This document shows, piece by piece, positions 1 through 64,000 of a stretch of 64,000 bases of DNA (positions are counted from its first letter, which is position 1; every line of letters begins with the position of its first letter). The stretch lies in NCBI RefSeq assembly GCF_000473165.1, contig NZ_KI421504.1:2143958-2207957 (forward strand). Reading direction: 5' to 3'. The position numbers and the translations under genes are program-made. This stretch comes from Leisingera aquimarina DSM 24565 (GTDB lineage: Bacteria; Pseudomonadota; Alphaproteobacteria; Rhodobacterales; Rhodobacteraceae). The notes beneath the pieces are model-generated. The model did not search any database, was not told the DNA's origin, and saw nothing but the letters and a program-made list of their open reading frames with translations.

Positions 1-648
1 CCGAAGAATTCTGTTGGGGAACAAGTCCGAGCCATGCGGCAACGTCGCGCCCACGCCGGAACGTTTCCACCGGGGGTGCGAAAGCCTCAATTGCCATGGC
101 GGTGATTGGGCCGACTCCCGGCATGGTTTGCAGGCGTTTGGCGCGATGGCCTTTCTTCGACACTTCAGAGATCTGTTCGTCGAGCGCGCTGATCTGAGCG
201 CCAAGGCTCTTGATCTGCTGCATTCGGCTGCAACAAGCGATCCTTGCGGCGACAGGCAAGCCATTGCTCTCGTCCTCAAGGACTTGGATCAATTTCGGAA
301 GATGCTGCAATCCAACCGGAGCGATGTAACCGAATTCGTAAAGATGCGAACGCAGCGAATTGACCAACTCTATTCTCTGCGCGACTGCCTTCTGGCGGAT
401 GCGGAACACCACGGCACGCGCTTGTTGTTGCGCGGTCTTCGGTTCGACAAAGCGCATTTGCAGCCGGGTCGCAGCCTCGGCAATCGCGTCTGCGTCGGCA
501 GCATCGTTCTTCTGCCGCTTGACATACGGCGTGACATATTGCGGTGAGATCAGCTTCACGACATGGCCAGCCTTTTCTAACTCCCGCGCCCAGTAATGCG
601 CTCCAGGACAGGCCTCCATAACCACCGTGCAGCCACGGTGTGCCTCGG
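1..648 (-). pseudogene. IS110-family transposase, C-terminal part
   Basis: Read on the minus strand from about 648 to the window edge, this encodes the body of an IS110/IS1111-type DEDD transposase. Conserved blocks are VMEACPGAHYWARELEKAG, then VKRQKNDAADADAIAEAA, and the C-terminal Transposase_20 motif MPGVGPITAM with VAAWLGLVPQQ. The N-terminal segment with the first catalytic Asp is missing here and is found at 1899-2030, on the far side of an inserted IS3-family element. The 177-residue plus-strand frame over this region is only the antisense shadow. The 3' end lies outside the window. The gene is interrupted and presumably inactive. Confidence 0.85.
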
Positions 649-825
649 TCATCCCCCCGATCTTAAGGGGATGCGGAAGTAGAATTTTCTCGGCAGGATG
701 AACGAGGAGATTCCGATGAAGAAGACCCGATTCACAGAAGCCCAGATCATGGGTGTGCTGCGCCAGATGGAGGGCGGTGTGCCTGCCGCCGAGCTGTGCC
801 GCGAGCACGGGAGTGAGGTGGAATA

Positions 826-850
826 GGAATTGATCCAGTGGATCAATTCC
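826..850. repeat. palindromic insert P1, copy a
   Basis: A perfect hairpin with 11-bp arms GGAATTGATCC (826-836) and GGATCAATTCC (840-850) around a 3-nt AGT loop. It sits in a roughly 45-bp stretch foreign to the surrounding IS3 OrfA coding sequence and introduces the premature stop. A 21-nt core is shared exactly with 44347-44367, inside a different IS3 remnant. Confidence 0.85.
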
Positions 851-937
851 CCGCCGAACCAGCGCCACGCTGTACAAGTGGCGAGCGAAGTACGGCGGCA
901 TGGACGCCAGTCTCATCAGTGAGAGCGAGCCTTTGTC

Positions 938-962
938 CGCCATTGATCCGAGGGCAATGGCG
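938..962. repeat. palindromic insert P3
   Basis: Perfect 8-bp arms CGCCATTG (938-945) and CAATGGCG (955-962) around a 9-nt loop. It lies in about 40 bp that separates two blocks of OrfA coding sequence (ASLIS and ENRRLKRMY) that should be nearly contiguous. Confidence 0.7.
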
Positions 963-1070
963 AGCGGCGATGGCCGAGGAGAACCGGCGGCTGAAGCGCA
1001 TGTACGCTGACGTCAGCATGCAGAACGACCTGCTGAAGGAGGCGCTCGGATAAGTAAGATCCTGAACGCC

Positions 1071-1147
1071 ACTGGTTCGAGAGAAGGATCGAACGATCCG
1101 GCCATCCATTGCCCGGCAGGGCATTGCGAAGCAATGTCCCGAGAGGG
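1071..1147. repeat. palindromic inserts P4 and P2 (copy a) between orfA and orfB
   Basis: This stretch holds GTTCGA...TCGAAC (about 1074-1095), the overlapping hairpin GGATCG-AA-CGATCC (1086-1099), and then P2 (1112-1147), whose inner hairpin is CATTGC-GAA-GCAATG inside CCCGGCAGGG...TCCCGAGAGGG. P2 recurs at 43779-43818 (inverted), 43898-43934 and 44276-44307. The CACTGGTTCGA block recurs near 43620 in the IS5 remnant. In a normal IS3 element this space is short and leads directly into orfB. Confidence 0.75.
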
Positions 1148-1861
1148 TCAACGCCGAGAGTTGGCCGTGAAAGCGGTGGCGATGAAGGGCGTCAGCATTG
1201 CGCTGGCATGCCGGGCGTTCGATGTCAGTGAGACGTGCTATCGGTACAGCCCGGAGCTGGACGAGGAGAACGAGCAAATCGCCGACTTGCTCCGCGGCCT
1301 GGCGGCTGCAAGGAAGACTTGGGGCTTTGGCCTGTGTTTCCTGTATCTGCGCAACGTGCAGGGCCACGCTTGGAACCACAAGCGCGTCTACCGGATCTAC
1401 CGCGAGCTGGAGCTGAACCTGCGGATCAAGCCGCGCAAGCGTCTGAAGCGGGAAAGGCCGGACGAACTGGCTGTGCCTGAGGCCCCGAATGAGGTCCGGT
1501 CGATGGACTTCATGGCCACCCGCTGCGCGATTTGAGGGCTGCGCGCGTGGCCATAACCTCTCAGCGGCTAATCTTCCCGACGTGCTACGGCCCGGAATAC
1601 GTCAGTGGCACCCTCATGGAATGGGCCGAGAACCGGGGCATTGCCTTGGCCTGCATCCAGCCCGGAAAGCCCCAGCAGAACGCCTATGTCGAGCGCTGCA
1701 ACCGGACGGTCCGGCACGAATGGCTTGACCTCTACATCTTCGAAAGCATCGAGGAGGTGCAGCAGATTGCCACCGCGTGGCTGTGGTCCTGCAACAACGA
1801 ACACCCCAACATGGGCAACGGCGGGATGACACCTGCACAGAAACTGAAGATGGCCGCGTAA
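1134..1861 (+). pseudogene. IS3-family OrfB (DDE transposase), internally deleted
   Basis: The N-terminal half contains KAVAMKGVSIALACRAFDVS, the KTWGFGLCFLYLRN block and KRVYRIYRELELNL, then the first catalytic region SMDFMA. At about 1515-1535 it runs into a TGA. Homology resumes in another frame with GPEYVSGTLMEWAENRG, QPGKPQQNAYVERCNRTVRHEW and the C terminus MTPAQKLKMAA. Roughly 55 residues of the rve core between the first and second catalytic aspartates are missing, so the enzyme cannot be active. Confidence 0.85.
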
Positions 1862-1898
1862 AATTCTACGACCAAGCCCCCGCAAAACGGGGGGATTA

Positions 1899-2030
1899 CC
1901 CCTCCATAAACCGCAGGAACTGCGAGCGCGTGAACTTTTTACGAAACACGACCGCCCCGTCAGCCACAGCCCCGTGCAACTGAAACACGTTTTTTCCGAG
2001 ATCTATGCCCATTATAGAAACGTTTTCCAT
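1899..2030 (-). pseudogene. IS110-family transposase, N-terminal part
   Basis: On the minus strand an ATG at 2028-2030, preceded by AGGAG, begins MENVSIMGIDLGKNVFQLHG. That is the DEDD-domain N terminus with the first catalytic Asp at residue 10. It continues to about RSQFLRFMEG, where the IS3-family element interrupts it. The rest of the protein is at 1-648. This fragment is too short for the usual ORF cut-off. Confidence 0.85.
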
Positions 2031-2129
2031 GGATGCCTTCTCCTCTCTTGCCTTTGGCTAACAACACCACAAGCTTGGCATATCGCGGTGCCGCCGGGGG
2101 AGAGCGGCATCCACCCCATCTTCTCAGCA

Positions 2130-2160
2130 GAAAGAAAAAGCGCCCGCCGAAGGCGGGCGC
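2130..2160 (-). terminator. Rho-independent terminator after the mutase gene
   Basis: Arms GCGCCCGCC (2140-2148) and GGCGGGCGC (2152-2160) with loop GAA. On the minus strand the stem is followed by TTTTTCTTT. It lies 43 bp past the stop of the minus-strand phosphomutase gene. Confidence 0.85.
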
Positions 2161-2202
2161 GGATCGCCTGCGTCAGCAGGCGAAATACCTCTTGGGTTGG
2201 GA

Positions 2203-3699
2203 TCAGATTGTCTGGTCGTAATCGCCGACCAGCGGCTCGGTGCGGATCACCGCGTCGATATCGGCAAAGATCGCCCGCATCTCCACTTCGCTGTCCGAAC
2301 TTTCGCAGACCACAACCAAGTTCGGGGTGTTCGAAGACGCGCGCACCAGCCCCCAGGAGCCATTGTCCAGGATCACCCGGGCACCGTTCACGGTGACAAC
2401 TTCCTTGATGGCGCGGCCGGCAAGGCTGTTGCCTGCTTCATGCTTGGCCACCAGTTTCTGCACCAGCCGCTCCAAAACGCCGTATTTCTCGGTGTCGGCG
2501 CAATAGGGCGACATGGTCGGGGTTGCCCAGGTCTTGGGCAGGGCCTTGCGCAGGTCGGACATCGACTGATCCGGGTTGCGGTTCAGCATCTTGCAGACCT
2601 CGACCGCCACCCGCATACCGCAGTCGTAACCGCGGCCGATGGGTTCCGCCAGGAAGTAGTGGCCGGACTTCTCAAATCCTGCCAGCGCGCCGATTTCCTT
2701 GACCCGCCGCTTCATGTGGCTGTGGCCGGTCTTCCAGTAATCGGCAGTGACGCCGTTCTTTTGCAGTTCGGGGTCAGAGGCAAACAGGCCGGTGGATTTC
2801 ACATCCGCCACAAAGGTCGCGTTCGGATAAAGTTTGGACAGATCGCGCGCCATGATCACGCCGACCTTGTCGGCAAAGATCTCCTCGCCTTCGTCATCCA
2901 CCACGCCGCAGCGGTCGCCGTCGCCGTCAAACCCCAGCGCCAGATCGGCGCCCGAGGCCTTTACGCTGGCCGACATGTCATGCAGCATTTCCATCGCTTC
3001 GGGGTTGGGGTTGTAATGCGGGAAGGTATAGTCGAGCCGGTTGTGGCTTTCGACCACCTCGACGCCCATGCGGGCAAACAGCTCGGGCGCAAAGGCCGAG
3101 GCGGTGCCGTTGCCGGTAGCGCAAACCACCTTCAGCGGGCGGGACATTTTGAAATCCCCGATCAGATCGTCGAGATAGGCGTCCTTGACGCCGTCTACGA
3201 ATTCATAAGAGCCGCCGGCAGCGGCCTGGCCTTCGCCGTTCAGCACGATATCTCGCAGCTCGCCCATCTCGTCCGGGCCGTGGGTCAGCGGGCGCTCAAA
3301 GCCCATTTTGACGCCGGTCCAGCCGTTCGGGTTGTGCGAGGCGGTGACCATGGCGACCGCAGGCACGTCCAGATGGAACTGGGCGAAATAGGCCATGGGT
3401 GAGACGGCGGGACCAATGTCCTTGACCTGGATCCCCGCCTGCATCAGGCCGAGGATCAGGGCGTTTTTGATCGCCAGCGAATAGTCGCGGTAATCGTTGC
3501 CGACCGCGATCACCGGTTCGATGCCGCGCTTGCGCATCTGGGTGCCCAGGCCCAGGCCCAGGGCGGTCATGCCGGGGAGGTTGATCTCCTCGGGGTATTT
3601 CCAGCGTGCGTCGTATTCGCGGAAACCCGTGGGTTTGATCATCGCGTCGCGCAGAAAGCTCCAGGTGTTCGGGGTCACCTCTGGCTGGGGTTTTGTCAT
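2203..3699 (-). CDS. phosphomannomutase/phosphoglucomutase
   Basis: A 498-residue alpha-D-phosphohexomutase that interconverts hexose-1- and hexose-6-phosphates to supply sugar nucleotides for surface polysaccharide. The catalytic phosphoserine is in TASHNPN (Ser121). The metal loop is DGDGDR (about 258-263), the sugar-specificity loop EKSGH (343-347) and the C-terminal phosphate-binding loop RASSNTPN (453-460). All four landmark loops are present and the length is normal. It is the last gene of a minus-strand run with kdsA and capsule-export genes, ending in a strong terminator. Substrate preference (mannose or glucose) cannot be decided from the sequence. Confidence 0.93.
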   Translation of the reverse strand: MTKPQPEVTPNTWSFLRDAMIKPTGFREYDARWKYPEEINLPGMTALGLGLGTQMRKRGIEPVIAVGNDYRDYSLAIKNALILGLMQAGIQVKDIGPAVSPMAYFAQFHLDVPAVAMVTASHNPNGWTGVKMGFERPLTHGPDEMGELRDIVLNGEGQAAAGGSYEFVDGVKDAYLDDLIGDFKMSRPLKVVCATGNGTASAFAPELFARMGVEVVESHNRLDYTFPHYNPNPEAMEMLHDMSASVKASGADLALGFDGDGDRCGVVDDEGEEIFADKVGVIMARDLSKLYPNATFVADVKSTGLFASDPELQKNGVTADYWKTGHSHMKRRVKEIGALAGFEKSGHYFLAEPIGRGYDCGMRVAVEVCKMLNRNPDQSMSDLRKALPKTWATPTMSPYCADTEKYGVLERLVQKLVAKHEAGNSLAGRAIKEVVTVNGARVILDNGSWGLVRASSNTPNLVVVCESSDSEVEMRAIFADIDAVIRTEPLVGDYDQTI

Positions 3700-3720
3700 C
3701 TCTGAAATCTCTTTGCTGGT

Positions 3721-4554
3721 TCAAATACGGATGGGATCGGCCTTGGCCAGCGCATCAAAGCGCATCAGGCTGCCGATGAGTTGCGGCATCTGATCCAGGT
3801 AGATCATGTTCGGCCCGTCGGACGGCGCGGAGTCCGGGTCCTGATGGGTTTCGATGAACACTGCCGAAATGCCGAGCGACACTGCCGCCCGCGCCATCAG
3901 CGGTGCAAATTCGCGCTGGCCGCCGGTGGAGCCGCCTTTGCCGCCGGGCTGCTGCACCGAATGGGTGGCATCCATCACTACTGGGTAGCCGCCCTGCGCC
4001 ATCTGCGGCAGCGACCGCATGTCAGCCACGAGGGTGTTGTAGCCAAAGGAGGTGCCGCGCTCTGTCAGCAGAATGTTGGTGTTACCGGTGCTTTCCACCT
4101 TGTCGACCACATTGGCCATGTCCCAGGGCGCCAGGAACTGGCCCTTCTTGATGTTCACCGCCTTGCCGGTGTTGCCTGCTGCCAGCAGCATATCGGTTTG
4201 GCGGCAGAGGAAGGCAGGGATCTGCAGGATGTCCACGGCCTCAGCCGCCACCGCGCATTGCGCCTCGGTATGCACATCGGTCAGCACCGGCACGCCGAAT
4301 TCGCTGCGGATCATGTCCAGGACTTTCAGCCCTTCATCCAGCCCCAGGCCGCGCTTACCGGACAGCGAGGTCCGGTTGGCCTTGTCATAGGAGGCTTTGA
4401 ACACAAACTGGGCGCCGGCCTTGTCACAGGCCTCTTTCAGCTGCCCGGCAATCATCCGGGCGTGATCTGCGGTTTCCAGCTGGCAGGGGCCGGCAATGAA
4501 TGTCAGCGGACAATCATTACCGATGGTGAGGCCGGCGATATCGATGTTTTTCAT
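3721..4554 (-). CDS. kdsA: 3-deoxy-8-phosphooctulonate (KDO-8-P) synthase
   Basis: This 277-residue TIM-barrel enzyme condenses phosphoenolpyruvate with arabinose-5-phosphate to make KDO-8-phosphate, needed for lipopolysaccharide core and for KDO linkers of capsules. Recognisable blocks are the N-terminal IAGPCQLE, FKASYDKANRTS, and the metal/substrate segment VMDATHSVQQPGG. Length is typical. Only 21 bp separate it from the downstream mutase gene and 15 bp from the upstream KpsE-like gene, so co-transcription is likely. The location beside capsule-export genes, rather than with lpxA/lpxB, suggests a supply role for a KDO-containing surface polymer (inference). Confidence 0.95.
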   Translation of the reverse strand: MKNIDIAGLTIGNDCPLTFIAGPCQLETADHARMIAGQLKEACDKAGAQFVFKASYDKANRTSLSGKRGLGLDEGLKVLDMIRSEFGVPVLTDVHTEAQCAVAAEAVDILQIPAFLCRQTDMLLAAGNTGKAVNIKKGQFLAPWDMANVVDKVESTGNTNILLTERGTSFGYNTLVADMRSLPQMAQGGYPVVMDATHSVQQPGGKGGSTGGQREFAPLMARAAVSLGISAVFIETHQDPDSAPSDGPNMIYLDQMPQLIGSLMRFDALAKADPIRI

Positions 4555-4569
4555 GAGCTTCCGATAGCT

Positions 4570-6294
4570 TTACGATGAGACCTGTTCTCGCAGGATCGAT
4601 GCGGTGAGCGAGCACATCAAGTAAATACCGGAAAAGATCAGGAAAGCCAAAATGGTATTCTCGAACTTGCGCGGATAAGACGGTTCCTGGCTGGGAACAG
4701 GCTCCACCGCGGTGGTCAGATAGCGGACCTGGCGGTTGGCCTCCAGACGGGTGGTTTCCACTTGCTGCAAGGCCGATTGCAGCATCAGGTCGCGGGTCGC
4801 GAGATCGGCCTGAGCCATCTGAATCTGGATCCGCAGATTGGCCAGCGAATTTTCGCCGGCTGAGGCGTCGATCATCCGGTTGTTGAGGCTGGCGATCACT
4901 GCTTTCAGCCGCCGGATGTCCGCCTCGGCGCCGGACACTTTTGCCCGGTTGGGCCGTGCATTGTCCTGCAGGGCGGCCAGTTCCAGCCGCTTTTCTTCCA
5001 GTTGGATTTCAAAGGTGCTGATTTGCTGGCGCAGAGAGGCCACCACCCCTTCGGGGTCCAGAACCGAACCTTTTTGCTGCAGCAGCACAAGCTGCTCCTG
5101 GGCGGCCCGGCGCTGCCCCTCGGCGTCAGACAGGGCGGATGCGGCTTCCGACATCTGGTCGGCGCGCTTTTGCTGCGAGAGGTTGTTCACTTTCTCCTGC
5201 GCGTAGGAAATCAGCTTGCGCGAAAATTCCGCCGCGGCTTCGGGATCGGCAGCAGAGACTTCCATCCGCACCACGCCCTCGGTCGGGTCATAGCCGATCT
5301 TCACGTTCCGGCTGTAGGTGGCATAGGCCTCCTCGTTTGTCGGGCCGCTCTCCAGCCGCTGGATCGGGTCCAGCCAGTCCTGGGTAAAATGCGCTTTGAA
5401 TCCGGCCTCACGGTCCAGCCGCAGCATTGCTTCCTTGGACATCAGGTAGCTTTGCACCGCAATTGAATCCTGACTGGTGGCGAACTGAGTGCCGGACAGC
5501 AAGCCGCCAACACCGCCGCCCGCGCTGTCGGCCTTAAGCACCAGGAACTCGGATTTGGAGGAATACATCGGCGTGGCCACCGAGTAGAAGTAAAACCCCG
5601 CGGCCAGCGTCGGCAGCAGTACGAAAAAGGCCAGCCGGGCGGCCAGCAAGGTCAGTTTGCGGCGGCGGCGGCGGGCGATATCGCGCTGAATTTCCTGGAT
5701 TTCACGGGTGCGCCGCTCTGCCGGGCTCAGCTCGGTTGAGGGCAGGGTGGTCTTTCCCGCGGGCACTGTCTGCGGCAGCTGGACCGATCCGGGCGCAGGC
5801 GGGGTGCCTGCGGGCTGCGCCTTGTTCTGCGGCACCACCAGTTCCAGCATATTGACGCGCTTGAACGGGTCGATGCCGCGCTCGCGCAGCATCCGCACGG
5901 CTTCAAAATCCGAGGTGGCGGCAAGGTTGTGTTTCTGCGCCATCCGGCGGGCCAGGCGCAATTGGCGGCCGGTCAGGCCTTCGTGACGGATCGCATCGAT
6001 ATCGGTTTCCTGCCGGGTCTCACGGGCCGAGCTGACCATGCCGGACAGCGCCGCGCCGCCAGGTTGCGCTTCAGCCGGATGGGCTGCGCCGGGATTTGCC
6101 GAGGCTGCCTGAGCTGCCGATGCTTCTGCAGGCGCCGCGGGCCGGGCGGCAGCAGCCGCTGTCCGGGCCTGGGGCTGTCGGGCCGGGCTTGCAGCCGCGC
6201 CTGACGTCTGAGGCTGATCCCCGGCGCCGCTGGCTCCGGCTGCTGCAGGGCTGCGGCGGATGCGGAACTTTTTAGCTCTCGGTTTCGTAGTCAT
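4570..6294 (-). CDS. capsule polysaccharide export inner-membrane protein, KpsE/CtrB-like
   Basis: A 574-residue polysaccharide co-polymerase-type protein that would link an ABC exporter to the outer-membrane channel. The start MTTKPRAKKFRIRRS (ATG at 6294) is chosen because it overlaps the end of the upstream ATPase gene by 23 bp; the open frame extends further but would overlap most of that gene. The first ~110 residues are Ala/Pro/Gln-rich and probably disordered. One transmembrane helix (LAARLAFFVLLPTLAAGFYF) precedes a Wzz-like periplasmic domain with long coiled coil, and a second helix (TILAFLIFSGIYLMCSLTA) lies near the C terminus. The long N-terminal extension is unusual beside the ~380-residue enterobacterial KpsE. 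Confidence 0.85.
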   Translation of the reverse strand: MTTKPRAKKFRIRRSPAAAGASGAGDQPQTSGAAASPARQPQARTAAAAARPAAPAEASAAQAASANPGAAHPAEAQPGGAALSGMVSSARETRQETDIDAIRHEGLTGRQLRLARRMAQKHNLAATSDFEAVRMLRERGIDPFKRVNMLELVVPQNKAQPAGTPPAPGSVQLPQTVPAGKTTLPSTELSPAERRTREIQEIQRDIARRRRRKLTLLAARLAFFVLLPTLAAGFYFYSVATPMYSSKSEFLVLKADSAGGGVGGLLSGTQFATSQDSIAVQSYLMSKEAMLRLDREAGFKAHFTQDWLDPIQRLESGPTNEEAYATYSRNVKIGYDPTEGVVRMEVSAADPEAAAEFSRKLISYAQEKVNNLSQQKRADQMSEAASALSDAEGQRRAAQEQLVLLQQKGSVLDPEGVVASLRQQISTFEIQLEEKRLELAALQDNARPNRAKVSGAEADIRRLKAVIASLNNRMIDASAGENSLANLRIQIQMAQADLATRDLMLQSALQQVETTRLEANRQVRYLTTAVEPVPSQEPSYPRKFENTILAFLIFSGIYLMCSLTASILREQVSS

Positions 6295-6931
6295 AGAGCT
6301 GTTTCGCTTCTTCCAAAGTGTCAAAAATGTGCAACTGGCCCTGCAGCAGGACCGCAGCTGAACGGGCAAATTTCTCCAGCGTCTTGGCTTGGTGGGAGAC
6401 GATGATGATAGTGGTTGTCGCCAGCCGCTCCTGCAGGATCTCGCCGGCCTTGCGGTTGAACTCCACATCCGTGGTGCTGGGCATGCCTTCATCGATCAAG
6501 TAGATGTCGAAGTCCAGCGCCAGCATCAGCGAGAAGCTGAACCGTGCCCGCATCCCCGAAGAATAGGTGCCAAGCGGCTGATCGAAATACTCCCCCAGGC
6601 CGCAAAGCCAGCGGCAGTAGGCCTCCACATAGTCGGGGTCCAGCCCGTACAGCTTGGCGATATAGCGGCAGTTTTCCATTGCGGACAGGCGGCTGATCAC
6701 CCCGCCCATGAACCCCAGCGGAAAGGAAATCTTGCAATTGCGCCGGATCTCGCCCTCATCCGGTTTTTCCAGGCCGGCCATCATGTTGATCAGCGTGGTC
6801 TTGCCAGTGCCGTTCGGAGCCAGCACACCCAGCGATTTGCCCGGCTCGACGCGGAACGACACACGGTCAAGGATTACCTTGCGCTGGGTCCCTGTCCAGA
6901 AGGACTTGCTGACGTTTTCAAACTCAAGCAT
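6272..6931 (-). CDS. capsule export ABC transporter ATPase, KpsT/CtrD-like
   Basis: A 219-residue ATP-binding subunit, the typical KpsT length, when started at MLEFENVSKSFW (6931). An upstream in-frame ATG at 7027 would add 32 Arg-rich residues and is disfavoured. Walker A is APNGTGKTT, the ABC signature is the degenerate YSSGMRARF, and Walker B is IYLIDEGMPST, all as in polysaccharide exporters. It should energise export of capsule or another lipid-linked glycan. The partner permease (KpsM) is not adjacent; the ABC-2 permease at 11479-12291 belongs to a different subgroup. Confidence 0.88.
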   Translation of the reverse strand: MLEFENVSKSFWTGTQRKVILDRVSFRVEPGKSLGVLAPNGTGKTTLINMMAGLEKPDEGEIRRNCKISFPLGFMGGVISRLSAMENCRYIAKLYGLDPDYVEAYCRWLCGLGEYFDQPLGTYSSGMRARFSFSLMLALDFDIYLIDEGMPSTTDVEFNRKAGEILQERLATTTIIIVSHQAKTLEKFARSAAVLLQGQLHIFDTLEEAKQLYDYETES

Positions 6932-7172
6932 TGCTGGTTCCGGTGCTGCTCGTGCGGCCCTCTTGCGGGCTCTGTCTGCCTCATATCCACATCGCGCTCT
7001 GACGCGCCCGTGGCTCTTTGGTATCAAAAGAGTGTTAATGGCCTACGCCGCGAATTTGGCCTTATTATGTCGAATTGTACCATAGTTGATCAATGAAGTT
7101 TTAACCAATTCGTCCCCGACCCGGGGTGAGGGGCGGGTTTTCTGCCGGCAAGATGGAAAGGCTGGGTAAGCG

Positions 7173-7790
7173 ATGACTGTTTCCAAGCGCGGGACAATGA
7201 GGGCGGGGCAGCAATTGAAGGCAGAGATTCGGGGCTGCCGGATCTGTGTCGGCCGCTTTGCCGCCACCGCCACAGCGCATGAGCCGCGCCCTGTGGTGTG
7301 GTTCCGCCCTTCAGCCCGGATCCTTATTGCCGGTCAGGCCCCCGGCGCACGGGTGCATGAAAGCGGCCGACCCTTTACTGACCCGTCCGGTGACCGGCTG
7401 CGCGTCTGGCTGGGCCTCACTGAGGCGGAATTCTATGACAAGGACCGGGTGGCCGTGGTGCCGATGGGATTCTGTTTCCCTGGCTATAATGAGAAAAAGG
7501 CGGATCTGCCGCCGCCTGCCGTGTGCAGCAGGACCTGGCATCATCAAGTGATGGCGCAGCTGCCGGATGTCCGCCTCAAGGTGCTGATCGGTGCTCATGC
7601 TCAACACTATCACCTGGGGGTGAAGGGGCCGGTGACGCCGCTGGTGCAGAGCTGGCGGGATCATGCGCCGCAGGTCTTCCCCTTGCCGCACCCGTCCTGG
7701 CGTAATACCGGATGGCTGAAGAAAAACCCCTGGTTCGAAGCCGAGCTGCTGCCGGTTTTGCAGGCCCGGGTGAAGGAGCTGATGCAATGA
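7173..7790 (+). CDS. uracil-DNA glycosylase family protein
   Basis: A 205-residue member of the UDG superfamily. The N-terminal active-site motif is IAGQAPG and the C-terminal motif is HPSWRN, matching the catalytic loops of base-excision glycosylases. Cysteines occur in GCRICV, GFCFPG and AVCSRT, but I cannot place an Fe-S cluster with confidence. A start at 7197 (MRAGQQL) is possible. It stands divergently from the polysaccharide block across about 240 bp. The stop overlaps the next gene's start (ATGA), so the two are co-translated. It probably removes uracil or a related damaged base; substrate range is unknown. Confidence 0.85.
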   Translation: MTVSKRGTMRAGQQLKAEIRGCRICVGRFAATATAHEPRPVVWFRPSARILIAGQAPGARVHESGRPFTDPSGDRLRVWLGLTEAEFYDKDRVAVVPMGFCFPGYNEKKADLPPPAVCSRTWHHQVMAQLPDVRLKVLIGAHAQHYHLGVKGPVTPLVQSWRDHAPQVFPLPHPSWRNTGWLKKNPWFEAELLPVLQARVKELMQ

Positions 7791-8578
7791 CCGAACAAAC
7801 TCCGTTGGACTTGGCTCATGCCGCGATGGAGGCCGCGCTGCAGGACGATGCTGCCCGGCTGCGGTTCTACGAACGGCTGGCGGATGCTGAGCTGTTTTTG
7901 ATGCTGACGGAAGAGGCCGCAGGAGAGCAGATCTCGCCTGAGCTGTTTGAGACACCTGAGGGTGCCTTTGTCCTGGTGTTCGACCGCGAGGAGCGGTTGG
8001 CGCAGTTTGCAGGCCGTGCAGTGCCATATGCGGCTTTGTCAGGCCGGGTCATCGCGCAGATGCTGGCCGGGCAGGGGATCGGGCTTGGGCTGAATCTGGA
8101 GGTGGCGCCCTCTGCCATCCTGATCCCGGCCGCGGCAATCGGCTGGCTGCATCAGACGCTTGGTCACGCGCCGCAAGAAGTGGAGGCCGGTATCACGGAG
8201 TTCACGCCGCCCTCAGGGCTGCCCGAGGCGCTGCTGAGGGCGCTGGATGCCAAGCTGGCAACCGCAGGCGGGCTGGCAGCGGCGGCCTATCTGATCGGGG
8301 TCCGCTATGAAGGCGGCGGACAGGGGCATCTTTTGGGCTTTGTTGGTGCCAAGGAGGCCGCTCAGGCGTCACTGGCTAAGGCTGCCAGCGAAGCGCTGAC
8401 CTTTTCCGGGATCGAAGCGGGGGCGATGGATGTGGCTTTCTTTGAGGCGGAAGACCCGGTTGCGGCAAGCCTGGCGCGGGCTGGATTGCGTTTCGACCTG
8501 CCGCAACCGCCAGAACCGGAAGCCTATCAGCCGGAGATTCCAGGCAGCGATCCGGACAAGCCGCCGCGGCTGGTGTAG
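7787..8578 (+). CDS. SseB-family protein
   Basis: A 263-residue protein starting at MTEQTPLDLAHAAMEAALQ. The ATG overlaps the preceding stop in an ATGA, which decides the start over an in-frame upstream position at 7712. The N-terminal half resembles the SseB domain (LADAELFLML, FVLVFDREERLAQFAG), a fold linked to serine-sensitivity enhancement in Escherichia coli but of unknown biochemistry. The C-terminal half contains an Ala-rich stretch and a Pro-rich tail (PPEPEAYQPEIPG). No membrane segment or signal peptide is visible. Confidence 0.75.
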   Translation: MTEQTPLDLAHAAMEAALQDDAARLRFYERLADAELFLMLTEEAAGEQISPELFETPEGAFVLVFDREERLAQFAGRAVPYAALSGRVIAQMLAGQGIGLGLNLEVAPSAILIPAAAIGWLHQTLGHAPQEVEAGITEFTPPSGLPEALLRALDAKLATAGGLAAAAYLIGVRYEGGGQGHLLGFVGAKEAAQASLAKAASEALTFSGIEAGAMDVAFFEAEDPVAASLARAGLRFDLPQPPEPEAYQPEIPGSDPDKPPRLV

Positions 8579-8917
8579 CGCTGCCGGCGCAGGGAGGGCG
8601 GGGCTCTCCCGCCTGCTCCAGCACATTTTCAAATGTGCCTCACAGTTGGGCGTGGCGCTGTGCTACGCACAGCGCGGGTCCTTGCTGAGAAGCGCTGAAG
8701 GGCAGGTTTGCCCGTCAGCGCCAGTTTGAGGTTTACCGCGTCAAGGGTAAACCGTGCGTGCCGCGCGGCTGCTAGCGCAGCCCGTGACCCGGCAAAAGCC
8801 GGGACGATGAAGGCGGACGAGAGAGCGCCGCGCGTCAGCGCGGCGCCGGGCCCAGGACCGCACAAAAGTATCCGGGCTTGCCGGAGATCTGCGGGCGCGG
8901 GAGGGTTCGGCTGGCTG
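8579..8917. repeat. intergenic cluster of palindromes between convergent genes
   Basis: No gene is supported here. The 339 bp consist largely of hairpins: GCACATTT-TC-AAATGTGC (8621-8638), CGCTGTGC-TAC-GCACAGCG (8656-8674), GTTTACC...GGTAAAC (8731-8752), GACCCGGC...GCCGGGAC-type repeats near 8787-8803, and GCGCCGCGC-GTCA-GCGCGGCGC (8825-8846). The flanking frame (GCGGGGCTCTCCCGCCTGC and CAGTTGGGCGTGGCGC) recurs at 17220-17285 around a different hairpin. The block GCGCGGCGCCGGGCCCAGGA recurs, with one change, at 40204-40223. Confidence 0.8.
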
Positions 8918-9796
8918 CTACTCCGCTGCCGGTTCCAGCTTGTCCTGGGTGCGGGTCTCGAAATCGCCTGCGTCGTGGCGTTCATGCAGCTGCATGTGCA
9001 AATCGCCAAAAGAGCGGTTCACCATACGGCCACGCTGCACTGCCGGGCGGGCGTCGATGGCCTTGGCCCAGCGGACCACGTGTTTGTAGCTCTCGGCGTC
9101 CAGGAATTCGGCGGCATCGCCGTAGTTCCGGCCCAGAACCAGCTGGCCGTACCAGGGCCAGATGGCGATGTCGGCGATGGAGTATTCGCTGCCCGCGATG
9201 AACGCATGTTCCGCCAGTTGCCGGTCCAGCACATCCAGCTGGCGCTTGGTTTCCATCGTGAAGCGGTCGATCGGGTACTGCCATTTCTCCGGCGCATAGG
9301 CATAGAAATGCCCGAAGCCGCCGCCCAGGTAGGGCGCGCTGCCCATCTGCCAGAACAGCCAGTTCAGGGTTTCGGTGCGGGCGGCGCCTTCTTTGGGCAG
9401 GAAAGCACCGAATTTCTCGGCCAGATGCAGCAGGATCGAGCCGCTTTCGAACACCCGCACCGGCTCCGCGCCGCTGCGGTCCAGCAGTGCCGGGATCTTG
9501 GAGTTCGGATTCACCCCGACAAAGCCGGAACCGAACTGATCGCCGTCGCCGATGCTGATCAGCCAGGCATCGTACTCGGCGTCTTTGTGGCCCGCCGCCA
9601 GCAGCTCCTCGAACATCACGGTGACCTTCACCCCGTTCGGTGTCGCCAGCGAATAGAGCTGGAACGGGTGTTTGCCCGCCGGCAGGTCCTTGTCATGGGT
9701 TGCGCCGGCAATGGGGCGGTTGATCGAGGCGAACTCGCCGCCGTTGGCTTGTTCCCATTTCCATACTTTCGGCGGGGTATAGGGAGTATCGCTCAT
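8918..9796 (-). CDS. yghU: glutathione S-transferase-like disulfide reductase, YghU type
   Basis: A 292-residue Nu-class GST. The family N terminus is seen as WKWEQANGG and FASINRPIAGATH. Next comes the thioredoxin-fold region with TPNGVKVTVMFEE, the glutathione-binding VNPNSKIPALLD and FESGSILLHLAEKFG, then the helical C-terminal domain with SIADIAIWPW. In E. coli YghU acts as a glutathione-dependent disulfide-bond oxidoreductase and organic hydroperoxidase. Length matches the family. It is a monocistronic minus-strand gene ending at the palindrome cluster. A large plus-strand frame opposite it is a shadow. Confidence 0.92.
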   Translation of the reverse strand: MSDTPYTPPKVWKWEQANGGEFASINRPIAGATHDKDLPAGKHPFQLYSLATPNGVKVTVMFEELLAAGHKDAEYDAWLISIGDGDQFGSGFVGVNPNSKIPALLDRSGAEPVRVFESGSILLHLAEKFGAFLPKEGAARTETLNWLFWQMGSAPYLGGGFGHFYAYAPEKWQYPIDRFTMETKRQLDVLDRQLAEHAFIAGSEYSIADIAIWPWYGQLVLGRNYGDAAEFLDAESYKHVVRWAKAIDARPAVQRGRMVNRSFGDLHMQLHERHDAGDFETRTQDKLEPAAE

Positions 9797-10069
9797 CTGT
9801 CGGACCTTGTTCTGATTGTTTCCTGTTTGCGGTCAATCGCACCTGCTGCGGCGATCGGCTCAGGCAGAGATAAGCGGATTTCTGCAAATTCCAATGACTG
9901 GAAGGTATGGGCGACGCAAATTTTTCAAAAGTTCACAGAAGCCGCGCCTGCGGACACAGAGCCGTGAGCCCCCCTTCGCATTTGCTGCAGGCCCTATAAT
10001 GTCAGACCCGAAGCCGGACAGGATGCCGGTGCCCAAGTTGAAGCAATCACCGATGAAAGGGATGATTTC

Positions 10070-10588
10070 ATGAAACGTTTTGCACTTGCTGCCGTGGCAG
10101 CGCTGTCCTTTGCCGCCCCGGGTTTTGCAGGCGAGCAATATGTCGACGGCACCGGTTATGCCGTGTCCGGCTATGACGTGGTGGCCTACCGCAGCCTCGA
10201 GATGAACGCGTTGGGCACGCCGCAGACCGCCCCGGTGCGCGGCAGCACTGCCTTCACTGCAGAATACAACGGCGCAACCTGGGCCTTCTCGAGCGCGGAA
10301 AACCGCGACAAGTTCGCGGAAAGCCCGGCCTATTACGCGCCGCAATATGACGGCCACTGCGCCTACGGCGTCTCGAAGGGCGGCAAGGTGCCGGCCAACC
10401 CGAACCTGTGGCGCATCGTCGACGACAAGCTGTACCTGAACATCACCGATGTTGTGGTCGGCTTCTGGGAAGAGGACATCCCCGGCAACATCAACCTGGC
10501 CGAAGGCAACTGGCCGGGGATCGAGCCGAACGCGGCCTCGGACAGCGTGATACCGAAATTCACCTCCGCCGGTCCGGTGGCAAACTGA
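10070..10588 (+). CDS. periplasmic YHS-domain protein
   Basis: A 172-residue protein with a signal peptide (MKRFALAAVAALSFAAPGFA, cleavage likely after AFA/GFAG). The YHS-type fold follows, starting YVDGTGYAVSGYDVVAYR and including FSSAENRDKFAESPAYYAPQYDGHCAYGVSKG. YHS domains are associated with metal handling, but no ligand set can be assigned here with certainty. ATG at 10070 follows GATGATTTC with AAAGGG upstream. A terminator at 10646-10671 follows. It appears monocistronic and its physiological role is unknown. Confidence 0.8.
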   Translation: MKRFALAAVAALSFAAPGFAGEQYVDGTGYAVSGYDVVAYRSLEMNALGTPQTAPVRGSTAFTAEYNGATWAFSSAENRDKFAESPAYYAPQYDGHCAYGVSKGGKVPANPNLWRIVDDKLYLNITDVVVGFWEEDIPGNINLAEGNWPGIEPNAASDSVIPKFTSAGPVAN

Positions 10589-10645
10589 TTTGCCGCTGAA
10601 TTCCCACCCGTCCGGCTGCAAGGCCGGGCGGGTGGTGGATATGAA

Positions 10646-10671
10646 AAACCCGCGCTGCAAGGCGCGGGTTT
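10646..10671. terminator. terminator between convergent YHS and gcrA genes
   Basis: Arms AAACCCGCGC and GCGCGGGTTT with a 6-nt loop, T-rich on both strands (TTTGTTTATTTC downstream on plus, AAAAA upstream). It can serve both genes. Confidence 0.85.
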
Positions 10672-10718
10672 GTTTATTTCAGAGGTCTGCACACAGGCTG
10701 TCAGCGCCCGCCTGATCC

Positions 10719-11318
10719 TTAGCGGCGGCGGTCGCGGCGCGAGGACATCGGCTGGAAGGCCACACCCACATGCGCCTCGCAATAGGGTTTGCCTTGCTGG
10801 GAGGGCAGGCCGCAGAACCAGAAGTCCTCGGTTGCGGGGTCGCCCACGGGCCATTTGCAGGTGCGTTCGGTCAGATCCATCAGGCTCAGCTTCTTGGCCT
10901 TCTTTTCGATCTCGTTGACCTTGGCCAGGGCTTCGGGGCTGATTTCATTGGCCGAAGGCTGCGGCGGCAACGGCTGGCCGGCCGGGATGATCTGGCGGCG
11001 TGCAGGCGTCGCCGGTTTGGCTTCGGCTGAGGCCGACTGGACCGCTGCGGGGCGGGCCGGCTCGGTCTTGGGCTGCGGCTTCGGTTTCGCTGCGGCCGCA
11101 GGTTTCGGCGCCGCGGCAGCGGGGGCTGCGGCGGGCTTTTCCTTTGGCTCGGCGGCCTTGGTTGTGCCGCTGTTGCGGTTGGACAGGCCGAGGCGGTGCA
11201 CCTTGCCGATCACCGCGTTGCGGGTAACGCCGCCCAGTTCCTTGGCGATCTGGCTGGCCGACTGGCCCTCGCCCCACATTTTCTTAAGCAGTTCGACGCG
11301 CTCGTCTGTCCAGGACAT
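10719..11318 (-). CDS. gcrA: cell cycle regulator GcrA
   Basis: A 199-residue alphaproteobacterial transcription co-activator. The N-terminal DNA-binding domain MSWTDERVELLKKMWGEGQS with ASQIAKELGG and TRNAVIGKVHRLGLS is diagnostic. A long Ala/Pro/Lys linker follows, then the conserved C terminus CKWPVGDPATEDFWFCG with CEAH, the sigma70-interacting part. ATG 11318 is preferred over an upstream start at 11333 because GGAAAGG lies just upstream. In Caulobacter GcrA acts with CcrM methylation at GANTC sites; one GATTC site lies at 11352-11356. The distance to argD/argF is a few kilobases. Confidence 0.96.
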   Translation of the reverse strand: MSWTDERVELLKKMWGEGQSASQIAKELGGVTRNAVIGKVHRLGLSNRNSGTTKAAEPKEKPAAAPAAAAPKPAAAAKPKPQPKTEPARPAAVQSASAEAKPATPARRQIIPAGQPLPPQPSANEISPEALAKVNEIEKKAKKLSLMDLTERTCKWPVGDPATEDFWFCGLPSQQGKPYCEAHVGVAFQPMSSRRDRRR

Positions 11319-11478
11319 CTGTTGCCTTTCCAAGCTAATAGCGGCCCCAGGGATTCTGCGGCCGCCATCATATTCCGTGTGATCGCCCTATTCTAATCAC
11401 TGCGGGCGGAGTTACAAGGCATCTTGCGCCGCTTGCCGCAGCCGCTATGCAGGCAAAGCAGAGAAAAACGGGGGCAGC

Positions 11479-12291
11479 ATGGCGGATCAGGGGTATCAGG
11501 TTGAATTGGGCGCGCGCCGGTTCGGAAGGGTGAACTGGCTGGGCCTCAAGGCGCTGGCCTGGCGCGAGGTAAAGCGGTTCCTGGCGGTCTGGACCCAGAC
11601 CCTGCTGGCGCCGCTGATGACCGCGGCGCTGTTTCTGATGATCTTCAACATCGCTATCGGCCCTCAGCGCGGTGATGTGATGGGGGTGCCGTTCCTGACC
11701 TTCCTGGCGCCGGGCATCATGATGATGACAGTGATCCAGAATGCTTTTGCCAATACGTCGTCCTCGATTGTGATTGCCAAGGTGCAGGGCAACATCGTCG
11801 ACACGCTGATGCCGCCTCTGTCCGGGCTGGAGATCCTGCTGGGCTATCTGGCAGGCGCCATCGCCCGCGGCACGCTGGTGGCACTGGGCATCGGGCTGGG
11901 ATTGATGGCGGTCTTGCAGATCGTGCCTGCGCATCCGCTGACAGCACTGGTGTTCATCGTGCTGGGCGCGGCGTTTCTGGGCGGCTTGGGCATCGTCGCC
12001 GGTGTTTTTGCTGACAAGTTCGATCAGATGGCAGCGATCACCAATTTCATCGTCACACCGCTCGCCTTTCTGTCGGGCACGTTCTATTCGGTCGAGGCTT
12101 TGCCGCCGGTGCTGAAAGTGATTTCGCATCTGAACCCGGTCTTCTACCTGATCGATGGGGTGCGATTCGGAGTGATCGGCACCTCTGACAGCCCGCCGCT
12201 GCTGGGTTTGGCGGTCTGCAGTGGCGCCACCTTTGCAGTGTGCCTGCTGGCCTGGGCCATGCTGCGTTCCGGGTACCGGCTTAAACCCTGA
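11479..12291 (+). CDS. ABC-2 type transporter permease
   Basis: A 270-residue integral membrane protein with about six hydrophobic helices. Landmarks of the ABC-2/YadH-NodJ-type permease fold are LAWREVKRFLAVWTQTLLAP at the N terminus, FLAPGIMMMTVIQNAFANTS, and the late motif VTPLAFLSGTFYSVEALP followed by LNPVFYLIDGVRFG. No ATPase gene is adjacent, so the partner must be encoded elsewhere. It is convergent with the MFS gene, separated by 5 bp. The substrate is unknown. It is unlikely to be the KpsM partner of the 6272-6931 ATPase given sequence type and distance, but that is not excluded. Confidence 0.85.
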   Translation: MADQGYQVELGARRFGRVNWLGLKALAWREVKRFLAVWTQTLLAPLMTAALFLMIFNIAIGPQRGDVMGVPFLTFLAPGIMMMTVIQNAFANTSSSIVIAKVQGNIVDTLMPPLSGLEILLGYLAGAIARGTLVALGIGLGLMAVLQIVPAHPLTALVFIVLGAAFLGGLGIVAGVFADKFDQMAAITNFIVTPLAFLSGTFYSVEALPPVLKVISHLNPVFYLIDGVRFGVIGTSDSPPLLGLAVCSGATFAVCLLAWAMLRSGYRLKP

Positions 12292-12296
12292 CGCTG

Positions 12297-13535
12297 CTAT
12301 TCTGCCGGAACCGGATCTTCGCTTGACGGAGGCACCGGTTTCCTGCGTCCAAGCCGCGGGTGCAGGTTGCTCGCCAGCAGCACCGCCCCTGCGGTGGCTG
12401 CCGCACCTGCGGCAAAGATCCCCGCAACCGGCGCCACGAGCAGAACCAGCCAGGCGACGCCAGGGGTCAGAATGCCGGAAATGTCGCGGTAGCTGGAATA
12501 GACTGCCGACATCTCGGTGCGCTCGGACGGTTTCACCGCCATCAGAAACGGCAGGCCCGCACAGATATCCAAGAGAATCAGTGCGGCCGACCCGGCCACC
12601 AGCAAGGTGATCGACACTGCAGGCCAGCCCTGGGCAAAACAGGCGGCACCAAAGCAGGCCGTCACCCCCAAAAAGCCGGTCTGCACTGCAAACCTGATCG
12701 AATGCTGCTGCACCCAGCGCTGTAGCAGCGGCGCGCTGAACAGGGCGGCATTGGTCACGGACAGCAGAAGGCCGCCCAGTTCCTCGCCCAGGCCTTTTTC
12801 GATGGCAAAGATCGGCAGGTAGACCACGTAAATCCACCACCCGGCCGAGCGGATCACCGCAAACAGCCAGCCGGCGACCAGACGCGGCTGCGCCAGAAAC
12901 CGCGGCAGGTAGGTCAAGGGATTGGAGGCCGGGCCGCGGGCGCGGGCGATCTGCTTGCCGTCACCCATGCGCATCCACCAGAAGGCCGCCAGCATCACCA
13001 CTGCAGCAGCGCCAGAGATCAGAAACGGGGCCGGGGGCCAGATCTCCAGCAGCAGCACGCCGGCCACCGGGCCAGCGGTCCAGCCAAGGGCCGAATAGAA
13101 CATCCGCGAGGTTTCGCATTGCCCAAGTTCCATCCGGGAAATGTAATCCAGCACGTAAGCGTTGAAGCAGATGAAAGTGGTCACCGCTGCTACTGTGTTC
13201 AGTGCAAGGGCGGCAAGCACCGACACCGGGCTGCCTTCGATGGCAAAGCTGGCAGAGGCGATGAACATCAGCCCTCCCAGCGAATAGGCCCAGCGGCGCG
13301 GCACCAGCCGGATCAGCGCCGGGATCATCAGCCCAGCCAGCAGCGACAGGATGCCGACCGCAAAATATGAAGCCGAAACCATCCCCGCGTCCCCCAGGGC
13401 CCGGTACATGATCAGCGGAAAGACCGAGATCAGGATGCCGCGCACCACGGCCTCCAGCCCGGCCAGGACGCCAAAGTCCCGCACCGAAGGCACCGGCGCG
13501 TGGCGCAGCCATTCGGGAATTCGCCTCTCGTGCAT
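12297..13535 (-). CDS. MFS transporter
   Basis: A 412-residue protein with about twelve hydrophobic segments, starting MHERRIPEWLRHAPVPSVRD. Loop composition (RLVPRRWAYSLGG between helices 2 and 3, a central loop MRMGDGKQIARARG) is MFS-like. It has a conserved helix pair near the C terminus with VKPSERTEMSAVYSSYRDISG, a segment that in this subgroup replaces the usual antiporter motifs. The C-terminal tail is Pro/Glu-rich. Substrate cannot be inferred. The gene appears monocistronic. Confidence 0.85.
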   Translation of the reverse strand: MHERRIPEWLRHAPVPSVRDFGVLAGLEAVVRGILISVFPLIMYRALGDAGMVSASYFAVGILSLLAGLMIPALIRLVPRRWAYSLGGLMFIASASFAIEGSPVSVLAALALNTVAAVTTFICFNAYVLDYISRMELGQCETSRMFYSALGWTAGPVAGVLLLEIWPPAPFLISGAAAVVMLAAFWWMRMGDGKQIARARGPASNPLTYLPRFLAQPRLVAGWLFAVIRSAGWWIYVVYLPIFAIEKGLGEELGGLLLSVTNAALFSAPLLQRWVQQHSIRFAVQTGFLGVTACFGAACFAQGWPAVSITLLVAGSAALILLDICAGLPFLMAVKPSERTEMSAVYSSYRDISGILTPGVAWLVLLVAPVAGIFAAGAAATAGAVLLASNLHPRLGRRKPVPPSSEDPVPAE

Positions 13536-13658
13536 CTGCGTCCTCCTGTTCTGTTAAAGGACAGCGTGGCGCGGAAGATGCAGGGAAAATGCCGTTTTTC
13601 GACGCGAGGGTCGCAGGCAGGCTTGGCGCCGGAAATAACTTCTCGTGATGCCGGGCGG

Positions 13659-14576
13659 CTAAGGCTTGTGTGCGGCAGCAGCCGCGCGGCCCGCCGGGGG
13701 AACGGGCCGCCCCTCCCGCCAGGCGAGGATGGCGGCGCCCGCCAGAATGATAACGGCGCCAAGGAAAGAAATGGCATCCGGCACCACGCCAAAGCCAAGG
13801 AAGTCATAAAATGCCGCAAAGACCAGCGTGGCATAGCTGAACGGCGCCACAAAGGAGGCATCGGCCCGCGCCATTCCATTGATGAAACAGGCCTGCGCAC
13901 AGGCCATCAGCAGCCCCAGTCCAGCCAGCGCACCCCATTGCGCGAGGCTCGGCATTTGCCAGACCGGCAACACGGCGCAGCTTGCGATTATCATGCCCAG
14001 CAGGTTGTTGAACCAAAGCACCTGCAGCGGCCCTTCGCGGCCCGCGAGCTTCTTGATGAAAATCAGCTCCAGCCCCATCACCGCCGCGGCCCCCAGCGCC
14101 AGCAAGGCTGCGGGCTGGAAGCTGGCCGGGGTAGGGCGCAAGAGGATCATCGCTCCGATCATGGCAACCAACGCCGCCCCCCAGCGCCAGGGGCCGACCC
14201 GCTCTCCCAGCAGCGGAATGGCCAGCAGCATGCCGAACACCGGGTTCAGGAAGGTGATCGCGGTAGCATCGGCCAGCGGGATGTAAGCAACAGAGGCAAA
14301 CATCAGCGTCACCCCGGCCCAGCCGAAGGAGGTGCGCCCGATGTGATAGCCCCAGTGCGGCCGGATGAACCTGGGCCGCAGGATCAGCACCGCAGTTGAA
14401 ATGCCCATGAAGGCAAACAGGAACCGCCCATGGCTGATTTGCAGCGGATGCAGCGGTGCGCCCAGGCTTTCGGTCCCCAGCGCCTTGGCCAGCAGCGTGG
14501 TGCCGGCAATGAAGGTTGTCGCTGCCAGGATCAGGGCGGCGGCTAGGGCTGGGTTCTGCGGAGTGGCGATGCTCAT
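13659..14576 (-). CDS. DMT-superfamily (EamA) transporter
   Basis: A 305-residue protein with ten predicted helices in two EamA repeats. The start MSIATPQNPALAAALIL (ATG 14576) is chosen because the longer frame from 14738 runs back through an intergenic repeat. Typical features are SHGRFLFAFMGI, PLADATAITFLNPVF in the first repeat and GMARADASFVAPFSYATLVFA in the second. Members export amino acids or metabolites; the substrate here is unknown. It is divergent from argD across 437 bp. Confidence 0.88.
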   Translation of the reverse strand: MSIATPQNPALAAALILAATTFIAGTTLLAKALGTESLGAPLHPLQISHGRFLFAFMGISTAVLILRPRFIRPHWGYHIGRTSFGWAGVTLMFASVAYIPLADATAITFLNPVFGMLLAIPLLGERVGPWRWGAALVAMIGAMILLRPTPASFQPAALLALGAAAVMGLELIFIKKLAGREGPLQVLWFNNLLGMIIASCAVLPVWQMPSLAQWGALAGLGLLMACAQACFINGMARADASFVAPFSYATLVFAAFYDFLGFGVVPDAISFLGAVIILAGAAILAWREGRPVPPAGRAAAAAHKP

Positions 14577-15013
14577 GGAGAAAGCGGTGCGGCAAGCCGC
14601 CGCGGGATGCAAGGGGAAAGGCTTCGCCCGCCGTCGCATTCCTGAGCGCGGGCAGGGGTGCTGCACCACAGGTTTGAAGAAGGAGGGGCGCTGCCCCTCT
14701 TGGCCTGACGGCCGATTCACCCCGGAGTATTTCGGCAAAGGTGAAGGAGCGGGCGGCGCGCTGCGGCAGATTGATGGGGCGGGCTGTACGAAAGGGGTTT
14801 TCTTTTACCAAAACCTCCACTATGGAACCCATCCATGATCAAACGTGCAGATATCACCGTTTTGCGACGCCGACGCCGCCTGGCGTAACCGGCCCTCTGA
14901 TCATTTGTGCCTGTCTTCCGGCACGCCCCCTTCGAAATCCCTTGTTCCACCGTTGACCCAAGGCCCCGGCTGTTGCACAGCTTTGGCTTCTACCTTTGAA
15001 AAGGATGATCCTG
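14577..15013. other. intergenic region with repeat family F and the argD leader
   Basis: No gene is supported. The stretch 14680-14747 holds repeat family F: hairpin GAGGGGC...GCCCCTC (14683-14699), then GGCC...GGCC, and the tail CACCCCGGAGTATTTCGGC ending AAAGGTGAAGG. The remainder, 14750-15000, should contain the argD promoter, which I could not assign to clear -35/-10 boxes. A CG-rich inverted stretch around 14865-14890 is weak. Confidence 0.6.
14680..14747 (+). repeat. intergenic repeat family F, copy 1
   Basis: A GC hairpin followed by the conserved tail CCCCGGAGTATTT and AAAGGTGAAGG. The same arrangement recurs inverted at 16190-16240 and direct at 50400-50470. A head-to-head pair of tails lies at 55609-55657. 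Confidence 0.8.
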
Positions 15014-16189
15014 ATGATCCCGTCCGTTCTGCCGACCTACAACCGTGCACCGCTTGAGTTCGTTAAAGGCGAAGGCGCCTGGCTGACCACGGCAGACGGG
15101 CGACGCTTTCTGGATCTGGGGGCGGGCATTGCAGTGAACGCGCTGGGCCATGCCCATCCGGCGCTGGTGGAGGCGCTGACGACCCAGGCGCAGAACCTGT
15201 GGCATGTCTCCAACCTCTACCAGATCCCGCAGCAGCAGGCGCTGGCCGACAAGCTGGTGGAGCATACCTTTGCCGATACCGTGTTCTTCACCAACTCCGG
15301 CACCGAGGCCTGCGAGTTGGCGGTGAAGATGGCGCGCAAGTACTTCTACGACAAGAGCCAACCGGAGCGGGTGGAGATCATCACCTTTGACGGCTCCTTC
15401 CATGGCCGCTCCTCCGCCGGCATTGCCGCTGCCGGTTCGGAAAAGATGACCAAGGGCTTTGGGCCCATGCTGCCGGGTTTTGTGCATCTGACCTTCGGCG
15501 ATCTTGATGGCGTGACCGATGCCATCTCCGACCAGACCGCTGCGATCCTGATCGAACCGGTGCAGGGCGAAGGCGGCATCCGCCCGGTGCCGGATGCAGA
15601 GCTGAAGGCGCTGCGGGCGATTTGCGACGAACATGGCCTGCTGCTGATCCTGGACGAGGTGCAATGCGGTGTCGGGCGGACCGGCAGGCTGTTTGCCCAT
15701 GAGTGGGCGGGCATCAACCCGGACATCATGATGGTGGCCAAGGGCATTGGCGGCGGCTTCCCGCTGGGCGCGGTGCTGGCTTCTGAGGATGCCGCCAGCG
15801 GCATGACCGCAGGCACCCATGGTTCCACCTATGGCGGCAACCCTTTGGGCTGTGCCGTTGGCTGCGCGGTTATGGACCACGTCGCCGACGAGGCGTTCCT
15901 CGCCGAGGTGAACCGCAAGGCGGGCCTGTTGCGGCAGAAGCTGGAGGGGCTGATTGCCAACCACCCGGAGGTCTTCGAGGAGGTGCGCGGTTCCGGCCTG
16001 ATGCTTGGCCTCAAGTGCAAAGCGGTCAATATCGACGTGGTCAATGCAGGCTATGACAACGCACTGATCACGGTCCCGGCAGCGGACAATGTGATCCGCC
16101 TGCTGCCGCCGCTGACGCTGACCGATGAGGACATCGCCGAGGCCGTCAGCCGTTTGGAAAAAACCGCCGTTCAGGTCGAAGCCGCCTGA
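15014..16189 (+). CDS. argD: acetylornithine aminotransferase
   Basis: A 391-residue PLP-dependent class-III aminotransferase. It converts N-acetylglutamate semialdehyde to N-acetylornithine in arginine synthesis and may also act in lysine synthesis. ATG 15014 is preferred because AAGGATGA lies about 6 bp upstream; the frame opens at 14996. Key motifs are TNSGTEACELAVKMAR, FDGSFHGRSSAG, LDEVQCGVGRTG and the PLP lysine Lys243 in VAKGIGGGFPLG. argF follows 83 bp downstream, across a family F repeat, giving an argD-argF pair. Confidence 0.95.
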   Translation: MIPSVLPTYNRAPLEFVKGEGAWLTTADGRRFLDLGAGIAVNALGHAHPALVEALTTQAQNLWHVSNLYQIPQQQALADKLVEHTFADTVFFTNSGTEACELAVKMARKYFYDKSQPERVEIITFDGSFHGRSSAGIAAAGSEKMTKGFGPMLPGFVHLTFGDLDGVTDAISDQTAAILIEPVQGEGGIRPVPDAELKALRAICDEHGLLLILDEVQCGVGRTGRLFAHEWAGINPDIMMVAKGIGGGFPLGAVLASEDAASGMTAGTHGSTYGGNPLGCAVGCAVMDHVADEAFLAEVNRKAGLLRQKLEGLIANHPEVFEEVRGSGLMLGLKCKAVNIDVVNAGYDNALITVPAADNVIRLLPPLTLTDEDIAEAVSRLEKTAVQVEAA

Positions 16190-16240
16190 TCTTCACCTTT
16201 GGATAAATACTCCCGAGAGTCCGGGGGCAGGCGCCCCCGG
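16190..16240 (-). repeat. intergenic repeat family F, copy 2 (inverted)
   Basis: Read on the minus strand this gives the hairpin CCGGGGGC...GCCCCCGG (16221-16240), then CGGGAGTATTTATCCAAAGG and TGAAG. The order and tail match the copies at 14680 and 50400. It lies between argD and argF. Confidence 0.78.
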
Positions 16241-16272
16241 CCTTCGCCAGCCAGAAGCGATACAGTACAGTG

Positions 16273-17199
16273 ATGAACCATTTCCTTGACATCCACAAAA
16301 CCGATCCCTCAGATCTGCGCGCAATCATCGATCAGGCAAAAACCACCAAGCAGGCGCGCCTCGGCCACCCCAAGGCAGCCCTGGATGATGAGCTGCCGCT
16401 GAAGGACCGGATGGTGGCGCTGATTTTTGAAAAGCCCTCGACCCGGACCCGGGTGTCCTTTGACGTCGGCGTGCGCCAGATGGGCGGCCAGACCATGGTG
16501 CTGTCGGGCAAGGACATGCAGCTGGGCCATGGCGAGACCATTGCCGACACGGCCCGGGTGCTCAGCCGCTATGTCGACATGATCATGATCCGTACCTTTG
16601 ACGAGACCGTGCTGACCGAGATGGCGGAATACTCGGACGTGCCGGTGATCAACGGCCTCACCGACCGCACCCACCCCTGCCAGATCATGGCCGACGTGCT
16701 GACCTATGAGGAGCACCGCGGGCCGATCAAGGGCAAGAAAGTGGTCTGGGCCGGCGACGGCAACAACGTCTGCGCCTCTTTCCTGCATGCGGCCGGCCAG
16801 TTCGGCTTTGACCTCACCTTCACCGGTCCGGCGCAGCTGGATCCGGAGGAGGAGTTTATCGGCCTCGCGCGCAAGGCAGGCTCCAAGGTGACCATCGAAC
16901 GCGACGCCTTCAAAGCAGTTGAAGGCGCCGATCTGATTGTGGCGGATACCTGGGTGTCGATGCATGACAGCCAGTCCTCAAAGGAGCGCCGCCACAACAT
17001 GCTGCGCCCCTATCAGGTCAACGACGACCTGATGGCCGCCGCCAAGCCGGACGCGCTGTTCATGCACTGCCTGCCCGCCCACCGCGAGGAAGAGGTGACC
17101 TCCGCCGTGATGGACGGCCCGCAGTCGGTGATCTTTGACGAGGCGGAAAACCGTCTGCACGCGCAGAAGGCTGTCATGCGCTGGTGCCTGGGCGGCTGA
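16273..17199 (+). CDS. argF: ornithine carbamoyltransferase
   Basis: A 308-residue enzyme that makes citrulline from ornithine and carbamoyl phosphate. The carbamoyl-phosphate site is [15 protein letters not shown], followed by [13 protein letters not shown], the ornithine loop [10 protein letters not shown], and the catalytic cysteine in [11 protein letters not shown] 16273 is used; a GTG immediately before it at 16270 could add one residue. Length is standard. It follows argD with an intervening repeat that could affect mRNA processing between the two genes (inference). Confidence 0.96.
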
Positions 17200-17209
17200 G
17201 CATTGCTGC

Positions 17210-17350
17210 TTGCGGCCAGGGCGGGGCGCTCCCGCCTGCCGCGGATCATTCCATGGAATGACCCTGGCCAGTTGGGCGTGGCGCCGGTCCTTTGGCCCGG
17301 CGCAGTGCGTCTGGCGCAGCCGTTTCGGGTTTGGGCCCAGCGAAAGCGGG
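17210..17350. repeat. modular palindrome cluster downstream of argF
   Basis: Outer arms GGCCAGGG (17214-17221) and CCCTGGCC (17262-17269) enclose GCGGGGCGCTCCCGCCTGC and the perfect 16-bp palindrome TCATTCCATGGAATGA (17246-17261). After CAGTTGGGCGTGGCGC comes CCGGTCC...GGCCCGGCG and further GC repeats. The frame is shared with 8600-8660, but the inner hairpin is different there. Confidence 0.78.
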
Positions 17351-17417
17351 GATTGCACTGGCTTGAGCCAAGCAGCTCTGCCAGTCTTGGCCTGTATTCT
17401 AGTGGGAGGAAATTTTC

Positions 17418-17993
17418 ATGGACCATTCAACAGCCCTGTTGATCGTCGACATGCAGCAGGAGATGGCCAATGTGGCCGCCACGGGCCGCCAGCAGGCCAA
17501 CCCCGAGGCAGAAGAAAGGGTTGCTGAGCTCGCCGCAGCCTGCCGCATGGCGGGGTTGCCGGTGGTTCATGTGATGCACGATGACCCGCGCGCTGAGAGT
17601 AAGTTCCGCCGCGATCTGCCCAGCGGCCAGCCCTTGCCCTGTGCTGTGCCGCAGGAAGGGGAGGCGGTATTCTGGAAGACCACTTCCTCCGGGTTCTGCG
17701 GCACCGGGCTGGAACAGCATCTGCGGGGCGCGGGCATCACCCGTCTGGTGATCGCTGGCGGGGTGGCGGCGTTCTGCGTCAACTCCACCGCCCGTTCCGC
17801 CGCAGGCCTGGGATTTGAAGTCAAGGTGGTGGAGGATGCGCTGATCGCCTTCGACATGCCCGCGCGCAAGGGAGGCATGCTGGATGCGCAAACCGTTCTG
17901 GAGGTCACGCTGTCGGCCCTTCACGCAGGTTTCGGCAAAGTGGTGAGCGTGGCAGATGTGCTTGCGCAGCTGCCCGCCGGGGCTGAAGCCTGA
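17418..17993 (+). CDS. cysteine hydrolase, isochorismatase family
   Basis: A 191-residue isochorismatase-fold hydrolase with the Asp-Lys-Cys triad: Asp11 (LLIVDMQQE), Lys87 (FWKTTSSGF) and Cys120 (GGVAAFCVNST). The family hydrolyses small amides or ester-like bonds (nicotinamidase, N-carbamoylsarcosine or ureidoacrylate amidohydrolase types); substrate is not decided by these motifs. AGGAAA is upstream of ATG 17418. The SDR gene follows 93 bp later on the same strand. Confidence 0.85.
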   Translation: MDHSTALLIVDMQQEMANVAATGRQQANPEAEERVAELAAACRMAGLPVVHVMHDDPRAESKFRRDLPSGQPLPCAVPQEGEAVFWKTTSSGFCGTGLEQHLRGAGITRLVIAGGVAAFCVNSTARSAAGLGFEVKVVEDALIAFDMPARKGGMLDAQTVLEVTLSALHAGFGKVVSVADVLAQLPAGAEA

Positions 17994-18086
17994 AAGCCAT
18001 CACCGGCCGAAGCCTCTGCCTGATAAACCTTGTGCAGGCTGCAGATTCCCGCCAGCATCCTCGCGCCAATCAGGGGGAGGAAGACC

Positions 18087-18806
18087 ATGGCGGACGCATC
18101 ATTCAAACCGCAGGCACTTATCGTCGGGGCAGGGACCGGCCTGTCGGCGGGTTTTGCCCGGCAGCTGGCGGGCGCTGGTTATGCGGTGCATCTGGCGGCG
18201 CGCAATGTGGCCAAGCTGGAGGCGCTGGCGGCAGAAACCGGGGGAGAGCTGCACCCGCTGGACGGCACCGATGCCGCAGGAACCGCCGCCCTCATCGATG
18301 GTCTGCCGGGCGATCTGCGGGTGGCCTGCTACAACCCCTCGGCCCGGCTGCGCGGTCCGGTTTCGGAACTGGACCCGGACGCGGTGCGCAAGGCGGTGGA
18401 GATCACGGCCTTTGGCGCCTTTGTGCTGGGCCAGGCGGCAGCCAAACGGATGCTGGCGCAGCAGCCCGAAAATGGGCGGCTCGGCACCATTCTGTTCACC
18501 GGGGCTTCGGCTGGTGTCAAAGGATTCTCCCAGTCCGCACCTTTTGCCATGGGCAAGTTCGCGCAGCGCGGCCTGGCGCAGTCGATGGCGCGGGAGCTGC
18601 ATCCCAAGGGCATTCATGTTGCCTGGGTCAACATCGACGGCGGCATCCGCAATGCATCGCGTCCGGAGCGGACCGAGGCCACAGGCAGCCCGGACAGCAT
18701 GCTGAATCCGGACGCCATCGCCGCGGAATACATGCATTTGATCAATCAGGACCGGTCAGCCTGGAGCGACGAGCTGGTGCTGCGCCCTTGGGTCGAAAAG
18801 TTCTGA
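18087..18806 (+). CDS. SDR-family protein lacking the catalytic tyrosine
   Basis: A 239-residue Rossmann-fold short-chain dehydrogenase/reductase. ATG 18087 follows GGGGGAGGAAG. The nucleotide site is GAGTGLSAG (14-22). The NNAG equivalent is YNPSA, Ser141 is in TGASAG, and Lys157 is kept. The residue four before the lysine, normally the catalytic Tyr, is Phe153 (PFAMGKF). I recall this Phe being a feature of a subgroup of SDRs. The protein may therefore lack classic oxidoreductase chemistry or use another acid. It ends at a bidirectional terminator. Confidence 0.85.
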   Translation: MADASFKPQALIVGAGTGLSAGFARQLAGAGYAVHLAARNVAKLEALAAETGGELHPLDGTDAAGTAALIDGLPGDLRVACYNPSARLRGPVSELDPDAVRKAVEITAFGAFVLGQAAAKRMLAQQPENGRLGTILFTGASAGVKGFSQSAPFAMGKFAQRGLAQSMARELHPKGIHVAWVNIDGGIRNASRPERTEATGSPDSMLNPDAIAAEYMHLINQDRSAWSDELVLRPWVEKF

Positions 18807-18819
18807 GCCGGGAACGGTA

Positions 18820-18851
18820 AAGCCCCCGCAGCCAGATAGGCGCGGGGGCTT
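18820..18851. terminator. bidirectional terminator between SDR and phosphate transporter genes
   Basis: Arms AAGCCCCCGC and GCGGGGGCTT with a 12-nt loop, lying between two convergent genes. The plus-strand T run is short (TTGCTGTTT). Confidence 0.75.
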
Positions 18852-18873
18852 GCTGTTTCATCGCTGGTAGGGA

Positions 18874-20355
18874 TCAGCCGACGATGGCGTTCAGCAGCAG
18901 GAAGATCACCGCTGACAGCAGTGCGGCAGCCGGCACGGTAATCACCCAGGCGGCCACGATGGTCATAAAGTGGCTGCGGCGCACCAGCTTGCGGCGGCGG
19001 CGTTCTTCGGGAGCAATACGCTTGGCTGCCGGGCGCCCTTCGACGGTCTTCTTCAGACGGCGCTCCATATGCCATTCGCGGAAGAAGCCGACGCCGAACA
19101 CAGCCCCCACAGCAATATGGGTGGAAGACACCGGCAGGCCCAGCCAGCTGGCCACAATCACGGTGATGGCGGCAGACAGCGACACGCAAAAGGCGCGCAT
19201 CGGGTTCAGCTTGGTGATCTGACTGCCGACCATGCGGATCAGCTTGGGGCCGAACAGGAACAGGCCGAACGAGATGCCGAAGGCGCCGATGACCATCACC
19301 CATGTGGGAATGGTGACTTTTGAGGCGAAATCGCCGAACTCGGTGGCGTGCACGATGGCAGCCAGCGGGCCGACTGCGTTGGCCACGTCATTGGCGCCAT
19401 GGGCAAAGGACAGAAGGGCGGCGGAAATCACCAGCGGCAGGCCGAACAGCGCCTTCAGCGACTTGTTGCGGTTCTCCATGCCCTCGGACTGGCGTTTGAT
19501 CAGCGGCGCAGTGATCACATAGGACAGCGCCCCGGCGCCCGCACCGATCAGCAGCGCGGTCTGCAGGTCGATCTTGACGATCCGCTTCAGCCCCTTCAGC
19601 GCTAGATAGGATGCAAAGGCACCTGCCATGATCCCCACCAGCACCGGCACCCAGCGCCGTGCGGCGGCGATCTTGTCGTCCTGATAGATGATCTTGGCTT
19701 TGATGAAGGCCAGGAACAGCGCTGCAACCACGCCGCCCAGCACCGGCGAAATCACCCAGCTGGCGGCGATCTTGCCCATAGTGGGCCAGTTCACCGCGGC
19801 GATGCCTGCAGCAGCCACACCGGCGCCCAGCACGCCGCCGACCACCGAGTGGGTGGTGGAAACAGGCGCGCCGACCCAGGTCGCCAGGTTCACCCACAGA
19901 GCAGAGGAGATCAGCGCCGCCATCATCGCCCAGATGAACACGCTGCTGCTGGAAACGGCTGCCGGATCAATGATGCCTTTGGAAATGGTCGAGACCACAT
20001 CGCCGCCCGCCAGCAGCGCGCCCGCACTTTCGGCGATGGCGGCAATCACGATGGCGCCGCCCATGGTCAGCGCATTTGCGCCCACCGCCGGCCCCATGTT
20101 GTTGGCCACGTCATTGGCGCCGATATTGATCGCCATATAGGCGCCAAAGGCAGCGGCGGCGATCACCACCATGTTCATCGCCGAGCTGCCGAAGAAGACA
20201 CCTGCCGCCAGACCGGCCAGCACGATGAAGGCCAGTGCAATGCCAGGCGCCACCAGCGGGCGGGAGACATAGCTTGTGGCCAGTTCGAGCTGGGAGATCC
20301 GGTTCAGATCCTTGTCCAGCGTGTTCCATTGCGTGCGCTGCTCTGCATCGCTCAT
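18874..20355 (-). CDS. PiT-family inorganic phosphate transporter
   Basis: A 493-residue membrane protein starting MSDAEQRTQW (ATG 20355), 18 residues inside the open frame. The two PiT signature repeats are IGANDVANNMGPAVGAN in the N-terminal half and HGANDVANAVGPLAAI in the C-terminal half. A charged loop (IYQDDKIAAARRW, and RQSEGMENRNKS) separates the halves, and a second basic loop MERRLKKTVEG precedes the last helices. It should be a low-affinity proton- or sodium-coupled phosphate carrier. No phoU-like gene is adjacent. About 12 helices fit the family. Confidence 0.93.
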   Translation of the reverse strand: MSDAEQRTQWNTLDKDLNRISQLELATSYVSRPLVAPGIALAFIVLAGLAAGVFFGSSAMNMVVIAAAAFGAYMAINIGANDVANNMGPAVGANALTMGGAIVIAAIAESAGALLAGGDVVSTISKGIIDPAAVSSSSVFIWAMMAALISSALWVNLATWVGAPVSTTHSVVGGVLGAGVAAAGIAAVNWPTMGKIAASWVISPVLGGVVAALFLAFIKAKIIYQDDKIAAARRWVPVLVGIMAGAFASYLALKGLKRIVKIDLQTALLIGAGAGALSYVITAPLIKRQSEGMENRNKSLKALFGLPLVISAALLSFAHGANDVANAVGPLAAIVHATEFGDFASKVTIPTWVMVIGAFGISFGLFLFGPKLIRMVGSQITKLNPMRAFCVSLSAAITVIVASWLGLPVSSTHIAVGAVFGVGFFREWHMERRLKKTVEGRPAAKRIAPEERRRRKLVRRSHFMTIVAAWVITVPAAALLSAVIFLLLNAIVG

Positions 20356-20445
20356 CGTCGCATTCCTGATTCCGAGGTCTGCGCACGCGCCTAACGCTGC
20401 TCCGGTCACGGATCAAGCGTTTGACATAAAAATGTCACATAACTT

Positions 20446-20904
20446 TTACAATTGACGCAAAAGGTCCTGCAACTGCGGCTCCTGCACCAGGGTTGCGGCC
20501 TGTTCCGGGCGCATCCATTGGCGGTTGCGTTCGGCGGATTCCGGGTAGTCGTCGGTCAGTTGCTCCACCTCGGCGGAGAAGATCAGAGTCGTCACCGGTT
20601 CCTCGGTGCCATTGTCGTGGTATTTAGTATAGTTGTACTCGCCGATCGGCTTTTGCGAGATGCGGGCCTCGCGCACACCGGCTTCTTCCCAGGCTTCCTG
20701 CAGCGCGGAATCCGGCCCGTCCTTGCCCTCGATTGGCCAGCCCTTAGGCAGGATCCAGCGGCCGGTGCCGCGGCTGGTGATCATCAGCACTTCTTTGCCG
20801 TCCGCGCCGGCGCGGTAGCACAGCGCGGCGACTTGCAGGCGGTTTGGTCGTTTCAGCATGGGCTTGAGAATTTCTTCCCAGGCGCGGATCAGAGTGCTTG
20901 TCAT
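20446..20904 (-). CDS. NUDIX hydrolase
   Basis: A 152-residue protein with a NUDIX box: GWPIEGKDGPDSALQEAWEE with AGV, matching the G-x5-E-x7-RE-U-x-EE-x-G-U pattern apart from AW for RE. It is preceded by TGRWILPKG. Similar proteins hydrolyse diphosphoinositol polyphosphates or nucleoside diphosphate-linked compounds; the substrate is open. The gene is isolated, with 264 bp upstream in which I see no gene, and the phosphate transporter lies about 90 bp downstream on the same strand. Confidence 0.88.
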   Translation of the reverse strand: MTSTLIRAWEEILKPMLKRPNRLQVAALCYRAGADGKEVLMITSRGTGRWILPKGWPIEGKDGPDSALQEAWEEAGVREARISQKPIGEYNYTKYHDNGTEEPVTTLIFSAEVEQLTDDYPESAERNRQWMRPEQAATLVQEPQLQDLLRQL

Positions 20905-21168
20905 GTCTGCTCAGCCTTTATTGTTGGGTTGGCCCCGTGTTTTGTGTGGAATTGTGGAAAAGTAAGCTTGAAAATGCCGAGTTTCAAGGCCGGGTCTGCA
21001 GTATATGCCGACCTGGCGGGAGGCGGATTGCGCCTGTTCGTGCTCTGCCTGCACCTGCTGCACCGCGAACATTGCTGGCGGCGCGCGGTGATTGCGGGTG
21101 CTCCCGCCCGCTGGCCTGCGCATTAAAGATGCGTTGCCAGCCGTTGGGCCGGGCAGCGCGCCTGGCGC

Positions 21169-23628
21169 TTATTTACGGCGTTTAGCGCGCAATGTCGGAT
21201 CTTCCCGGGTGGGGTCCTCAGGCCAGGGGTGCCTGGGATACTGCGCGCGCATATCCTTACGCACGTCCGCATAGGAGCCTGCCCAGAAGCCGGGCAGGTC
21301 GCGGGTGATCTGGATCGGGCGCTGGGCCGGCGACAGAAGAGACACTTTCAGCGGCACGCCCCCGACGGACGGGTGGCGGGTGACCCCGAACATTTCCTGC
21401 AGGCGGACCGAGATTTCCGGCACCTCACCGTCATAGCTGATCGGGATCTTGCGGCCCAGCGGGGTGATGAAACTGCCTGGCGCCTCGTGGTCCAGGATCT
21501 GCGTCTGCTCCCAGTTGAGGGCAGCGCGCAGCGCAGGCAGCAGGTCGAAGCGTTTCCAGTCGTCTGCCGATTTCACCCCCTCCAGCATCGGCAGCAGCCA
21601 GTCCTCCAGCGTCTCGGTCAGGCCGGAGAGGGTGAAATCCGGCAGCGCATGGCCTTCGGCCCGCACCAGCTCCACCCGCGCTGCCAGCCGTGCCGCAGCG
21701 CCGGTGAGGCGCAGGCCCAGATCGCGCACCCCGTCCAGCATCGCCTGCGCCACCGCGTCCGGCGGCACATCCTTCCAGATCCGGTCGTCCAGCACCACGG
21801 CGCCGAACCGCTCCTGCTGGCGTGCCATCACCCGCCGGTCGCGCTTGGACCAGTCGCAGACGTCAGTCCAGATGACCTGACCGGCAAACAGTTCGCGGAT
21901 CTCAGTCAGCGAAATGTGCGCCGCCATCCGGATCTTTGCCTCGCGCGGGTTGCCGTCGGTATCGAGCGCCACGATGAAGGGCGCCCCCGCCAGCGTGTCG
22001 CCGCCGTCCAGAATGGCGCCCTTGCCGCCCGACAGCACAAACCGCGGCGCGTCGCCCTTGCGGCGCTGGCCCACACGGTCGGGATAGGCGAGCGCAGCCA
22101 TCATTGCGGCTGACAGGCCTGCGTCCCGGCGGCCTGCCTGTCTCTCCAGCCGCCGCGCCTCGCTCTTGATGCGCTCCACCACCGGGCGGTTCAGCTGGTA
22201 CGGGTGGCTGCGCCCGAACCCTTTGGGATCCTTCAGCGCCTTCAGCCTCAGGGACAGATCAGCAGGTGCGCCGCGCAGCGGGTCGCGCTCGCCGAGCAGT
22301 GCCGCCAGCGGTGCGGCGGCAGGACCGGCGGTGAGCAGCATATGGCCAAGACGCGGATGCAACGGCAGGGATGAGAGCGCCTTGCCATGTTCGGTGATCC
22401 GGCCCTGCGCATTCAAAGCGCCCAGCATCTGCAGCAGCGCTTGCGCTTCGGCCAACGCGCCGGCTGGCGGCTGGTTCAGGAACGAGAGGTCCTCCGGCGC
22501 CGCGCCCCACAAGGCCAGCTCCAGCGCCAGATCCGTGAGGTCAGCGCTTTCAATCTCGGCCGGCGGGAACGCCATCAGTGCGCCTTCCTCGCCCTTGGTC
22601 CAGAACCGGTAGCAGATACCCGCAGCCACACGGCCCGCACGGCCCTGGCGCTGGGTGGCCTCGGCGCGGGTGACCTTTTCGGTGATCAGCCGCGACATGC
22701 CGGAGCCGGGATCGAACCGCGCGCGCCGTGCCTGGCCCATATCCACAACCACTCGGATGTCCTGAATGGTCAGCGAGGTCTCGGCGATCGAGGTCGCCAG
22801 CACTACCTTGCGCCCGGTCTGCTCGGGCTGAATGGCCGCGCGCTGTTCGGCAAAGGGCAGGGCGCCGTACAGCGGGCGGATATGGCAGTTGCCCGGCAGG
22901 CGTTTGGCCAAGGCACCTGCGGCGCGGCGGATTTCACCCTCCCCGGGCAGAAACACCAGAATGCCGCCGCCCTGATCCCTGTCTGTGCTGCGTGTTTCCT
23001 TTTCCGCCTGCACCACCAGATCCGTCAGCGCGTCCACGCGGCGGGCCTGGGCAGGCAGGGGGCGGTCCAGCCAGCGGGTTTCCACCGGATAGCTGCGCCC
23101 CTCTGAGGTGATCATTGGCGCGCCCAGCAGCGCCGCTACGGGGTCCGCATCCAGTGTTGCCGACATCGCGACCAGGATCAGGTCGTCGCGCAGCGCGCCG
23201 GCCACCTCCAGGCACAGGGCAAGCCCCAGATCGGCGTTCAGCGACCGTTCGTGGAATTCATCAAAGATCACCGCGCCGATGCCCGGCAGGTCCGGGTCCG
23301 ACTGCAGCATCCGGGTCAGGATGCCCTCGGTCACCACTTCGATCCGTGTCGCCTTGGAAACCTTGGCATCGCCGCGCACCCTATAGCCGACGGTCTGGCC
23401 GGCCGTCTCCCCCAGCGTCTCCGCCATCCGCTCGGCGGCGGCGCGGGCGGCCAGGCGGCGGGGTTCCAGCATCACAATGCGGCCCTGGGTCAGGCCCGCC
23501 TCCAGCATCGCCAGCGGCACCCGTGTGGTTTTGCCCGCACCGGGCGGCGCCTGCAGCACGGCACGGCCGCGGGCGCGCAGGGCGTCCAGCAGTTCGGGGA
23601 GGGCGTCTTCGATCGGCAATCTGGTCAT
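21169..23628 (-). CDS. hrpB: ATP-dependent RNA helicase HrpB
   Basis: An 819-residue DEAH-family helicase. Motif I is APPGAGKTT, motif Ia MLEPRRLAARAAAERMA, motif II DEFHERS (DEFH rather than DEAH, as in HrpB), motif III SATLD, motif V ATSIAETSLTI and motif VI QRQGRAGRVAAG. The C terminus has the HrpB-specific region (WTDVCDWSK and SYADVRKDMRAQYPRHPWPE). Its cellular role is poorly defined in bacteria. It is divergently oriented to meaB across roughly 200 bp. Confidence 0.95.
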   Translation of the reverse strand: MTRLPIEDALPELLDALRARGRAVLQAPPGAGKTTRVPLAMLEAGLTQGRIVMLEPRRLAARAAAERMAETLGETAGQTVGYRVRGDAKVSKATRIEVVTEGILTRMLQSDPDLPGIGAVIFDEFHERSLNADLGLALCLEVAGALRDDLILVAMSATLDADPVAALLGAPMITSEGRSYPVETRWLDRPLPAQARRVDALTDLVVQAEKETRSTDRDQGGGILVFLPGEGEIRRAAGALAKRLPGNCHIRPLYGALPFAEQRAAIQPEQTGRKVVLATSIAETSLTIQDIRVVVDMGQARRARFDPGSGMSRLITEKVTRAEATQRQGRAGRVAAGICYRFWTKGEEGALMAFPPAEIESADLTDLALELALWGAAPEDLSFLNQPPAGALAEAQALLQMLGALNAQGRITEHGKALSSLPLHPRLGHMLLTAGPAAAPLAALLGERDPLRGAPADLSLRLKALKDPKGFGRSHPYQLNRPVVERIKSEARRLERQAGRRDAGLSAAMMAALAYPDRVGQRRKGDAPRFVLSGGKGAILDGGDTLAGAPFIVALDTDGNPREAKIRMAAHISLTEIRELFAGQVIWTDVCDWSKRDRRVMARQQERFGAVVLDDRIWKDVPPDAVAQAMLDGVRDLGLRLTGAAARLAARVELVRAEGHALPDFTLSGLTETLEDWLLPMLEGVKSADDWKRFDLLPALRAALNWEQTQILDHEAPGSFITPLGRKIPISYDGEVPEISVRLQEMFGVTRHPSVGGVPLKVSLLSPAQRPIQITRDLPGFWAGSYADVRKDMRAQYPRHPWPEDPTREDPTLRAKRRK

Positions 23629-23827
23629 GTCGCCTTATCGCCAAAGGCAGCGGTCAGGTCCAGCGGCCAGTCCGCACGAAGAGAACTTGCGCAAACCGGG
23701 GCAAGCGCGGCGGATTTGCCGCCTTTCCTGCCGCGTCTGCTGATGTAGGTTGCGCGGCAAACAGCAGGGACTGGACTTTGCGGGCGGCCTTGCGCCATGG
23801 TCCGCCCATCACGACAGGAAGACACGC

Positions 23828-24805
23828 ATGGATACCGAACAGCTGACGCAAAAGATCCTCGATGGCGACCGGCGGGCGCTGGCCCGCGCCATAACCCTGG
23901 TGGAAAGCGGCCGTGAGGATCACCGCGCCAAGGCGCAGGAACTGCTGTCGGAACTGGCCAAACACAAGCGTCAGTCGCTGCGCATCGGCTTGTCGGGCAC
24001 GCCGGGGGTGGGTAAATCCACCTTCATCGAAAGCTTCGGCATGATGCTGACCGGGCTGGGCCTGCGGGTTGCGGTGCTGGCGGTTGATCCCAGCTCTGCC
24101 CGCTCCGGCGGCTCGATCCTGGGTGACAAGACCCGGATGGAGCGCCTCAGCCGCGAGCGTAACGCTTTCATCCGCCCTTCCCCAAGCCAAAGCCATCTGG
24201 GCGGTGTCGCCCGCCGCTCGCGCGAGGCGGTCGCCTTGTGCGAGGCGTCAGGGTTTGACGTTGTGCTGATCGAAACCGTCGGTGTCGGTCAGTCGGAAAC
24301 CGTGGTGGCGGAGATGTCGGACCTGTTCCTGTTGCTGCTGGCACCCGCAGGCGGGGATGAGCTGCAGGGGGTGAAGCGCGGCATCATGGAAATGGCCGAC
24401 CTCATTCTGGTGAACAAGGCCGACGGCCCCCTGAAACCCGTCGCGACCCGCACCTGTGCCGATTACGCCGGTGCCCTGCGCCTTTTGCGCAAGCGCCCGC
24501 AGGATCCCGAGGGCTACCCCAAGGCGCTGATGGTCTCGGCGGTAGAGCAGCACGGGCTGGAGCAGGCCTGGGAAGAAATGCAGGCGCTGACCGCCTGGCG
24601 CCGGGACAACGGCCATTGGGAACACCGCCGTGCGGACCAGTCCTGCTATTGGTTCGATCAGGAAGTGCGCCAGGCGCTGCTGGCGCGGCTGCACACCGCC
24701 AGTGCCCAATCCGCAATGGCAGAGCTGTCCGGCCAGGTGGCCAAGGGGGCGCTGACCCCGGCGGCGGCGGCACAGCAGATGCTGCAGGACCATCTGAAAG
24801 GCTGA
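23828..24805 (+). CDS. meaB: methylmalonyl-CoA mutase-associated GTPase MeaB
   Basis: A 325-residue G3E P-loop GTPase. It has GTPGVGKST (Walker A), AVDPSSARSGGSILGDKTRM, ETVGVGQSE (switch/base) and VNKADG (GTP specificity). MeaB gates cofactor loading and protects adenosylcobalamin-dependent methylmalonyl-CoA mutase; the mutase gene itself is not in the window. ATG 23828 (MDTEQLTQKIL) is used, since the frame upstream to 23750 lacks a better start. The following gene begins 6 bp later, so they are probably co-transcribed. Confidence 0.95.
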   Translation: MDTEQLTQKILDGDRRALARAITLVESGREDHRAKAQELLSELAKHKRQSLRIGLSGTPGVGKSTFIESFGMMLTGLGLRVAVLAVDPSSARSGGSILGDKTRMERLSRERNAFIRPSPSQSHLGGVARRSREAVALCEASGFDVVLIETVGVGQSETVVAEMSDLFLLLLAPAGGDELQGVKRGIMEMADLILVNKADGPLKPVATRTCADYAGALRLLRKRPQDPEGYPKALMVSAVEQHGLEQAWEEMQALTAWRRDNGHWEHRRADQSCYWFDQEVRQALLARLHTASAQSAMAELSGQVAKGALTPAAAAQQMLQDHLKG

Positions 24806-24810
24806 CCGCC

Positions 24811-25614
24811 ATGCAGGAGATCCGGGTCTTTGACGGAGAAAAGCTGCGCGCCTCGTTGTTCAACGCGGGGGCCGAGCGCCTGTTTGTGACCTTTCGCCAG
24901 CGGGTTGCTGTGGCGGGCGAATTCGAAGCCCGCGGCCCTGTGAAGAACATGACACGGCACGGCTATGCCCACCTGCATATCCAGCCCCGCAAAAACGACT
25001 GGTATGTGAACAGCGAGACCCAGGCGCTGTCCCGCAGCCTGAAAGACCTGACCAAGGGCTATAAGGATGTGTCCGCAATGGGGTTCTCCATGGGCGGCTA
25101 CGGCGCCTTGCGGTTTTCCTCGGCCCTGCGCCTGAACCGGCTGATCGCGGTCTCGCCGCAATATACCATAGCGCAGGGCGTGGTGCCCCATGACCGCCGC
25201 CGCAAAGAGGCTGCGGCATTTGATGAAGCGCTGGGCGATCTGGTCAGTTTTGGCCGCCACGGCGTTCGGGGCGTGGTTCTGTTCGACCCGTTCCGCAAGA
25301 TGGACCTGAACCACGCGCTGTATATCCAGGCAGTGTTTCCGGATCTGCAGCTGTGCCGCCTGTCCTGCGGCGGCCACCCCGCCAGCCAGGTGATCCGCGA
25401 GGGCGGCAGTTTCTGGGATTTGCAGTCGATGCTGCACACGGGGCCTCTGGCCGCGGCGCGGGTTCTGGGCCTGCACCGGGAGCGCCGCAGGCGTTCGCAG
25501 ACCTATTGGCAGCGCTTGGCGCGGGTTGCGCGCCAGTGCGGCAGGCCGCAGCTGGGGGCTGCCGCAGACGCACGGCTTGAAAGGCTTGCGGCGGACCAGG
25601 AAAACGGGCAGTAA
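24811..25614 (+). CDS. alpha/beta-hydrolase-fold protein of unknown function
   Basis: A 267-residue protein starting MQEIRVFDGEKLRASL 6 bp after meaB. It has a nucleophile-elbow-like motif GFSMGGYGALRF, followed by VSPQYTI and later CGGHPASQVIREG, where His could complete a triad. The C terminus is basic and helical (HRERRRRSQTYWQRLARVA). I do not recognise a named family. Serine hydrolase activity is plausible but unproven. The link with meaB may only be transcriptional. Confidence 0.65.
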   Translation: MQEIRVFDGEKLRASLFNAGAERLFVTFRQRVAVAGEFEARGPVKNMTRHGYAHLHIQPRKNDWYVNSETQALSRSLKDLTKGYKDVSAMGFSMGGYGALRFSSALRLNRLIAVSPQYTIAQGVVPHDRRRKEAAAFDEALGDLVSFGRHGVRGVVLFDPFRKMDLNHALYIQAVFPDLQLCRLSCGGHPASQVIREGGSFWDLQSMLHTGPLAAARVLGLHRERRRRSQTYWQRLARVARQCGRPQLGAAADARLERLAADQENGQ

Positions 25615-25642
25615 GCCCCTCAAGAAAGCTGAGTTGAATCAC

Positions 25643-25671
25643 TTGACGCTGTTGCTGGTTGATCGTATGAG
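25643..25671 (+). promoter_or_regulatory. sigma70-type promoter for rpmB
   Basis: TTGACG at 25643-25648 and TATGAG at 25666-25671, with a 17-bp spacer, about 95 bp upstream of the L28 start. A GAATC (GANTC) site lies just upstream at about 25635-25639. Confidence 0.55.
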
Positions 25672-25720
25672 CAGCGGACCAGTTTTCGGGCGCAGCCAAT
25701 GGCAGCGCCCCTTGTGATTT

Positions 25721-25741
25721 GGTCCGGATCTGCTCCGGACC
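25721..25741 (+). promoter_or_regulatory. hairpin in the rpmB leader
   Basis: Perfect 8-bp arms GGTCCGGA (25721-25728) and TCCGGACC (25734-25741), loop TCTGC. It lies between the predicted promoter and the ribosome-binding site of the L28 gene and is not followed by a T run, so it is not an intrinsic terminator. A role in leader stability or autoregulation is speculative. Confidence 0.45.
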
Positions 25742-25764
25742 TCCGAAAAACGAAGGATGATGAT

Positions 25765-26055
25765 ATGTCGCGCCGTTGCGAACTGACCGGAAAAGGCCCG
25801 ATGACTGGCAACAATGTCAGCCACGCGAAAAACAGAACCCGCCGCCGGTTTCTGCCGAACCTGAATGATGTGACCCTGCAGTCCGAGACCCTGGGCCGCG
25901 GCGTCAAGCTGAAGATCTCCGCAGCTGCGCTGCGCTCGGTTGATCACCGCGGCGGCCTGGACGCCTTCCTGGCAAAAGCCAAGAACGAAGAGCTGTCCGA
26001 CAACGCACTGAAAGTGAAAAAAGAGATCGCCAAGGCACAAGCCGCCCAGGCCTGA
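25765..26055 (+). CDS. rpmB: 50S ribosomal protein L28
   Basis: A 96-residue ribosomal protein, the alphaproteobacterial long form. [20 protein letters not shown] and [13 protein letters not shown] are diagnostic. ATG 25765 follows GAAGGATGA; an upstream in-frame start at 25699 is rejected because of this and the conserved N terminus. The tail [12 protein letters not shown] is typical of Rhodobacteraceae. It is likely monocistronic. Confidence 0.97.
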
Positions 26056-26208
26056 TAGACTTGGCTTGATCGAACTGGCCTGATCCTTTCACCGGATTAC
26101 AGTTACAGACACCGCGCATGAGCAATCATGCGCGGTGTTTGCGTTGGCACAATCTGCCGCGGCAAAGCCCCTTGCAGCGGCGGTCCCGCACAGGCATATC
26201 TTCTTGTG

Positions 26209-26556
26209 ATGAAACACTTTTCACGCATTTACTTTGGCCTGTTCCTGGCCTTTGCGGTTGCTCTGACTGCGCATAGCGCCGCCGCGCGGCAAGGCGCGCG
26301 GGATGCGGCCGGGCAGATGGTGATCTGCACCGGCATGGGGCCGGAAGTTATCTATGTGGACAGCGAAGGCCAGCCGGTCCAGCCGCCGCACAGCTGCCCC
26401 GATTGCGTGATGCATCTGCTGGACGCCGTGGCGCCGCCTGCCGCGCTGCCGGTTCCCGGGCAGTCAGCGGGCCGCGTGCACGCGGTTTCGCATAAGGCCG
26501 CCATCGGCCGCTATTGCAAACCAAGTACCACCGCACGTTCGCCGCCTGCGGCCTAG
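26209..26556 (+). CDS. DUF2946-like small exported protein
   Basis: A 115-residue protein starting MKHFSRIYFGLFLAFAVALT with a signal-anchor helix. It has the short motif MVICTGMGPEVIYVDSEGQP followed by HSCPDCVMHLLDA (CxxC). This layout is DUF2946-like, a group often found near copper-handling genes. It lies 56 bp upstream of a PCuAC copper chaperone gene, which supports a copper role by context only. The frame extends upstream to 26128, but that part has no signal-like start. Confidence 0.65.
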   Translation: MKHFSRIYFGLFLAFAVALTAHSAAARQGARDAAGQMVICTGMGPEVIYVDSEGQPVQPPHSCPDCVMHLLDAVAPPAALPVPGQSAGRVHAVSHKAAIGRYCKPSTTARSPPAA

Positions 26557-26612
26557 CCCCAGACAATCCCATTACCTCAAAATTCCAATCGCTTCTTATG
26601 AGGAGACATATA

Positions 26613-27089
26613 ATGTCCCTGAAATCCGTATTCCTTGTTGCCGCTGCGGCAGCCGCTTTGGTCGGGTCCGCTTTTGCAGATGGTGCCCACAAGTTCATGG
26701 TCCATGACCAATACGCGCGGGTGTCCTCGCCCATCGCCAAGGCCGGTGCGGCCTTCATGGCGATCACGAACCAGACCCACGCGGATGACCGGCTGATCGA
26801 TGTCCGCTCGGATGTGGCCGCCAGGGTGCAGCTGCACACCCACAAGGAAGGTGATGACGGTGTCATGAAGATGATGCATGTGGAAGAAGGCTTTGCCATT
26901 GCCGAGGGCGATACCCATATGCTGAAGCGCGGCGGCGACCACATCATGTTCATGGGGCTGAACCAGGCGCTGAACCACGGCGATGTGGTCAAAGTCACGC
27001 TGGTGTTCGAAAACGCCGGAGAGATCGAAATCGAAGTGCCCGTCGATCTGGAGCGCAAGGCCGAAGGCCACGGTAGCCACTCGAACTGA
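26613..27089 (+). CDS. copper chaperone PCu(A)C family
   Basis: A 158-residue periplasmic protein. The signal peptide is MSLKSVFLVAAAAAALVGSA, cut near FADG. The PCuAC cupredoxin-like domain includes VHDQYARVSSPIAKAGAAFM, ITNQTHADDRLIDVRS, and the metal region VQLHTHKEGDDGVMKMMHVE. In classic members the late copper motif is HxM; here it is HTH followed by MKMM. The C-terminal tail HGSHSN adds histidines. It is expected to deliver copper for cytochrome oxidase assembly. ATG 26613 follows AGGAGA. Confidence 0.9.
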   Translation: MSLKSVFLVAAAAAALVGSAFADGAHKFMVHDQYARVSSPIAKAGAAFMAITNQTHADDRLIDVRSDVAARVQLHTHKEGDDGVMKMMHVEEGFAIAEGDTHMLKRGGDHIMFMGLNQALNHGDVVKVTLVFENAGEIEIEVPVDLERKAEGHGSHSN

Positions 27090-27147
27090 CCAAGCACTGG
27101 CAGGGCGGGCGCGGCGTCAGGCTGCGCTGCAGCCCTCCTTCGCGCCC

Positions 27148-27171
27148 AAAGCCCGCCGTCTGGCGGGCTTT
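27148..27171. terminator. bidirectional terminator
   Basis: Arms AAAGCCCGCC and GGCGGGCTTT with a 4-nt loop, between the convergent PCuAC and sirtuin genes. Confidence 0.8.
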
Positions 27172-27184
27172 CTGGTGTCCAGGA

Positions 27185-27883
27185 TCAGCCCAGCAGCTCT
27201 GCCACCCAGGCCGGTACGGTTTCGCTGGCGCGACCAAAGCGGCGCTCGGCAAAGCGGGAGGCGGTGGCCGAGGGTTCCAGGTTCAGCTCTACCGTATGGG
27301 CGCCCGCCAGATGCGCCTCATCGACAAAGGCAGCGGCCGGGTAGACCTCGCCGGAGGTGCCGATGGCGGCAAACACATCCGCCGCCGCCAAATGCGCAAA
27401 GATCTCTTCCATGAAATAGGGGATCTCGCCGAACCAGACCACATCCGGACGAGCTGCAGGGGCAGCGCAAGCAGGGCAGGGCTGGTCTGTCTGAATTTCC
27501 AGCGGTGCAGTCCAGCCATGGCCGCAAGCGGCACACAGCGCCCCCGCCAGCGTGCCATGCATGTGCAGCACATGCTGCGCACCGCCTGCCTCATGCAGGC
27601 CGTCTACATTCTGTGTGACAATCACCACTTCGCCCGCGTGCTCTGCCTGCAGCCGCGCCAGCGCCTGATGCGCCGCATTGGGCCGGGCCTCAGCCGCCTG
27701 GGCGCGGCGGGCGTTGTAAAAGCGATGCACCAGATCCGGGTTGCAGGCAAAACCTTCGGGCGTTGCCACATCCTCGATCCGGTGCTGCGCCCACAGGCCC
27801 CCTTCGTCGCGGAAAGTACCCAGCCCGCTTTCGGCAGAAATCCCGGCGCCGGTCAGGATGACAATCTTCGCACTCTTTCCCAT
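27185..27883 (-). CDS. cobB: NAD-dependent protein deacylase (class III sirtuin)
   Basis: A 232-residue sirtuin that removes acyl groups from lysines with NAD. It has TGAGISAESGLGTFRD, TQNVDGLHEAGG and the catalytic histidine in HMHGTL (His109). The zinc cysteines are in LCAACG and CPAC. Tyr56 and Arg59 in FYNARR are the Y-x-x-R acyl-pocket pair of SIRT5-like enzymes, suggesting desuccinylase as well as deacetylase activity. ATG 27883 is chosen over 27904. It is divergent from the phosphatase gene, with 49 bp between start codons. Confidence 0.93.
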   Translation of the reverse strand: MGKSAKIVILTGAGISAESGLGTFRDEGGLWAQHRIEDVATPEGFACNPDLVHRFYNARRAQAAEARPNAAHQALARLQAEHAGEVVIVTQNVDGLHEAGGAQHVLHMHGTLAGALCAACGHGWTAPLEIQTDQPCPACAAPAARPDVVWFGEIPYFMEEIFAHLAAADVFAAIGTSGEVYPAAAFVDEAHLAGAHTVELNLEPSATASRFAERRFGRASETVPAWVAELLG

Positions 27884-27932
27884 CGCCGCGGAACCTCTTA
27901 TCACTGACCCTGTTCAATGGAGCCATAAACCC

Positions 27933-28370
27933 ATGCCTACCCGTATTCTGTTTGTCTGCCTAGGAAACATCTGCCGCTCCCCGGCGGCTGAGGGCGTGTT
28001 CCGCGTGCTTTGCCCCGAAGCTGAGACTGACAGTGCCGGCACAGCCTCCTATCACGCAGGCGAGCCGCCGTATGGCCCGATGCAGGCGGCGGCAAAGGCG
28101 CGAGGGCTGGACATCTCGGACCTGCGCGCGCGGCAGTTCCGGCGGGATGATTTCGCAGCCTTCGATCTGATTATCGCAATGGATGCCAGTAATCTGGAGA
28201 ATATCGAGGCCCTGCGCCCGGCAGGCAATGAAATCCCGGTGCGTCTGTTCACGGACTACGCTCCGACATCAGGTGCCGACTATGTGCCGGACCCTTACTA
28301 TACCCGCGATTTCGACGGCTGCCTGGATCTGATCGGGATTGCCGCCAAGGGTCTCAAAACGTCACTCTGA
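27933..28370 (+). CDS. low-molecular-weight protein tyrosine phosphatase
   Basis: A 145-residue phosphatase. The P-loop is CLGNICRS at residues 9-16 (C-x5-R-S), and the general-acid loop is VPDPYYTRD near residue 115. The length is normal. MPTRILFVCLG fixes the start at 27933; the frame runs upstream antisense to the sirtuin gene. Such enzymes are often linked to tyrosine kinases of polysaccharide export, but no kinase gene is near. The stop is separated by one base from the end of a convergent LysR gene. Confidence 0.92.
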   Translation: MPTRILFVCLGNICRSPAAEGVFRVLCPEAETDSAGTASYHAGEPPYGPMQAAAKARGLDISDLRARQFRRDDFAAFDLIIAMDASNLENIEALRPAGNEIPVRLFTDYAPTSGADYVPDPYYTRDFDGCLDLIGIAAKGLKTSL

Positions 28371-28371
28371 C

Positions 28372-29337
28372 TTAAACGGCGATCACCCGGAACCCGCCTG
28401 CCAGGAACGGCAGCTGCTGCACCGCCGGATCGATCATCTGGGTCTGCACTAGGCGGCGCAGGGTTTCCGCGACGTCGCGCGGCACCCGGTCGGCCCAATC
28501 GGCAGCGGTGAACAGCGAGATCGTCCGCGACATCTCGCCAAAGGGCAGCGGAAAGGCGTCGATCTGATCGTGGAAGCGCGCCGCCCGCATATAGCCCAGC
28601 GGGGTGGTGACCGCCCAGCCGATCCGCCGTGCCACCATCGCCATCAACGCCAGATGCGAGCCGACCTCGAAACGGTCCTCGAACTCCAGCTTCTGACGGC
28701 TCAGAAGCCCCTCGATCTGCTGCGAGATCAGCTGCTCGCGCGCGTAGCGCAGGAACGGCAAATCCTGCAGCTGCTCTGCAGCCTGTGCCGCATCGGACAA
28801 GGCGCCGCGCGGCGCCACCAGGATGAAGGGATCGCGCACCAGCGGGTATTCCACTAGCCCTTCGTGCAGCCCGCCGGCGGTGGCGGCAACGGCAATGTGC
28901 AGCTCGCGGGCCTCCATTGCTTGCACGATGTCATGGCTGGAGGCTGTGATCATTTTGAACCGGCATTGGGTCAGGCTATCCGCAAGGATGGTCGCCAGCC
29001 GCGGGGTCAGGTCATTGTCGAAATCATCAATCAGACCGATCGACAACGCCTGCAAGTGGCTGAGATCCATCACCGTCAGCTCGCTCTGCGCCAGCCGCAG
29101 TTCCGACAGCACCGCCTCGGTCCGGGCCAGGAAGCTGCGACCCGCGGCGGTCAGCACCATCGGGCGGCGGCCGTGGTCGATCAATTCGCTGTCCAGCGCC
29201 TTTTCCAGATTGCGCATCTGCTGGCTGACCGCGGGCTGGCTGAGACCGGTCATTTCCGCCGCCTGCGCCACCGAACCGGTCTTGGCCAGCGCCTCGAACA
29301 CTTCCAGCCCGCGCAGGGTAACACCTTTGATCAACAT
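28372..29337 (-). CDS. LysR-family transcriptional regulator
   Basis: A 321-residue regulator. The N-terminal winged helix-turn-helix is seen in LRGLEVFEALAKTGSVAQAA with SQPAVSQQMRNLEKAL. The effector-binding domain begins near LSIGLIDDFDND. ATG 29337 (MLIKGVTLRG) is preferred, since the 21 residues upstream are not LysR-like. No divergent target gene is adjacent, so its regulon is unknown. Confidence 0.9.
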   Translation of the reverse strand: MLIKGVTLRGLEVFEALAKTGSVAQAAEMTGLSQPAVSQQMRNLEKALDSELIDHGRRPMVLTAAGRSFLARTEAVLSELRLAQSELTVMDLSHLQALSIGLIDDFDNDLTPRLATILADSLTQCRFKMITASSHDIVQAMEARELHIAVAATAGGLHEGLVEYPLVRDPFILVAPRGALSDAAQAAEQLQDLPFLRYAREQLISQQIEGLLSRQKLEFEDRFEVGSHLALMAMVARRIGWAVTTPLGYMRAARFHDQIDAFPLPFGEMSRTISLFTAADWADRVPRDVAETLRRLVQTQMIDPAVQQLPFLAGGFRVIAV

Positions 29338-29455
29338 GCAATCGCTCCAATACCTTAGGCCGTTTGTTCCGCGTTGCAGCTGCCTGGTCAAGGGGGGCAA
29401 AGCGGCAGCCTTTCCCCCTTGCGAAAATGCCGCAGCGCAGATGCGTCAAAACAGG

Positions 29456-29480
29456 CAAAGGCGCCCGTGGGGCGCCTTTG
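29456..29480 (-). terminator. terminator after the small secreted protein gene
   Basis: Perfect 11-bp arms CAAAGGCGCCC and GGGCGCCTTTG, loop GTG, located 35 bp past the minus-strand stop at 29516. Confidence 0.7.
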
Positions 29481-29515
29481 CATTGCCATGCGGCTTAGGA
29501 ATGGAGGGGGCAGGC

Positions 29516-29827
29516 TCAGCCGCAGCTGCGCGCCGCATGATCGCCAAAGGCCTTATAGCGCAGCCACAGCCGTTCGTCGGTGCGACTAGAGGACTGGCGC
29601 ACGACCTGGGCCTGATGCGGATCGGAAAACCATTTTGAGACGGTCTTGCGCTCGGCCCGTGTCAGGCTGCGGTTGGCCACTTTCTGGATGCAGCTGCACA
29701 ACCCGGGCGAGGCGGCGGTGCGGTCCGATTGGCGGCAGGCGCGCTCAATCGCGCCGGCGTCGGCGCCGACGGGCGCCAGCGCGGTGAGGAACCCGGCGCA
29801 AAGCGCGGCGGTTAGGAAGGATTTCAT
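29516..29827 (-). CDS. small secreted protein, conserved in Rhodobacteraceae
   Basis: A 103-residue protein starting MKSFLTAALCAGFLTALAP with a clear signal peptide. The mature part has four cysteines (IERACRQ, GLCSCIQ, ARSCG) and the motif KWFSDPHQAQVVRQSS. I recall similar Rhodobacteraceae proteins carrying the label 'arginine transporter', which is not supported by anything here. A periplasmic disulfide-bonded protein is the safest reading. ATG 29827 is used; the longer frame to 29911 has no signal at its start. Confidence 0.7.
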   Translation of the reverse strand: MKSFLTAALCAGFLTALAPVGADAGAIERACRQSDRTAASPGLCSCIQKVANRSLTRAERKTVSKWFSDPHQAQVVRQSSSRTDERLWLRYKAFGDHAARSCG

Positions 29828-29980
29828 CTGGCTCGTGCCTCGTTTTTTGGCAAGCGGGTCTGCTGCCCGCGGAATTACCCGCAGTATGCCAAAAGCCAAA
29901 GCGCGATTCAATCATGGTAAACGGGATGCTGAAAGGTTCGGAGCGCCGTTGTCTGCGGCGCCCCGGTCTTGTGTCCTGCC

Positions 29981-30163
29981 TCAGGCCTGGTTCGGCCCGC
30001 GCAGGGCGCGGATTGCCTGGCGCACGGCTTTCCAGTCCGCCGCCTCGTCGTCTTTGCCGGCTTCTTCGCAGGCGCGCATCTTCTGTGCGGCTTCAAGCTC
30101 GGCCTTGTCGCCATGCGCGCTGTAGAGCGCGCGGGCATATTCGGTCGCTTTGATTGCATCCAT
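29981..30163 (-). CDS. small conserved cytoplasmic protein (60 residues)
   Basis: MDAIKATEYARALYSAHGDK begins a 60-residue acidic helical protein with one cysteine, ending IRALRGPNQA. The start is backed by an excellent ribosome-binding site, AAGGAGGA, about 7 bp upstream on the minus strand. I recall homologues in Rhodobacteraceae but know no function. The larger antisense and overlapping frames across this region have no such signal. Confidence 0.7.
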   Translation of the reverse strand: MDAIKATEYARALYSAHGDKAELEAAQKMRACEEAGKDDEAADWKAVRQAIRALRGPNQA

Positions 30164-30319
30164 GCGGGTCGTCCTCCTTTGCTGTGTTTCCCGCCAGAGG
30201 GGCGCGCGTTTCGCGGAATGAGGCGAGTATAGCGCATTTTGGTCCCGTGCGCAGGGAGAGCGGAAAATTTGAGGTGTTTTGGAAGGCTGACGAGACTGTG
30301 CTTGATATCAATTGAGCGC

Positions 30320-30425
30320 GACCGGAAGTGACAGGACGCGAAGGGCGGCGCCCGGTCCGAGGGTGGGGGCAAAGCGCCCGCCCGTGGGGGCGGACCGGGC
30401 GCTGCCCGGCGTGCCGCCGGGCGGG
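30320..30425 (+). repeat. palindromic repeat G, copy 1
   Basis: Outer arms GCGCCCGGTCCG and CGGACCGGGCGC bracket GAGGGTGGGGGCAAAGCGCC and CGCCCGTGGGGG. A related sequence, including AAGCGCCC, CCCGTGGGG and GGGCGCTGCCCGG in the same order, lies in the opposite orientation at 35023-35110. The two copies flank the lepA region. Confidence 0.75.
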
Positions 30426-30428
30426 AGA

Positions 30429-31676
30429 TCAAATTTCTATGGCAGGGCTTTCAAATACGCTTGAGCTTGCTGGGGCGTCTTGGGCAGGTGAAGAAACTTC
30501 GCCGAACAACATGTTCTGGTAATGAGAGATATTCTCAAGCCGACGCTGCATGCCTTTGGTATCCCCGCTCACGAACCACAAGCCCGTGCAAAGAGCTGCG
30601 TACAGCTTCCAATCACCCAGGCTCGTGCCCAGTTGCTTTTTGAACGCATCGGAAAACACGGAAGATTGCGAGGCACTGGCTTTCTGCAGCTCATTTTCCA
30701 GCTCAGCGACTTTCGCATTCAGGCGGCCAATTTCCGTGCGAAGCTGGTCTTCCACGTCGCTGGTAGCAATCCCCCCGCTCGGTGCATTCTGGATGGCGGC
30801 GTTTACTGCCAGCAGCAAGGCAGGCAAAGCCGTGAGTGGCTCCAAGGCATCAGGAAGCGCATTGGCGCCGGTTTCTGCGTGAAAACGTTCAATGCTGTGA
30901 GTGACCTGCGCGGCCAGCCCTTGCAGGCTTGCGGAGGCGATTATCCGGTTTTCTATCAGATGGCTTGCGGACTTGGGTTCGTGCTTGGCGAACCGTTCCT
31001 TGCCGCTTGACGGCGTATTGAACTCAGCCTTGATGCGCTCAATTTCGGCAGCGACGGTTTCGGGGCCTGCGTCCCAGATTGCATCGTCGATCAGGGCAAC
31101 ACGGTGCTGGAGGTCCCAGTCGAGTGGCTTTCCATCAAGGAAACCTTGGTACCATTCGCGCCAGAAATCCCATGGTTCGTTTTGCGATAGCGGAGCTGAA
31201 AACGCAGTCCACCTGTCTAGATGCGGTTGGGGACGTTGCGAACCATGCCAAAGTGGCTGCGAAAATAGATTTTTTGGCGGGTGCTTTGTTTGACTGAGTT
31301 GGGTTAGAGACGATGCGTCGAGAATGGCAGCTTCCTGTCGCTCTACTGAGCGAAGTGCGGAAACACTATACGCAGCCGATAATGCAGCAGCATTTTTGGG
31401 AGCTGCTAATAGGTGTGATGCAGCCCTAGCTGCATGGCAAGCTGAGCGAGCCGCGGTATTGGCAGATCGATTCGTGTATCGTGCACCTGAGCGAGGAGCC
31501 TCATCAGCGGCCAAATGATTGGCCTTTTCAGCCGCGCGAGCTGCGCGAAGCAAGCTGTTGTAACTTCTGGATTCGCAAGCCGAAATCGTCGCTGCAGTTA
31601 AAACCGACCGCATTGAAGGGAGTAGTAGTCCTGCATTCATAGCGGCCGCAGGGGCTTTCGGCATGACCAACGGCAA
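30429..31676 (-). CDS. hypothetical protein with coiled coil, non-ATG start
   Basis: About 415 residues. I do not recognise a family name. Residues ~1-120 are Ala-rich with many RAA/AARSA repeats, and ~169-206 form a Trp-rich block (NEPWDFWREWYQGFLDGKPL, then IDDAIWDAGP). A probable coiled coil lies at 307-335 and a short hydrophobic LYAALCTGLWFVSG near the C terminus. The listed start is TTG at 31676. The frame stays open to a TAG at 31794-31796 and reads LQYIKTQDQLTAWLETQERT there, with no ATG, so the true N terminus may be longer or the 5' end damaged. Context is accessory, beside lepA. Confidence 0.6.
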   Translation of the reverse strand: MPLVMPKAPAAAMNAGLLLPSMRSVLTAATISACESRSYNSLLRAARAAEKANHLAADEAPRSGARYTNRSANTAARSACHAARAASHLLAAPKNAAALSAAYSVSALRSVERQEAAILDASSLTQLSQTKHPPKNLFSQPLWHGSQRPQPHLDRWTAFSAPLSQNEPWDFWREWYQGFLDGKPLDWDLQHRVALIDDAIWDAGPETVAAEIERIKAEFNTPSSGKERFAKHEPKSASHLIENRIIASASLQGLAAQVTHSIERFHAETGANALPDALEPLTALPALLLAVNAAIQNAPSGGIATSDVEDQLRTEIGRLNAKVAELENELQKASASQSSVFSDAFKKQLGTSLGDWKLYAALCTGLWFVSGDTKGMQRRLENISHYQNMLFGEVSSPAQDAPASSSVFESPAIEI

Positions 31677-31869
31677 ATTGCGAAGCGCTGCTCTAGATGC
31701 GAAGGCGACGCAAATTGTCCGTTCCTGTGTTTCCAGCCATGCTGTTAGCTGGTCTTGCGTCTTTATGTACTGCAGAACAATGTCTCCGAATTTCTAGTCC
31801 GCGAATTATAGTTGATTGAGAGGCAACGCCCGCTTGACCAAATCCCGAATCCAAATCATATCCCCTTGC

Positions 31870-33669
31870 ATGACAGAGCTCTCAAAGATCCGCAATTTCT
31901 CCATCGTCGCCCACATCGACCATGGCAAATCCACCCTCGCTGACCGGCTCATCCAGGAGACCGGCACGGTGAAGGACCGCGATATGAAGGAACAGCTGCT
32001 CGACTCGATGGATATCGAGCGCGAGCGCGGGATCACCATCAAGGCCAACACCGTCCGCATCGACTACACCGCCGATGATGGCGAGACATACGTGCTGAAC
32101 CTGATCGACACCCCTGGCCACGTCGACTTTGCCTATGAGGTCTCCCGCTCGATGCGCGCGGTTGAAGGCTCGCTGCTGGTCGTGGACAGCTCACAAGGGG
32201 TCGAGGCGCAGACCCTGGCCAATGTCTATCACGCGATGGAGGCCGACCACGAGATCGTGCCGGTGCTGAACAAGATCGACCTGCCGGCCTCCGACTGCGA
32301 CCGGGTGGCGGAACAGATCGAGGATGTGATCGGCATCGACGCCTCGGGCGCCATTCAGGTGTCGGCCAAGACCGGCCAGGGCATCCGCGAAACTCTGGAA
32401 GCCATCGTGCAGCATCTGCCCGCCCCCAAAGGCACCCGCGACGCGCCGCTGAAGGCGATGCTGGTGGACTCGTGGTACGACGCCTATCTTGGCGTGATCG
32501 TGCTGGTGCGGGTGATGGACGGCACCCTGAAAAAGGGCATGCGGGTCAAATTCATGTCCAACGACACCCTGCACCATGTGGACCGCATCGGCGTGTTCCG
32601 CCCGGAAATGCAGATGATCGACTCTCTGGGCCCGGGCGAGATCGGCTTCCTCACCGCCTCGATCAAACAGGTGCGCGACACCCGCGTCGGCGACACCATC
32701 ACCAATGACCGCAACGGCACCGAGACCGCGCTGCCGGGCTTCAAACCCGCCCAGCCGGTGGTGTTCTGCGGCCTGTTCCCGGTCGACAGCGCCGAATTCG
32801 AAGACCTGCGCGACGCCATCGACAAGCTGGCCCTGAACGACGCCTCCTTCAGTTTCGAAATGGAAACTTCCGCAGCACTTGGCTTCGGCTTCCGTTGCGG
32901 CTTCCTTGGCCTGTTGCACCTCGAAGTGATCCGCGACCGGATTGAGCGCGAATACAACATCGAGCTGATCACCACGGCTCCATCGGTGATCTACCACGTC
33001 TACATGAAAGACGGCGAGAAGACCGACCTGCACAACCCTGCCGACATGCCCGACATGTCCAAGGTCGATCACATCCAGGAGCCGCGCATCAAGGCGACGA
33101 TCCTGGTGCCCGACGACTACCTGGGCGACGTCCTCAAGCTCTGCCAGGAGCGCCGCGGCATTCAGGAGGACCTGACTTATGCCGGCTCCCGCGCCATGGT
33201 GGTCTATGACCTGCCGCTGAACGAGGTGGTGTTCGACTTCTACGACCGCCTGAAATCGGTGACCAAGGGCTATGCCTCCTTTGACTACCAGATGACCGGC
33301 TACCGCGAGGACGCGCTGGTCAAGATGTCGGTGCTGGTCAACGACGAGCCGGTGGACGCGCTGTCGATGATGGTGCACCGCGACCGCGCCGAGATGCGCG
33401 GCCGTGCGATGTGCGAAAAGCTGAAAGAGCTGATCCCGCGCCACATGTTCAAGATCCCGATCCAGGCGGCCATCGGCGGCAAGGTGATTGCGCGCGAGAC
33501 CCTGTCGGCGTTGCGCAAGGACGTGACCGCCAAATGCTACGGCGGCGACGCGACGCGGAAACGCAAGCTCTTGGACAAGCAGAAAGCGGGCAAGAAGAAG
33601 ATGCGGCAGTTCGGCAAGGTCGACATTCCGCAAGAGGCCTTCATCTCGGCGTTGAAGATGGACAGTTAA
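31870..33669 (+). CDS. lepA: elongation factor 4 (LepA)
   Basis: A 599-residue translational GTPase that binds stalled ribosomes and promotes back-translocation or ribosome assembly. The G1 motif is [11 protein letters not shown]2 [11 protein letters not shown]3 DTPGHVDF, G4 NKIDLP and G5 SAKTGQG. The LepA-specific C terminus includes [20 protein letters not shown] with [23 protein letters not shown] 31870 ([14 protein letters not shown]) is the standard start. It lies between two accessory genes, one on each strand. Confidence 0.98.
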
Positions 33670-33758
33670 TTGGCTTTCCTGCCGGATAGTGATTATAGAG
33701 CGGGGCCATAGGTCCCGCTTTGTTATGTTGGAGTAACTTGCCGAAAAAAAGGTCGAAA

Positions 33759-34974
33759 ATGAAATTGAAAGATGTGTTCGTTGCTGGTGGAATGCCTACT
33801 GTCACCTACATTGATCGAGAGCATCTCGGGCTTGAAAAGTCTTTGAGAGAAGAGCTTGCAGAAGGTTACAAGATTGTTGCAATCACTGGGCCAACAAAAT
33901 CGGGAAAAACGGTTCTTTGCAGAAAAGTTATTTCGGAGCAGGGTTCTGTTTGGGTTGACGGTGGGCAAGTCGAAAAAAAGTGACGATTTTTGGGGCAGTT
34001 TGCTTCGGGAGCTTGATTTGCCGGATGAGGAAACGGTTTCTGAGAAAACCAGTCTGACAGCCAGCTTTAAAGTTCTGATTGGGCTAAAAGCGCAAGTCAC
34101 AGATGGAGCGTCTGTTAAGTTCAACGGCGCGACTAAGAAAGAGATTCTACGGACTATGAGGGAGCGTGATATGACCCTTATAGTAGATGACTTTCACTAC
34201 CTTTCAAGTAAACTGCAAACTGAGGTTGTGCGGTCCTTGAAGTCTGAAGTTTTTGACGGATTGCAAGTCGTGTTTATCGCAGTCCCTCATCGGGCGCTTG
34301 ATGCTATTAGCGCCGAGCCTGAGATGGAAGGGCGCTACTCTCACATTAACATACCTGAGTGGAATGTTAGCGATCTTGGCGAGATATCGCGGGTGGGGTT
34401 TCCAAAGTTGGGAATGAGTGTGGATGCAGAGACAATCGCCGATTTTTGCGCGGAGTCCCTGGGAAGCCCCCTGCTAATGCAGAGATTTTGCGGGCGACTT
34501 TGTCTCAACTATAGTGTTGAAAAAACGGTGAAACCTGACAGAGATTTCGTTTCAACTATCGAGGTCAGAAAGGGAATATACCGTAAGGTTGCCGAGCAAT
34601 TTGGCTTCCCAACATTCGAAAAGTTGGCCAAAGGCCCCCAATCTAGGTCAAAGAGAAATCCGCGCCGATTGCGTGATGGCTCGGGTTCACTAGACATTTA
34701 CCAAGCTATCTTGGTTGCGGTTGGGAATACCGGACCTAAACCAAAGTTGCACTACGATAAAATTCGTGAGGCTTTGCAAAAGCTTTTACGTGACTACGAC
34801 GTTCCGCAGAAGCATGAAGTTTCTAATGCTCTTGGTCAAATGGAGAGTATTGCACGCAAGAAGCTTAAAGGAGAGCCTGTTTTGGAATGGTCTGATGATT
34901 TCTTGTATCTGACGAACCCTTTTTTGATGTTCTATATGAGGTGGTCAGACACTGAGGAAATTTCGAAAGTTTAG
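33759..34974 (+). pseudogene. P-loop ATPase with C-terminal winged-helix-like domain, frameshifted
   Basis: The reading frame from ATG 33759 encodes MKLKDVFVAGGMPTVTYIDR and Walker A GPTKSGKT (about 44-51), then stops at TGA 33981 just after a run of seven A (33973-33979). With six A the frame would continue SDDFWGSLLRELDLPDEE to 34974, giving about 404 residues. Walker B is LIVDDFHY (~140-147), followed by VVFIAVPHRALD (sensor-like) and a C-terminal domain ending FLMFYMRWSD. The architecture resembles AAA/STAND-type NTPases. GC is visibly lower than in flanking genes, pointing to transfer. It may be a recent pseudogene, a sequencing error, or a slippage-controlled gene. Confidence 0.72.
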
Positions 34975-35022
34975 TAAGCTGTAGTAGCGATGGCTGATAA
35001 GTGTTTTGGTCTGTCAAAAGTT

Positions 35023-35110
35023 TCTACCCGGTCACCAGACCGGGCAGCGCCCGCCCCTCCCCACGGGAGGGCGCTTCGCACCCACCCAGGGTCAGGCGCT
35101 GCCCTCCGCG
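35023..35110 (-). repeat. palindromic repeat G, copy 2 (inverted)
   Basis: Read on the minus strand: GAGGGCAGCGCC, then GGGTGGGTGCGAAGCGCCCT, CCCGTGGGG, and GGGCGCTGCCCGGTCTGG. The order matches copy 1 at 30320-30425. On the plus strand it forms the hairpin CCGGTCACCAGACCGG (35029-35044) next to CCCTCCC-type GC repeats. Confidence 0.72.
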
Positions 35111-35303
35111 TTTAGATCAAACCTTGCCGAATTCGGGTATTCGGCCGGCCAGTACTGACCGCACCGGCTTGACCGCCCCAGCCAAATACCGCCAAAACCA
35201 TGCGCCAACCTCCGCCGGTTCCGCACTCCGGCCACCCCCGCGGCTGAAAACCCGCCGCAAAAATGCTATCCTCCCAACAGCCAAACTTTCGGAGGATGGC
35301 CCC

Positions 35304-35561
35304 ATGACCACCAAAACAGTGAAACTCACCACCCTGGCCGCGGCGCTGTGCCTGCTGGCGGCGCCGGCGTTTTCCGGCCAGTGCCCGGCGGATATCGCCA
35401 AGATCGATGCCGCGATTACGGCGGGAACCAGCCTCAGCGAGGATGACCTGGCCGATGTTCAGGGCATGCGCGACGAGGGGCAAAGCCTGCATGACGGCGG
35501 CGATCATGCGGCCTCGGTCGCCATTCTGGCTGAAGCCAAGATGATGCTCGGGATCGAGTGA
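35304..35561 (+). CDS. small secreted protein
   Basis: An 85-residue protein with signal peptide (MTTKTVKLTTLAAALCLLAA, cut near AFSG). The mature part GQCPADIAKIDAAITAG with LSEDDLADVQGMRDEG and LHDGGDHAASVAILAEAKMM is helical with one cysteine. GGAGGATGG lies just upstream of ATG 35304, which rejects the long upstream extension. I recall similar proteins in Rhodobacteraceae with no assigned function. A terminator follows at 35574-35598. Confidence 0.72.
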   Translation: MTTKTVKLTTLAAALCLLAAPAFSGQCPADIAKIDAAITAGTSLSEDDLADVQGMRDEGQSLHDGGDHAASVAILAEAKMMLGIE

Positions 35562-35573
35562 CCGCACACCAAG

Positions 35574-35598
35574 AACGCCCGGCGCGGGGCCGGGCGTT
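35574..35598. terminator. terminator between the small secreted protein and entericidin genes
   Basis: Arms AACGCCCGGC and GCCGGGCGTT with a 5-nt loop between two convergent small genes. Confidence 0.75.
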
Positions 35599-35619
35599 GC
35601 TGTCTCACACTCAATGGGC

Positions 35620-35757
35620 TTACAGCGCGTCCTGCACGTCCTGCGCCGCGCCGCTGATCGCCTGGCCGGCTTTGGAAATGTCGCGCCCCGCACCCTTGGT
35701 GGTCTCGCAGGCGGCCAGCCCCAGCAGCATCAGCGCACACGCAAAAATCCTGATCAT
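35620..35757 (-). CDS. entericidin A/B-family lipoprotein
   Basis: A 45-residue lipoprotein on the minus strand, below common ORF cut-offs. MIRIFACALMLLGLAAC contains a lipobox (LAAC), and the mature peptide ETTKGAGRDISKAGQAISGA is the entericidin pattern. The ribosome-binding site is TAAGGAGCC. In enterobacteria entericidins form a small lipoprotein antidote/toxin pair controlled by stress; only one member is seen here. It is membrane-anchored and likely stress-related, but no toxicity can be inferred. Confidence 0.82.
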   Translation of the reverse strand: MIRIFACALMLLGLAACETTKGAGRDISKAGQAISGAAQDVQDAL

Positions 35758-35991
35758 CGTCTAAGGCTCCTTATATCTGCCCGGTTCTTTGCCGGGCTAT
35801 CTAGCAAGCCGGCCGGGCGCAGGCCAGCGGTATTGCCGGGGGCAGGGCGGTGCCTGCCGCGCGGTTTACCAAAAATTGCAACTTATAAGGTAGTGTAATC
35901 CCCGGAAATCGCGAGTATCTTGACCTGGATCAAGGCTGTAGCTTTGACTCCGCGGCAAGTTGTGCGAAATTTGAGCTGGAGGGCATGTACT

Positions 35992-36306
35992 ATGGACTTT
36001 TCCACCAGAAAACATACGCTTGAGGTGCGCCGGTTGAAGCTGGCAGGCATCCTGGCAAATGTCGGCCTGGCGCCGGACGCAGCGCAGATGGGCTCTGCCC
36101 GGCAGGCCTGTACTGCCCATGCCGGCGCCGGATCCATTGCGGTCCCCGCCAAGTCTGGCCTGGACGAGCTGCGCCGCATTGATGCCGCTTTGGCCCGCCT
36201 GCGCGAAGGGTCTTACGGCTATTGCCGGATTTGCGGCGACAACATCAGCGATGACTGGCTGGACCAGCGCCCGGCCTCGCCCTTTTGCAGAAGCTGCGCG
36301 CTCTGA
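35992..36306 (+). CDS. DksA/TraR-family C4 zinc-finger protein
   Basis: A 104-residue protein with the C-terminal zinc finger CRICGDNISDDWLDQRP followed by CRSC, preceded by RRIDAALARLREGSYGYC, the hallmark of DksA/TraR proteins. The N terminus (MDFSTRKHTLEVRRLKLAG) has a short helix but no full coiled coil, and no DxxDxA tip is visible. It might therefore bind RNA polymerase differently or only weakly. ATG 35992 is favoured over a start at 35920. It stands alone upstream of pcm. Confidence 0.8.
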   Translation: MDFSTRKHTLEVRRLKLAGILANVGLAPDAAQMGSARQACTAHAGAGSIAVPAKSGLDELRRIDAALARLREGSYGYCRICGDNISDDWLDQRPASPFCRSCAL

Positions 36307-36536
36307 CAGCCTGCGCCAGGCCGGTTCCGGCGGCGCCCTGCAGAAGCCACAGACAGATCCAGGGTCTGCATCAGCCAGGGGGCAGCCGCTCCGCTGGCTG
36401 AAGCCGGTGCTGAATCGCGGCCGTTGTCCTGCTGCAGCGCTGCACTACTTTAGGGCTTCGCGCAAAAGGCCCCGTTGCCGTGCCGGCCGGGATATGTCAC
36501 AACCTGCCTGACCGACTGAACAAATGAGTTTAGCAG

Positions 36537-37190
36537 ATGCCAGATTTCACTGAGCGCCGCCGCATGATGGTGGACACCCAGATCCGTCCGTCGGATGTCA
36601 CCAAATACCCGATTATCGAGGCGATGCTGGCAGTCCCGCGGGAACAGTTTGTCCCGGACTCGCAGCGCGAGGCGGCTTATGCGGATCAGAACGTGAAACT
36701 GGGCGGCACCCGGGTGCTGATGGAGCCGCGCACCCTGGCCAAAATGCTGGACGCGGTGGATCTGCAGAACGACGAACTGGTGCTCGATGTGGCCTGCGGG
36801 CTGGGCTACTCCACCGCTGTGGCCGCCCAAGTGGCGCAGATGGTGATCGGCGTCGAAGAAGACGAGGACATGGCCGCTGACGCGCAGGAACTTTTGTCGG
36901 AAACCGGCGCGGACAATGCGATCGTGCATACCGGTCCGCTGGCGGAAGGTGCTGCCGAACACGGGCCCTACGACGTGATCCTGGTTGAGGGCGGCGCCGA
37001 GGAGCTGCCTGCGGGTTTGCTGGACCAGCTCAAGGACGGCGGCCGGATCGCGGCTCTGATGATGACCGGCGCGCTCGGTGAGGTAAAAATCGGCTACAAA
37101 AGCGGCGCCCGGATTTCCTGGCGGTTTGCCTTCAATGCCAGCGCCCCGGTACTTCCGGGGTTTGCGGCCGCGCGTGAATTCGCGCTCTGA
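36537..37190 (+). CDS. pcm: protein-L-isoaspartate O-methyltransferase
   Basis: A 217-residue SAM-dependent methyltransferase that repairs isoaspartyl residues. It begins MPDFTERRRMMVDTQIRPSD. The SAM motif is LDVACGLGYSTAVAAQ, followed by IGVEEDEDMA and a motif II region YDVILVEGGAEELP. The family hallmark VGYQTA-type region is modified, as in other alphaproteobacteria. It sits upstream of tolC and a PopZ-like gene, a gene order I recall from many alphaproteobacteria. Confidence 0.88.
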   Translation: MPDFTERRRMMVDTQIRPSDVTKYPIIEAMLAVPREQFVPDSQREAAYADQNVKLGGTRVLMEPRTLAKMLDAVDLQNDELVLDVACGLGYSTAVAAQVAQMVIGVEEDEDMAADAQELLSETGADNAIVHTGPLAEGAAEHGPYDVILVEGGAEELPAGLLDQLKDGGRIAALMMTGALGEVKIGYKSGARISWRFAFNASAPVLPGFAAAREFAL

Positions 37191-37326
37191 CCCGCAGGGC
37201 GCGGCATTGCGTCCCTAGGGATGCTGCCGTTAGACTGAACAAGAGGCCGGGCGCCGTTCAAAGGAGCGCCCGGAGTGCAGATAAAAACCACCGCGGCTGG
37301 CGGCGCGGAAAAAGGTAAGGCAACCG

Positions 37327-38751
37327 ATGCGAATGAAATTTCCGGCGAGTGTGTTTAAGGCTTTTGTATTTGCCGGCGGCGTGACGGCCACGGCGCTGCT
37401 GCCGCTGAAGGCCGCGGCGGACAACCTGTCCGACGCGATGATCGGCGCCTATAAGACCAGCGGACTGCTGGACCAGAACCGGGCGCTGCTGCGGGCTGCT
37501 GATGAGGACGTGGCCATTGCCGTGTCCCGATTGCGACCGCTGATCCAATGGACACTCACCGCCAGCCATACCTATTCCCGCAGCGTCAACCAGTTCGGTA
37601 ATTTCAACGAGTTCACCAACAACGATCTCGGCACCCAGATTCAGCTGACTCAGCTGCTGTATGACGGCGGCGAAACACGGCTGCGCAAACAGGCGGCCCA
37701 GGAACTGGTGCTTGCGGCGCGCCAGCAGCTGCTCAGCGTCGAGCAATCGGTGCTGATATCCGCCGTTCAGGCCTATGTCGGGGTCCTGCAGGGGCAGGAA
37801 AATGTCGCCCTGCGCCGCAACAACCTGCGCCTGCTGCTAGAGGAACTGAAGGCGGCCGAGGACCGGTTTGAAGTGGGTGAAGTGACCCGCACCGACGTCG
37901 CTTTGGCTCAAAGCCAGGTGGCGGCGGCCCGCGCCAACCTGACGGATGCCGAGGGAGACCTGCTGACGGCCCGCGCTACCTATCTGCAAATCGTCGGCCA
38001 CGCGCCGGGCGCGATTGCCGGCCAGCCCCGGCTGCCGTCGCGGGCTGTGTCCATCGACCGGGCGCAGTCCATTGCGGCGCGTAACCAGCCGGATCTGCTA
38101 GCGCAGCAGCATTCGGTCAAATCCGCCGACATTCTGGTCCGGGCGGCGGCCAAAGCCTTGGGGCCAAGCGTCAGCTTCCGGGCCACCGCGGGGCTGAGCG
38201 AGGATATCAATGACAACACCGGCACCGACTCGGATGCCTCTGCTTCGGTTACGCTGACTCAAGACCTGTATGCTGGCGGCCGCAACGCGGCGACCCGGCG
38301 GCGGGCCATTGCAAGTGCCGACTCGGAACGCGGTGCTCTGATCAATACCCAGCGCGCTGTGCGCCAGAATGTCAGCTCGGCGTTTTTCAATGTGGAAACT
38401 GCGCGGGCAACCCTGGTGTCCTCCAATGAACGGGTGCGCGCGTCCAAGGTTGCTTTTGACGGCATCCGGGAAGAAGCCACGCTGGGGGCACGGACGACGC
38501 TGGATGTGCTGCAGGCAGAGCAAGAGTATCTCGATGCGCAGACCGGGGAGGTGAACGCACGCGCCGACCAGGCCATTGCGGCCTATCAGTTGTTGCAGGC
38601 GCAGGGGCTGCTCACAGCCGAGCATCTGGGGCTGGCGGTCGAGATTTACGACCCGACGCTTTATTACAACTTGGTGAAGGACGCGCCTGCGCAATACAGC
38701 AAGCGCGGCAAGGATTTGGACCGGGTGCTCAAGGCCTTGGGACGTAACTGA
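37327..38751 (+). CDS. tolC: TolC-family outer membrane efflux/secretion protein
   Basis: A 474-residue outer-membrane channel of type I secretion and RND efflux. The signal peptide is MRMKFPASVFKAFVFAGGVT. Two repeats of the TolC fold are seen: LTQLLYDGGETRLRKQAAQE in the first and LTQDLYAGGRNAATRRRAIA in the second, each with beta strands and long alpha hairpins (FEVGEVTRTDVALAQSQVAA and ATLGARTTLDVLQAEQEYLD). The C-terminal region is periplasmic. It follows pcm by 136 bp and precedes the PopZ-like gene. Confidence 0.95.
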   Translation: MRMKFPASVFKAFVFAGGVTATALLPLKAAADNLSDAMIGAYKTSGLLDQNRALLRAADEDVAIAVSRLRPLIQWTLTASHTYSRSVNQFGNFNEFTNNDLGTQIQLTQLLYDGGETRLRKQAAQELVLAARQQLLSVEQSVLISAVQAYVGVLQGQENVALRRNNLRLLLEELKAAEDRFEVGEVTRTDVALAQSQVAAARANLTDAEGDLLTARATYLQIVGHAPGAIAGQPRLPSRAVSIDRAQSIAARNQPDLLAQQHSVKSADILVRAAAKALGPSVSFRATAGLSEDINDNTGTDSDASASVTLTQDLYAGGRNAATRRRAIASADSERGALINTQRAVRQNVSSAFFNVETARATLVSSNERVRASKVAFDGIREEATLGARTTLDVLQAEQEYLDAQTGEVNARADQAIAAYQLLQAQGLLTAEHLGLAVEIYDPTLYYNLVKDAPAQYSKRGKDLDRVLKALGRN

Positions 38752-38826
38752 CAATTCATCCTATCGGTTGTGCGGTGACGGGAAGGCCGCTACACTCTGA
38801 CTCAAGAGGCAAGAGTGGTTTATAAA

Positions 38827-40029
38827 ATGTCCGACCCAGTTACCCATGCTGAGATCGAAGATGTATTGTCCTCAATCCGCCGCTTGGTGAGTGATGACAG
38901 CCGCAGCGGTCCTGCTGCGCCGGAGCCTGCAGCCCGGCTGGTTCTGACGCCCGCGCTGCGGGTGCAGGCGGACGGTCCTGACAGCCCCCGGGCACCTGAT
39001 GATCCTGCAACTGATGATCCGGCAGCGGCAGAACCCGGGGCCGCGTCCGGCAGCTCCGGGCAGGCCGGGGATGGCTCTGATGCGGCGGCGTCAGCCGGCC
39101 CTTCAGAGACGGCGGGGGCCGGGGACGGCGCGTCCCTTCTGGAAGCGGAAGCCCCGATAGCCTTCCGGCACCGCAGCAACGTGGCTGAAACCACATCGCC
39201 CTTGGGTGACGGGCAGCCGGAGGTGGAGCGGGACACTGGTTTGCAGGCCGTCCAGACTGATCCGGGCCAATTGGACACAGGATACTTGGGCACAGACCGC
39301 TTGGATGCGGATCACCTGAGTTCAGACCCGGATGCAGGATCGAAACACCACCAACCGCAAGGCACGCCTGGTGCCGGGACAGACGCGCCTTGGGGCGACC
39401 CCAAGGCCACGCTTTTTGCCGCTGCCGCGGATGCGGAGCAGCCAGAGGGCGGCACAGACAATCTTGCTGTGGAAACTCCAGCGGACAGTCAGGTCCCGGA
39501 AAACAGTCAAGCCATTGAAACTGCCGGCGCCCGCGCCGCGTCAGTCGTGCGCAAAATTGCCGAGCTTGAGGCCCGCAGCGCCCGCGGGCAGGAGCAGGAT
39601 CCGCAGCAATGGGAGCCGGACAGCCAGACGGAGGCTCCGTTTGCCAGTACTGTCACCGACACCATCGAATGGCGGGACGAACCGCTCTCAGCCCGCCGTG
39701 CCGCTCCGCAGGACGAGGACGGCGCATCCGCCGTTGCTGATGCATACCGGGACGCAGGGGCAGACGTATTGGCAGGACCCGGCGTCAACGACGGCAGCGC
39801 GGTTGCGAGGGCGGAAACGGTAGCCGAAGCTGCTGTGGCCGGGGCTGCGCTGGATTCTCTGGCCGAGGCTGGTGACGGATATCTTGACGAGGACAGCCTG
39901 CGCGATCTGGTGGCCAGTATCGTGCGCGAGGAATTGCAGGGTCCGCTGGGCGAGCGTATCACCCGCAACGTGCGCAAGCTGGTCCGCCGCGAAATCCACC
40001 GCGCGCTGGCCGCGCAGGATCTGCTCTAG
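38827..40029 (+). CDS. PopZ-like (DUF2497-type) polar organiser candidate
   Basis: A 400-residue acidic protein. The N terminus HAEIEDVLSSIRRLVSDD resembles the Caulobacter PopZ client-binding motif (MEEILASIRRIISEDD). The C-terminal helices, about 355-400 (EDSLRDLVASIVREELQGPL and NVRKLVRREIHRALAAQDLL), resemble its oligomerisation region. Between them lie ~300 residues rich in Ala, Gly, Asp and Pro, predicted to be disordered and much longer than the PopZ linker. Order pcm-tolC-this gene supports the assignment. ATG 38827 is preferred; a GTG at 38815 is in frame. Confidence 0.72.
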   Translation: MSDPVTHAEIEDVLSSIRRLVSDDSRSGPAAPEPAARLVLTPALRVQADGPDSPRAPDDPATDDPAAAEPGAASGSSGQAGDGSDAAASAGPSETAGAGDGASLLEAEAPIAFRHRSNVAETTSPLGDGQPEVERDTGLQAVQTDPGQLDTGYLGTDRLDADHLSSDPDAGSKHHQPQGTPGAGTDAPWGDPKATLFAAAADAEQPEGGTDNLAVETPADSQVPENSQAIETAGARAASVVRKIAELEARSARGQEQDPQQWEPDSQTEAPFASTVTDTIEWRDEPLSARRAAPQDEDGASAVADAYRDAGADVLAGPGVNDGSAVARAETVAEAAVAGAALDSLAEAGDGYLDEDSLRDLVASIVREELQGPLGERITRNVRKLVRREIHRALAAQDLL

Positions 40030-40077
40030 ACCCTGCGGCGGCCTGCTGAGCTTGCCCGCGGATGGGATGACGTTCCC

Positions 40078-40101
40078 AAAGGCGCACTTTGGTGCGCCTT
40101 T
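40078..40101 (+). terminator. terminator after the PopZ-like gene
   Basis: Arms AAAGGCGCAC and GTGCGCCTTT with a 4-nt loop, followed by TTCTTTGG. Confidence 0.85.
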
Positions 40102-40109
40102 TTCTTTGG

Positions 40110-40290
40110 AGCTGTTGTGCAACCGAAGGGCAGGCCGCTCCGGAATGTCGCACTGCATGTGAAAAAGGGGCTGCTTCCGCCCGTTGGGCCCGGCGCCGCG
40201 CTCTGCGCGGCGCCGGGCCCAAGACCGCAGACGGGTCGGGCCGTGGCCAGAGCAAGCTGCGGACGCGGGAGGGCTTACCTTGCCCGATGG
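40110..40290. repeat. palindrome cluster between the PopZ-like gene and cobQ
   Basis: The main hairpin has perfect 15-bp arms GGGCCCGGCGCCGCG (40186-40200) and CGCGGCGCCGGGCCC (40206-40220). The adjacent blocks GCGCCGGGCCCAAGACCGC and GCGGACGCGGGAGGGCTTA have counterparts at 8838-8905. No gene is supported in this 180-bp stretch. Confidence 0.78.
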
Positions 40291-40294
40291 TGCC

Positions 40295-41755
40295 TTAGAA
40301 CGTCACCGGCCGGGACAGCTCCAGCAGCTGGTCCAGATCCATATAGCGTTCCAGATGGTCTGCCAGTGCATCCAGCGTCTCCTCGACGCCGTCCTCATAT
40401 CCGGTCTGACTTTCATGCCCCAGGCCGGCCAGCACCTTGGCGCGGAAGGCGTCAGAAGAAAACAGCCCGTGCAAATAGGATCCCTTCACCCGCCCGTCAG
40501 CAGAGGCCGCGCCCTCGGCCCGGCCATCGATGCTCAGCCAGGCACGGGCGCAGTCGGCCCCTGTGGTGCGGCCCATGTGGATCTCGTATCCGCTCACCGG
40601 CAGATTGCCGTCGCGGGTCACCGCCTCGGTCAGCGTGACACGCTTTTCGCCCGCCATCACCGTATGCACATCCAAGAGGCCCAGTCCCTCGACCTTTCCG
40701 GGCCGGCCGTCAACGCCTTCCGGGTCGTCGATGGTCTTGCCCAGCATCTGAAAGCCGCCGCATAGGCCCAGCACATGGCCGCCGCGGCGGTGATGCGCCA
40801 GAATGTCGATGTCCCAGCCTTGGCGGCGCAGATAGGCCAGATCGCCAATGGTCGACTTGCTGCCGGGCAGGATCACCAGATCCGCATCGGCGGGCAGGGC
40901 GCGGCCCGGCGGCACGATCTCCACCGTCACCTCAGGCTCGGCCGCCAACGGGTCCAGATCGTCGAAATTCGCCATCCGCTCCAGCTGCGGCACCACCACC
41001 TTGCAGGCGCCGCCCTGGCGCGAGGCGATGTCCATCATGTCCTCGGCCGGCAGTTTCCAGGCATCCCAGAACCACGGCACCACCCCCAAGCTGGGCCAGC
41101 CGGTGCGCGCGGCGATATCATCGCGGCCGCCGTCAAACAGGCTCAGCTCGCCGCGGAACCGGTTCACCATGAAGCCCGCAACCCGTTCCAGGTCCTGCGG
41201 CTCCAGCACCGCATGGGTGCCCACAATCTGGGCAATCACCCCGCCGCGGTGGATGTCTCCGGCAATCACCACCGGCACCTGCGCCGCACAGGCAAAGCCC
41301 ATGTTGGCAATGTCATTCTTGCGCAGGTTGGTCTCAGCAGGCGATCCCGCGCCCTCGATCAACACTAGATCGGCGTCTGCGGCCAGCCGCCGGTAGCTCT
41401 CCAGCGCCGCCTCCAGCAGTCCGGATTTATCGCGCATGAACGACCCGGCACCTTGGGTGCCGCGGCGCTTGCCCTGCACGATCACCTGGGCGCCGGTATC
41501 GGTCTCGGGCTTCAGCAGCACCGGGTTCATGTCAGTATGGGGCGCCCGTTTGGCTGCACGCGCCTGCAGCGCCTGCGCCCGGCCAATCTCGCCGCCCTCG
41601 GGCGTGACGGCTGCGTTGTTCGACATGTTTTGCGGCTTGAATGGTGCCACCTTCAGCCCGCGCCGCACATAGGCCCGCGCAAGCCCAGCCACGATGAGCG
41701 ATTTGCCGACATTGCTGCCGGTGCCCTGGATCATGATCGAACGCGCCCGTGTCAT
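40295..41755 (-). CDS. cobQ: cobyric acid synthase
   Basis: A 486-residue amidotransferase that amidates the b, d, e and g side chains of adenosylcobyrinic acid diamide. The ATPase-like domain begins [20 protein letters not shown] and contains [10 protein letters not shown] and [10 protein letters not shown]. The class I glutaminase domain has LCGGFQMLG (catalytic Cys), and KGSYLHGLF (catalytic His). ATG 41755 is selected; the frame to 41917 lacks homology. I did not see a cobalamin riboswitch upstream. Together with meaB it points to use of cobalamin in this organism. Confidence 0.95.
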
Positions 41756-41901
41756 CCTGCTGCCATCTCCCTGCCTGCGCCCCTGTGTCAGAGGTCTGCA
41801 TAGCAGCTTAGGCAGCGCCGTCCATGGGCGCTGTGCCGCAAGCGTCCCGCGGCAGCTGCCACGCGACAGTCTGCCCCTGCGGAAACCTTGGTGCGCAAAA
41901 G

Positions 41902-41930
41902 AAAAACGCGCCCCCAAAGGGCGCGCTTTT
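41902..41930 (-). terminator. terminator after the DUF6280-like gene
   Basis: Arms CGCGCCC (41907-41913) and GGGCGCG (41919-41925), with A-rich DNA on the left giving a T tract on the minus strand. Confidence 0.75.
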
Positions 41931-41953
41931 CGGCAATGCGGGGCAGAGGCCTT

Positions 41954-42271
41954 TTAGGCGGCTTCTGCCTGCGCAGCGTTGCGGCGTTCGCTTTCTTCAC
42001 GCGACAGTGCAACCGAGGTCCGCACACCGCGGCCCACGAAGTCCATCAGGCCTTCCACAACCCGTTCGTTCGGGTCGATACCGGCGCAGGACAGCACTTC
42101 GCGGCCATCGCGCGAGCGTGCCCAGCGGGCGATCTGTTCCGGGCCATTGCCGTATTTCTTGTCGTCGGCGATGGCATCATCCAGTGCGGCCAGGACAACG
42201 GCTGCAAACAGTTTGCGGGCGCGGTTGCCTTGCTCGTTATTATAAGCGGTGCCGTCTACGAAATCTCGCAT
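41954..42271 (-). CDS. DUF6280-like small protein
   Basis: A 105-residue protein, MRDFVDGTAYNNEQGNRARK, with an Ala-rich helical block (FAAVVLAALDDAIADDKKYG) and a conserved region GREVLSCAGIDPNERVVEGL. I recall this as a Rhodobacteraceae family annotated DUF6280, with no known function. It is divergent from efp across about 220 bp. It has its own terminator, so it is monocistronic. Confidence 0.7.
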   Translation of the reverse strand: MRDFVDGTAYNNEQGNRARKLFAAVVLAALDDAIADDKKYGNGPEQIARWARSRDGREVLSCAGIDPNERVVEGLMDFVGRGVRTSVALSREESERRNAAQAEAA

Positions 42272-42420
42272 CTCGTATCCCTTGTTGTTCTTGCTATTGC
42301 AATTTTCGGCGTAGCGCTGCTTATGGCGGAATTGTGACGATTCGGATAGAGCGCAGATGCATAGCTTTCATGCAAATTGCGCATACCTTATTCACACAGT
42401 CTCCATACCATATCCTTGTC

Positions 42421-42449
42421 TTGCCAGCGATCAGCCTGCCAGATATAGG
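42421..42449 (+). promoter_or_regulatory. sigma70-type promoter for efp
   Basis: TTGCCA at 42421-42426 and TATAGG at 42444-42449 with a 17-bp spacer, about 40 bp before the efp start codon. Confidence 0.5.
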
Positions 42450-42490
42450 GTCTTGCAAGTTTTCAACAACCATCCGAAAGGCATTTTCCC

Positions 42491-43054
42491 ATGCCCAAGA
42501 TCAACGGTAACGAAATCCGTCCCGGAAACGTCCTGGAACATAATGGCGGTCTGTGGGCAGCGGTGAAGGTCGATCACGTCAAGCCCGGCAAGGGCGGCGC
42601 CTTTGCCCAGGTCGAACTGCGCAACCTGCGCAACGGCTCCAAGCTGAACGAACGCTTCCGCTCGGCGGACAAGGTCGAAAAGGTCCGGCTGGAACAGAAG
42701 GACCAGCAGTTCCTTTATGAAAGCGACGGCATGCTGGTTTTCATGGACACCGAAACCTACGAGCAGATCGAATTGCCAGCCGAGCTTTTGGGCGACCGCC
42801 GCCCATTCCTGCAGGACGGCATGACCATCGTTGTGGAATTCCACGAATCCGAGGCGCTGAACGCCACCGTGCCGCAGAAAGTGACCTGCCAGATCGTTGA
42901 GACCGAGCCGGTCGTCAAGGGCCAGACCGCGGCCAATTCTTTCAAGCCCGCGATCCTGGACAACGGCGTCAAGGTCATGGTGCCGCCGTTTGTCGGCCAG
43001 GACGAGATGATCGTTGTCAATACCGAGACCATGGAATATTCCGAACGCGCCTGA
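42491..43054 (+). CDS. efp: elongation factor P
   Basis: A 187-residue translation factor that relieves polyproline stalling. The conserved loop [10 protein letters not shown] carries Lys34, the residue modified in some bacteria; no modifying enzyme gene is in the window. Domains II and III follow normally, ending with [20 protein letters not shown]. Length and N terminus [19 protein letters not shown] are standard. A terminator at 43077-43105 ends the transcript. Confidence 0.97.
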
Positions 43055-43076
43055 GCCGCACCGGAGTTGAGATCAG

Positions 43077-43105
43077 AAAACCCCGCTCCAACAGAGCGGG
43101 GTTTT
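43077..43105 (+). terminator. terminator after efp
   Basis: Arms AAAACCCCGCTC and GAGCGGGGTTTT with a 5-nt loop followed by CTTTTGG. Confidence 0.88.
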
Positions 43106-43778
43106 CTTTTGGACCACCGTCATACGGCCTTCAATGCTGCACACACCCGGCCCGCCTTCAAGTGGCTGGATTGAGCTCAAACTGACGGATGCGGCGCAAC
43201 TTTCAAAGGTCTGCGATTAAGGTCTGTCATGGTCAGGCAAAGCCCTTTTTGGTGTCACCGATCAGACCTGTTCGTTTGGACAAGACCTGATTTCGAAGGG
43301 CAAAGTTATGCCTGGTCGGGGCTTTGTTGCACAAATTTCCTGATGGGATTCATACCGTGTCTCCAGCATGGTAGCTTGGCGGCATGAGCAGTTGGAACCC
43401 CACGGCCTGCAAGACGACGAACCGGCAGGATTGCAATGATGCGCTGAAGCCGCGCAGGTCCTTGCCGGCCCGGTTTGAGCCCGGGATGATTTGAACACCG
43501 CCGCCGCATGGCAAACGGGGCCGGCAGCAGCGCTTCAGCAATGCCGCGGTTCAGACCTGCCTGACTTTGAAAGCTCTGTTCGGGATGCCCCAGCGGCAGA
43601 GTGAGCCAATGACGGTAGCACTGGTTCGATCCCGCTGGCGAACGGTTTGTGCAGAGCCTTCTGCAGTTGGTCGGGCTGGAGTGGCAGCGGCCGGATTTCA
43701 GCACGCTGTGCTGCAGGCGAAAGACGGTGAACGCCAGCCTGCCGTATCGGGGCGGCACCGGACCGCTCACCCTCCTGA

Positions 43779-43818
43779 TCCCCTCCCGGTGGTGCTTGCA
43801 TCGCCTGCCGGGCAGTGG
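43779..43818 (-). repeat. palindromic insert P2, copy d (inverted)
   Basis: The minus strand reads CCACTGCCCGGCAGGCGAT, GCAAGCACC, ACCGGGAGGG, matching the P2 framework of 44272-44310 in opposite orientation. It separates LTLL and DSTG of the transposase, which are nearly contiguous in intact relatives. Confidence 0.7.
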
Positions 43819-43897
43819 ACAGCACTGGCATCAAATCCGAAGGCGAAAGCGAATGGAATGCGCGCAAGCATGGAGGCCCCAAACACCACATCCACTG

Positions 43898-43934
43898 CCC
43901 GGCAGGGCATTGCGGAGCAATGCTCCGGGAAGGG
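43898..43934 (+). repeat. palindromic insert P2, copy b
   Basis: CCCGGCAGG then GCATTGC-GGA-GCAATGC then TCCGGGAAGGGG. It lies between GGPK and KIHIG of the IS5 transposase and adds about 14 foreign codons. Confidence 0.8.
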
Positions 43935-44045
43935 GGCAAAATACACATCGGGGCCGACGGGAAAACGCTGGCAGTTCGGGCTGTGGAGGTCACCAGCAGC
44001 AGTGCCGGGGGGGGCGCCCAATGTCCGAATTTCGGGGAGTAGCCC

Positions 44046-44200
44046 AGACCCGCACCAATCCAAGAACTGAACGACACGATTGATAGCTTTTGGCCTATCG
44101 TCACCGAAGAGGAACTGGATCAATACATGATTTTGGAAAATGATCCGAAGTGGGGGCGGCAGGTGGTGACCTGCCCCTCCGCAAAATCCTTCGCCATGAA
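44046..44200 (+). other. fragment of unknown origin between IS remnants
   Basis: One frame reads ELNDTIDSFWPIVTEEELDQ then YMILENDPKWGRQ, with no start or recognisable domain. It ends in a hairpin GGCAGGT-GGTG-ACCTGCC near 44159-44176. It looks like a scrap of a gene or the tail of an IS, and I cannot assign it. Confidence 0.35.
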
Positions 44201-44262
44201 GTAGAGTCTGCCCAACTTATGTAGGAGCAGACGAATGCGTGAGAGCCGTTTCACCGAGGCGC

Positions 44263-44321
44263 AAATCATCCGCTGCCCGGCAGGCGATTGCGAAACAATC
44301 TGCCGGGAGGGTGGATGATTT
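44263..44321 (+). repeat. palindromic insert P2, copy c, with extended arms
   Basis: The inner hairpin is CCCGGCA (44276-44282), GATTG...CAATC, TGCCGGG (44301-44307). Outer arms AAATCATCC (44263-44271) and GGATGATTT (44313-44321) are also perfectly complementary, and part of these arms belongs to the OrfA target sequence. Confidence 0.8.
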
Positions 44322-44343
44322 AAGAACAGGAGTTCAAGCGTTA

Positions 44344-44375
44344 GGCAATTGATCCAGTGGATCAATTGTAGTGCC
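44344..44375. repeat. palindromic insert P1, copy b
   Basis: CAATTGATCC (44346-44355), loop AGT, GGATCAATTG (44359-44368), with outer GGCA and TGCC. The core is identical to that of 828-848 in the other IS3 remnant. Confidence 0.85.
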
Positions 44376-44537
44376 GAACGGGATGCCGGCAGCAGAGCTG
44401 TGCCGCCGGTACGGCCTGAGCCTGGCGACCTTTTACAAGCTGAAGTCCAAGCCTGGCGGCTTGGAGGTGTCGGAGGCCGCGCGGCTGAAGGCCTGGAAGA
44501 TGAGAATGCCAAGCTTAAGCGGCTGCTGGCAGACCGG

Positions 44538-45445
44538 ATGGTCGCAGGAAACAGCATAGCTGTCCTTGCCATAGAACAGCTTGCCCAGAATGTCGCGGTC
44601 AGCGGGCATGCGGATCGCCTTGCGGACGTGCGGATTGTCAAACGGGGCGTCCTCAGTGTTCATCACCAGGCCGGCCCAACGGCCCGACGGCACGGTAAAG
44701 TTCAGGCTGCTGGCAAACAGCGGAACCTGCTCGGCCGATACCCCAAAAAAACAGGTCGATATGACCGGCTTGCAGCGCGGCGACACGGGCGTCTTGGCCA
44801 GCGATTGCGAGCAGCTACAGGTATTCCACACCTGCTTTGCTGCCATAGCCGTTTTCAAAGCGCTTCATGGCGGTGGTGTCCAGAGCGTCCAGGTTGATCA
44901 GCTCGAACGGGCCGGTGCCGGCGCCGCTTTCGCATGGCGCACCCAGATCGCCGCTGCAGGCCCCGGCTTCCTGCATCTTGATGCAGTAGCCCATAGTCAT
45001 CAGCGAAAAGTCTGGGTGGCTGTCCTTCAGAACGAATTTGACTGTCGGGGGCAACAGCTTCGGCATGGTCGATGATACCCATCACGCTTTTGGTCGGGCT
45101 GTTGATGGTCTCCGGCTGGGTGCGCATCAGTGAAAGCGACGTCCCCGGCGGTGAAGGCATTGCCGTAGTGGAATGTCACGCCCGGGCGCTGCCTGAAGAT
45201 CCATTTCTTGGCGTCCGAAGTGGCCGGCCATTCCAGCGCCAGATCGGCAGAAGGGCGGCCGTCTTCGCCCTGGCGGACCAGGCGGGAATAGACGTTCTGG
45301 ATGGCTTCGTAAAAGCGCTGCGGGGAGATCGGGTCCATCGGCGCAGATCTGCCAAATCCCAGCTCGTGCGGGATGCGCAGGGATTCAGCTGCGGTTGCGG
45401 TGCTGGCCTGAGCGATGGCAGCAGAAAGCAAAGCGGCTTTCTCAT
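44538..45445 (-). pseudogene. broken ABC transporter solute-binding protein (family 5, peptide/opine type)
   Basis: Read on the minus strand from ATG 45445, pieces in three frames give a signal peptide ending AAIAQASTATAAESL, then RIPHELGFGRSAPMDPISPQ and RFYEAIQNVYSRLVRQGEDG, RPGVTFHYGNAFTAGDVAF, DLGAPCESGAGTGPFELINL, and finally GRWAGLVMNTEDAPFDNPHV with GKDSYAVSCDHPV. This is the layout of SBP_bac_5 proteins, which bind oligopeptides or similar ligands. Frameshifts and loss of the C-terminal half, at the junction with the IS3 remnant near 44538, make it non-functional. No permease or ATPase genes remain. Confidence 0.8.
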
Positions 45446-45664
45446 GGGTCTATCTTGGGGCGTGGCCGGCTGGAAAGAGTGGCGGCGAGATTGCGTGCCG
45501 CCGCAAATTGCCGGATTGAGTGAAATATTCGTGACGCGGGAAAGCCGGACCAGCGGCCGTATTCGTGCATTCACCGCTGTGCCTTGTTTTTCAGGTTTGA
45601 GAGAAGGCCGCAGTAATTTTTGTTTCCGGAGTTTCAAAAATTTTCAAAAGGTTCCCCAGAAAAT

Positions 45665-45895
45665 ATGCAGTCAACCAGGGGCTATCTTTCCGCCTTTGAC
45701 GCAGCTGCGAGGCACCTGAACTTCACAATTTCTGCCCGGGAACCGGGCCGGTTAAAGGGACCGGTTGGTGCCCTCCCGCACTCCGAAAGGCTTCAGGAAG
45801 CCCGGATCGAAAATGGAGTGAGCTCCAGGGGGGGGGGCTCATCCGAATTACGGCATGAACTTTGCAGAATGCGGCGGAAAGCTGCATCCGGCTAG
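45665..45895 (+). pseudogene. LysR-family regulator fragment
   Basis: From an ATG at 45665 the frame reads MQSTRGYLSAFDAAARHLNF, the first helices of a GcvA-like LysR winged-helix domain. The recognition helix (normally ...QGAVS..I..LE) is degraded to a short RLKGPVGALPHSERLQEA, and the frame then loses homology. The effector domain is absent. It is divergent from the broken solute-binding protein and was probably its regulator. Confidence 0.65.
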
Positions 45896-45959
45896 GGAAT
45901 TGTTAGAGAGTGCAGCCTAAACCTGCCAGCAACATGCCCGCAATGAAGGTTCCGCACGA

Positions 45960-47867
45960 ATGCTCCGACTTCCCAATTTTCTGTACCGTCTGCCTGTCCG
46001 TATCTATGCGCTGGCAGCGCTTGCACTCAGCCTGACTGCAGTGCTGACGTTCCTGCTGCTGTCGCAATCCGTCAAAAACGCCTATGAAATGCGTTATACA
46101 GAGCTGCACAACGTTACAGACACCGCAGTCAGCCTGCTGCGCGATCTGGAAGAAGGTGTGAAATCCGGCCGTTTCACCGAGGAGGAGGCCCGGGACATCG
46201 GCCGAGAGCGACTCACCGCTCTGCGTTTCGGCGATGCAGGTTATGTTTTTGTCTTCGACCATGATCTGGTGGTTCAGGCGCATCCGGTCGTGCCCGCCTG
46301 GAATGGCACCAACCAGGGCGCTTACGAAGATGTGACTGGTATGAAGGTGTTTCAGGAGCTGGAAAAAATTGCTGCCGCCAAAGGGGCAGGGGAGCTTACA
46401 TATTACTTCAAGAAGCCGGATTCCGAAGTGATCGAAGCCAAGATCGGATATGTGCAGGCCTATGAACCCTGGGGCTGGATTGTCGGCACCGGCGCCTATG
46501 TCTCGGATATCGAGGCTGACGTGGCGCTGATGCGCAAGGAGGCGCTGATCATTCTGGGCATCAGCCTGGTGACGCTGTCGATCGCCGCCTATTTCATCAC
46601 CCGCAGTGTCACCGGACCGTTGAACGGTCTCAAGTCCCGTATGCAGACCTTGGCCGATGGCGACACCGACAGTGAAATCCCCTCTGCCAATGCGCGCAGC
46701 GAAATGGGGGAGATTGCTCAAAGCCTCGATGTGTTCCGCCAGGCACTGATCCGTCAGAAAGATCTGGAGAAGGCCGAGCAGCTGCGCAATGAAAAGCGCA
46801 GCAATGTCGTGGGCGTGCTCAGCAGCAAACTGTCAGCCCTGTCGCAGGGGGACCTGACCGCGCAGATCACCGAGGTTTTTCCTGAGAATTACGAGCAGCT
46901 GCGCCAGGATTTCAACTCCTCCGCACAGAACCTCAGCGCCACGGTCGAGCAGGTGATTGCCGCGGCCGCCAGCATCCGCAGCGGTGCTGCAGAAATCAGC
47001 CAGGCTTCGGATGACCTGTCGCACCGCACCGAAAGCCAGGCCGCGACGCTGGAAGAAACCGCTGCCGCCCTGGATGAGCTGACCGCTTCGGTCAAATCGG
47101 CAGCCGAAGGCGCCCGCAGCGTCGAGGCTACCATGGAAGACGCCAAGGGCGAAGCCAGCACCAGCGGCGAAGTGGTGCAAAGCGCCGTGGCCGCGATGAC
47201 CGAGATTGAGGAATCCTCGGCGCACATCTCGCAGATCATCTCGGTGATCGACGATATCGCCTTTCAAACCAACCTCTTGGCGCTGAACGCCGGGGTCGAG
47301 GCCGCCCGCGCAGGCGAGGCGGGCCGGGGCTTTGCTGTAGTCGCCTCCGAGGTGCGGGCGCTGGCGCAGCGGTCCTCGGATGCGGCGATGGAGATCAAGA
47401 CCCTGATCGGCAACAGCTCCGGGCAGGTCGCCCGCGGCGTGGATCTGGTGGGCAAGGCGGGCGAAGCGCTGCAAAGCATCGTTTCGCAGGTCAGCCACAT
47501 CTCGCAGCTGGTCTCCGGCATCGCCGAAGGCGCTGCCGAGCAGTCCACCGGTCTGAATGAGATCAACACCGGTGTCACCCAGCTGGATCAGGTCACCCAG
47601 CAGAACGCAGCCATGGTAGAACAGGCCACTGCGGCGGGCCATTTGCTGAAGACAGACGCCTCCAAGCTGAGCGATCTGGTGGCGCACTTCAAGATCCCCG
47701 GCGGCCGTATGGCGGCGGCGCCTGCCCAGGCGGTCAACGCACCGGCATCTGTGCCGTCTGCCCATGGCAGCGATGATTGGGACATGAAGGCCGCGCCGCA
47801 GCCCGCCCCGCAGCCTGTTGCCGCGACCGACGGCAATGCGGCCAAGAATATGTGGCAGGATTTCTAA
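45960..47867 (+). CDS. methyl-accepting chemotaxis protein with Cache sensor
   Basis: A 635-residue chemoreceptor. Transmembrane helix 1 is about 13-33 (IYALAALALSLTAVLTFLLL). A periplasmic single-Cache domain follows with FGDAGYVFVFDHDLVVQAHP and PWGWIVGTGAYVSDIEADV. Helix 2 is about 195-214, then HAMP and a methyl-accepting domain whose hairpin tip is VIDDIAFQTNLLALNAGVEA with RAGEAGRGFAVVA. The linker is Ala/Pro-rich and the protein ends KNMWQDF, a W-x-x-F tail like the CheR/CheB docking pentapeptide. No che genes are adjacent. The ligand is unknown. Confidence 0.94.
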   Translation: MLRLPNFLYRLPVRIYALAALALSLTAVLTFLLLSQSVKNAYEMRYTELHNVTDTAVSLLRDLEEGVKSGRFTEEEARDIGRERLTALRFGDAGYVFVFDHDLVVQAHPVVPAWNGTNQGAYEDVTGMKVFQELEKIAAAKGAGELTYYFKKPDSEVIEAKIGYVQAYEPWGWIVGTGAYVSDIEADVALMRKEALIILGISLVTLSIAAYFITRSVTGPLNGLKSRMQTLADGDTDSEIPSANARSEMGEIAQSLDVFRQALIRQKDLEKAEQLRNEKRSNVVGVLSSKLSALSQGDLTAQITEVFPENYEQLRQDFNSSAQNLSATVEQVIAAAASIRSGAAEISQASDDLSHRTESQAATLEETAAALDELTASVKSAAEGARSVEATMEDAKGEASTSGEVVQSAVAAMTEIEESSAHISQIISVIDDIAFQTNLLALNAGVEAARAGEAGRGFAVVASEVRALAQRSSDAAMEIKTLIGNSSGQVARGVDLVGKAGEALQSIVSQVSHISQLVSGIAEGAAEQSTGLNEINTGVTQLDQVTQQNAAMVEQATAAGHLLKTDASKLSDLVAHFKIPGGRMAAAPAQAVNAPASVPSAHGSDDWDMKAAPQPAPQPVAATDGNAAKNMWQDF

Positions 47868-47892
47868 TCCATCTGCCACCGTTTGCTGAAAT

Positions 47893-47926
47893 AAAAAACG
47901 CCCGGGGAATTCCCCGGGCGTTTTTT
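47893..47926. terminator. perfect bidirectional terminator
   Basis: A perfect 34-bp palindrome (AAAAAACGCCCGGGGAA and its complement) with no loop bases, between the convergent chemoreceptor and isocitrate dehydrogenase genes. Confidence 0.9.
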
Positions 47927-47948
47927 TGTTTCGGTCTGTCAGGACAGG

Positions 47949-50162
47949 TCAGCCGATGATCGCATTGAGCGTTGCCGAAGGGCGCATAACCTTGGCTTTC
48001 AGCTCGACACTTGGGCGGTAGTAGCCGCCAATGTTGGCTGCCGGGCCCTGGGCTGCGGCCAGTTCGGACAGGATTTGCTCTTCTTTTGCACCCAGCTCTT
48101 CGGCGATGGGTTTGAAATGCGTCGCCAGACCTTCGTCTTCGCTCTGGGCTGCCAGGGCCTCGGCCCAATAGCGGGCAAACCAGTAGTGGCTGTCGCGGTT
48201 GTCGGGCTGGCCCACCTTGCGTGAGGGCGAACGGTTGTGGTCGAGGATGCCTTGGGTGGCGTCCTCAGCCGCGCGGCCCAGCACGCCGGCCTTGGCGTTG
48301 CCTTTGACGTCGGCCAGAAAGTTCAGCGATTCCCCCAGAGCGCAGAATTCACCCATCGAATCCCAGCGCAGGTGGTTTTCTTCGACCAGCTGCTGAACGT
48401 GTTTCGGAGCAGAGCCGCCGGCACCGGTTTCAAACAGGCCGCCGCCCTGCATCAGCTTGACGATCGAAAGCATCTTGGCCGAGGTGCCCAGCTCCAGGAT
48501 CGGGAACAGGTCGGTCAGATAGTCGCGCAGCACGTTGCCGGTGATGGCGATGCTGTCCTTGCCTGCGGTGATGGTTTCCAGCGACTGACGGGTGGCTTCG
48601 CGCGGCGCCAGGGTCTGGAAATTGCCGGCAACGCCGGCCGCCTCAAGCGCGGGCTGAACGTATTTGATCAGCTCGGCGTCATGGGCGCGGTTTACGTCCA
48701 GCCAGAAGATTGCCTCGGAGCCGGTCAGGCGCTGGCGGTCCATTGCCAGCTGGATCCAGTTCTCGATCGGCGCTTTCTTGACGGTGCAGGCGCGCCAGAT
48801 GTCGCCGGTTTCCACGTCGTGTGAATGCAGCGTCTCGCCGTTTGCCAGCACGATGCGGATGGTGCCGTCTGCGGGAGCCTCGAAGGTGGTGGGGTGGGAG
48901 CCGTATTCCTCAGCCTTCTGCGCCATCAGGCCTACGTTGGCCACGGCGCCTGCTGTGGTCACGTCCAGCGCACCGTTGGCTTTGAAGAAGCTGATGGTCT
49001 CGTCATAGACGGTGGCATAGCAGCGGTCGGGGATCACGCAGTTGGTGTCGCCCTTGTTGCCGTTCTGATCCCAGCCTTTGCCGCCGGCCCGGATCACCGC
49101 GGGCATGGAGGCGTCGATGATCACGTCCGACGGCACATGCAGGTTGGTGATGCCCTTGTCGCTGTCCACCATGTACATGCCGGGACGCTCAGCGCGCACC
49201 GCTTCGATGGCGGCGGTGATTTCGGCGTTGCCTTTGACGCGTTCCAAGAGGTCGCCCATGCCGGAGTTCGGGTTCACACCCAGGGCATCAAGCTCGGCGC
49301 CGAATTTCTCGAACACCGGTGCCAGCCAAGCCTTCACCGCGTGGCCGAAGATGATCGGGTCGGAGACCTTCATCATGGTGGCCTTCATGTGCAGCGAGAA
49401 CATGGTGCTGTCGGATTTGGTGTCGGCAATCGCTTCGCCCAGGAAGGAGGCCAGCGCCTTCACGGACATGAAGGTGGCGTCGGCCACGGTGCCGTCTTCC
49501 AGCGGCCAGCCGTCTTTCAGCATGGTGACAGCGCCGTCTTTGGCGACGAATTCAATTTTCGCGGCGCCGGCTTGATCTGCAGTGATGGTGGCGGATTTCT
49601 CGTTTGCATAGAAATCGTTGCCCGGCATAGACGACACTTTGGTTTTGCTGTCTGCCGACCATGCGCCCATAGAATGCGGGTTGTTTTGGGCAAAATTCTT
49701 CACCGCCTTGGCGGCGCGGCGGTCGGAATTGCCTTCGCGCAGAACCGGGTTCACCGCCGAGCCTTTGATGGCGTCAAAACGCGCGCGGACGTCCTTTTCG
49801 GCTTCGGTAGAGGGTTCATAGGGGTAGTCCGGAATGGCATAGCCCTGACCCTGCAGCTCCGTGATGGCGGCGACCAGCTGCGGCACCGAGGCAGAGACAT
49901 TGGGCAGCTTGATGACATTGGCGTCCGGGGTCTTCACTAGCTGGCCCAGCTCGGCCAGATCATCGCTTTGGCGCTGTTCTGCGGTCAGACCTTCCGGGAA
50001 GGCGGCGATGATGCGGCCTGCAAGCGAAATATCTTTGGTGCCGACAGAGACGCCGGCGGCGGCGGCGAACTTGCGAATGATCGGCAGGAAGGATGCCGAG
50101 GCCAGTTCGGGCGCTTCGTCTACAATGGTATACAATATGTCCGGGGTTTGATTTTCTGCCAT
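47949..50162 (-). CDS. icd: NADP-dependent isocitrate dehydrogenase, monomeric type
   Basis: A 737-residue monomeric IDH that makes 2-oxoglutarate and NADPH in the TCA cycle. Start [20 protein letters not shown] at 50162. Family blocks are [20 protein letters not shown] with NPHSMG (substrate phosphate contacts), [40 protein letters not shown] and FDVNRAHD-type [13 protein letters not shown]. This large form is unrelated in sequence to the dimeric enzyme and is common in Rhodobacteraceae. It is monocistronic. Confidence 0.96.
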
Positions 50163-50512
50163 GTTCCACAACCTTTCAGCGATCTCGGAGGCTTATTGGG
50201 CATCAGCACGGACAAGCCGCGCCGGTTTCGGGTATTCCGGTGCTGCCGCGGCGGCGCCTTGAAAATAGGCGGAACCCGGCCTGGCAGCCAATGGTATGGC
50301 CCCCATGTAGAACACGATTGCTGCGGGTGCAATGGTTTGGCGCACCTGCACCCCGCGCGGATTGCCGCGGCTTTGGGTTTCGGGCAGGGAAGGGACCGGC
50401 CAGGAGGGGCGCTGCCCCTCTTGGGCCTTTGGCCCAATTCACCCCGGAGTATTTCTGAAAAGGAGAAGCGGGAAGGAGCAGCAAGGATATCAAGGATATA
50501 GGGAGCTGGAGG
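50163..50512. other. intergenic region with repeat family F, copy 3
   Basis: No gene is supported. At 50400-50470 lies repeat family F: GAGGGGC-GCT-GCCCCTC, then GGGCC...GGCCC, CACCCCGGAGTATTTCTGAA and AGGAGAAGCGGGAAGG. The icd promoter should lie within about 50180-50330, but I could not assign boxes with confidence. Confidence 0.65.
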
Positions 50513-51025
50513 CTATTCGCGCAGCTCATCGGGGGCGACGCCCCAGAGTTTTTTCTTCGGCGCCCAGCCGCTGTAGCCGCCGGCCGAAATCTCGCACCAG
50601 CTGGTTTTGCACTCGCCAAGCCGGGCCACCACACCCAACTCAAACGCGGCGGTCACGGGCGCGCGGGTGTCGGGGCGGGAGTGCACGGTCAGCATGTCTT
50701 CTTCGATCAGCACGGTGCGCGCACCCGACAGGAGCGCGTAATGCACCCAGCCGCCGGCGCCGTCGCGGTCTTGCACCCGGCGCCAGTGGCCGTATTCCGC
50801 GGTGATTTCCAGCGGCATGCCGCGGCGTTTGAACACCCAGTCGATCTTATGGGTCAGCGACGGGCCGCGGCGCACATTGCCCTTGGCAGCCTTCATTGAG
50901 ACATAGCGGGGCAGCGGCAGGTTGGTGACAGGGCCGCGGGATTCGGCGGCGCAAACAGCGCCCGTCAGCGCAAGAGATACCGCTGCCGCTGCCAGATGGC
51001 GCATTGCCATTGCCGCTTTTTTCAC
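50513..51025 (-). CDS. exported SH3-like domain protein
   Basis: About 170 residues. The proposed start is GTG 51025 (KKAAMAMRHLAAAAVSLALT), giving a classic basic-hydrophobic signal peptide with AGAGG upstream; ATG at 51010 is the alternative. Two SH3_4/DUF1058-type halves follow: GNVRRGPSLTHKIDWVFKRR with GMPLEITAEYGHWRRVQDRD and GAGGWVHYALLSG, then VHSRPDTRAPVTAAFELGVV and CKTSWCEISAGGYSGWAPKK. Such proteins are periplasmic, probably wall-binding. It is divergent from the dehydrogenase gene. Confidence 0.8.
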   Translation of the reverse strand: MKKAAMAMRHLAAAAVSLALTGAVCAAESRGPVTNLPLPRYVSMKAAKGNVRRGPSLTHKIDWVFKRRGMPLEITAEYGHWRRVQDRDGAGGWVHYALLSGARTVLIEEDMLTVHSRPDTRAPVTAAFELGVVARLGECKTSWCEISAGGYSGWAPKKKLWGVAPDELRE

Positions 51026-51218
51026 TGCCTGCACGCCTCTTTTGCCCAGCCGGGTCAGGCCCAGCCTCTTGTTCCGGTCTTCTGCCCGCCCTTTTGCCCT
51101 GGCCGGGAAATTTCCGGCCTGCGGCAAGGGAGTTGCGCTTGGGTTCTTGTGCCCGTCCGCGTCCTGCGCCACGATGCCATGGAGGCGTGCGGAATGAAAA
51201 GCCCAAGGGAGAGCGCAA

Positions 51219-52205
51219 GTGCCAAGAGACCGACTGAGTGTTGTTGTTACGCGACGGTTGCCGGAACCTGTGGAGACGCGGCTGAGCGAGCTGTTTGATG
51301 TGCGCCTGCGCGAGGATGACGCGCCGATGACGCGGGCCGAGCTGGCCGCGGCGGTGAAGGATGCCGATGTGCTGGTGCCCACGGTCACCGATACCATTGA
51401 TGCAGGGATCCTGGGTCAGGCGGGTGAGCGGCTGCGGCTGATTGCCAACTACGGCGCGGGCGTCGATCATATTGATGTATCCACCGCCCGCCAGCGCGGC
51501 ATTCTGGTCTCCAACACGCCCGGCGTGCTGACCGATGATACCGCCGACATGGCGATGGCGCTGATCATGGCGGTGGTGCGCCGCATGCCCGAAGGGCTGG
51601 CGGTGATGCAAAAAGGCGACTGGCAGGGCTGGGCGCCCACAGCACTGTTGGGCGGGCGGATTGCCGGGCGGCGTCTTGGCATCCTTGGCATGGGCCGGAT
51701 CGGCCAAGCCGTGGCCAAACGCGCTGCCGCCTTCGGCATGCAAGTCCATTACCACAACCGCCGCCGTCTGCGCCCCGAGACGGAAGACGCACTGGAAGCC
51801 ACCTATTGGGAGAGCCTCGATCAGATGGTGGCGCGGATGGATGTGATCTCCATCAACTGCCCCTCGACACCCTCCACCTTTCATTTGATGAATGCGCGGC
51901 GGCTGAAGCTGATGAAGCCTTCGGCGGTGATCGTGAACACCTCGCGCGGCGAGGTGATCGACGAACACGCTCTGACCCGGATGCTTCGCGCGGATGAGAT
52001 CGCCGGTGCGGGCCTCGACGTCTATGAACACGGCACCGACATCAACCCGCGCCTGCGCGAGCTGCCCAATGTGGTGCTGCTGCCGCATATGGGCTCCGCC
52101 ACCATCGAGGGCCGAATCGAGATGGGCGAGAAGGTGCTGTTGAATATCAAGACCTTCGAGGATGGCCATCGCCCGCCGGATCAGGTGGTGCCGTCGATGC
52201 TGTAA
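51219..52205 (+). CDS. D-isomer specific 2-hydroxyacid dehydrogenase
   Basis: A 328-residue NAD(P)-dependent enzyme of the glyoxylate/hydroxypyruvate reductase type. The start is GTG 51219, chosen because AGGGAGAG lies just upstream and no in-frame ATG is near. The nucleotide site is LGILGMGRIGQAVAKRA. Catalytic residues are Arg in VNTSRGEVID, Glu in the following loop, and His in LLPHMGSATIEGR. It probably reduces glyoxylate or hydroxypyruvate. A gamma-glutamyltransferase gene follows 41 bp downstream. Confidence 0.9.
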   Translation: MPRDRLSVVVTRRLPEPVETRLSELFDVRLREDDAPMTRAELAAAVKDADVLVPTVTDTIDAGILGQAGERLRLIANYGAGVDHIDVSTARQRGILVSNTPGVLTDDTADMAMALIMAVVRRMPEGLAVMQKGDWQGWAPTALLGGRIAGRRLGILGMGRIGQAVAKRAAAFGMQVHYHNRRRLRPETEDALEATYWESLDQMVARMDVISINCPSTPSTFHLMNARRLKLMKPSAVIVNTSRGEVIDEHALTRMLRADEIAGAGLDVYEHGTDINPRLRELPNVVLLPHMGSATIEGRIEMGEKVLLNIKTFEDGHRPPDQVVPSML

Positions 52206-52246
52206 CTGCCCGCTCTCCGGGCCGGAATTTGAGAAAGGACTTTTCC

Positions 52247-54025
52247 ATGAGACACTTGATTCTGGCCTGTATCGTCGGCGCCGGCAGTGCCGCTGCGCAG
52301 GAGGCCGCCGACGCTGTGGCCCCAGAAGGGGCAACTGCCGGCACGTTTGAGGCACTCTCAGCGGAAGCCGCCGCGGCGCTGGAGGTCAAGTCCGCAGGCC
52401 AGCCTGTAGAAGCCGAAAACTGGATGGTCGCTGCTGCTAATCCGCACGCTGTTGAAGCTGGCGCAGCTATGCTGCGCGCAGGCGGCAGCGCGGCGGATGC
52501 GATGGTGGCGGTGCAGACTGTTCTGGGCCTGGTGGAGCCGCAGTCCTCAGGCCTTGGCGGCGGTGCGTTTCTTGTTTGGTATGACGCTGCCACGGGAGAG
52601 CTGACCACGCTGGACGGGCGCGAGACCGCGCCGCTGGATGCCACGCCAACCTTGTTTCAGGAAGAAAACGGCGAGCCGTTGAAATTCTTTGATGCGGTTG
52701 TCGGTGGCCGGTCCGTCGGCACGCCGGGCACGCCCGCGCTGCTGGAAACCGCGCACCGGCGCTGGGGCCGCGCCAACTGGCCGTCGCTGTTTGAACCGGC
52801 GATCCAGCTGGCTGAGGAAGGTTTTTCTGTCTCCCCGCGGCTGGCAGGGCTGGTGGCAGACGATGCAGAGCGGCTGGCGCGCTTCCCAGCCACCGCGGAT
52901 TACTTCCTGCCGGACGGCGCCCCCATTGCCGAAGGCGCGACGCTGCTGAACCCGGACTATGCCGCCACCTTGCGGGCGCTGGCCCAGGGCGGGGCAGGGG
53001 CGTTTTACACCGGTTCCATCGCAGCAGAAATCATCCGGACCGTGACCACAGCCAAAGGCAACCCGGGCGTGCTGTCCGCCACCGATCTGGCGCTGTACCA
53101 GGTCAAGGAACGCCCGGCCGTCTGCGCCGCCTACCGCGACTTTGAGACCTGCGGCATGGGGCCGCCGTCCTCCGGCGCGCTGACGGTGGGGCAGATCCTG
53201 GGGATGTTGAACTCTTATGATCTGGCCGCATTGGGGGCCGAAAGCGCCGAGGCCTGGCGGTTGATCGGCGATGCTTCGCGGCTCGCCTTTGCCGACCGGG
53301 GCCGCTACATGGCGGACAGCGATTTTGTGCCAGTGCCGGCGCACGGGCTGGTGGCAGCGGATTACCTCGCCAGCCGGGCAGAGCTGCTGCAAGGCCATGA
53401 TGCCTTGCCCGAGGTGGCGCCGGGGGCGCCGGAATTCGATCACGCCCTGATGCTGGCGGATGACGAGTCGATTGAGCTGCCCTCGACCTCGCATATTTCT
53501 ATTGTCGACCAGTACGGCAACGTGCTGTCGATGACGACGACAATTGAAAACGCCTTTGGCTCCCGGCTGATGGCGGCGGGATTCCTGTTGAACAATGAGC
53601 TGACGGATTTCTCCTTCCGCACCCATGTCAATGGCGTGCCCATAGCCAACCGTCTGGAGCCGGGCAAACGGCCGCGTTCCTCGATGGCACCGACGATCGT
53701 GCTGCGGGACGGCAAGCCGGTGCTGGCCATCGGCTCCCCCGGCGGCAGCCGCATCATCGGCTATGTAGCGAAATCCATCGTGGCTTGGGCCGACTGGGAG
53801 ATGGATATCCAGCAGGCCCTGGCGCTGCCGCATCTGGTCAACCGGTTCGGCACCTATGATCTGGAGGCACGCACCAGCGCCGAGGGGCTGGAAGAGGCGC
53901 TGACGGATATGGGGTATGAGGTCAATATCCGCGATCTGACCTCCGGCCTGCACGCGATAGAGATTGGCGAGGGGCTGAAGGGGGCTGCGGATCCTAGGCG
54001 TGAAGGGATCGCGCTGGGCGGTTAG
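52247..54025 (+). CDS. ggt: gamma-glutamyltransferase
   Basis: A 592-residue N-terminal nucleophile hydrolase that cleaves gamma-glutamyl bonds of glutathione. The signal peptide is MRHLILACIVGAGSAAA, with ATG 52247 after GAGAAAGGA. The nucleophile is Thr414 in PSTSHISIVDQYGN, where the precursor self-cleaves into large and small subunits. Other landmarks are MLRAGGSAADAMVA, GLGGGAFLVWYDA and IGSPGGSRIIGYVA. The N terminus before residue ~55 is long and Ala/Glu-rich. It probably acts in periplasmic glutathione recycling. Confidence 0.92.
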   Translation: MRHLILACIVGAGSAAAQEAADAVAPEGATAGTFEALSAEAAAALEVKSAGQPVEAENWMVAAANPHAVEAGAAMLRAGGSAADAMVAVQTVLGLVEPQSSGLGGGAFLVWYDAATGELTTLDGRETAPLDATPTLFQEENGEPLKFFDAVVGGRSVGTPGTPALLETAHRRWGRANWPSLFEPAIQLAEEGFSVSPRLAGLVADDAERLARFPATADYFLPDGAPIAEGATLLNPDYAATLRALAQGGAGAFYTGSIAAEIIRTVTTAKGNPGVLSATDLALYQVKERPAVCAAYRDFETCGMGPPSSGALTVGQILGMLNSYDLAALGAESAEAWRLIGDASRLAFADRGRYMADSDFVPVPAHGLVAADYLASRAELLQGHDALPEVAPGAPEFDHALMLADDESIELPSTSHISIVDQYGNVLSMTTTIENAFGSRLMAAGFLLNNELTDFSFRTHVNGVPIANRLEPGKRPRSSMAPTIVLRDGKPVLAIGSPGGSRIIGYVAKSIVAWADWEMDIQQALALPHLVNRFGTYDLEARTSAEGLEEALTDMGYEVNIRDLTSGLHAIEIGEGLKGAADPRREGIALGG

Positions 54026-54158
54026 CCTGTATCGTACGTCCGCCAGGCCGGGCAGCAGCAGCCCTACGGGGTTCTGGGTATTGCAGAACTGTAAGTGCGG
54101 GGCGTAGGTTAACAGGTGAAGTTCCGGGCTCTGTGCCCTGACCCCGAGGAGACCTAAC

Positions 54159-55562
54159 ATGGTGCAAGCCACCTCACTGCCGCGCAACGAGGCCGGGATC
54201 GCCGCCGCCGTCGAGACGCTGCAACAGCGCTTTGGCGACCAGCTGCAGACCGGCCAGGCCATCTGTGAGCAGCACGGCCACACCACCACTTGGATCACCA
54301 ACCAGGCGCCCGATGCAGTGGTCTTTCCCACGTCCGCAGACGAAGTGTCGGAGATCCTCCAGACTTGCGCCGAATACGGAGTGCCAGTCATCCCCTTCGG
54401 CACGGGCACCTCACTGGAGGGCCATGTGAATGCCCCCGCGGGCGGCATCTGCATCGACATGATGCGGATGGACAGTATCATTGCCGTCCACGCCGAAGAC
54501 CTCGACGTGGTGGTGCAGCCGGGCGTTACCCGCGAACAGCTCAATACCTACTTGCGCGATAAGGGGCTGTTTTTCCCGATTGATCCCGGCGCCAATGCCT
54601 CGCTTGGCGGCATGGCGGCGACGCGGGCCTCGGGCACCAACGCGGTGCGCTATGGCACCATGAAGGACAACGTGCTGGCGCTTGAGGCGGTGATGGCCGA
54701 CGGCAGCGTGATCCGCACTGCCCAGCGGGCCAAGAAATCTTCGGCCGGCTATGACCTCACCCGTCTTCTTGTCGGCAGTGAAGGCACCCTGGGTCTGATC
54801 ACTGAACTGACCCTGAAGCTGCAGGGCATCCCTGAGGCGATCCGCTCCGCCCGCTGCTCCTTCCGCTCGGTGGACGACGCCTGCCGGGCGGTGATGATGA
54901 CCATTCAATACGGCATCCCTGTTGCCCGGATCGAATTGCTGGATGCGCTGAGCGTGCGCGCCGCCAATGCCTATTCCGGCCTCGACCTGCCGGAAACCCC
55001 GCTGCTCTTGCTGGAATTCCACGGCTCGGACGCGGGCGTCGTGGAACAGTCGGAGATGTTTACCTCCATCGCCGAGGAATTCGGCGGCTTTGATGCAGCG
55101 GCAACCTCAACAGCCGAGGAGCGCAACAAGCTGTGGCAGGCGCGCCATGACATGTATTGGGCCAGCCTGCAGCTGCGCCCGGGCGCCAAGGGGATCTCCA
55201 CCGACGTCTGCGTGCCGATCTCCCGCCTAGCGGAATGCGTCGGCGCTGCGCGAGACAAAGCCGAGAGCATGGGACTGATGGCGCCGATTGTCGGCCATGT
55301 GGGCGACGGCAATTTTCATGCGCTGCTGCTGATCGATATGGACAGCGGGATCGAGCGGCAGAAGGCGGATGATTATGTCGGCTGGCTGAACGACCTGGCG
55401 ATCTCGATGGACGGAACCTGCACCGGAGAACACGGCATCGGTCAGGGCAAACGGCCCTACCTGCAGAAGGAACTAGGCGAAACCATCCGCTACATGGCAG
55501 CCATAAAGGCCGCACTTGATCCGGAGAATATCATGAACCCGGGCAAGATCCTGGAGATGTGA
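54159..55562 (+). CDS. FAD-linked oxidase, D-lactate dehydrogenase/GlcD type
   Basis: A 467-residue flavoprotein. The PCMH-type FAD-binding domain includes VIPFGTGTSLEGHVNAPAGG, DPGANASLGGMAATRASGTN and VRYGTMKDNVLALEAVMADG. The C-terminal cap contains GHVGDGNFHALLLIDMDSG, GTCTGEHGIGQGKRPYL and LDPENIMNPGKI. It most likely oxidises D-lactate or glycolate. No glcE/glcF genes are near, which favours a stand-alone D-lactate dehydrogenase (inference). The 3' end is followed by a repeat-rich region. Confidence 0.9.
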   Translation: MVQATSLPRNEAGIAAAVETLQQRFGDQLQTGQAICEQHGHTTTWITNQAPDAVVFPTSADEVSEILQTCAEYGVPVIPFGTGTSLEGHVNAPAGGICIDMMRMDSIIAVHAEDLDVVVQPGVTREQLNTYLRDKGLFFPIDPGANASLGGMAATRASGTNAVRYGTMKDNVLALEAVMADGSVIRTAQRAKKSSAGYDLTRLLVGSEGTLGLITELTLKLQGIPEAIRSARCSFRSVDDACRAVMMTIQYGIPVARIELLDALSVRAANAYSGLDLPETPLLLLEFHGSDAGVVEQSEMFTSIAEEFGGFDAAATSTAEERNKLWQARHDMYWASLQLRPGAKGISTDVCVPISRLAECVGAARDKAESMGLMAPIVGHVGDGNFHALLLIDMDSGIERQKADDYVGWLNDLAISMDGTCTGEHGIGQGKRPYLQKELGETIRYMAAIKAALDPENIMNPGKILEM

Positions 55563-56085
55563 GCCGCAGGAGCCGCCTGCAGTCCATGCTGGATCAGCGG
55601 CGGAATTTGAGTATTTTGAAGAAGATGAAGCGCAACCCTGCCTCTTCATCTTTTCTCAAGTACTCACTGCCCGGCGGCGGCACCGGGACGCAGGGCCAAG
55701 GTGTTGCGCATCCGGCGCGCGCGTGCCTCACCGCATTTTAAACCCGCTCTGCCATGATCCTGCTTGATCGCGGTCACCGCCGGGCCTGACACCCCCGGCA
55801 TTTGGAACAGGGCCCTTTGGCGAGGGCACGCAGAGACAACGTTCAGCTTGCGGGAGGAACCTCCCGTCCCGCCTCCGCCTGTTGGCGGCGCCGCCACTCC
55901 TTACTGCTGACGATCAAAGCATCAGACAGCACCCACGGATCAGCACCGGCAGAATGCAGCAGCAACCGGCAGGGCAGTGGCAATTGCAAAGTACTCTTCC
56001 CTGAATTGCCGGAATAGTGCCGCAATTCTGCGCCGGGTCCTGATTTGGGATAAAGCCGGAGCGTTTCGCAAAACCGGAGAATGGC
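55563..56085. other. intergenic region with inverted pair of family F tails
   Basis: No gene is supported over 520 bp. At 55609-55630 the plus strand reads GAGTATTTTGAAGAAGATGA; at about 55636-55657 the complement reads GAGTACTTGAGAAAAGATGA. Together they form a 22-bp imperfect inverted repeat of family F tails. A second hairpin CCCGGCGGC...GGCACCGGG lies near 55670-55690. The rest (55700-56080) holds the upstream region of the next gene; GGGAGGAACCTCCC at about 55852-55865 is a short palindrome. Confidence 0.65.
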
Positions 56086-56427
56086 ATGGGACTGAAGAAG
56101 GCAATGGGCATCCTGGTGTTCAGCACCCAGGCGGTGATCGGGTATGACTACTACATCCAGACCCGTGACGCGGGGTTGAATTGGGGCGATCTAAGCGCAA
56201 CCGACTACAGCACCATCCTGCAGGACCGCTTTACCCGGGCCCGTGCCGCCAAGGAGGCAACCAGCCTTGCCGGGCTTGCTGCCGGGGACGGCCAGTCGAT
56301 TTGGGGTGAGGCGGCCAGCTATGGCAAGAGCCTGCTCTCGGGCGGTGAACAGATTGCAGATGCGCAGAACAGCGAAGACGCGCCGCAGCCCGTCTGCATC
56401 CGCCGCGGCAATGTTGCGGACTGCTGA
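56086..56427 (+). CDS. small hypothetical protein
   Basis: A 113-residue protein MGLKKAMGILVFSTQAVIGY with an N-terminal hydrophobic helix, likely a membrane anchor or uncleaved signal. A polar region follows (DYYIQTRDAGLNWGDLSATD) with C-terminal ICIRRGNVADC-like cysteines. GGAGA is upstream of ATG 56086. I do not recognise a family. Coding potential is moderate. Confidence 0.5.
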   Translation: MGLKKAMGILVFSTQAVIGYDYYIQTRDAGLNWGDLSATDYSTILQDRFTRARAAKEATSLAGLAAGDGQSIWGEAASYGKSLLSGGEQIADAQNSEDAPQPVCIRRGNVADC

Positions 56428-56644
56428 CAGTGCCGAACCAGCCTGATCAAGGAACCGCAGGGGGCAGCCGCCCCTTATTTCTGTGCAGAAAAACGCCGTT
56501 TCCGGCAGGGCTGCCGCGAAATTCCTGTATGCTGTGGCGCGCAAGGTCGGTTTTGGATGTTTTTGCGTCGGCCTGATTTTGCGCGGATTTGCCTGCGCAG
56601 GCATAACCACTGCCAAGAATCTCACAAAGCTGGAGAGCCGGAGA

Positions 56645-59155
56645 ATGAAAACCCAAGTCAAAGCACTTGTTGTTGGCGGCGGCGCCGTTGGCACCTCGAT
56701 TGCCTATCACCTGGCCAAGGCCGGCTGGGACGACGTCATGCTGATCGAGCGTGACGAGCTGACCTCCGGCTCGACCTGGCACGCAGCCGGCCTGCTGCCG
56801 CTGTTCAATATGTCCTATGCGACCACCCACATCCACAAATACTCGGTCGATTTCTACAAGACCCTGGAAGAGGAAACCGGCCTGAACGCCGGCTTCGCCG
56901 TGGTGGGCAACCTGCGTATGGCGCAGACCCAGGAGCGCATGGACGAGTACATGCTGTACGCTTCCACCGCGGAAACCTGCGACGTGGACTATGAGTGGCT
57001 GACCCCGGATCAGATCAAGGAGCGCTGGCCGCTGATCGAAACCGGCGACCTGAAGGGTGCGATCTACCACACCGAAGACGGCTACATTAACCCGGCCGAC
57101 GTGACCCAGGCGATGGCCAAGGGCGCCCGTCAGCGCGGCGTGGATATCGTCCGCAAGCTGCAGGCCGATGCCTTCCACTGGACCGGCACCCATTGGGAAG
57201 TCACCTGCACCAAGATGGTGGAAAAAGGCGGCAATCTGGTTGCCTCGGACGAGCAGGTGGTGATCACCGCAGAGCACGTTGTGACCGCATCGGGCAACCA
57301 CGCGCAGCGCACCGCGAAAATGCTGGGCATCAAGATGCCGGCGATCCCGGTCGAGCACACCTTCATCGTCATGGACAAAGACCCCGAGTTGGTCAAATGG
57401 CGTGAAGCCGGCAACCCCGAGCACCCCGTTGTGCGCGACGCCGACAATGAATCCTATGCCCGCGAAGAGCGCGGCGGCTGGATCCTGGGCATCTACGAGC
57501 GCGGCGCACCGGCTCAGTTCGAGCACGGCGTGCCGGACAGCTTCCGCGCCGACCTGTTCCCGCTGGATCTGGACCGGATTGCCGAGCAGTACATGGCGAT
57601 GGCAGAACGCGTTCCCTCCTGTGCGGAATCCGGCCTCAAGGACGACTTCAACGGCCCGATCTGCTACACCCCCGACGGCAACCCGCTGGTCGGCCCGGCA
57701 CCGGGCCTGCGCAACATGTGGCTGGCGGAAGGCTTCTCCTTCGGCATCACCGCCGCGGGCGGCACCGGCTACTACCTGGCGCAGATGATGGTGGACGGCG
57801 AGGCCGAGATCGACATGGCGTCGCTCGACCCGAAACGCTACTCCTCCAACTGGATGACCACCGAGTTCGCGGCCCGCAAGAACGAAGAATGCTATGAGCA
57901 CGTCTACATCCTGCACCACCCGGACGAAGAGCGCCCGGCGGCCCGCCCGCTGCGTACCGCGCCTGCTTTCGATCGCCAGAAGGCCCGCGGTGCACAGTTC
58001 GGCTGGGTCAACGGCTGGGAACGCCCGAACTACTTCGGCCCCGTCGATGCACCTGAGAACTTCGACCACGACGCCCGCTCCTTCCGCCGTGGCGGCTGGT
58101 GGCAGCATGCCGTGGATGAAGCCAAGGCGATCCGCGAAGGTGTTGGTCTGGTTGACGCAACCGCCTTCACCAAGCACATCGTCAAAGGCCCCGGCGCCAC
58201 TCAGTTCCTCGACTGGTTCACCTGCAACAAACTGCCCAAGGTCGGCCGTATCAACCTGACCTATGCGCTGACCGTTGCCGGTACCACCCGCACCGAGTAC
58301 ACCATCGTCCGCCTCAAGGACGACGAGTACTACCTGGTGTCCGCGGGTGCCTGGACCGAATACGACGCCGACTTCCTGAAGAAGGCGATCGAGGACAAGG
58401 AAGCCGAGTTCGGCCGCATCGAAATGCAGGACGTGACCACCCAGTGGGGCGTGTTCGCCATCGCAGGTCCGAAATCGCGCGATGTTCTGAAAGAGATCAT
58501 CAACGACGCCGATCCGGAAACCGCATTGTCCAACAAGCGCTTCCCCTGGCTGTCTGCCCGTCAGATCGAACTGGGCATGTGCCCGGTCAATGCGATCCGT
58601 GTGGCTTACACCGGTGAACTGGGCTGGGAACTGCACCACCCGATGGAAATGCAGAACTACCTCTTTGACCTGCTGGAAAAGGCTGGCGAGAAGCACGGCA
58701 TGAAGCTGGTGGGTGCGCGCGCCCAGAACTGGCTGCGCCAGGAGAAATCCTATCGTGCGTTCGGCAACGAACTGGGCCGCGACGCAACCCCGCTGGAAGC
58801 CGACCTGCCGCGCTTCGTGGACCTGGAAAAGGACTTCCACGGCAAGGACAAATTGGTTGAGACCGGCGTCCGCGTGAAGTGCTGCACCCTGCTGATCGAC
58901 GGTCCGTCGGACGCTGATCCCTGGGGCCACGAGGCACTTTATGCTGAAGATGGCACAACCCGCGTTGGCCGTCTGACCTCTGGCGGCTATTCGGTGGCCT
59001 TCGAGAAGTCGATCGGCATGGGCTATGTGAAGCCTGAGGTTGCAGTGGAAGGCACCAAGCTGAAGGTCAAGATCCAGGACAAGCTGTGGGATGCGGTCGT
59101 GACCTGCGACAGCCCCTACGATCCGAAGAACGAGACCATCCGCCAGAACGGGTGA
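56645..59155 (+). CDS. dimethylglycine/sarcosine dehydrogenase-type FAD and folate protein
   Basis: An 836-residue two-part enzyme. The N-terminal DAO domain has VVGGGAVGTSIAYHLAKAG and STWHAAGLLP, where His46 is the likely covalent FAD site. After a central linker the FAO_M region and the GcvT-like aminomethyltransferase domain follow (LTYALTVAGTTRTEYTIVRL, GPKSRDVLKEII, YTGELGWELHHPMEMQ), then a GcvT C-terminal barrel. It would demethylate dimethylglycine or sarcosine with tetrahydrofolate, the betaine breakdown route common in marine Rhodobacteraceae. ATG 56645 is selected; substrate is not decided. Codon use is strongly C/G-biased. Confidence 0.9.
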   Translation: MKTQVKALVVGGGAVGTSIAYHLAKAGWDDVMLIERDELTSGSTWHAAGLLPLFNMSYATTHIHKYSVDFYKTLEEETGLNAGFAVVGNLRMAQTQERMDEYMLYASTAETCDVDYEWLTPDQIKERWPLIETGDLKGAIYHTEDGYINPADVTQAMAKGARQRGVDIVRKLQADAFHWTGTHWEVTCTKMVEKGGNLVASDEQVVITAEHVVTASGNHAQRTAKMLGIKMPAIPVEHTFIVMDKDPELVKWREAGNPEHPVVRDADNESYAREERGGWILGIYERGAPAQFEHGVPDSFRADLFPLDLDRIAEQYMAMAERVPSCAESGLKDDFNGPICYTPDGNPLVGPAPGLRNMWLAEGFSFGITAAGGTGYYLAQMMVDGEAEIDMASLDPKRYSSNWMTTEFAARKNEECYEHVYILHHPDEERPAARPLRTAPAFDRQKARGAQFGWVNGWERPNYFGPVDAPENFDHDARSFRRGGWWQHAVDEAKAIREGVGLVDATAFTKHIVKGPGATQFLDWFTCNKLPKVGRINLTYALTVAGTTRTEYTIVRLKDDEYYLVSAGAWTEYDADFLKKAIEDKEAEFGRIEMQDVTTQWGVFAIAGPKSRDVLKEIINDADPETALSNKRFPWLSARQIELGMCPVNAIRVAYTGELGWELHHPMEMQNYLFDLLEKAGEKHGMKLVGARAQNWLRQEKSYRAFGNELGRDATPLEADLPRFVDLEKDFHGKDKLVETGVRVKCCTLLIDGPSDADPWGHEALYAEDGTTRVGRLTSGGYSVAFEKSIGMGYVKPEVAVEGTKLKVKIQDKLWDAVVTCDSPYDPKNETIRQNG

Positions 59156-59180
59156 TTTCTGAGTTAGACAGGAAAAATGA

Positions 59181-59210
59181 AAAAGCCCCGGTTAATGTGC
59201 CGGGGCTTTT
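59181..59210. terminator. strong terminator after the dimethylglycine dehydrogenase-type gene
   Basis: Arms AAAAGCCCCGG and CCGGGGCTTTT with a loop of about 8 nt and a TTTTTT run. It lies between two convergent genes and can serve both. Confidence 0.9.
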
Positions 59211-59232
59211 TTGCTGCAGAAAGGTGTTGCGT

Positions 59233-59856
59233 TCAGGGAGCGAGATTTTGTGCCGCGGCAACGGCGGCCTGGAAATCACCTTCGGGGTCATTGGTCAGCA
59301 GCGTCGGCTGAAAACAGATTTCCTGGATGTCGTTCACCCCGGCTTGGTTCAGCCAAAACTTCAGATAGGCCGACTGATGATCCACTCCGAACGCTGGCGA
59401 GGGCATCCCCGGACCATAGGCACCGCTGGTCAGGGCCAGCACCGCCTTTTTGTTTTCTAACAAGCCGAAATAGCCTGTTTCCGGTTCAAGCCCCCACAAC
59501 AGGCCGGGTTGATGAATCAGGTCAATGTACTGCTTGAATTTGTACGGGATGCTGCCGTTCCACATCGGCACGGCAATCAGGTAAATGTCAGCGCTGATGA
59601 AACGCTGAGCCATGCTGGTAATCTCGTCCCAAGCAGTCAATTGGCGGCTGTCATGGTCCTGCCCCGTGATCACGTTCATCTTGGCGGCCACCTTGTCGCC
59701 GTCATAGTCCGGCAAAACCTCCGCCGAGAGGTTAAGGACGTCCACGTCGATCCCAGGTTTCACGGCTTGCAGTTTGGAAAGATAGGCGTCAGCGAGCGCC
59801 TTTGATTTCGAGTCAGCTCCACGTGGAGAAGCTTGAATAAACAACAGTTTGGTCAC
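59233..59856 (-). CDS. azoR: FMN-dependent NADH-azoreductase
   Basis: A 207-residue flavodoxin-fold reductase. The start is GTG 59856 (TKLLFIQASPRG), with AGGAG 9 bp upstream on the minus strand; longer frames lack a site. FMN-binding landmarks are QASPRGADSKS, VPMWNGSIPYKFKQYIDLI and LALTSGAYGPG. It reduces azo dyes and quinones in two-electron steps, a quinone-detoxifying role. A LysR gene is divergent, so it is probably the target of that regulator. Confidence 0.92.
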   Translation of the reverse strand: MTKLLFIQASPRGADSKSKALADAYLSKLQAVKPGIDVDVLNLSAEVLPDYDGDKVAAKMNVITGQDHDSRQLTAWDEITSMAQRFISADIYLIAVPMWNGSIPYKFKQYIDLIHQPGLLWGLEPETGYFGLLENKKAVLALTSGAYGPGMPSPAFGVDHQSAYLKFWLNQAGVNDIQEICFQPTLLTNDPEGDFQAAVAAAQNLAP

Positions 59857-59948
59857 GTTCGGGGGCTCCTGTCTAATAGTATGAGTGTCGTTAACAGGGC
59901 CAATATGAGTATGTTTTGTCCGCGCAAAAATAGCTTGAATTGCAAAGC

Positions 59949-59971
59949 ATTTGTGCGGATATTGCACAAAT
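59949..59971. promoter_or_regulatory. probable LysR operator overlapping the regulator start
   Basis: A perfect inverted repeat ATTTGTGC (59949-59956), spacer GGATATT, GCACAAAT (59964-59971). The last bases overlap the ATG of the LysR gene at 59970. Its place in the azoR-LysR divergent region fits an operator for autorepression and azoR control. Confidence 0.6.
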
Positions 59972-60872
59972 GAATGCAAGCGCAAGTGTCAATCTATTTG
60001 TTCATGTGGTCGAAGAGGGCAGCTTCTCGGCGGCGGCCCGTATTCTGGGGCTGGCGCCGTCATCCGTGGCCCGCCAGATACAGCAATTGGAAAACGAGCT
60101 TGGGGCACGGCTGTTTCAGCGCACGACCCGGAAGCAAAGCCTGTCCGAAGCGGGTGAGCTGTACTACCGGCATGCCAAACGCGCAGCTGAGGAGCTGGAA
60201 GCCGCCCGGACGGGCATCGCGCGCCTGACCGGCGCCCCGTCAGGTGTGCTGACGGTGACAGCCGAGCCGGATCTGGCCACAGAACTGATTTCGCCGGTGC
60301 TGCCAGAGTTCCTAAGCCAGCACCCTGACGTAAAGATCAGGCTGCTGTTCTCTTCGACCTTCGCAGACCTGGTGGAAGGCCGGATCGACCTGGCGATCCG
60401 CATGGGCCAGCTGAAGGACTCGAGCCTGGTTGCCCGCAAGATTTTCGACAGCCGTTCCCTGCTTTGCGCCAGCCCGGAGTACCTGAAACAGTTTGGCACG
60501 CCATCCCGCCCCGCCGAACTTTCAGCGCATCAGTGCCTGTCTTTCCGCACGTCTTCCGGCAAGCCCCTCTGGCGGTTTGAAACGCCAGAGGGGCCCAGTG
60601 ATGTGACGGTATCCGGCCCGGTTCAGGCCAATGGTCTGGCTTTTCTTAAGAACATGGCGCTGAACGGGTGCGGAGTTATCATGATCCCGGACTGGGCAGT
60701 GCAGGCGCATCTGGACCGTGGTGAACTTGTCCCGTTGCTAACGGAATTTCCATCTATTCCTTTAGACACGCCTGTCAGTGCAGTCTATGCCGACAGGCGC
60801 CGCCTGGAGCCGAAAACGCGCGCGTTTGTGGATCATTTGCTGATGCATCTACCCCGGGCATTATCCGCATAA
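59970..60872 (+). CDS. LysR-family regulator, divergent from azoR
   Basis: A 300-residue regulator. The N-terminal winged helix is ASVNLFVHVVEEGSFSAAAR with APSSVARQIQQLENELG, followed by the effector domain starting near GVLTVTAEPDLA. It is of the group that includes regulators of quinone and drug responses. ATG 59970 is used; there is no clear ribosome-binding site, and the operator covers the start. The ORF opens ten residues earlier at 59940. It likely controls azoR. Confidence 0.88.
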   Translation: MNASASVNLFVHVVEEGSFSAAARILGLAPSSVARQIQQLENELGARLFQRTTRKQSLSEAGELYYRHAKRAAEELEAARTGIARLTGAPSGVLTVTAEPDLATELISPVLPEFLSQHPDVKIRLLFSSTFADLVEGRIDLAIRMGQLKDSSLVARKIFDSRSLLCASPEYLKQFGTPSRPAELSAHQCLSFRTSSGKPLWRFETPEGPSDVTVSGPVQANGLAFLKNMALNGCGVIMIPDWAVQAHLDRGELVPLLTEFPSIPLDTPVSAVYADRRRLEPKTRAFVDHLLMHLPRALSA

Positions 60873-60919
60873 CGGCGACGAAGGCGGCGGAAAATGCCCC
60901 GCTCCGGTATCCGCTCAAA

Positions 60920-61510
60920 TCAATCCTCCGCCGTCTCTGCCAGTTCCATATGGCCCCAGCCGCGCGACAGAACCCGGCGCAGGATCGGCTCGAAGAACTC
61001 CAGCGGCTTGGTCGGATACTCCGGATCAAAGGCGCATTGGTCATACTTTTCACAGAAGTGCCGGCAGTCCTCCCAATGGGGACTGTCGCGGTATTTGTCG
61101 CGCGCGTTGCGGTCGCCGCCGAAATGATGGTTGTAATAGAAACCCTGGAACACGCAGTGATGTTTCAGAATCCAATAGGTTTTCTCGCTGACATAGGGTT
61201 TCATCATCGCCGCTGACAGCTCACCATGGTTGTAGGGCGACAGGATATCGCCGGTGTCATGCACCAGGGCGGCCACGATGATCTCGTCATCGGCGCCGTC
61301 TTCATAGGCGCGGGTCGCGGCCTGCAGCGAGTGCTGGTAGCGATTCACCGGGTAAGGGGTCCAGTCTTCGTCCAGCGAGCGGATCGCGTCCAGGATCCGC
61401 TCGGGAAGGGCGGCATTATAAGCTTCCTCATAGGCTTCGACAGCGGCCCAGTCTTCGGCGGTGGCGTCTTGGAAACTGTTCCAGGTTGGTTTGTGGCTTT
61501 TGTCCAGCAT
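60920..61510 (-). CDS. HD-domain protein
   Basis: A 196-residue protein with an HD phosphohydrolase pattern: NRYQHSLQAATRAYEDGADD, then ALVHDTGDILS (His-Asp pair) and LKHHCVFQGFYYNHHFGGDR. The metal ligands fit HD superfamily enzymes, which include small mixed-valence di-iron oxygenases. The substrate is unknown. The start MLDKSHKPTWNSFQDA at 61510 is well placed. It is divergent from the next LysR gene, 99 bp apart, and may be its target. Confidence 0.8.
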   Translation of the reverse strand: MLDKSHKPTWNSFQDATAEDWAAVEAYEEAYNAALPERILDAIRSLDEDWTPYPVNRYQHSLQAATRAYEDGADDEIIVAALVHDTGDILSPYNHGELSAAMMKPYVSEKTYWILKHHCVFQGFYYNHHFGGDRNARDKYRDSPHWEDCRHFCEKYDQCAFDPEYPTKPLEFFEPILRRVLSRGWGHMELAETAED

Positions 61511-61609
61511 GGCGCGGGTCCTTTAGTTGATCTCAGGAAAAGATAGCGGCATCTGGATAAGCAGAAAAACGAATTGATTTGCTCAATCCGAGCAGAAATA
61601 GTGATCGCC

Positions 61610-62503
61610 ATGCAGATCAACGCCTTTGAGACTTTTCTTGCCATCGAGGCCGCCGGCAGTTTTCACGGCGCGGCGCGGCGGCTGCACATCACCCAGACCG
61701 CGGTCAGTGCCCGGATCAAGGCTCTGGAGGAGGGGCTGGGCGCCAGCCTGTTCGAGCGCGGTCCGGGCGGCACCAGGCTGTCTGCGGCGGGGCGGCAGTT
61801 TCTGCCCTATGCCGAGCAGATGATGCGGACTTGGGAGTTTGTTTCGGGCGATTTGCGGGAAAGCCTGGCAGGACGGGTTTCGCTGCGGCTGGGGGCGCAG
61901 CTGTCGGTCTGGGATCCGCTGCTGGTGGATGTGGCCGTCTGGCTGGAACAGGCGCAAGGAACCGTGCCGTTCACGCTGAACTATGATCACGGGCTGAACA
62001 TGGCTGAGGCGGTGGCGCGCAGGCTCTTGGATCTGGCAATTGTGAACGAGGTTCCCGCAGGCACAAGGCTGGGGGTGGAGGAACTGCCGCCGGAGGAGCT
62101 GGTTCTGGTGTCGGACCAGCGGTTGCGGCTGGGCCGCGACGCATTGCCGTTGTTCATCAATCTGGAGTTCGGCAGCGAATATGCGGCGCAGGTGCAGCAA
62201 GTGCTGCCGCAGCGCAGCCGCCAGCATATTGTGCTGGGTAACGCACCGATGGGCTTGCGCTATCTGATGAAGCGGGGCGGCATGGGGTATTTTCCTGCCT
62301 ATATGGCGGCGGGGGCGCTGGCGGCCGGGCAAATCCACAGGGTCGAGGGCGCGCGGGACATCCAACTTAGCTGCAAGGTGCTGTACCTGCCAGACAACCC
62401 GGCGCTGGAGCAGATCCGCCAAGTTCTGCAGGGGCTGCGGGAGATGCGTGATCAAAATTCCGGCGCGGAATTTTCGCCGGAAAACACGTGTTTTCCGGGC
62501 TGA
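61610..62503 (+). CDS. LysR-family regulator with palindrome-encoded C terminus
   Basis: A 297-residue regulator: QINAFETFLAIEAAGSFHGA with TQTAVSARIKALEEGLG (winged helix), then an effector domain. ATG 61610 is used; an in-frame GTG at 61601 is possible. The final 16 residues (NSGAEFSPENTCFPG and neighbours) are translated from two perfect palindromes at 62454-62498, and the stop codon lies in a third. The C-terminal extension is therefore repeat-derived. It probably regulates the divergent HD-domain gene. Confidence 0.85.
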   Translation: MQINAFETFLAIEAAGSFHGAARRLHITQTAVSARIKALEEGLGASLFERGPGGTRLSAAGRQFLPYAEQMMRTWEFVSGDLRESLAGRVSLRLGAQLSVWDPLLVDVAVWLEQAQGTVPFTLNYDHGLNMAEAVARRLLDLAIVNEVPAGTRLGVEELPPEELVLVSDQRLRLGRDALPLFINLEFGSEYAAQVQQVLPQRSRQHIVLGNAPMGLRYLMKRGGMGYFPAYMAAGALAAGQIHRVEGARDIQLSCKVLYLPDNPALEQIRQVLQGLREMRDQNSGAEFSPENTCFPG

Positions 62504-62523
62504 ATTCCGGGCCGGAATTCAGC
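62454..62523. repeat. three tandem palindromes across two convergent gene ends
   Basis: AAAATTCCG-GCG-CGGAATTTT (62454-62474), CCGGAAAACAC and its complement (62477-62498), and GCTGAATTCCGG-G-CCGGAATTCAGC (62499-62523). The third contains the LysR stop (62501-62503) on plus and the stop of the minus-strand gene (62519-62521). Confidence 0.88.
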
Positions 62524-62854
62524 GTGTCAGCTGATCGAAACAGCTCATCGCCTTGGCCGCATACATCATTGCCGGTCCGCCGCCCATCTGGATCGACATC
62601 GCCAGCACATCGCCCACTTCCGCGCGGCTGGCGCCGGATTTGACCAGCGCCTCCACATGCAGGCCAATGCAATCCTCGCAACGCAGAGCCACCGCGATGC
62701 CAAGTACCACGAATTCCTTCTGCTTGAACTCCAGCACACCGCCCTGTTTCACAGCCTTGCCAAATGCGCCAAAAGCCTGGGCGGTGTCCGGGATTGCCCC
62801 GTTCAGATTGCGCAGGTTCTTGCGGGTTTCGCCAAGTTTTTCGTGCCAGTCCAT
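62519..62854 (-). CDS. carboxymuconolactone decarboxylase/AhpD-like protein
   Basis: A 111-residue all-helical protein of the AhpD-like fold: ALRCEDCIGLHVEALVKSG carries Cys59, Cys62 and His66 (CxxC...H), typical of AhpD-type peroxidase or reductant proteins. The start MDWHEKLGETRKNLRNL is clear. Its stop codon lies inside the palindrome trio. It may work with a peroxiredoxin, but none is nearby. Confidence 0.85.
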   Translation of the reverse strand: MDWHEKLGETRKNLRNLNGAIPDTAQAFGAFGKAVKQGGVLEFKQKEFVVLGIAVALRCEDCIGLHVEALVKSGASRAEVGDVLAMSIQMGGGPAMMYAAKAMSCFDQLTR

Positions 62855-62928
62855 TTGCCGGTCCCTCAGTTACACATTCCAATTACCGAAGGTGTATGGA
62901 GGGCAGGGGCGGGCAGCCTTGATCCAGA

Positions 62929-63585
62929 TCAGAGGGGTGGTTTTTCCGCTATCAGCGCCAGATTGTTGGCGGGCATCTCGACCGCCTGCAGCAGCTCCAG
63001 CCCGGTGCCGTGCAGCCAGTCGATGGTGTCGAAATCGTCCTTGTAGCCGATCTGCGGGTCATGGGCGCGGAGTGCTGCATGGAAGTTCCGGTCGCCTTCG
63101 CTGGTCAGCTTGCCGCCGCGTGTGAAAGGGCCGTAGATCACGAAGCGGCCGCCGGGGGCGAGGGCGGCGGCGGCCTCGGCGATGAGGGTCTTCGTCTCCT
63201 CTTCGCTGATCAGATGCAGCAAATTTACCAGCACGATCAAATCCTGCCCCGGGTGTTCTGCACCCCAGCCAGGGGCGGTTGCATCCAGCAGCACGGGCGG
63301 GGCGATGTTCGCCAGGCCCGCTTCATCGGCATAGGCTTGAATGCTGGCAAGCCGGGCCGCCTCCGCTTCGCTGGGCTGCCACATCAGGCCGGGCAAGCGG
63401 ACGGCGTAGGCCGCAACATGCTGGCCGGTGCCGCTGGCAAGTTCCAGTGCACGGCCTTGCGGAGGGGCAACCTCTGCCAAGAGATCGCACAGAACATCGC
63501 TGTTGCGGGCGGCGGCGGGGGCGAACAGTTTGCCACCCTCAGGCGCTGCGACCGAGGCTGATCCGGGGACAGAGCGCATTGGCAT
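62929..63585 (-). CDS. DUF938 SAM-dependent methyltransferase-like protein
   Basis: A 218-residue protein, MPMRSVPGSASVAAPEGGKL, of the DUF938 type. The SAM motif is RALELASGTGQHVAAYA, with WQPSEAEAARLASIQAYADE and NLLHLISEEETKTLIAEAAA. Substrate unknown. The ATG at 63585 overlaps the stop of the upstream FAD oxidoreductase gene (ATGA), showing translational coupling. The frame to 63720 is not used. Confidence 0.85.
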   Translation of the reverse strand: MPMRSVPGSASVAAPEGGKLFAPAAARNSDVLCDLLAEVAPPQGRALELASGTGQHVAAYAVRLPGLMWQPSEAEAARLASIQAYADEAGLANIAPPVLLDATAPGWGAEHPGQDLIVLVNLLHLISEEETKTLIAEAAAALAPGGRFVIYGPFTRGGKLTSEGDRNFHAALRAHDPQIGYKDDFDTIDWLHGTGLELLQAVEMPANNLALIAEKPPL

Positions 63586-64000
63586 CAGCGCAGCCTTGCA
63601 GGCGAGAGAGCCGCCACTGCGGCGGCGTCGAGTGCAGGCGCGCGCCCGGCCGCCAGATCGGCAATCAGCTGCGAGGCGGCGGGCGCGGTCATGATGCCAT
63701 AGCCGCCCTGGGCGGCGCACCAGATGAAATCCGGCTGCTCCGGGTCCGGCCCCAGCACCAGGGTGCCGTCGGCGACAAAGCTGCGCAGACCGGCAAAGTT
63801 GCTTTCGACCCGCGTCACCGGCTCAGTCACCATTTCCTCGTAGCGCGCCAGGCCCTCGGCCAGCACCATATCGTCGGCGTAGGCATCATGCGGGTCCATA
63901 GGGTCGGTATCGGCGGGGGAGACCAAGAGCTTGCCTGCATCGGGCTTGGCGTACCAGGTTTCACCGACGCCGAGGAGCATCGGCCAGCCGCTGACATCGT
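63585..64000 (-). CDS. FAD-dependent oxidoreductase, C-terminal part (gene continues past the edge)
   Basis: The last ~138 residues of a DAO-type flavoprotein. The frame is open through 64000 and reads DVSGWPMLLGVGETWYAKPD at the edge. It continues AGKLLVSPADTDPMDPHDAY, then NFAGLRSFVADGTLVLGPDP and the FAD-binding C terminus AAQGGYGIMTAPAASQLIAD. The N-terminal dinucleotide fold lies outside. The next gene is translationally coupled. Likely an amino-acid or amine oxidase-type enzyme. Confidence 0.8.
   Translation of the reverse strand, partial: DVSGWPMLLGVGETWYAKPDAGKLLVSPADTDPMDPHDAYADDMVLAEGLARYEEMVTEPVTRVESNFAGLRSFVADGTLVLGPDPEQPDFIWCAAQGGYGIMTAPAASQLIADLAAGRAPALDAAAVAALSPARLR

Follow-up and report, generated by a model that had tools for sequence, protein, structure and literature searches.

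In the REP/REPIN-RAYT systems, palindromes of 20-40 nt occur in high copy number and in several families per genome, some of them inside genes, and in all these respects they recall the hairpin modules that interrupt transposase genes in Leisingera aquimarina DSM 24565. One account describes REPs as lying mostly outside genes and carrying a GTAG or CGTC tag (PMC3733652), whereas nearly all the module copies examined sit in transposase DNA, and they lack such a tag and show no correlation with Y1 transposases; they work somewhat like REPs, but are not members of that group by tag, place or enzyme. Rickettsia palindromic elements (RPEs) are likewise palindromes inside coding genes and fall into several families. 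As one source portrays them (PMC10969869), RPEs are about 150 bp long and lie in frame in unrelated metabolic genes, whereas the modules are about 41 nt long, usually out of frame (a multiple of three in 9 of 50 comparisons) and placed in transposase genes. MITEs are, as the modules are, non-autonomous, short, structured and repeated, but no target duplication pattern and no parent IS were found for the modules, and no ends shared with an autonomous IS were noticed in a repeat search over the fetched loci.

In group II introns housed in IS, too, one kind of mobile element favours another; these introns are far larger than the modules, and the window – by which we mean the whole 64,000-nt stretch of DNA analysed here, at 2143958-2207957 of its contig – gave 0 matches to Rfam models at gathering scores. 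Short hairpin inserts in protein genes are known from the byps of mitochondria and the bypass element of T4 gene 60, unlike which the testable module-bearing copies of the Leisingera genome evolve like dead genes. Among the titles and abstract openings of the open-access literature, we found no palindrome family that targets transposon DNA irrespective of IS family.

Two clusters of modules in the window

The modules and the IS remnants that hold them are as follows; throughout, "own" refers to the genome that holds the window, and "foreign" to loci from other records.

646..1900, + strand: IS3-family remnant with four modules, its orfB also deleted mid-gene; aligned against the insert-free copies L202, L203 and L205
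813..859, + strand: P1, class B (GTGAG...CGAAC); net +43 nt, 4 nt replaced
925..965, + strand: P4, class B (GCGAG...CGAGC); net +37 nt; this site in L042 and L043 has 4 nt replaced
1054..1094, + strand: P3, class B (GTAAG...CGAAC), containing the CACTGGTTCGA block; net +37 nt, 4 nt replaced
1107..1147, + strand: P2, class A; net +41 nt, model match
43319..44037, + strand: IS5/IS4-type transposase remnant, bounds as first described; homologues match Pfam DDE_Tnp_1 / DDE_Tnp_1_5
43615..43643, + strand: second CACTGGTTCGA block (GTAGC...CGAAC), 29 nt; possible degenerate class B module with putative ends
43781..43817, - strand: P2, class A, reversed, with a different stem sequence; model match
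43893..43933, + strand: P2, class A; net length estimated as 39 against a diverged ORF
44235..44538, + strand: second IS3-type remnant, orfA part, bounds as first described; flank matches an L039 ORF
44271..44311, + strand: P2, class A, at the QII codons of IS3 orfA, a site that other IS3 copies use too
44332..44379, + strand: P1-type module (GTTCAAGCG...CGAAC); P1 core shared, 5' end without the G[TC][GA]AG tag

The first IS3 remnant has terminal inverted repeats at 647-670 and 1877-1900, and the three insert-free IS3 copies used for comparison come from named plasmids. The IS3-type name of the second remnant draws further on what we take to be an OrfA motif. The preliminary description of this DNA held that every insert breaks a reading frame; this is borne out for the first element (there placed at 649-1898), in which each of the four modules alone would do so, but not for the P2 at 43893-43933, whose estimated net length is a multiple of three. 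P4, at 925-965, had been overlooked there.

The second cluster comprises the P1-type module and three P2 copies, of which one is reversed. All four P2 copies reported earlier, in both orientations, were recovered, as were the two places of P1, whose core occurs exactly at 829-847 and 44348-44366 (shuffle mean 0.01). The CACTGGTTCGA block does have two exact matches, at 1070 and 43619, although the copy around the second is the shorter. A loose P2 pattern allowing 3 mismatches is found 9 times in the window against a shuffle mean of 2.96, with 1 of 100 shuffles reaching 9; this is only weakly above chance, and the weight is carried by the genome-wide model search described below.

P2 is a family with a covarying stem

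A covariance model of 76 P2 copies (R1) gave 80 matches in the own genome at an E value of 0.001 or better, among the best 150 of 5126 candidates scored. These reduce to 40 distinct sites, and foreign loci contributed 116 distinct flanks. Across 101 genomes – the own genome and relatives, searched at E 1e-6 with stricter filters and the best 61 candidates per genome scored, such that counts per genome are lower bounds (at least 60 in G002, for example) – P2 was found in 33, all of them among the 61 members of the own family, and in none of the 40 from other families; inside the genus, these lower bounds span 0 to 60, the own genome (G000), G002, G003 and G019 being rich in P2 and G001, G005 and G008 poor. 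Scanning the GTDB species genomes with a P2 pattern returned at least 110 stretches. Among the 80 matches listed, nearly all belong by name to what we take to be Rhodobacterales, together with one Enemella record, which is suspected contamination, and a small number of uncultured alphaproteobacteria. Plasmid records matching at E values up to 1 numbered 110, mostly roseobacters by name and 3 of them Paraburkholderia, and several copies lie on plasmid pDSHI04 of Dinoroseobacter shibae DFL 12; three contigs of IMG/VR matched, and a search of 50,697 phage records gave no match. P2 is a real family, seen many times over in marine Rhodobacteraceae and more widespread than first described, and the small mobile palindrome in coding regions of unrelated IS that had been proposed from the window is supported; insert-free homologues show that it is not native to these IS.

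The ends of P2 are C[AG][CT]TGCCCGG and GAGAGGGG, and its constant parts are C[AG][CT]TGCCCGGCAG and CGAGAGGGG (105 normal-length copies of 127 distinct flanks), whilst the centre differs among subfamilies and is palindromic throughout. Over 76 sequences, aligned by MAFFT and not by structure, 91.1% of the stem cells are paired against 79.0 in shuffled alignments, both sides have changed in 82 cells against 23.2, and the covariation score is 0.280 against 0.082 for shuffled alignments and 0.03-0.10 for slid structures. The consensus, as read, contains no stop codon.

Fifty comparisons with insert-free ORFs give P2 a net length of 41 nt in 29 cases, 40 in 7, 42 in 4, 39 in 4 and other values in 6, leaving a remainder modulo three of 2 in 30, 1 in 11 and 0 in 9; these lengths come from diverged homologues and not from direct parents, the comparisons are partly non-independent, with several representing one site in related IS, and for 106 of the 156 sites no insert-free ORF could be used. 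An earlier figure of 61 of 100 in frame included ORFs that could themselves hold the element, and the 9 of 50 is what stands once such ORFs are removed. Of 32 comparisons at the DNA level, 27 show an offset of 0 or -1 nt, three of -2, one of -3 and one of +1, and no target duplication longer than 1-3 nt was seen. Within an uncertainty of 1-3 nt, P2 would fit the insertion 3' of a short target, without duplication, that IS200/IS605-derived elements show; the sequence to its left leans to [CT]CATC, placing the insertion near ATC|G. With respect to the transposase, 93 copies are antisense and 52 sense, at partly non-independent sites (30 to 20 in the insert-free comparison).

P2 is concentrated in transposase DNA

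Long ORFs matching P2 flanks numbered 39 in a Pfam scan, of which 27 were labelled as transposase, resolvase or integrase (L149:1-735 just under the cut-off, and L158 by HTH_38 alone), nine had no Pfam match and three were NMT1, RmlD and Hint_2; the IS types named by Pfam at P2 sites come to nine. Using the 27 labelled ORFs and their homologues (408 ORFs), we found transposase or recombinase homology within 60 nt of 37 of the 40 own sites (both sides 33, one side 4, none 3) and of 100 of the 116 foreign sites (81, 19 and 16). With 400 random positions drawn in each case, the same either-side rule picked out 22 in the window, 48 in four plasmid stretches selected for holding P2, and 22 in foreign loci beyond 1 kb of P2. 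Within 500 nt, the figures become 38 of 40 own sites (both sides 36, one 2, none 2) and 107 of 116 foreign sites (85, 22 and 9), against 34, 73 and 41 of 400 random positions in the window, plasmid stretches and foreign loci, respectively. A per-base coverage control (4.7% and 8.5%) follows a criterion unlike the flank rule, and random positions were therefore used. The strict 60-nt rule with its matched control bears out the concentration (37 of 40, against 38 of 40 at 500 nt).

The two own sites without homology at 500 nt are intergenic, next to a GAGTATTTG motif, and share one stem. Five of the nine homology-free foreign sites could be assigned by Pfam or by eye: P2 adjoins HTH_29/HTH_32 proteins, presumably IS630-like, at L069 and L150, IS110-type domains at L084 and IS21-type domains at L072, and lies in an IS3 orfA, judged by eye, at L071. 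The remainder place P2 beside a RelE-like gene (L052), near an NMT1_3 gene (L137) and at a contig end (L048), and the match at L105 is not a P2. P2 is concentrated in the transposase DNA of unrelated IS and rare elsewhere among the copies examined; settlement in "any non-essential DNA", which had been offered as an alternative, is not supported.

Some P2 sites recur in IS copies whose synonymous distances are near 1, with P2 nearly identical in them. ATC|GG or a near-identical sequence lies at the QII codons in IS3 orfA and at the LIG codons in the IS5-type gene, and this recurrence therefore most simply reflects repeated insertion at a favoured sequence; exchange between IS copies may also be involved.

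Class B modules replace part of their target

Searching the loci for repeats de novo brought out further module families. P1, P3, P4 and P5 are 40-47 nt long and share the ends G[TC][GA]AG...CGA[AG]C. Their core matched 215 times, many of these being overlapping copies or bare palindromes; both end tags were present in 82, and the other 133, which include the second P1-type module of the window with its untagged 5' end, were dropped. The 82 tagged matches represent 22 distinct flank pairs, 18 of them with an insert-free homologue, and the target lost at insertion is 4 nt in 13 of the 18 (several of which are one site in related IS copies), 5 nt in three, 7 nt in one and -3 nt in one, where the tag looks mis-set. 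When the tags are relaxed, 19 of 23 distinct elements have T-A or C-G as their second and last-but-one bases, and pairing of the two ends around a tandem G-A mismatch is therefore probable. P1 and P2 represent two classes, with unlike ends and unlike insertion outcomes.

Class B modules also lie in transposase DNA: homology is present on both flanks at 7 of 8 distinct P4 sites, 3 of 3 for P3 and 1 of 1 for P5, and among 13 matches to a P1 pattern, with one site counted on both strands, it is found on both sides in 11, on one side in 1 and on neither in 1. Four plasmid P1 matches were fetched, three of them in transposase-like DNA and one intergenic (Rhizobium lentis). A scan of the window for the class B signature combined with a fold below -15 kcal/mol gave three matches, all inside P1 and P4, P3 being missed owing to its weaker fold.

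Module-bearing IS copies have moved and differ in constraint

Four own IS5-type copies (L019, L020, L027 and L166) carry the same five modules between four different flanks, and this element has therefore moved after gaining its modules, probably in trans. As such copies moved as units, part of the recurrence of modules is co-inheritance within one IS; the preliminary description had argued against this. Taken together, its observation is partly confirmed and its interpretation partly supported.

Any two of L019, L166 and L027 are separated by 1-4 synonymous and 9-11 non-synonymous changes (dN/dS 0.88-2.91), a divergence without constraint, and such small counts (10-15 changes per pair) say little on a master copy; pairs with the truncated own copy L024 (dN/dS 0.75-0.77, dS 0.28) were set aside, its aligned end being other sequence. 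The daughters of any transposon are free to diverge, and these own copies therefore argue only weakly against function. Two own IS3 copies, L005 and L006, carry an aspartate-to-glycine change, in what we read as the DDE region, that is absent from the window copy. Foreign module-bearing IS5-type genes have a dN/dS of about 0.03-0.2 in most pairs, both to each other and to insert-free copies, with higher values for L053. By a stop count that excludes frameshifts, 5 of 14 foreign copies have no more stops than insert-free ones, one has none and 8 have more. The foreign constraint fits recent insertion, or some copies still being functional.

Discussion

We lean towards the reading that these are non-autonomous mobile hairpins of two classes, which enter transposase genes preferentially and spread with disabled IS moved in trans. 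Class A (P2, about 41 nt) would be added beside an ATC|G-like site without clear target duplication, whilst class B (P1, P3, P4 and P5) would replace about 4 nt of target with its 40-47 nt. As the stems covary while their sequence varies, the moving enzyme probably recognises a folded single strand, of DNA or RNA, and the covarying stems together with the paired ends suggest that this is also the mobile form. HUH enzymes, such as those of IS200/IS605, work by single-strand cleavage, and the outcome of class A would fit chemistry of that kind; the 4-nt loss of class B rather suggests a staggered cut whose ends are then removed. Once inside a transposase gene, the hairpin would usually break the frame, but related transposases could go on mobilising the disabled copy in trans, spreading the hairpins along with it. 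The preference for these genes may stem from access during transposition, from recognition, or from selection plus hitchhiking, and we infer that it arises at insertion and not through later selection. It counts against the mobile-hairpin reading that no moving enzyme was found, and that the outcomes of classes A and B differ, such that one mechanism may not serve for both; set beside these are the 5 of 18 class B comparisons that depart from 4 nt, the 133 of 215 core matches dropped and the 2 of 40 own sites that are intergenic.

A bolder form of mobile hairpin can be entertained only tentatively: a dedicated insertion system might recognise transposon DNA of any IS family and write end-paired hairpins into transposase genes, acting either as a defence against IS or as a parasite of them. 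Such a system would have two outcomes, a 41-nt addition or 40-47 nt replacing 4 nt. Guide pairing between variable positions of the element and the flank was not apparent, the maximum mutual information being 0.17 against a shuffled mean of 0.16; the one higher value (0.29) links positions 3 and 38, which both belong to the element.

If the preference does arise at insertion, something here tells transposon DNA from other genome DNA, whatever the IS family; even if selection makes the preference, the modules are a clean natural record of IS inactivation. Genes interrupted in this way are difficult to annotate, and the number of intact IS given for Rhodobacteraceae may be off.

It is possible, if rather unlikely, that insertion is near-random, and that selection and hitchhiking make the concentration, with copies elsewhere lost or harmful and transposase-silencing copies favoured or multiplied. 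Inactivating a transposase should help the host, or at least not hurt it, module-bearing IS copies have indeed multiplied, and the P2 copy beside a RelE-type gene would be in keeping with this. However, distinct sites were counted once each and not per copy, and neutral intergenic sites should then hold copies too, yet only 2 of the 40 own sites are intergenic.

We consider it improbable that P2 belongs to the REP/REPINs and owes its mobility to a Y1 transposase of the IS200/RAYT type, a link that the preliminary description had raised. A short hairpin, a short target motif and the lack of clear target duplication would all suit such an enzyme, and the own genome holds three Y1 genes, one of them with a stop. 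However, the counts are unrelated: G002, with at least 60 P2 copies, and G019, with at least 31, have no match to Y1_Tnp (PF01797) in a search that a very diverged enzyme would escape, and G004 has 4 Y1 genes for at least 3 P2 copies. Moreover, the P2 consensus bears neither a GTAG nor a CGTC tag, and P2 is not extragenic.

Little credence can be given to the idea that the modules are tolerated through ribosome bypass or removal from the message, with the transposases still working. The low dN/dS of most foreign IS5-type genes, the five foreign copies without extra stops and the stop-free consensus might be taken in its favour, but that low dN/dS can date from before insertion, 8 of the 14 foreign copies do have extra stops, and the own copies sharing five modules show a dN/dS of about 1. 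The aspartate-to-glycine change in L005 and L006 points the same way, and bypass or removal of a class B module would still leave the sequence about 4 nt short. Finally, it is most unlikely that the modules are ordinary IS parts or chance hairpins: the same modules do sit at the same place of some IS copies in several genomes, but insert-free homologues exist for many sites and P2 lies in unrelated IS families.

As for the mutations that the IS copies have accumulated, a comparison for RIP-like hypermutation gave no clear bias. The own IS3 copies (15 transitions against 17), L043 and the controls show no lean of the kind seen in the own IS5-type copies, in which changes lean from A:T to G:C (19 transitions against 7).

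Insertion sequence copies with several, few or no modules

The IS5-type remnant in the window contains a long imperfect inverted repeat of about 97 nt, with a predicted fold:

43319-44037, IS5-type remnant
43444-43540, imperfect inverted repeat within it, CTGAAGC...GCTTCAG

Beyond the set of L. aquimarina IS5-type copies that hold all five modules, the genome carries others, at loci L277, L278 and L279. Two of these have only P5 and the P2b variant, and a more diverged one (C5:10715-11386) has none of the five modules; this module-free copy could be a helper. Five copies of P2, the class A hairpin insert, lie with one of the class B module P4 inside a single IS3 copy (L061:860-1838), where P2 also sits at the junction of a deletion, apparently the outcome of two P2 copies having recombined.

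Modules at gene edges, between genes and in other lineages

Among the few P2 copies outside transposase DNA, one adjoins a RelE-like gene (L052:1346-1383). On a Leisingera thetidis plasmid, an annotated tyrosine recombinase reading frame (L284:525-947) ends in P2, which encodes its last residues. Two P2-like matches in L. aquimarina are intergenic (L258:1161-1200, at C1:2306861, and L260:1166-1205, at C2:51266); both adjoin a GAGTATTTG-type motif and share the stem GGCGGC, and they possibly represent a separate intergenic repeat family.

Further afield, a contig (L102) of the actinobacterial Enemella evansiae bears an IS5 copy of Rhodobacterales type in which several P2 are present, reflecting either contamination or transfer. 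In Rhizobium lentis, a P1-like palindrome lies between genes (L280:880-945), preceded by GTGAG and followed by CGAAC, and class B may therefore have intergenic relatives in Hyphomicrobiales.
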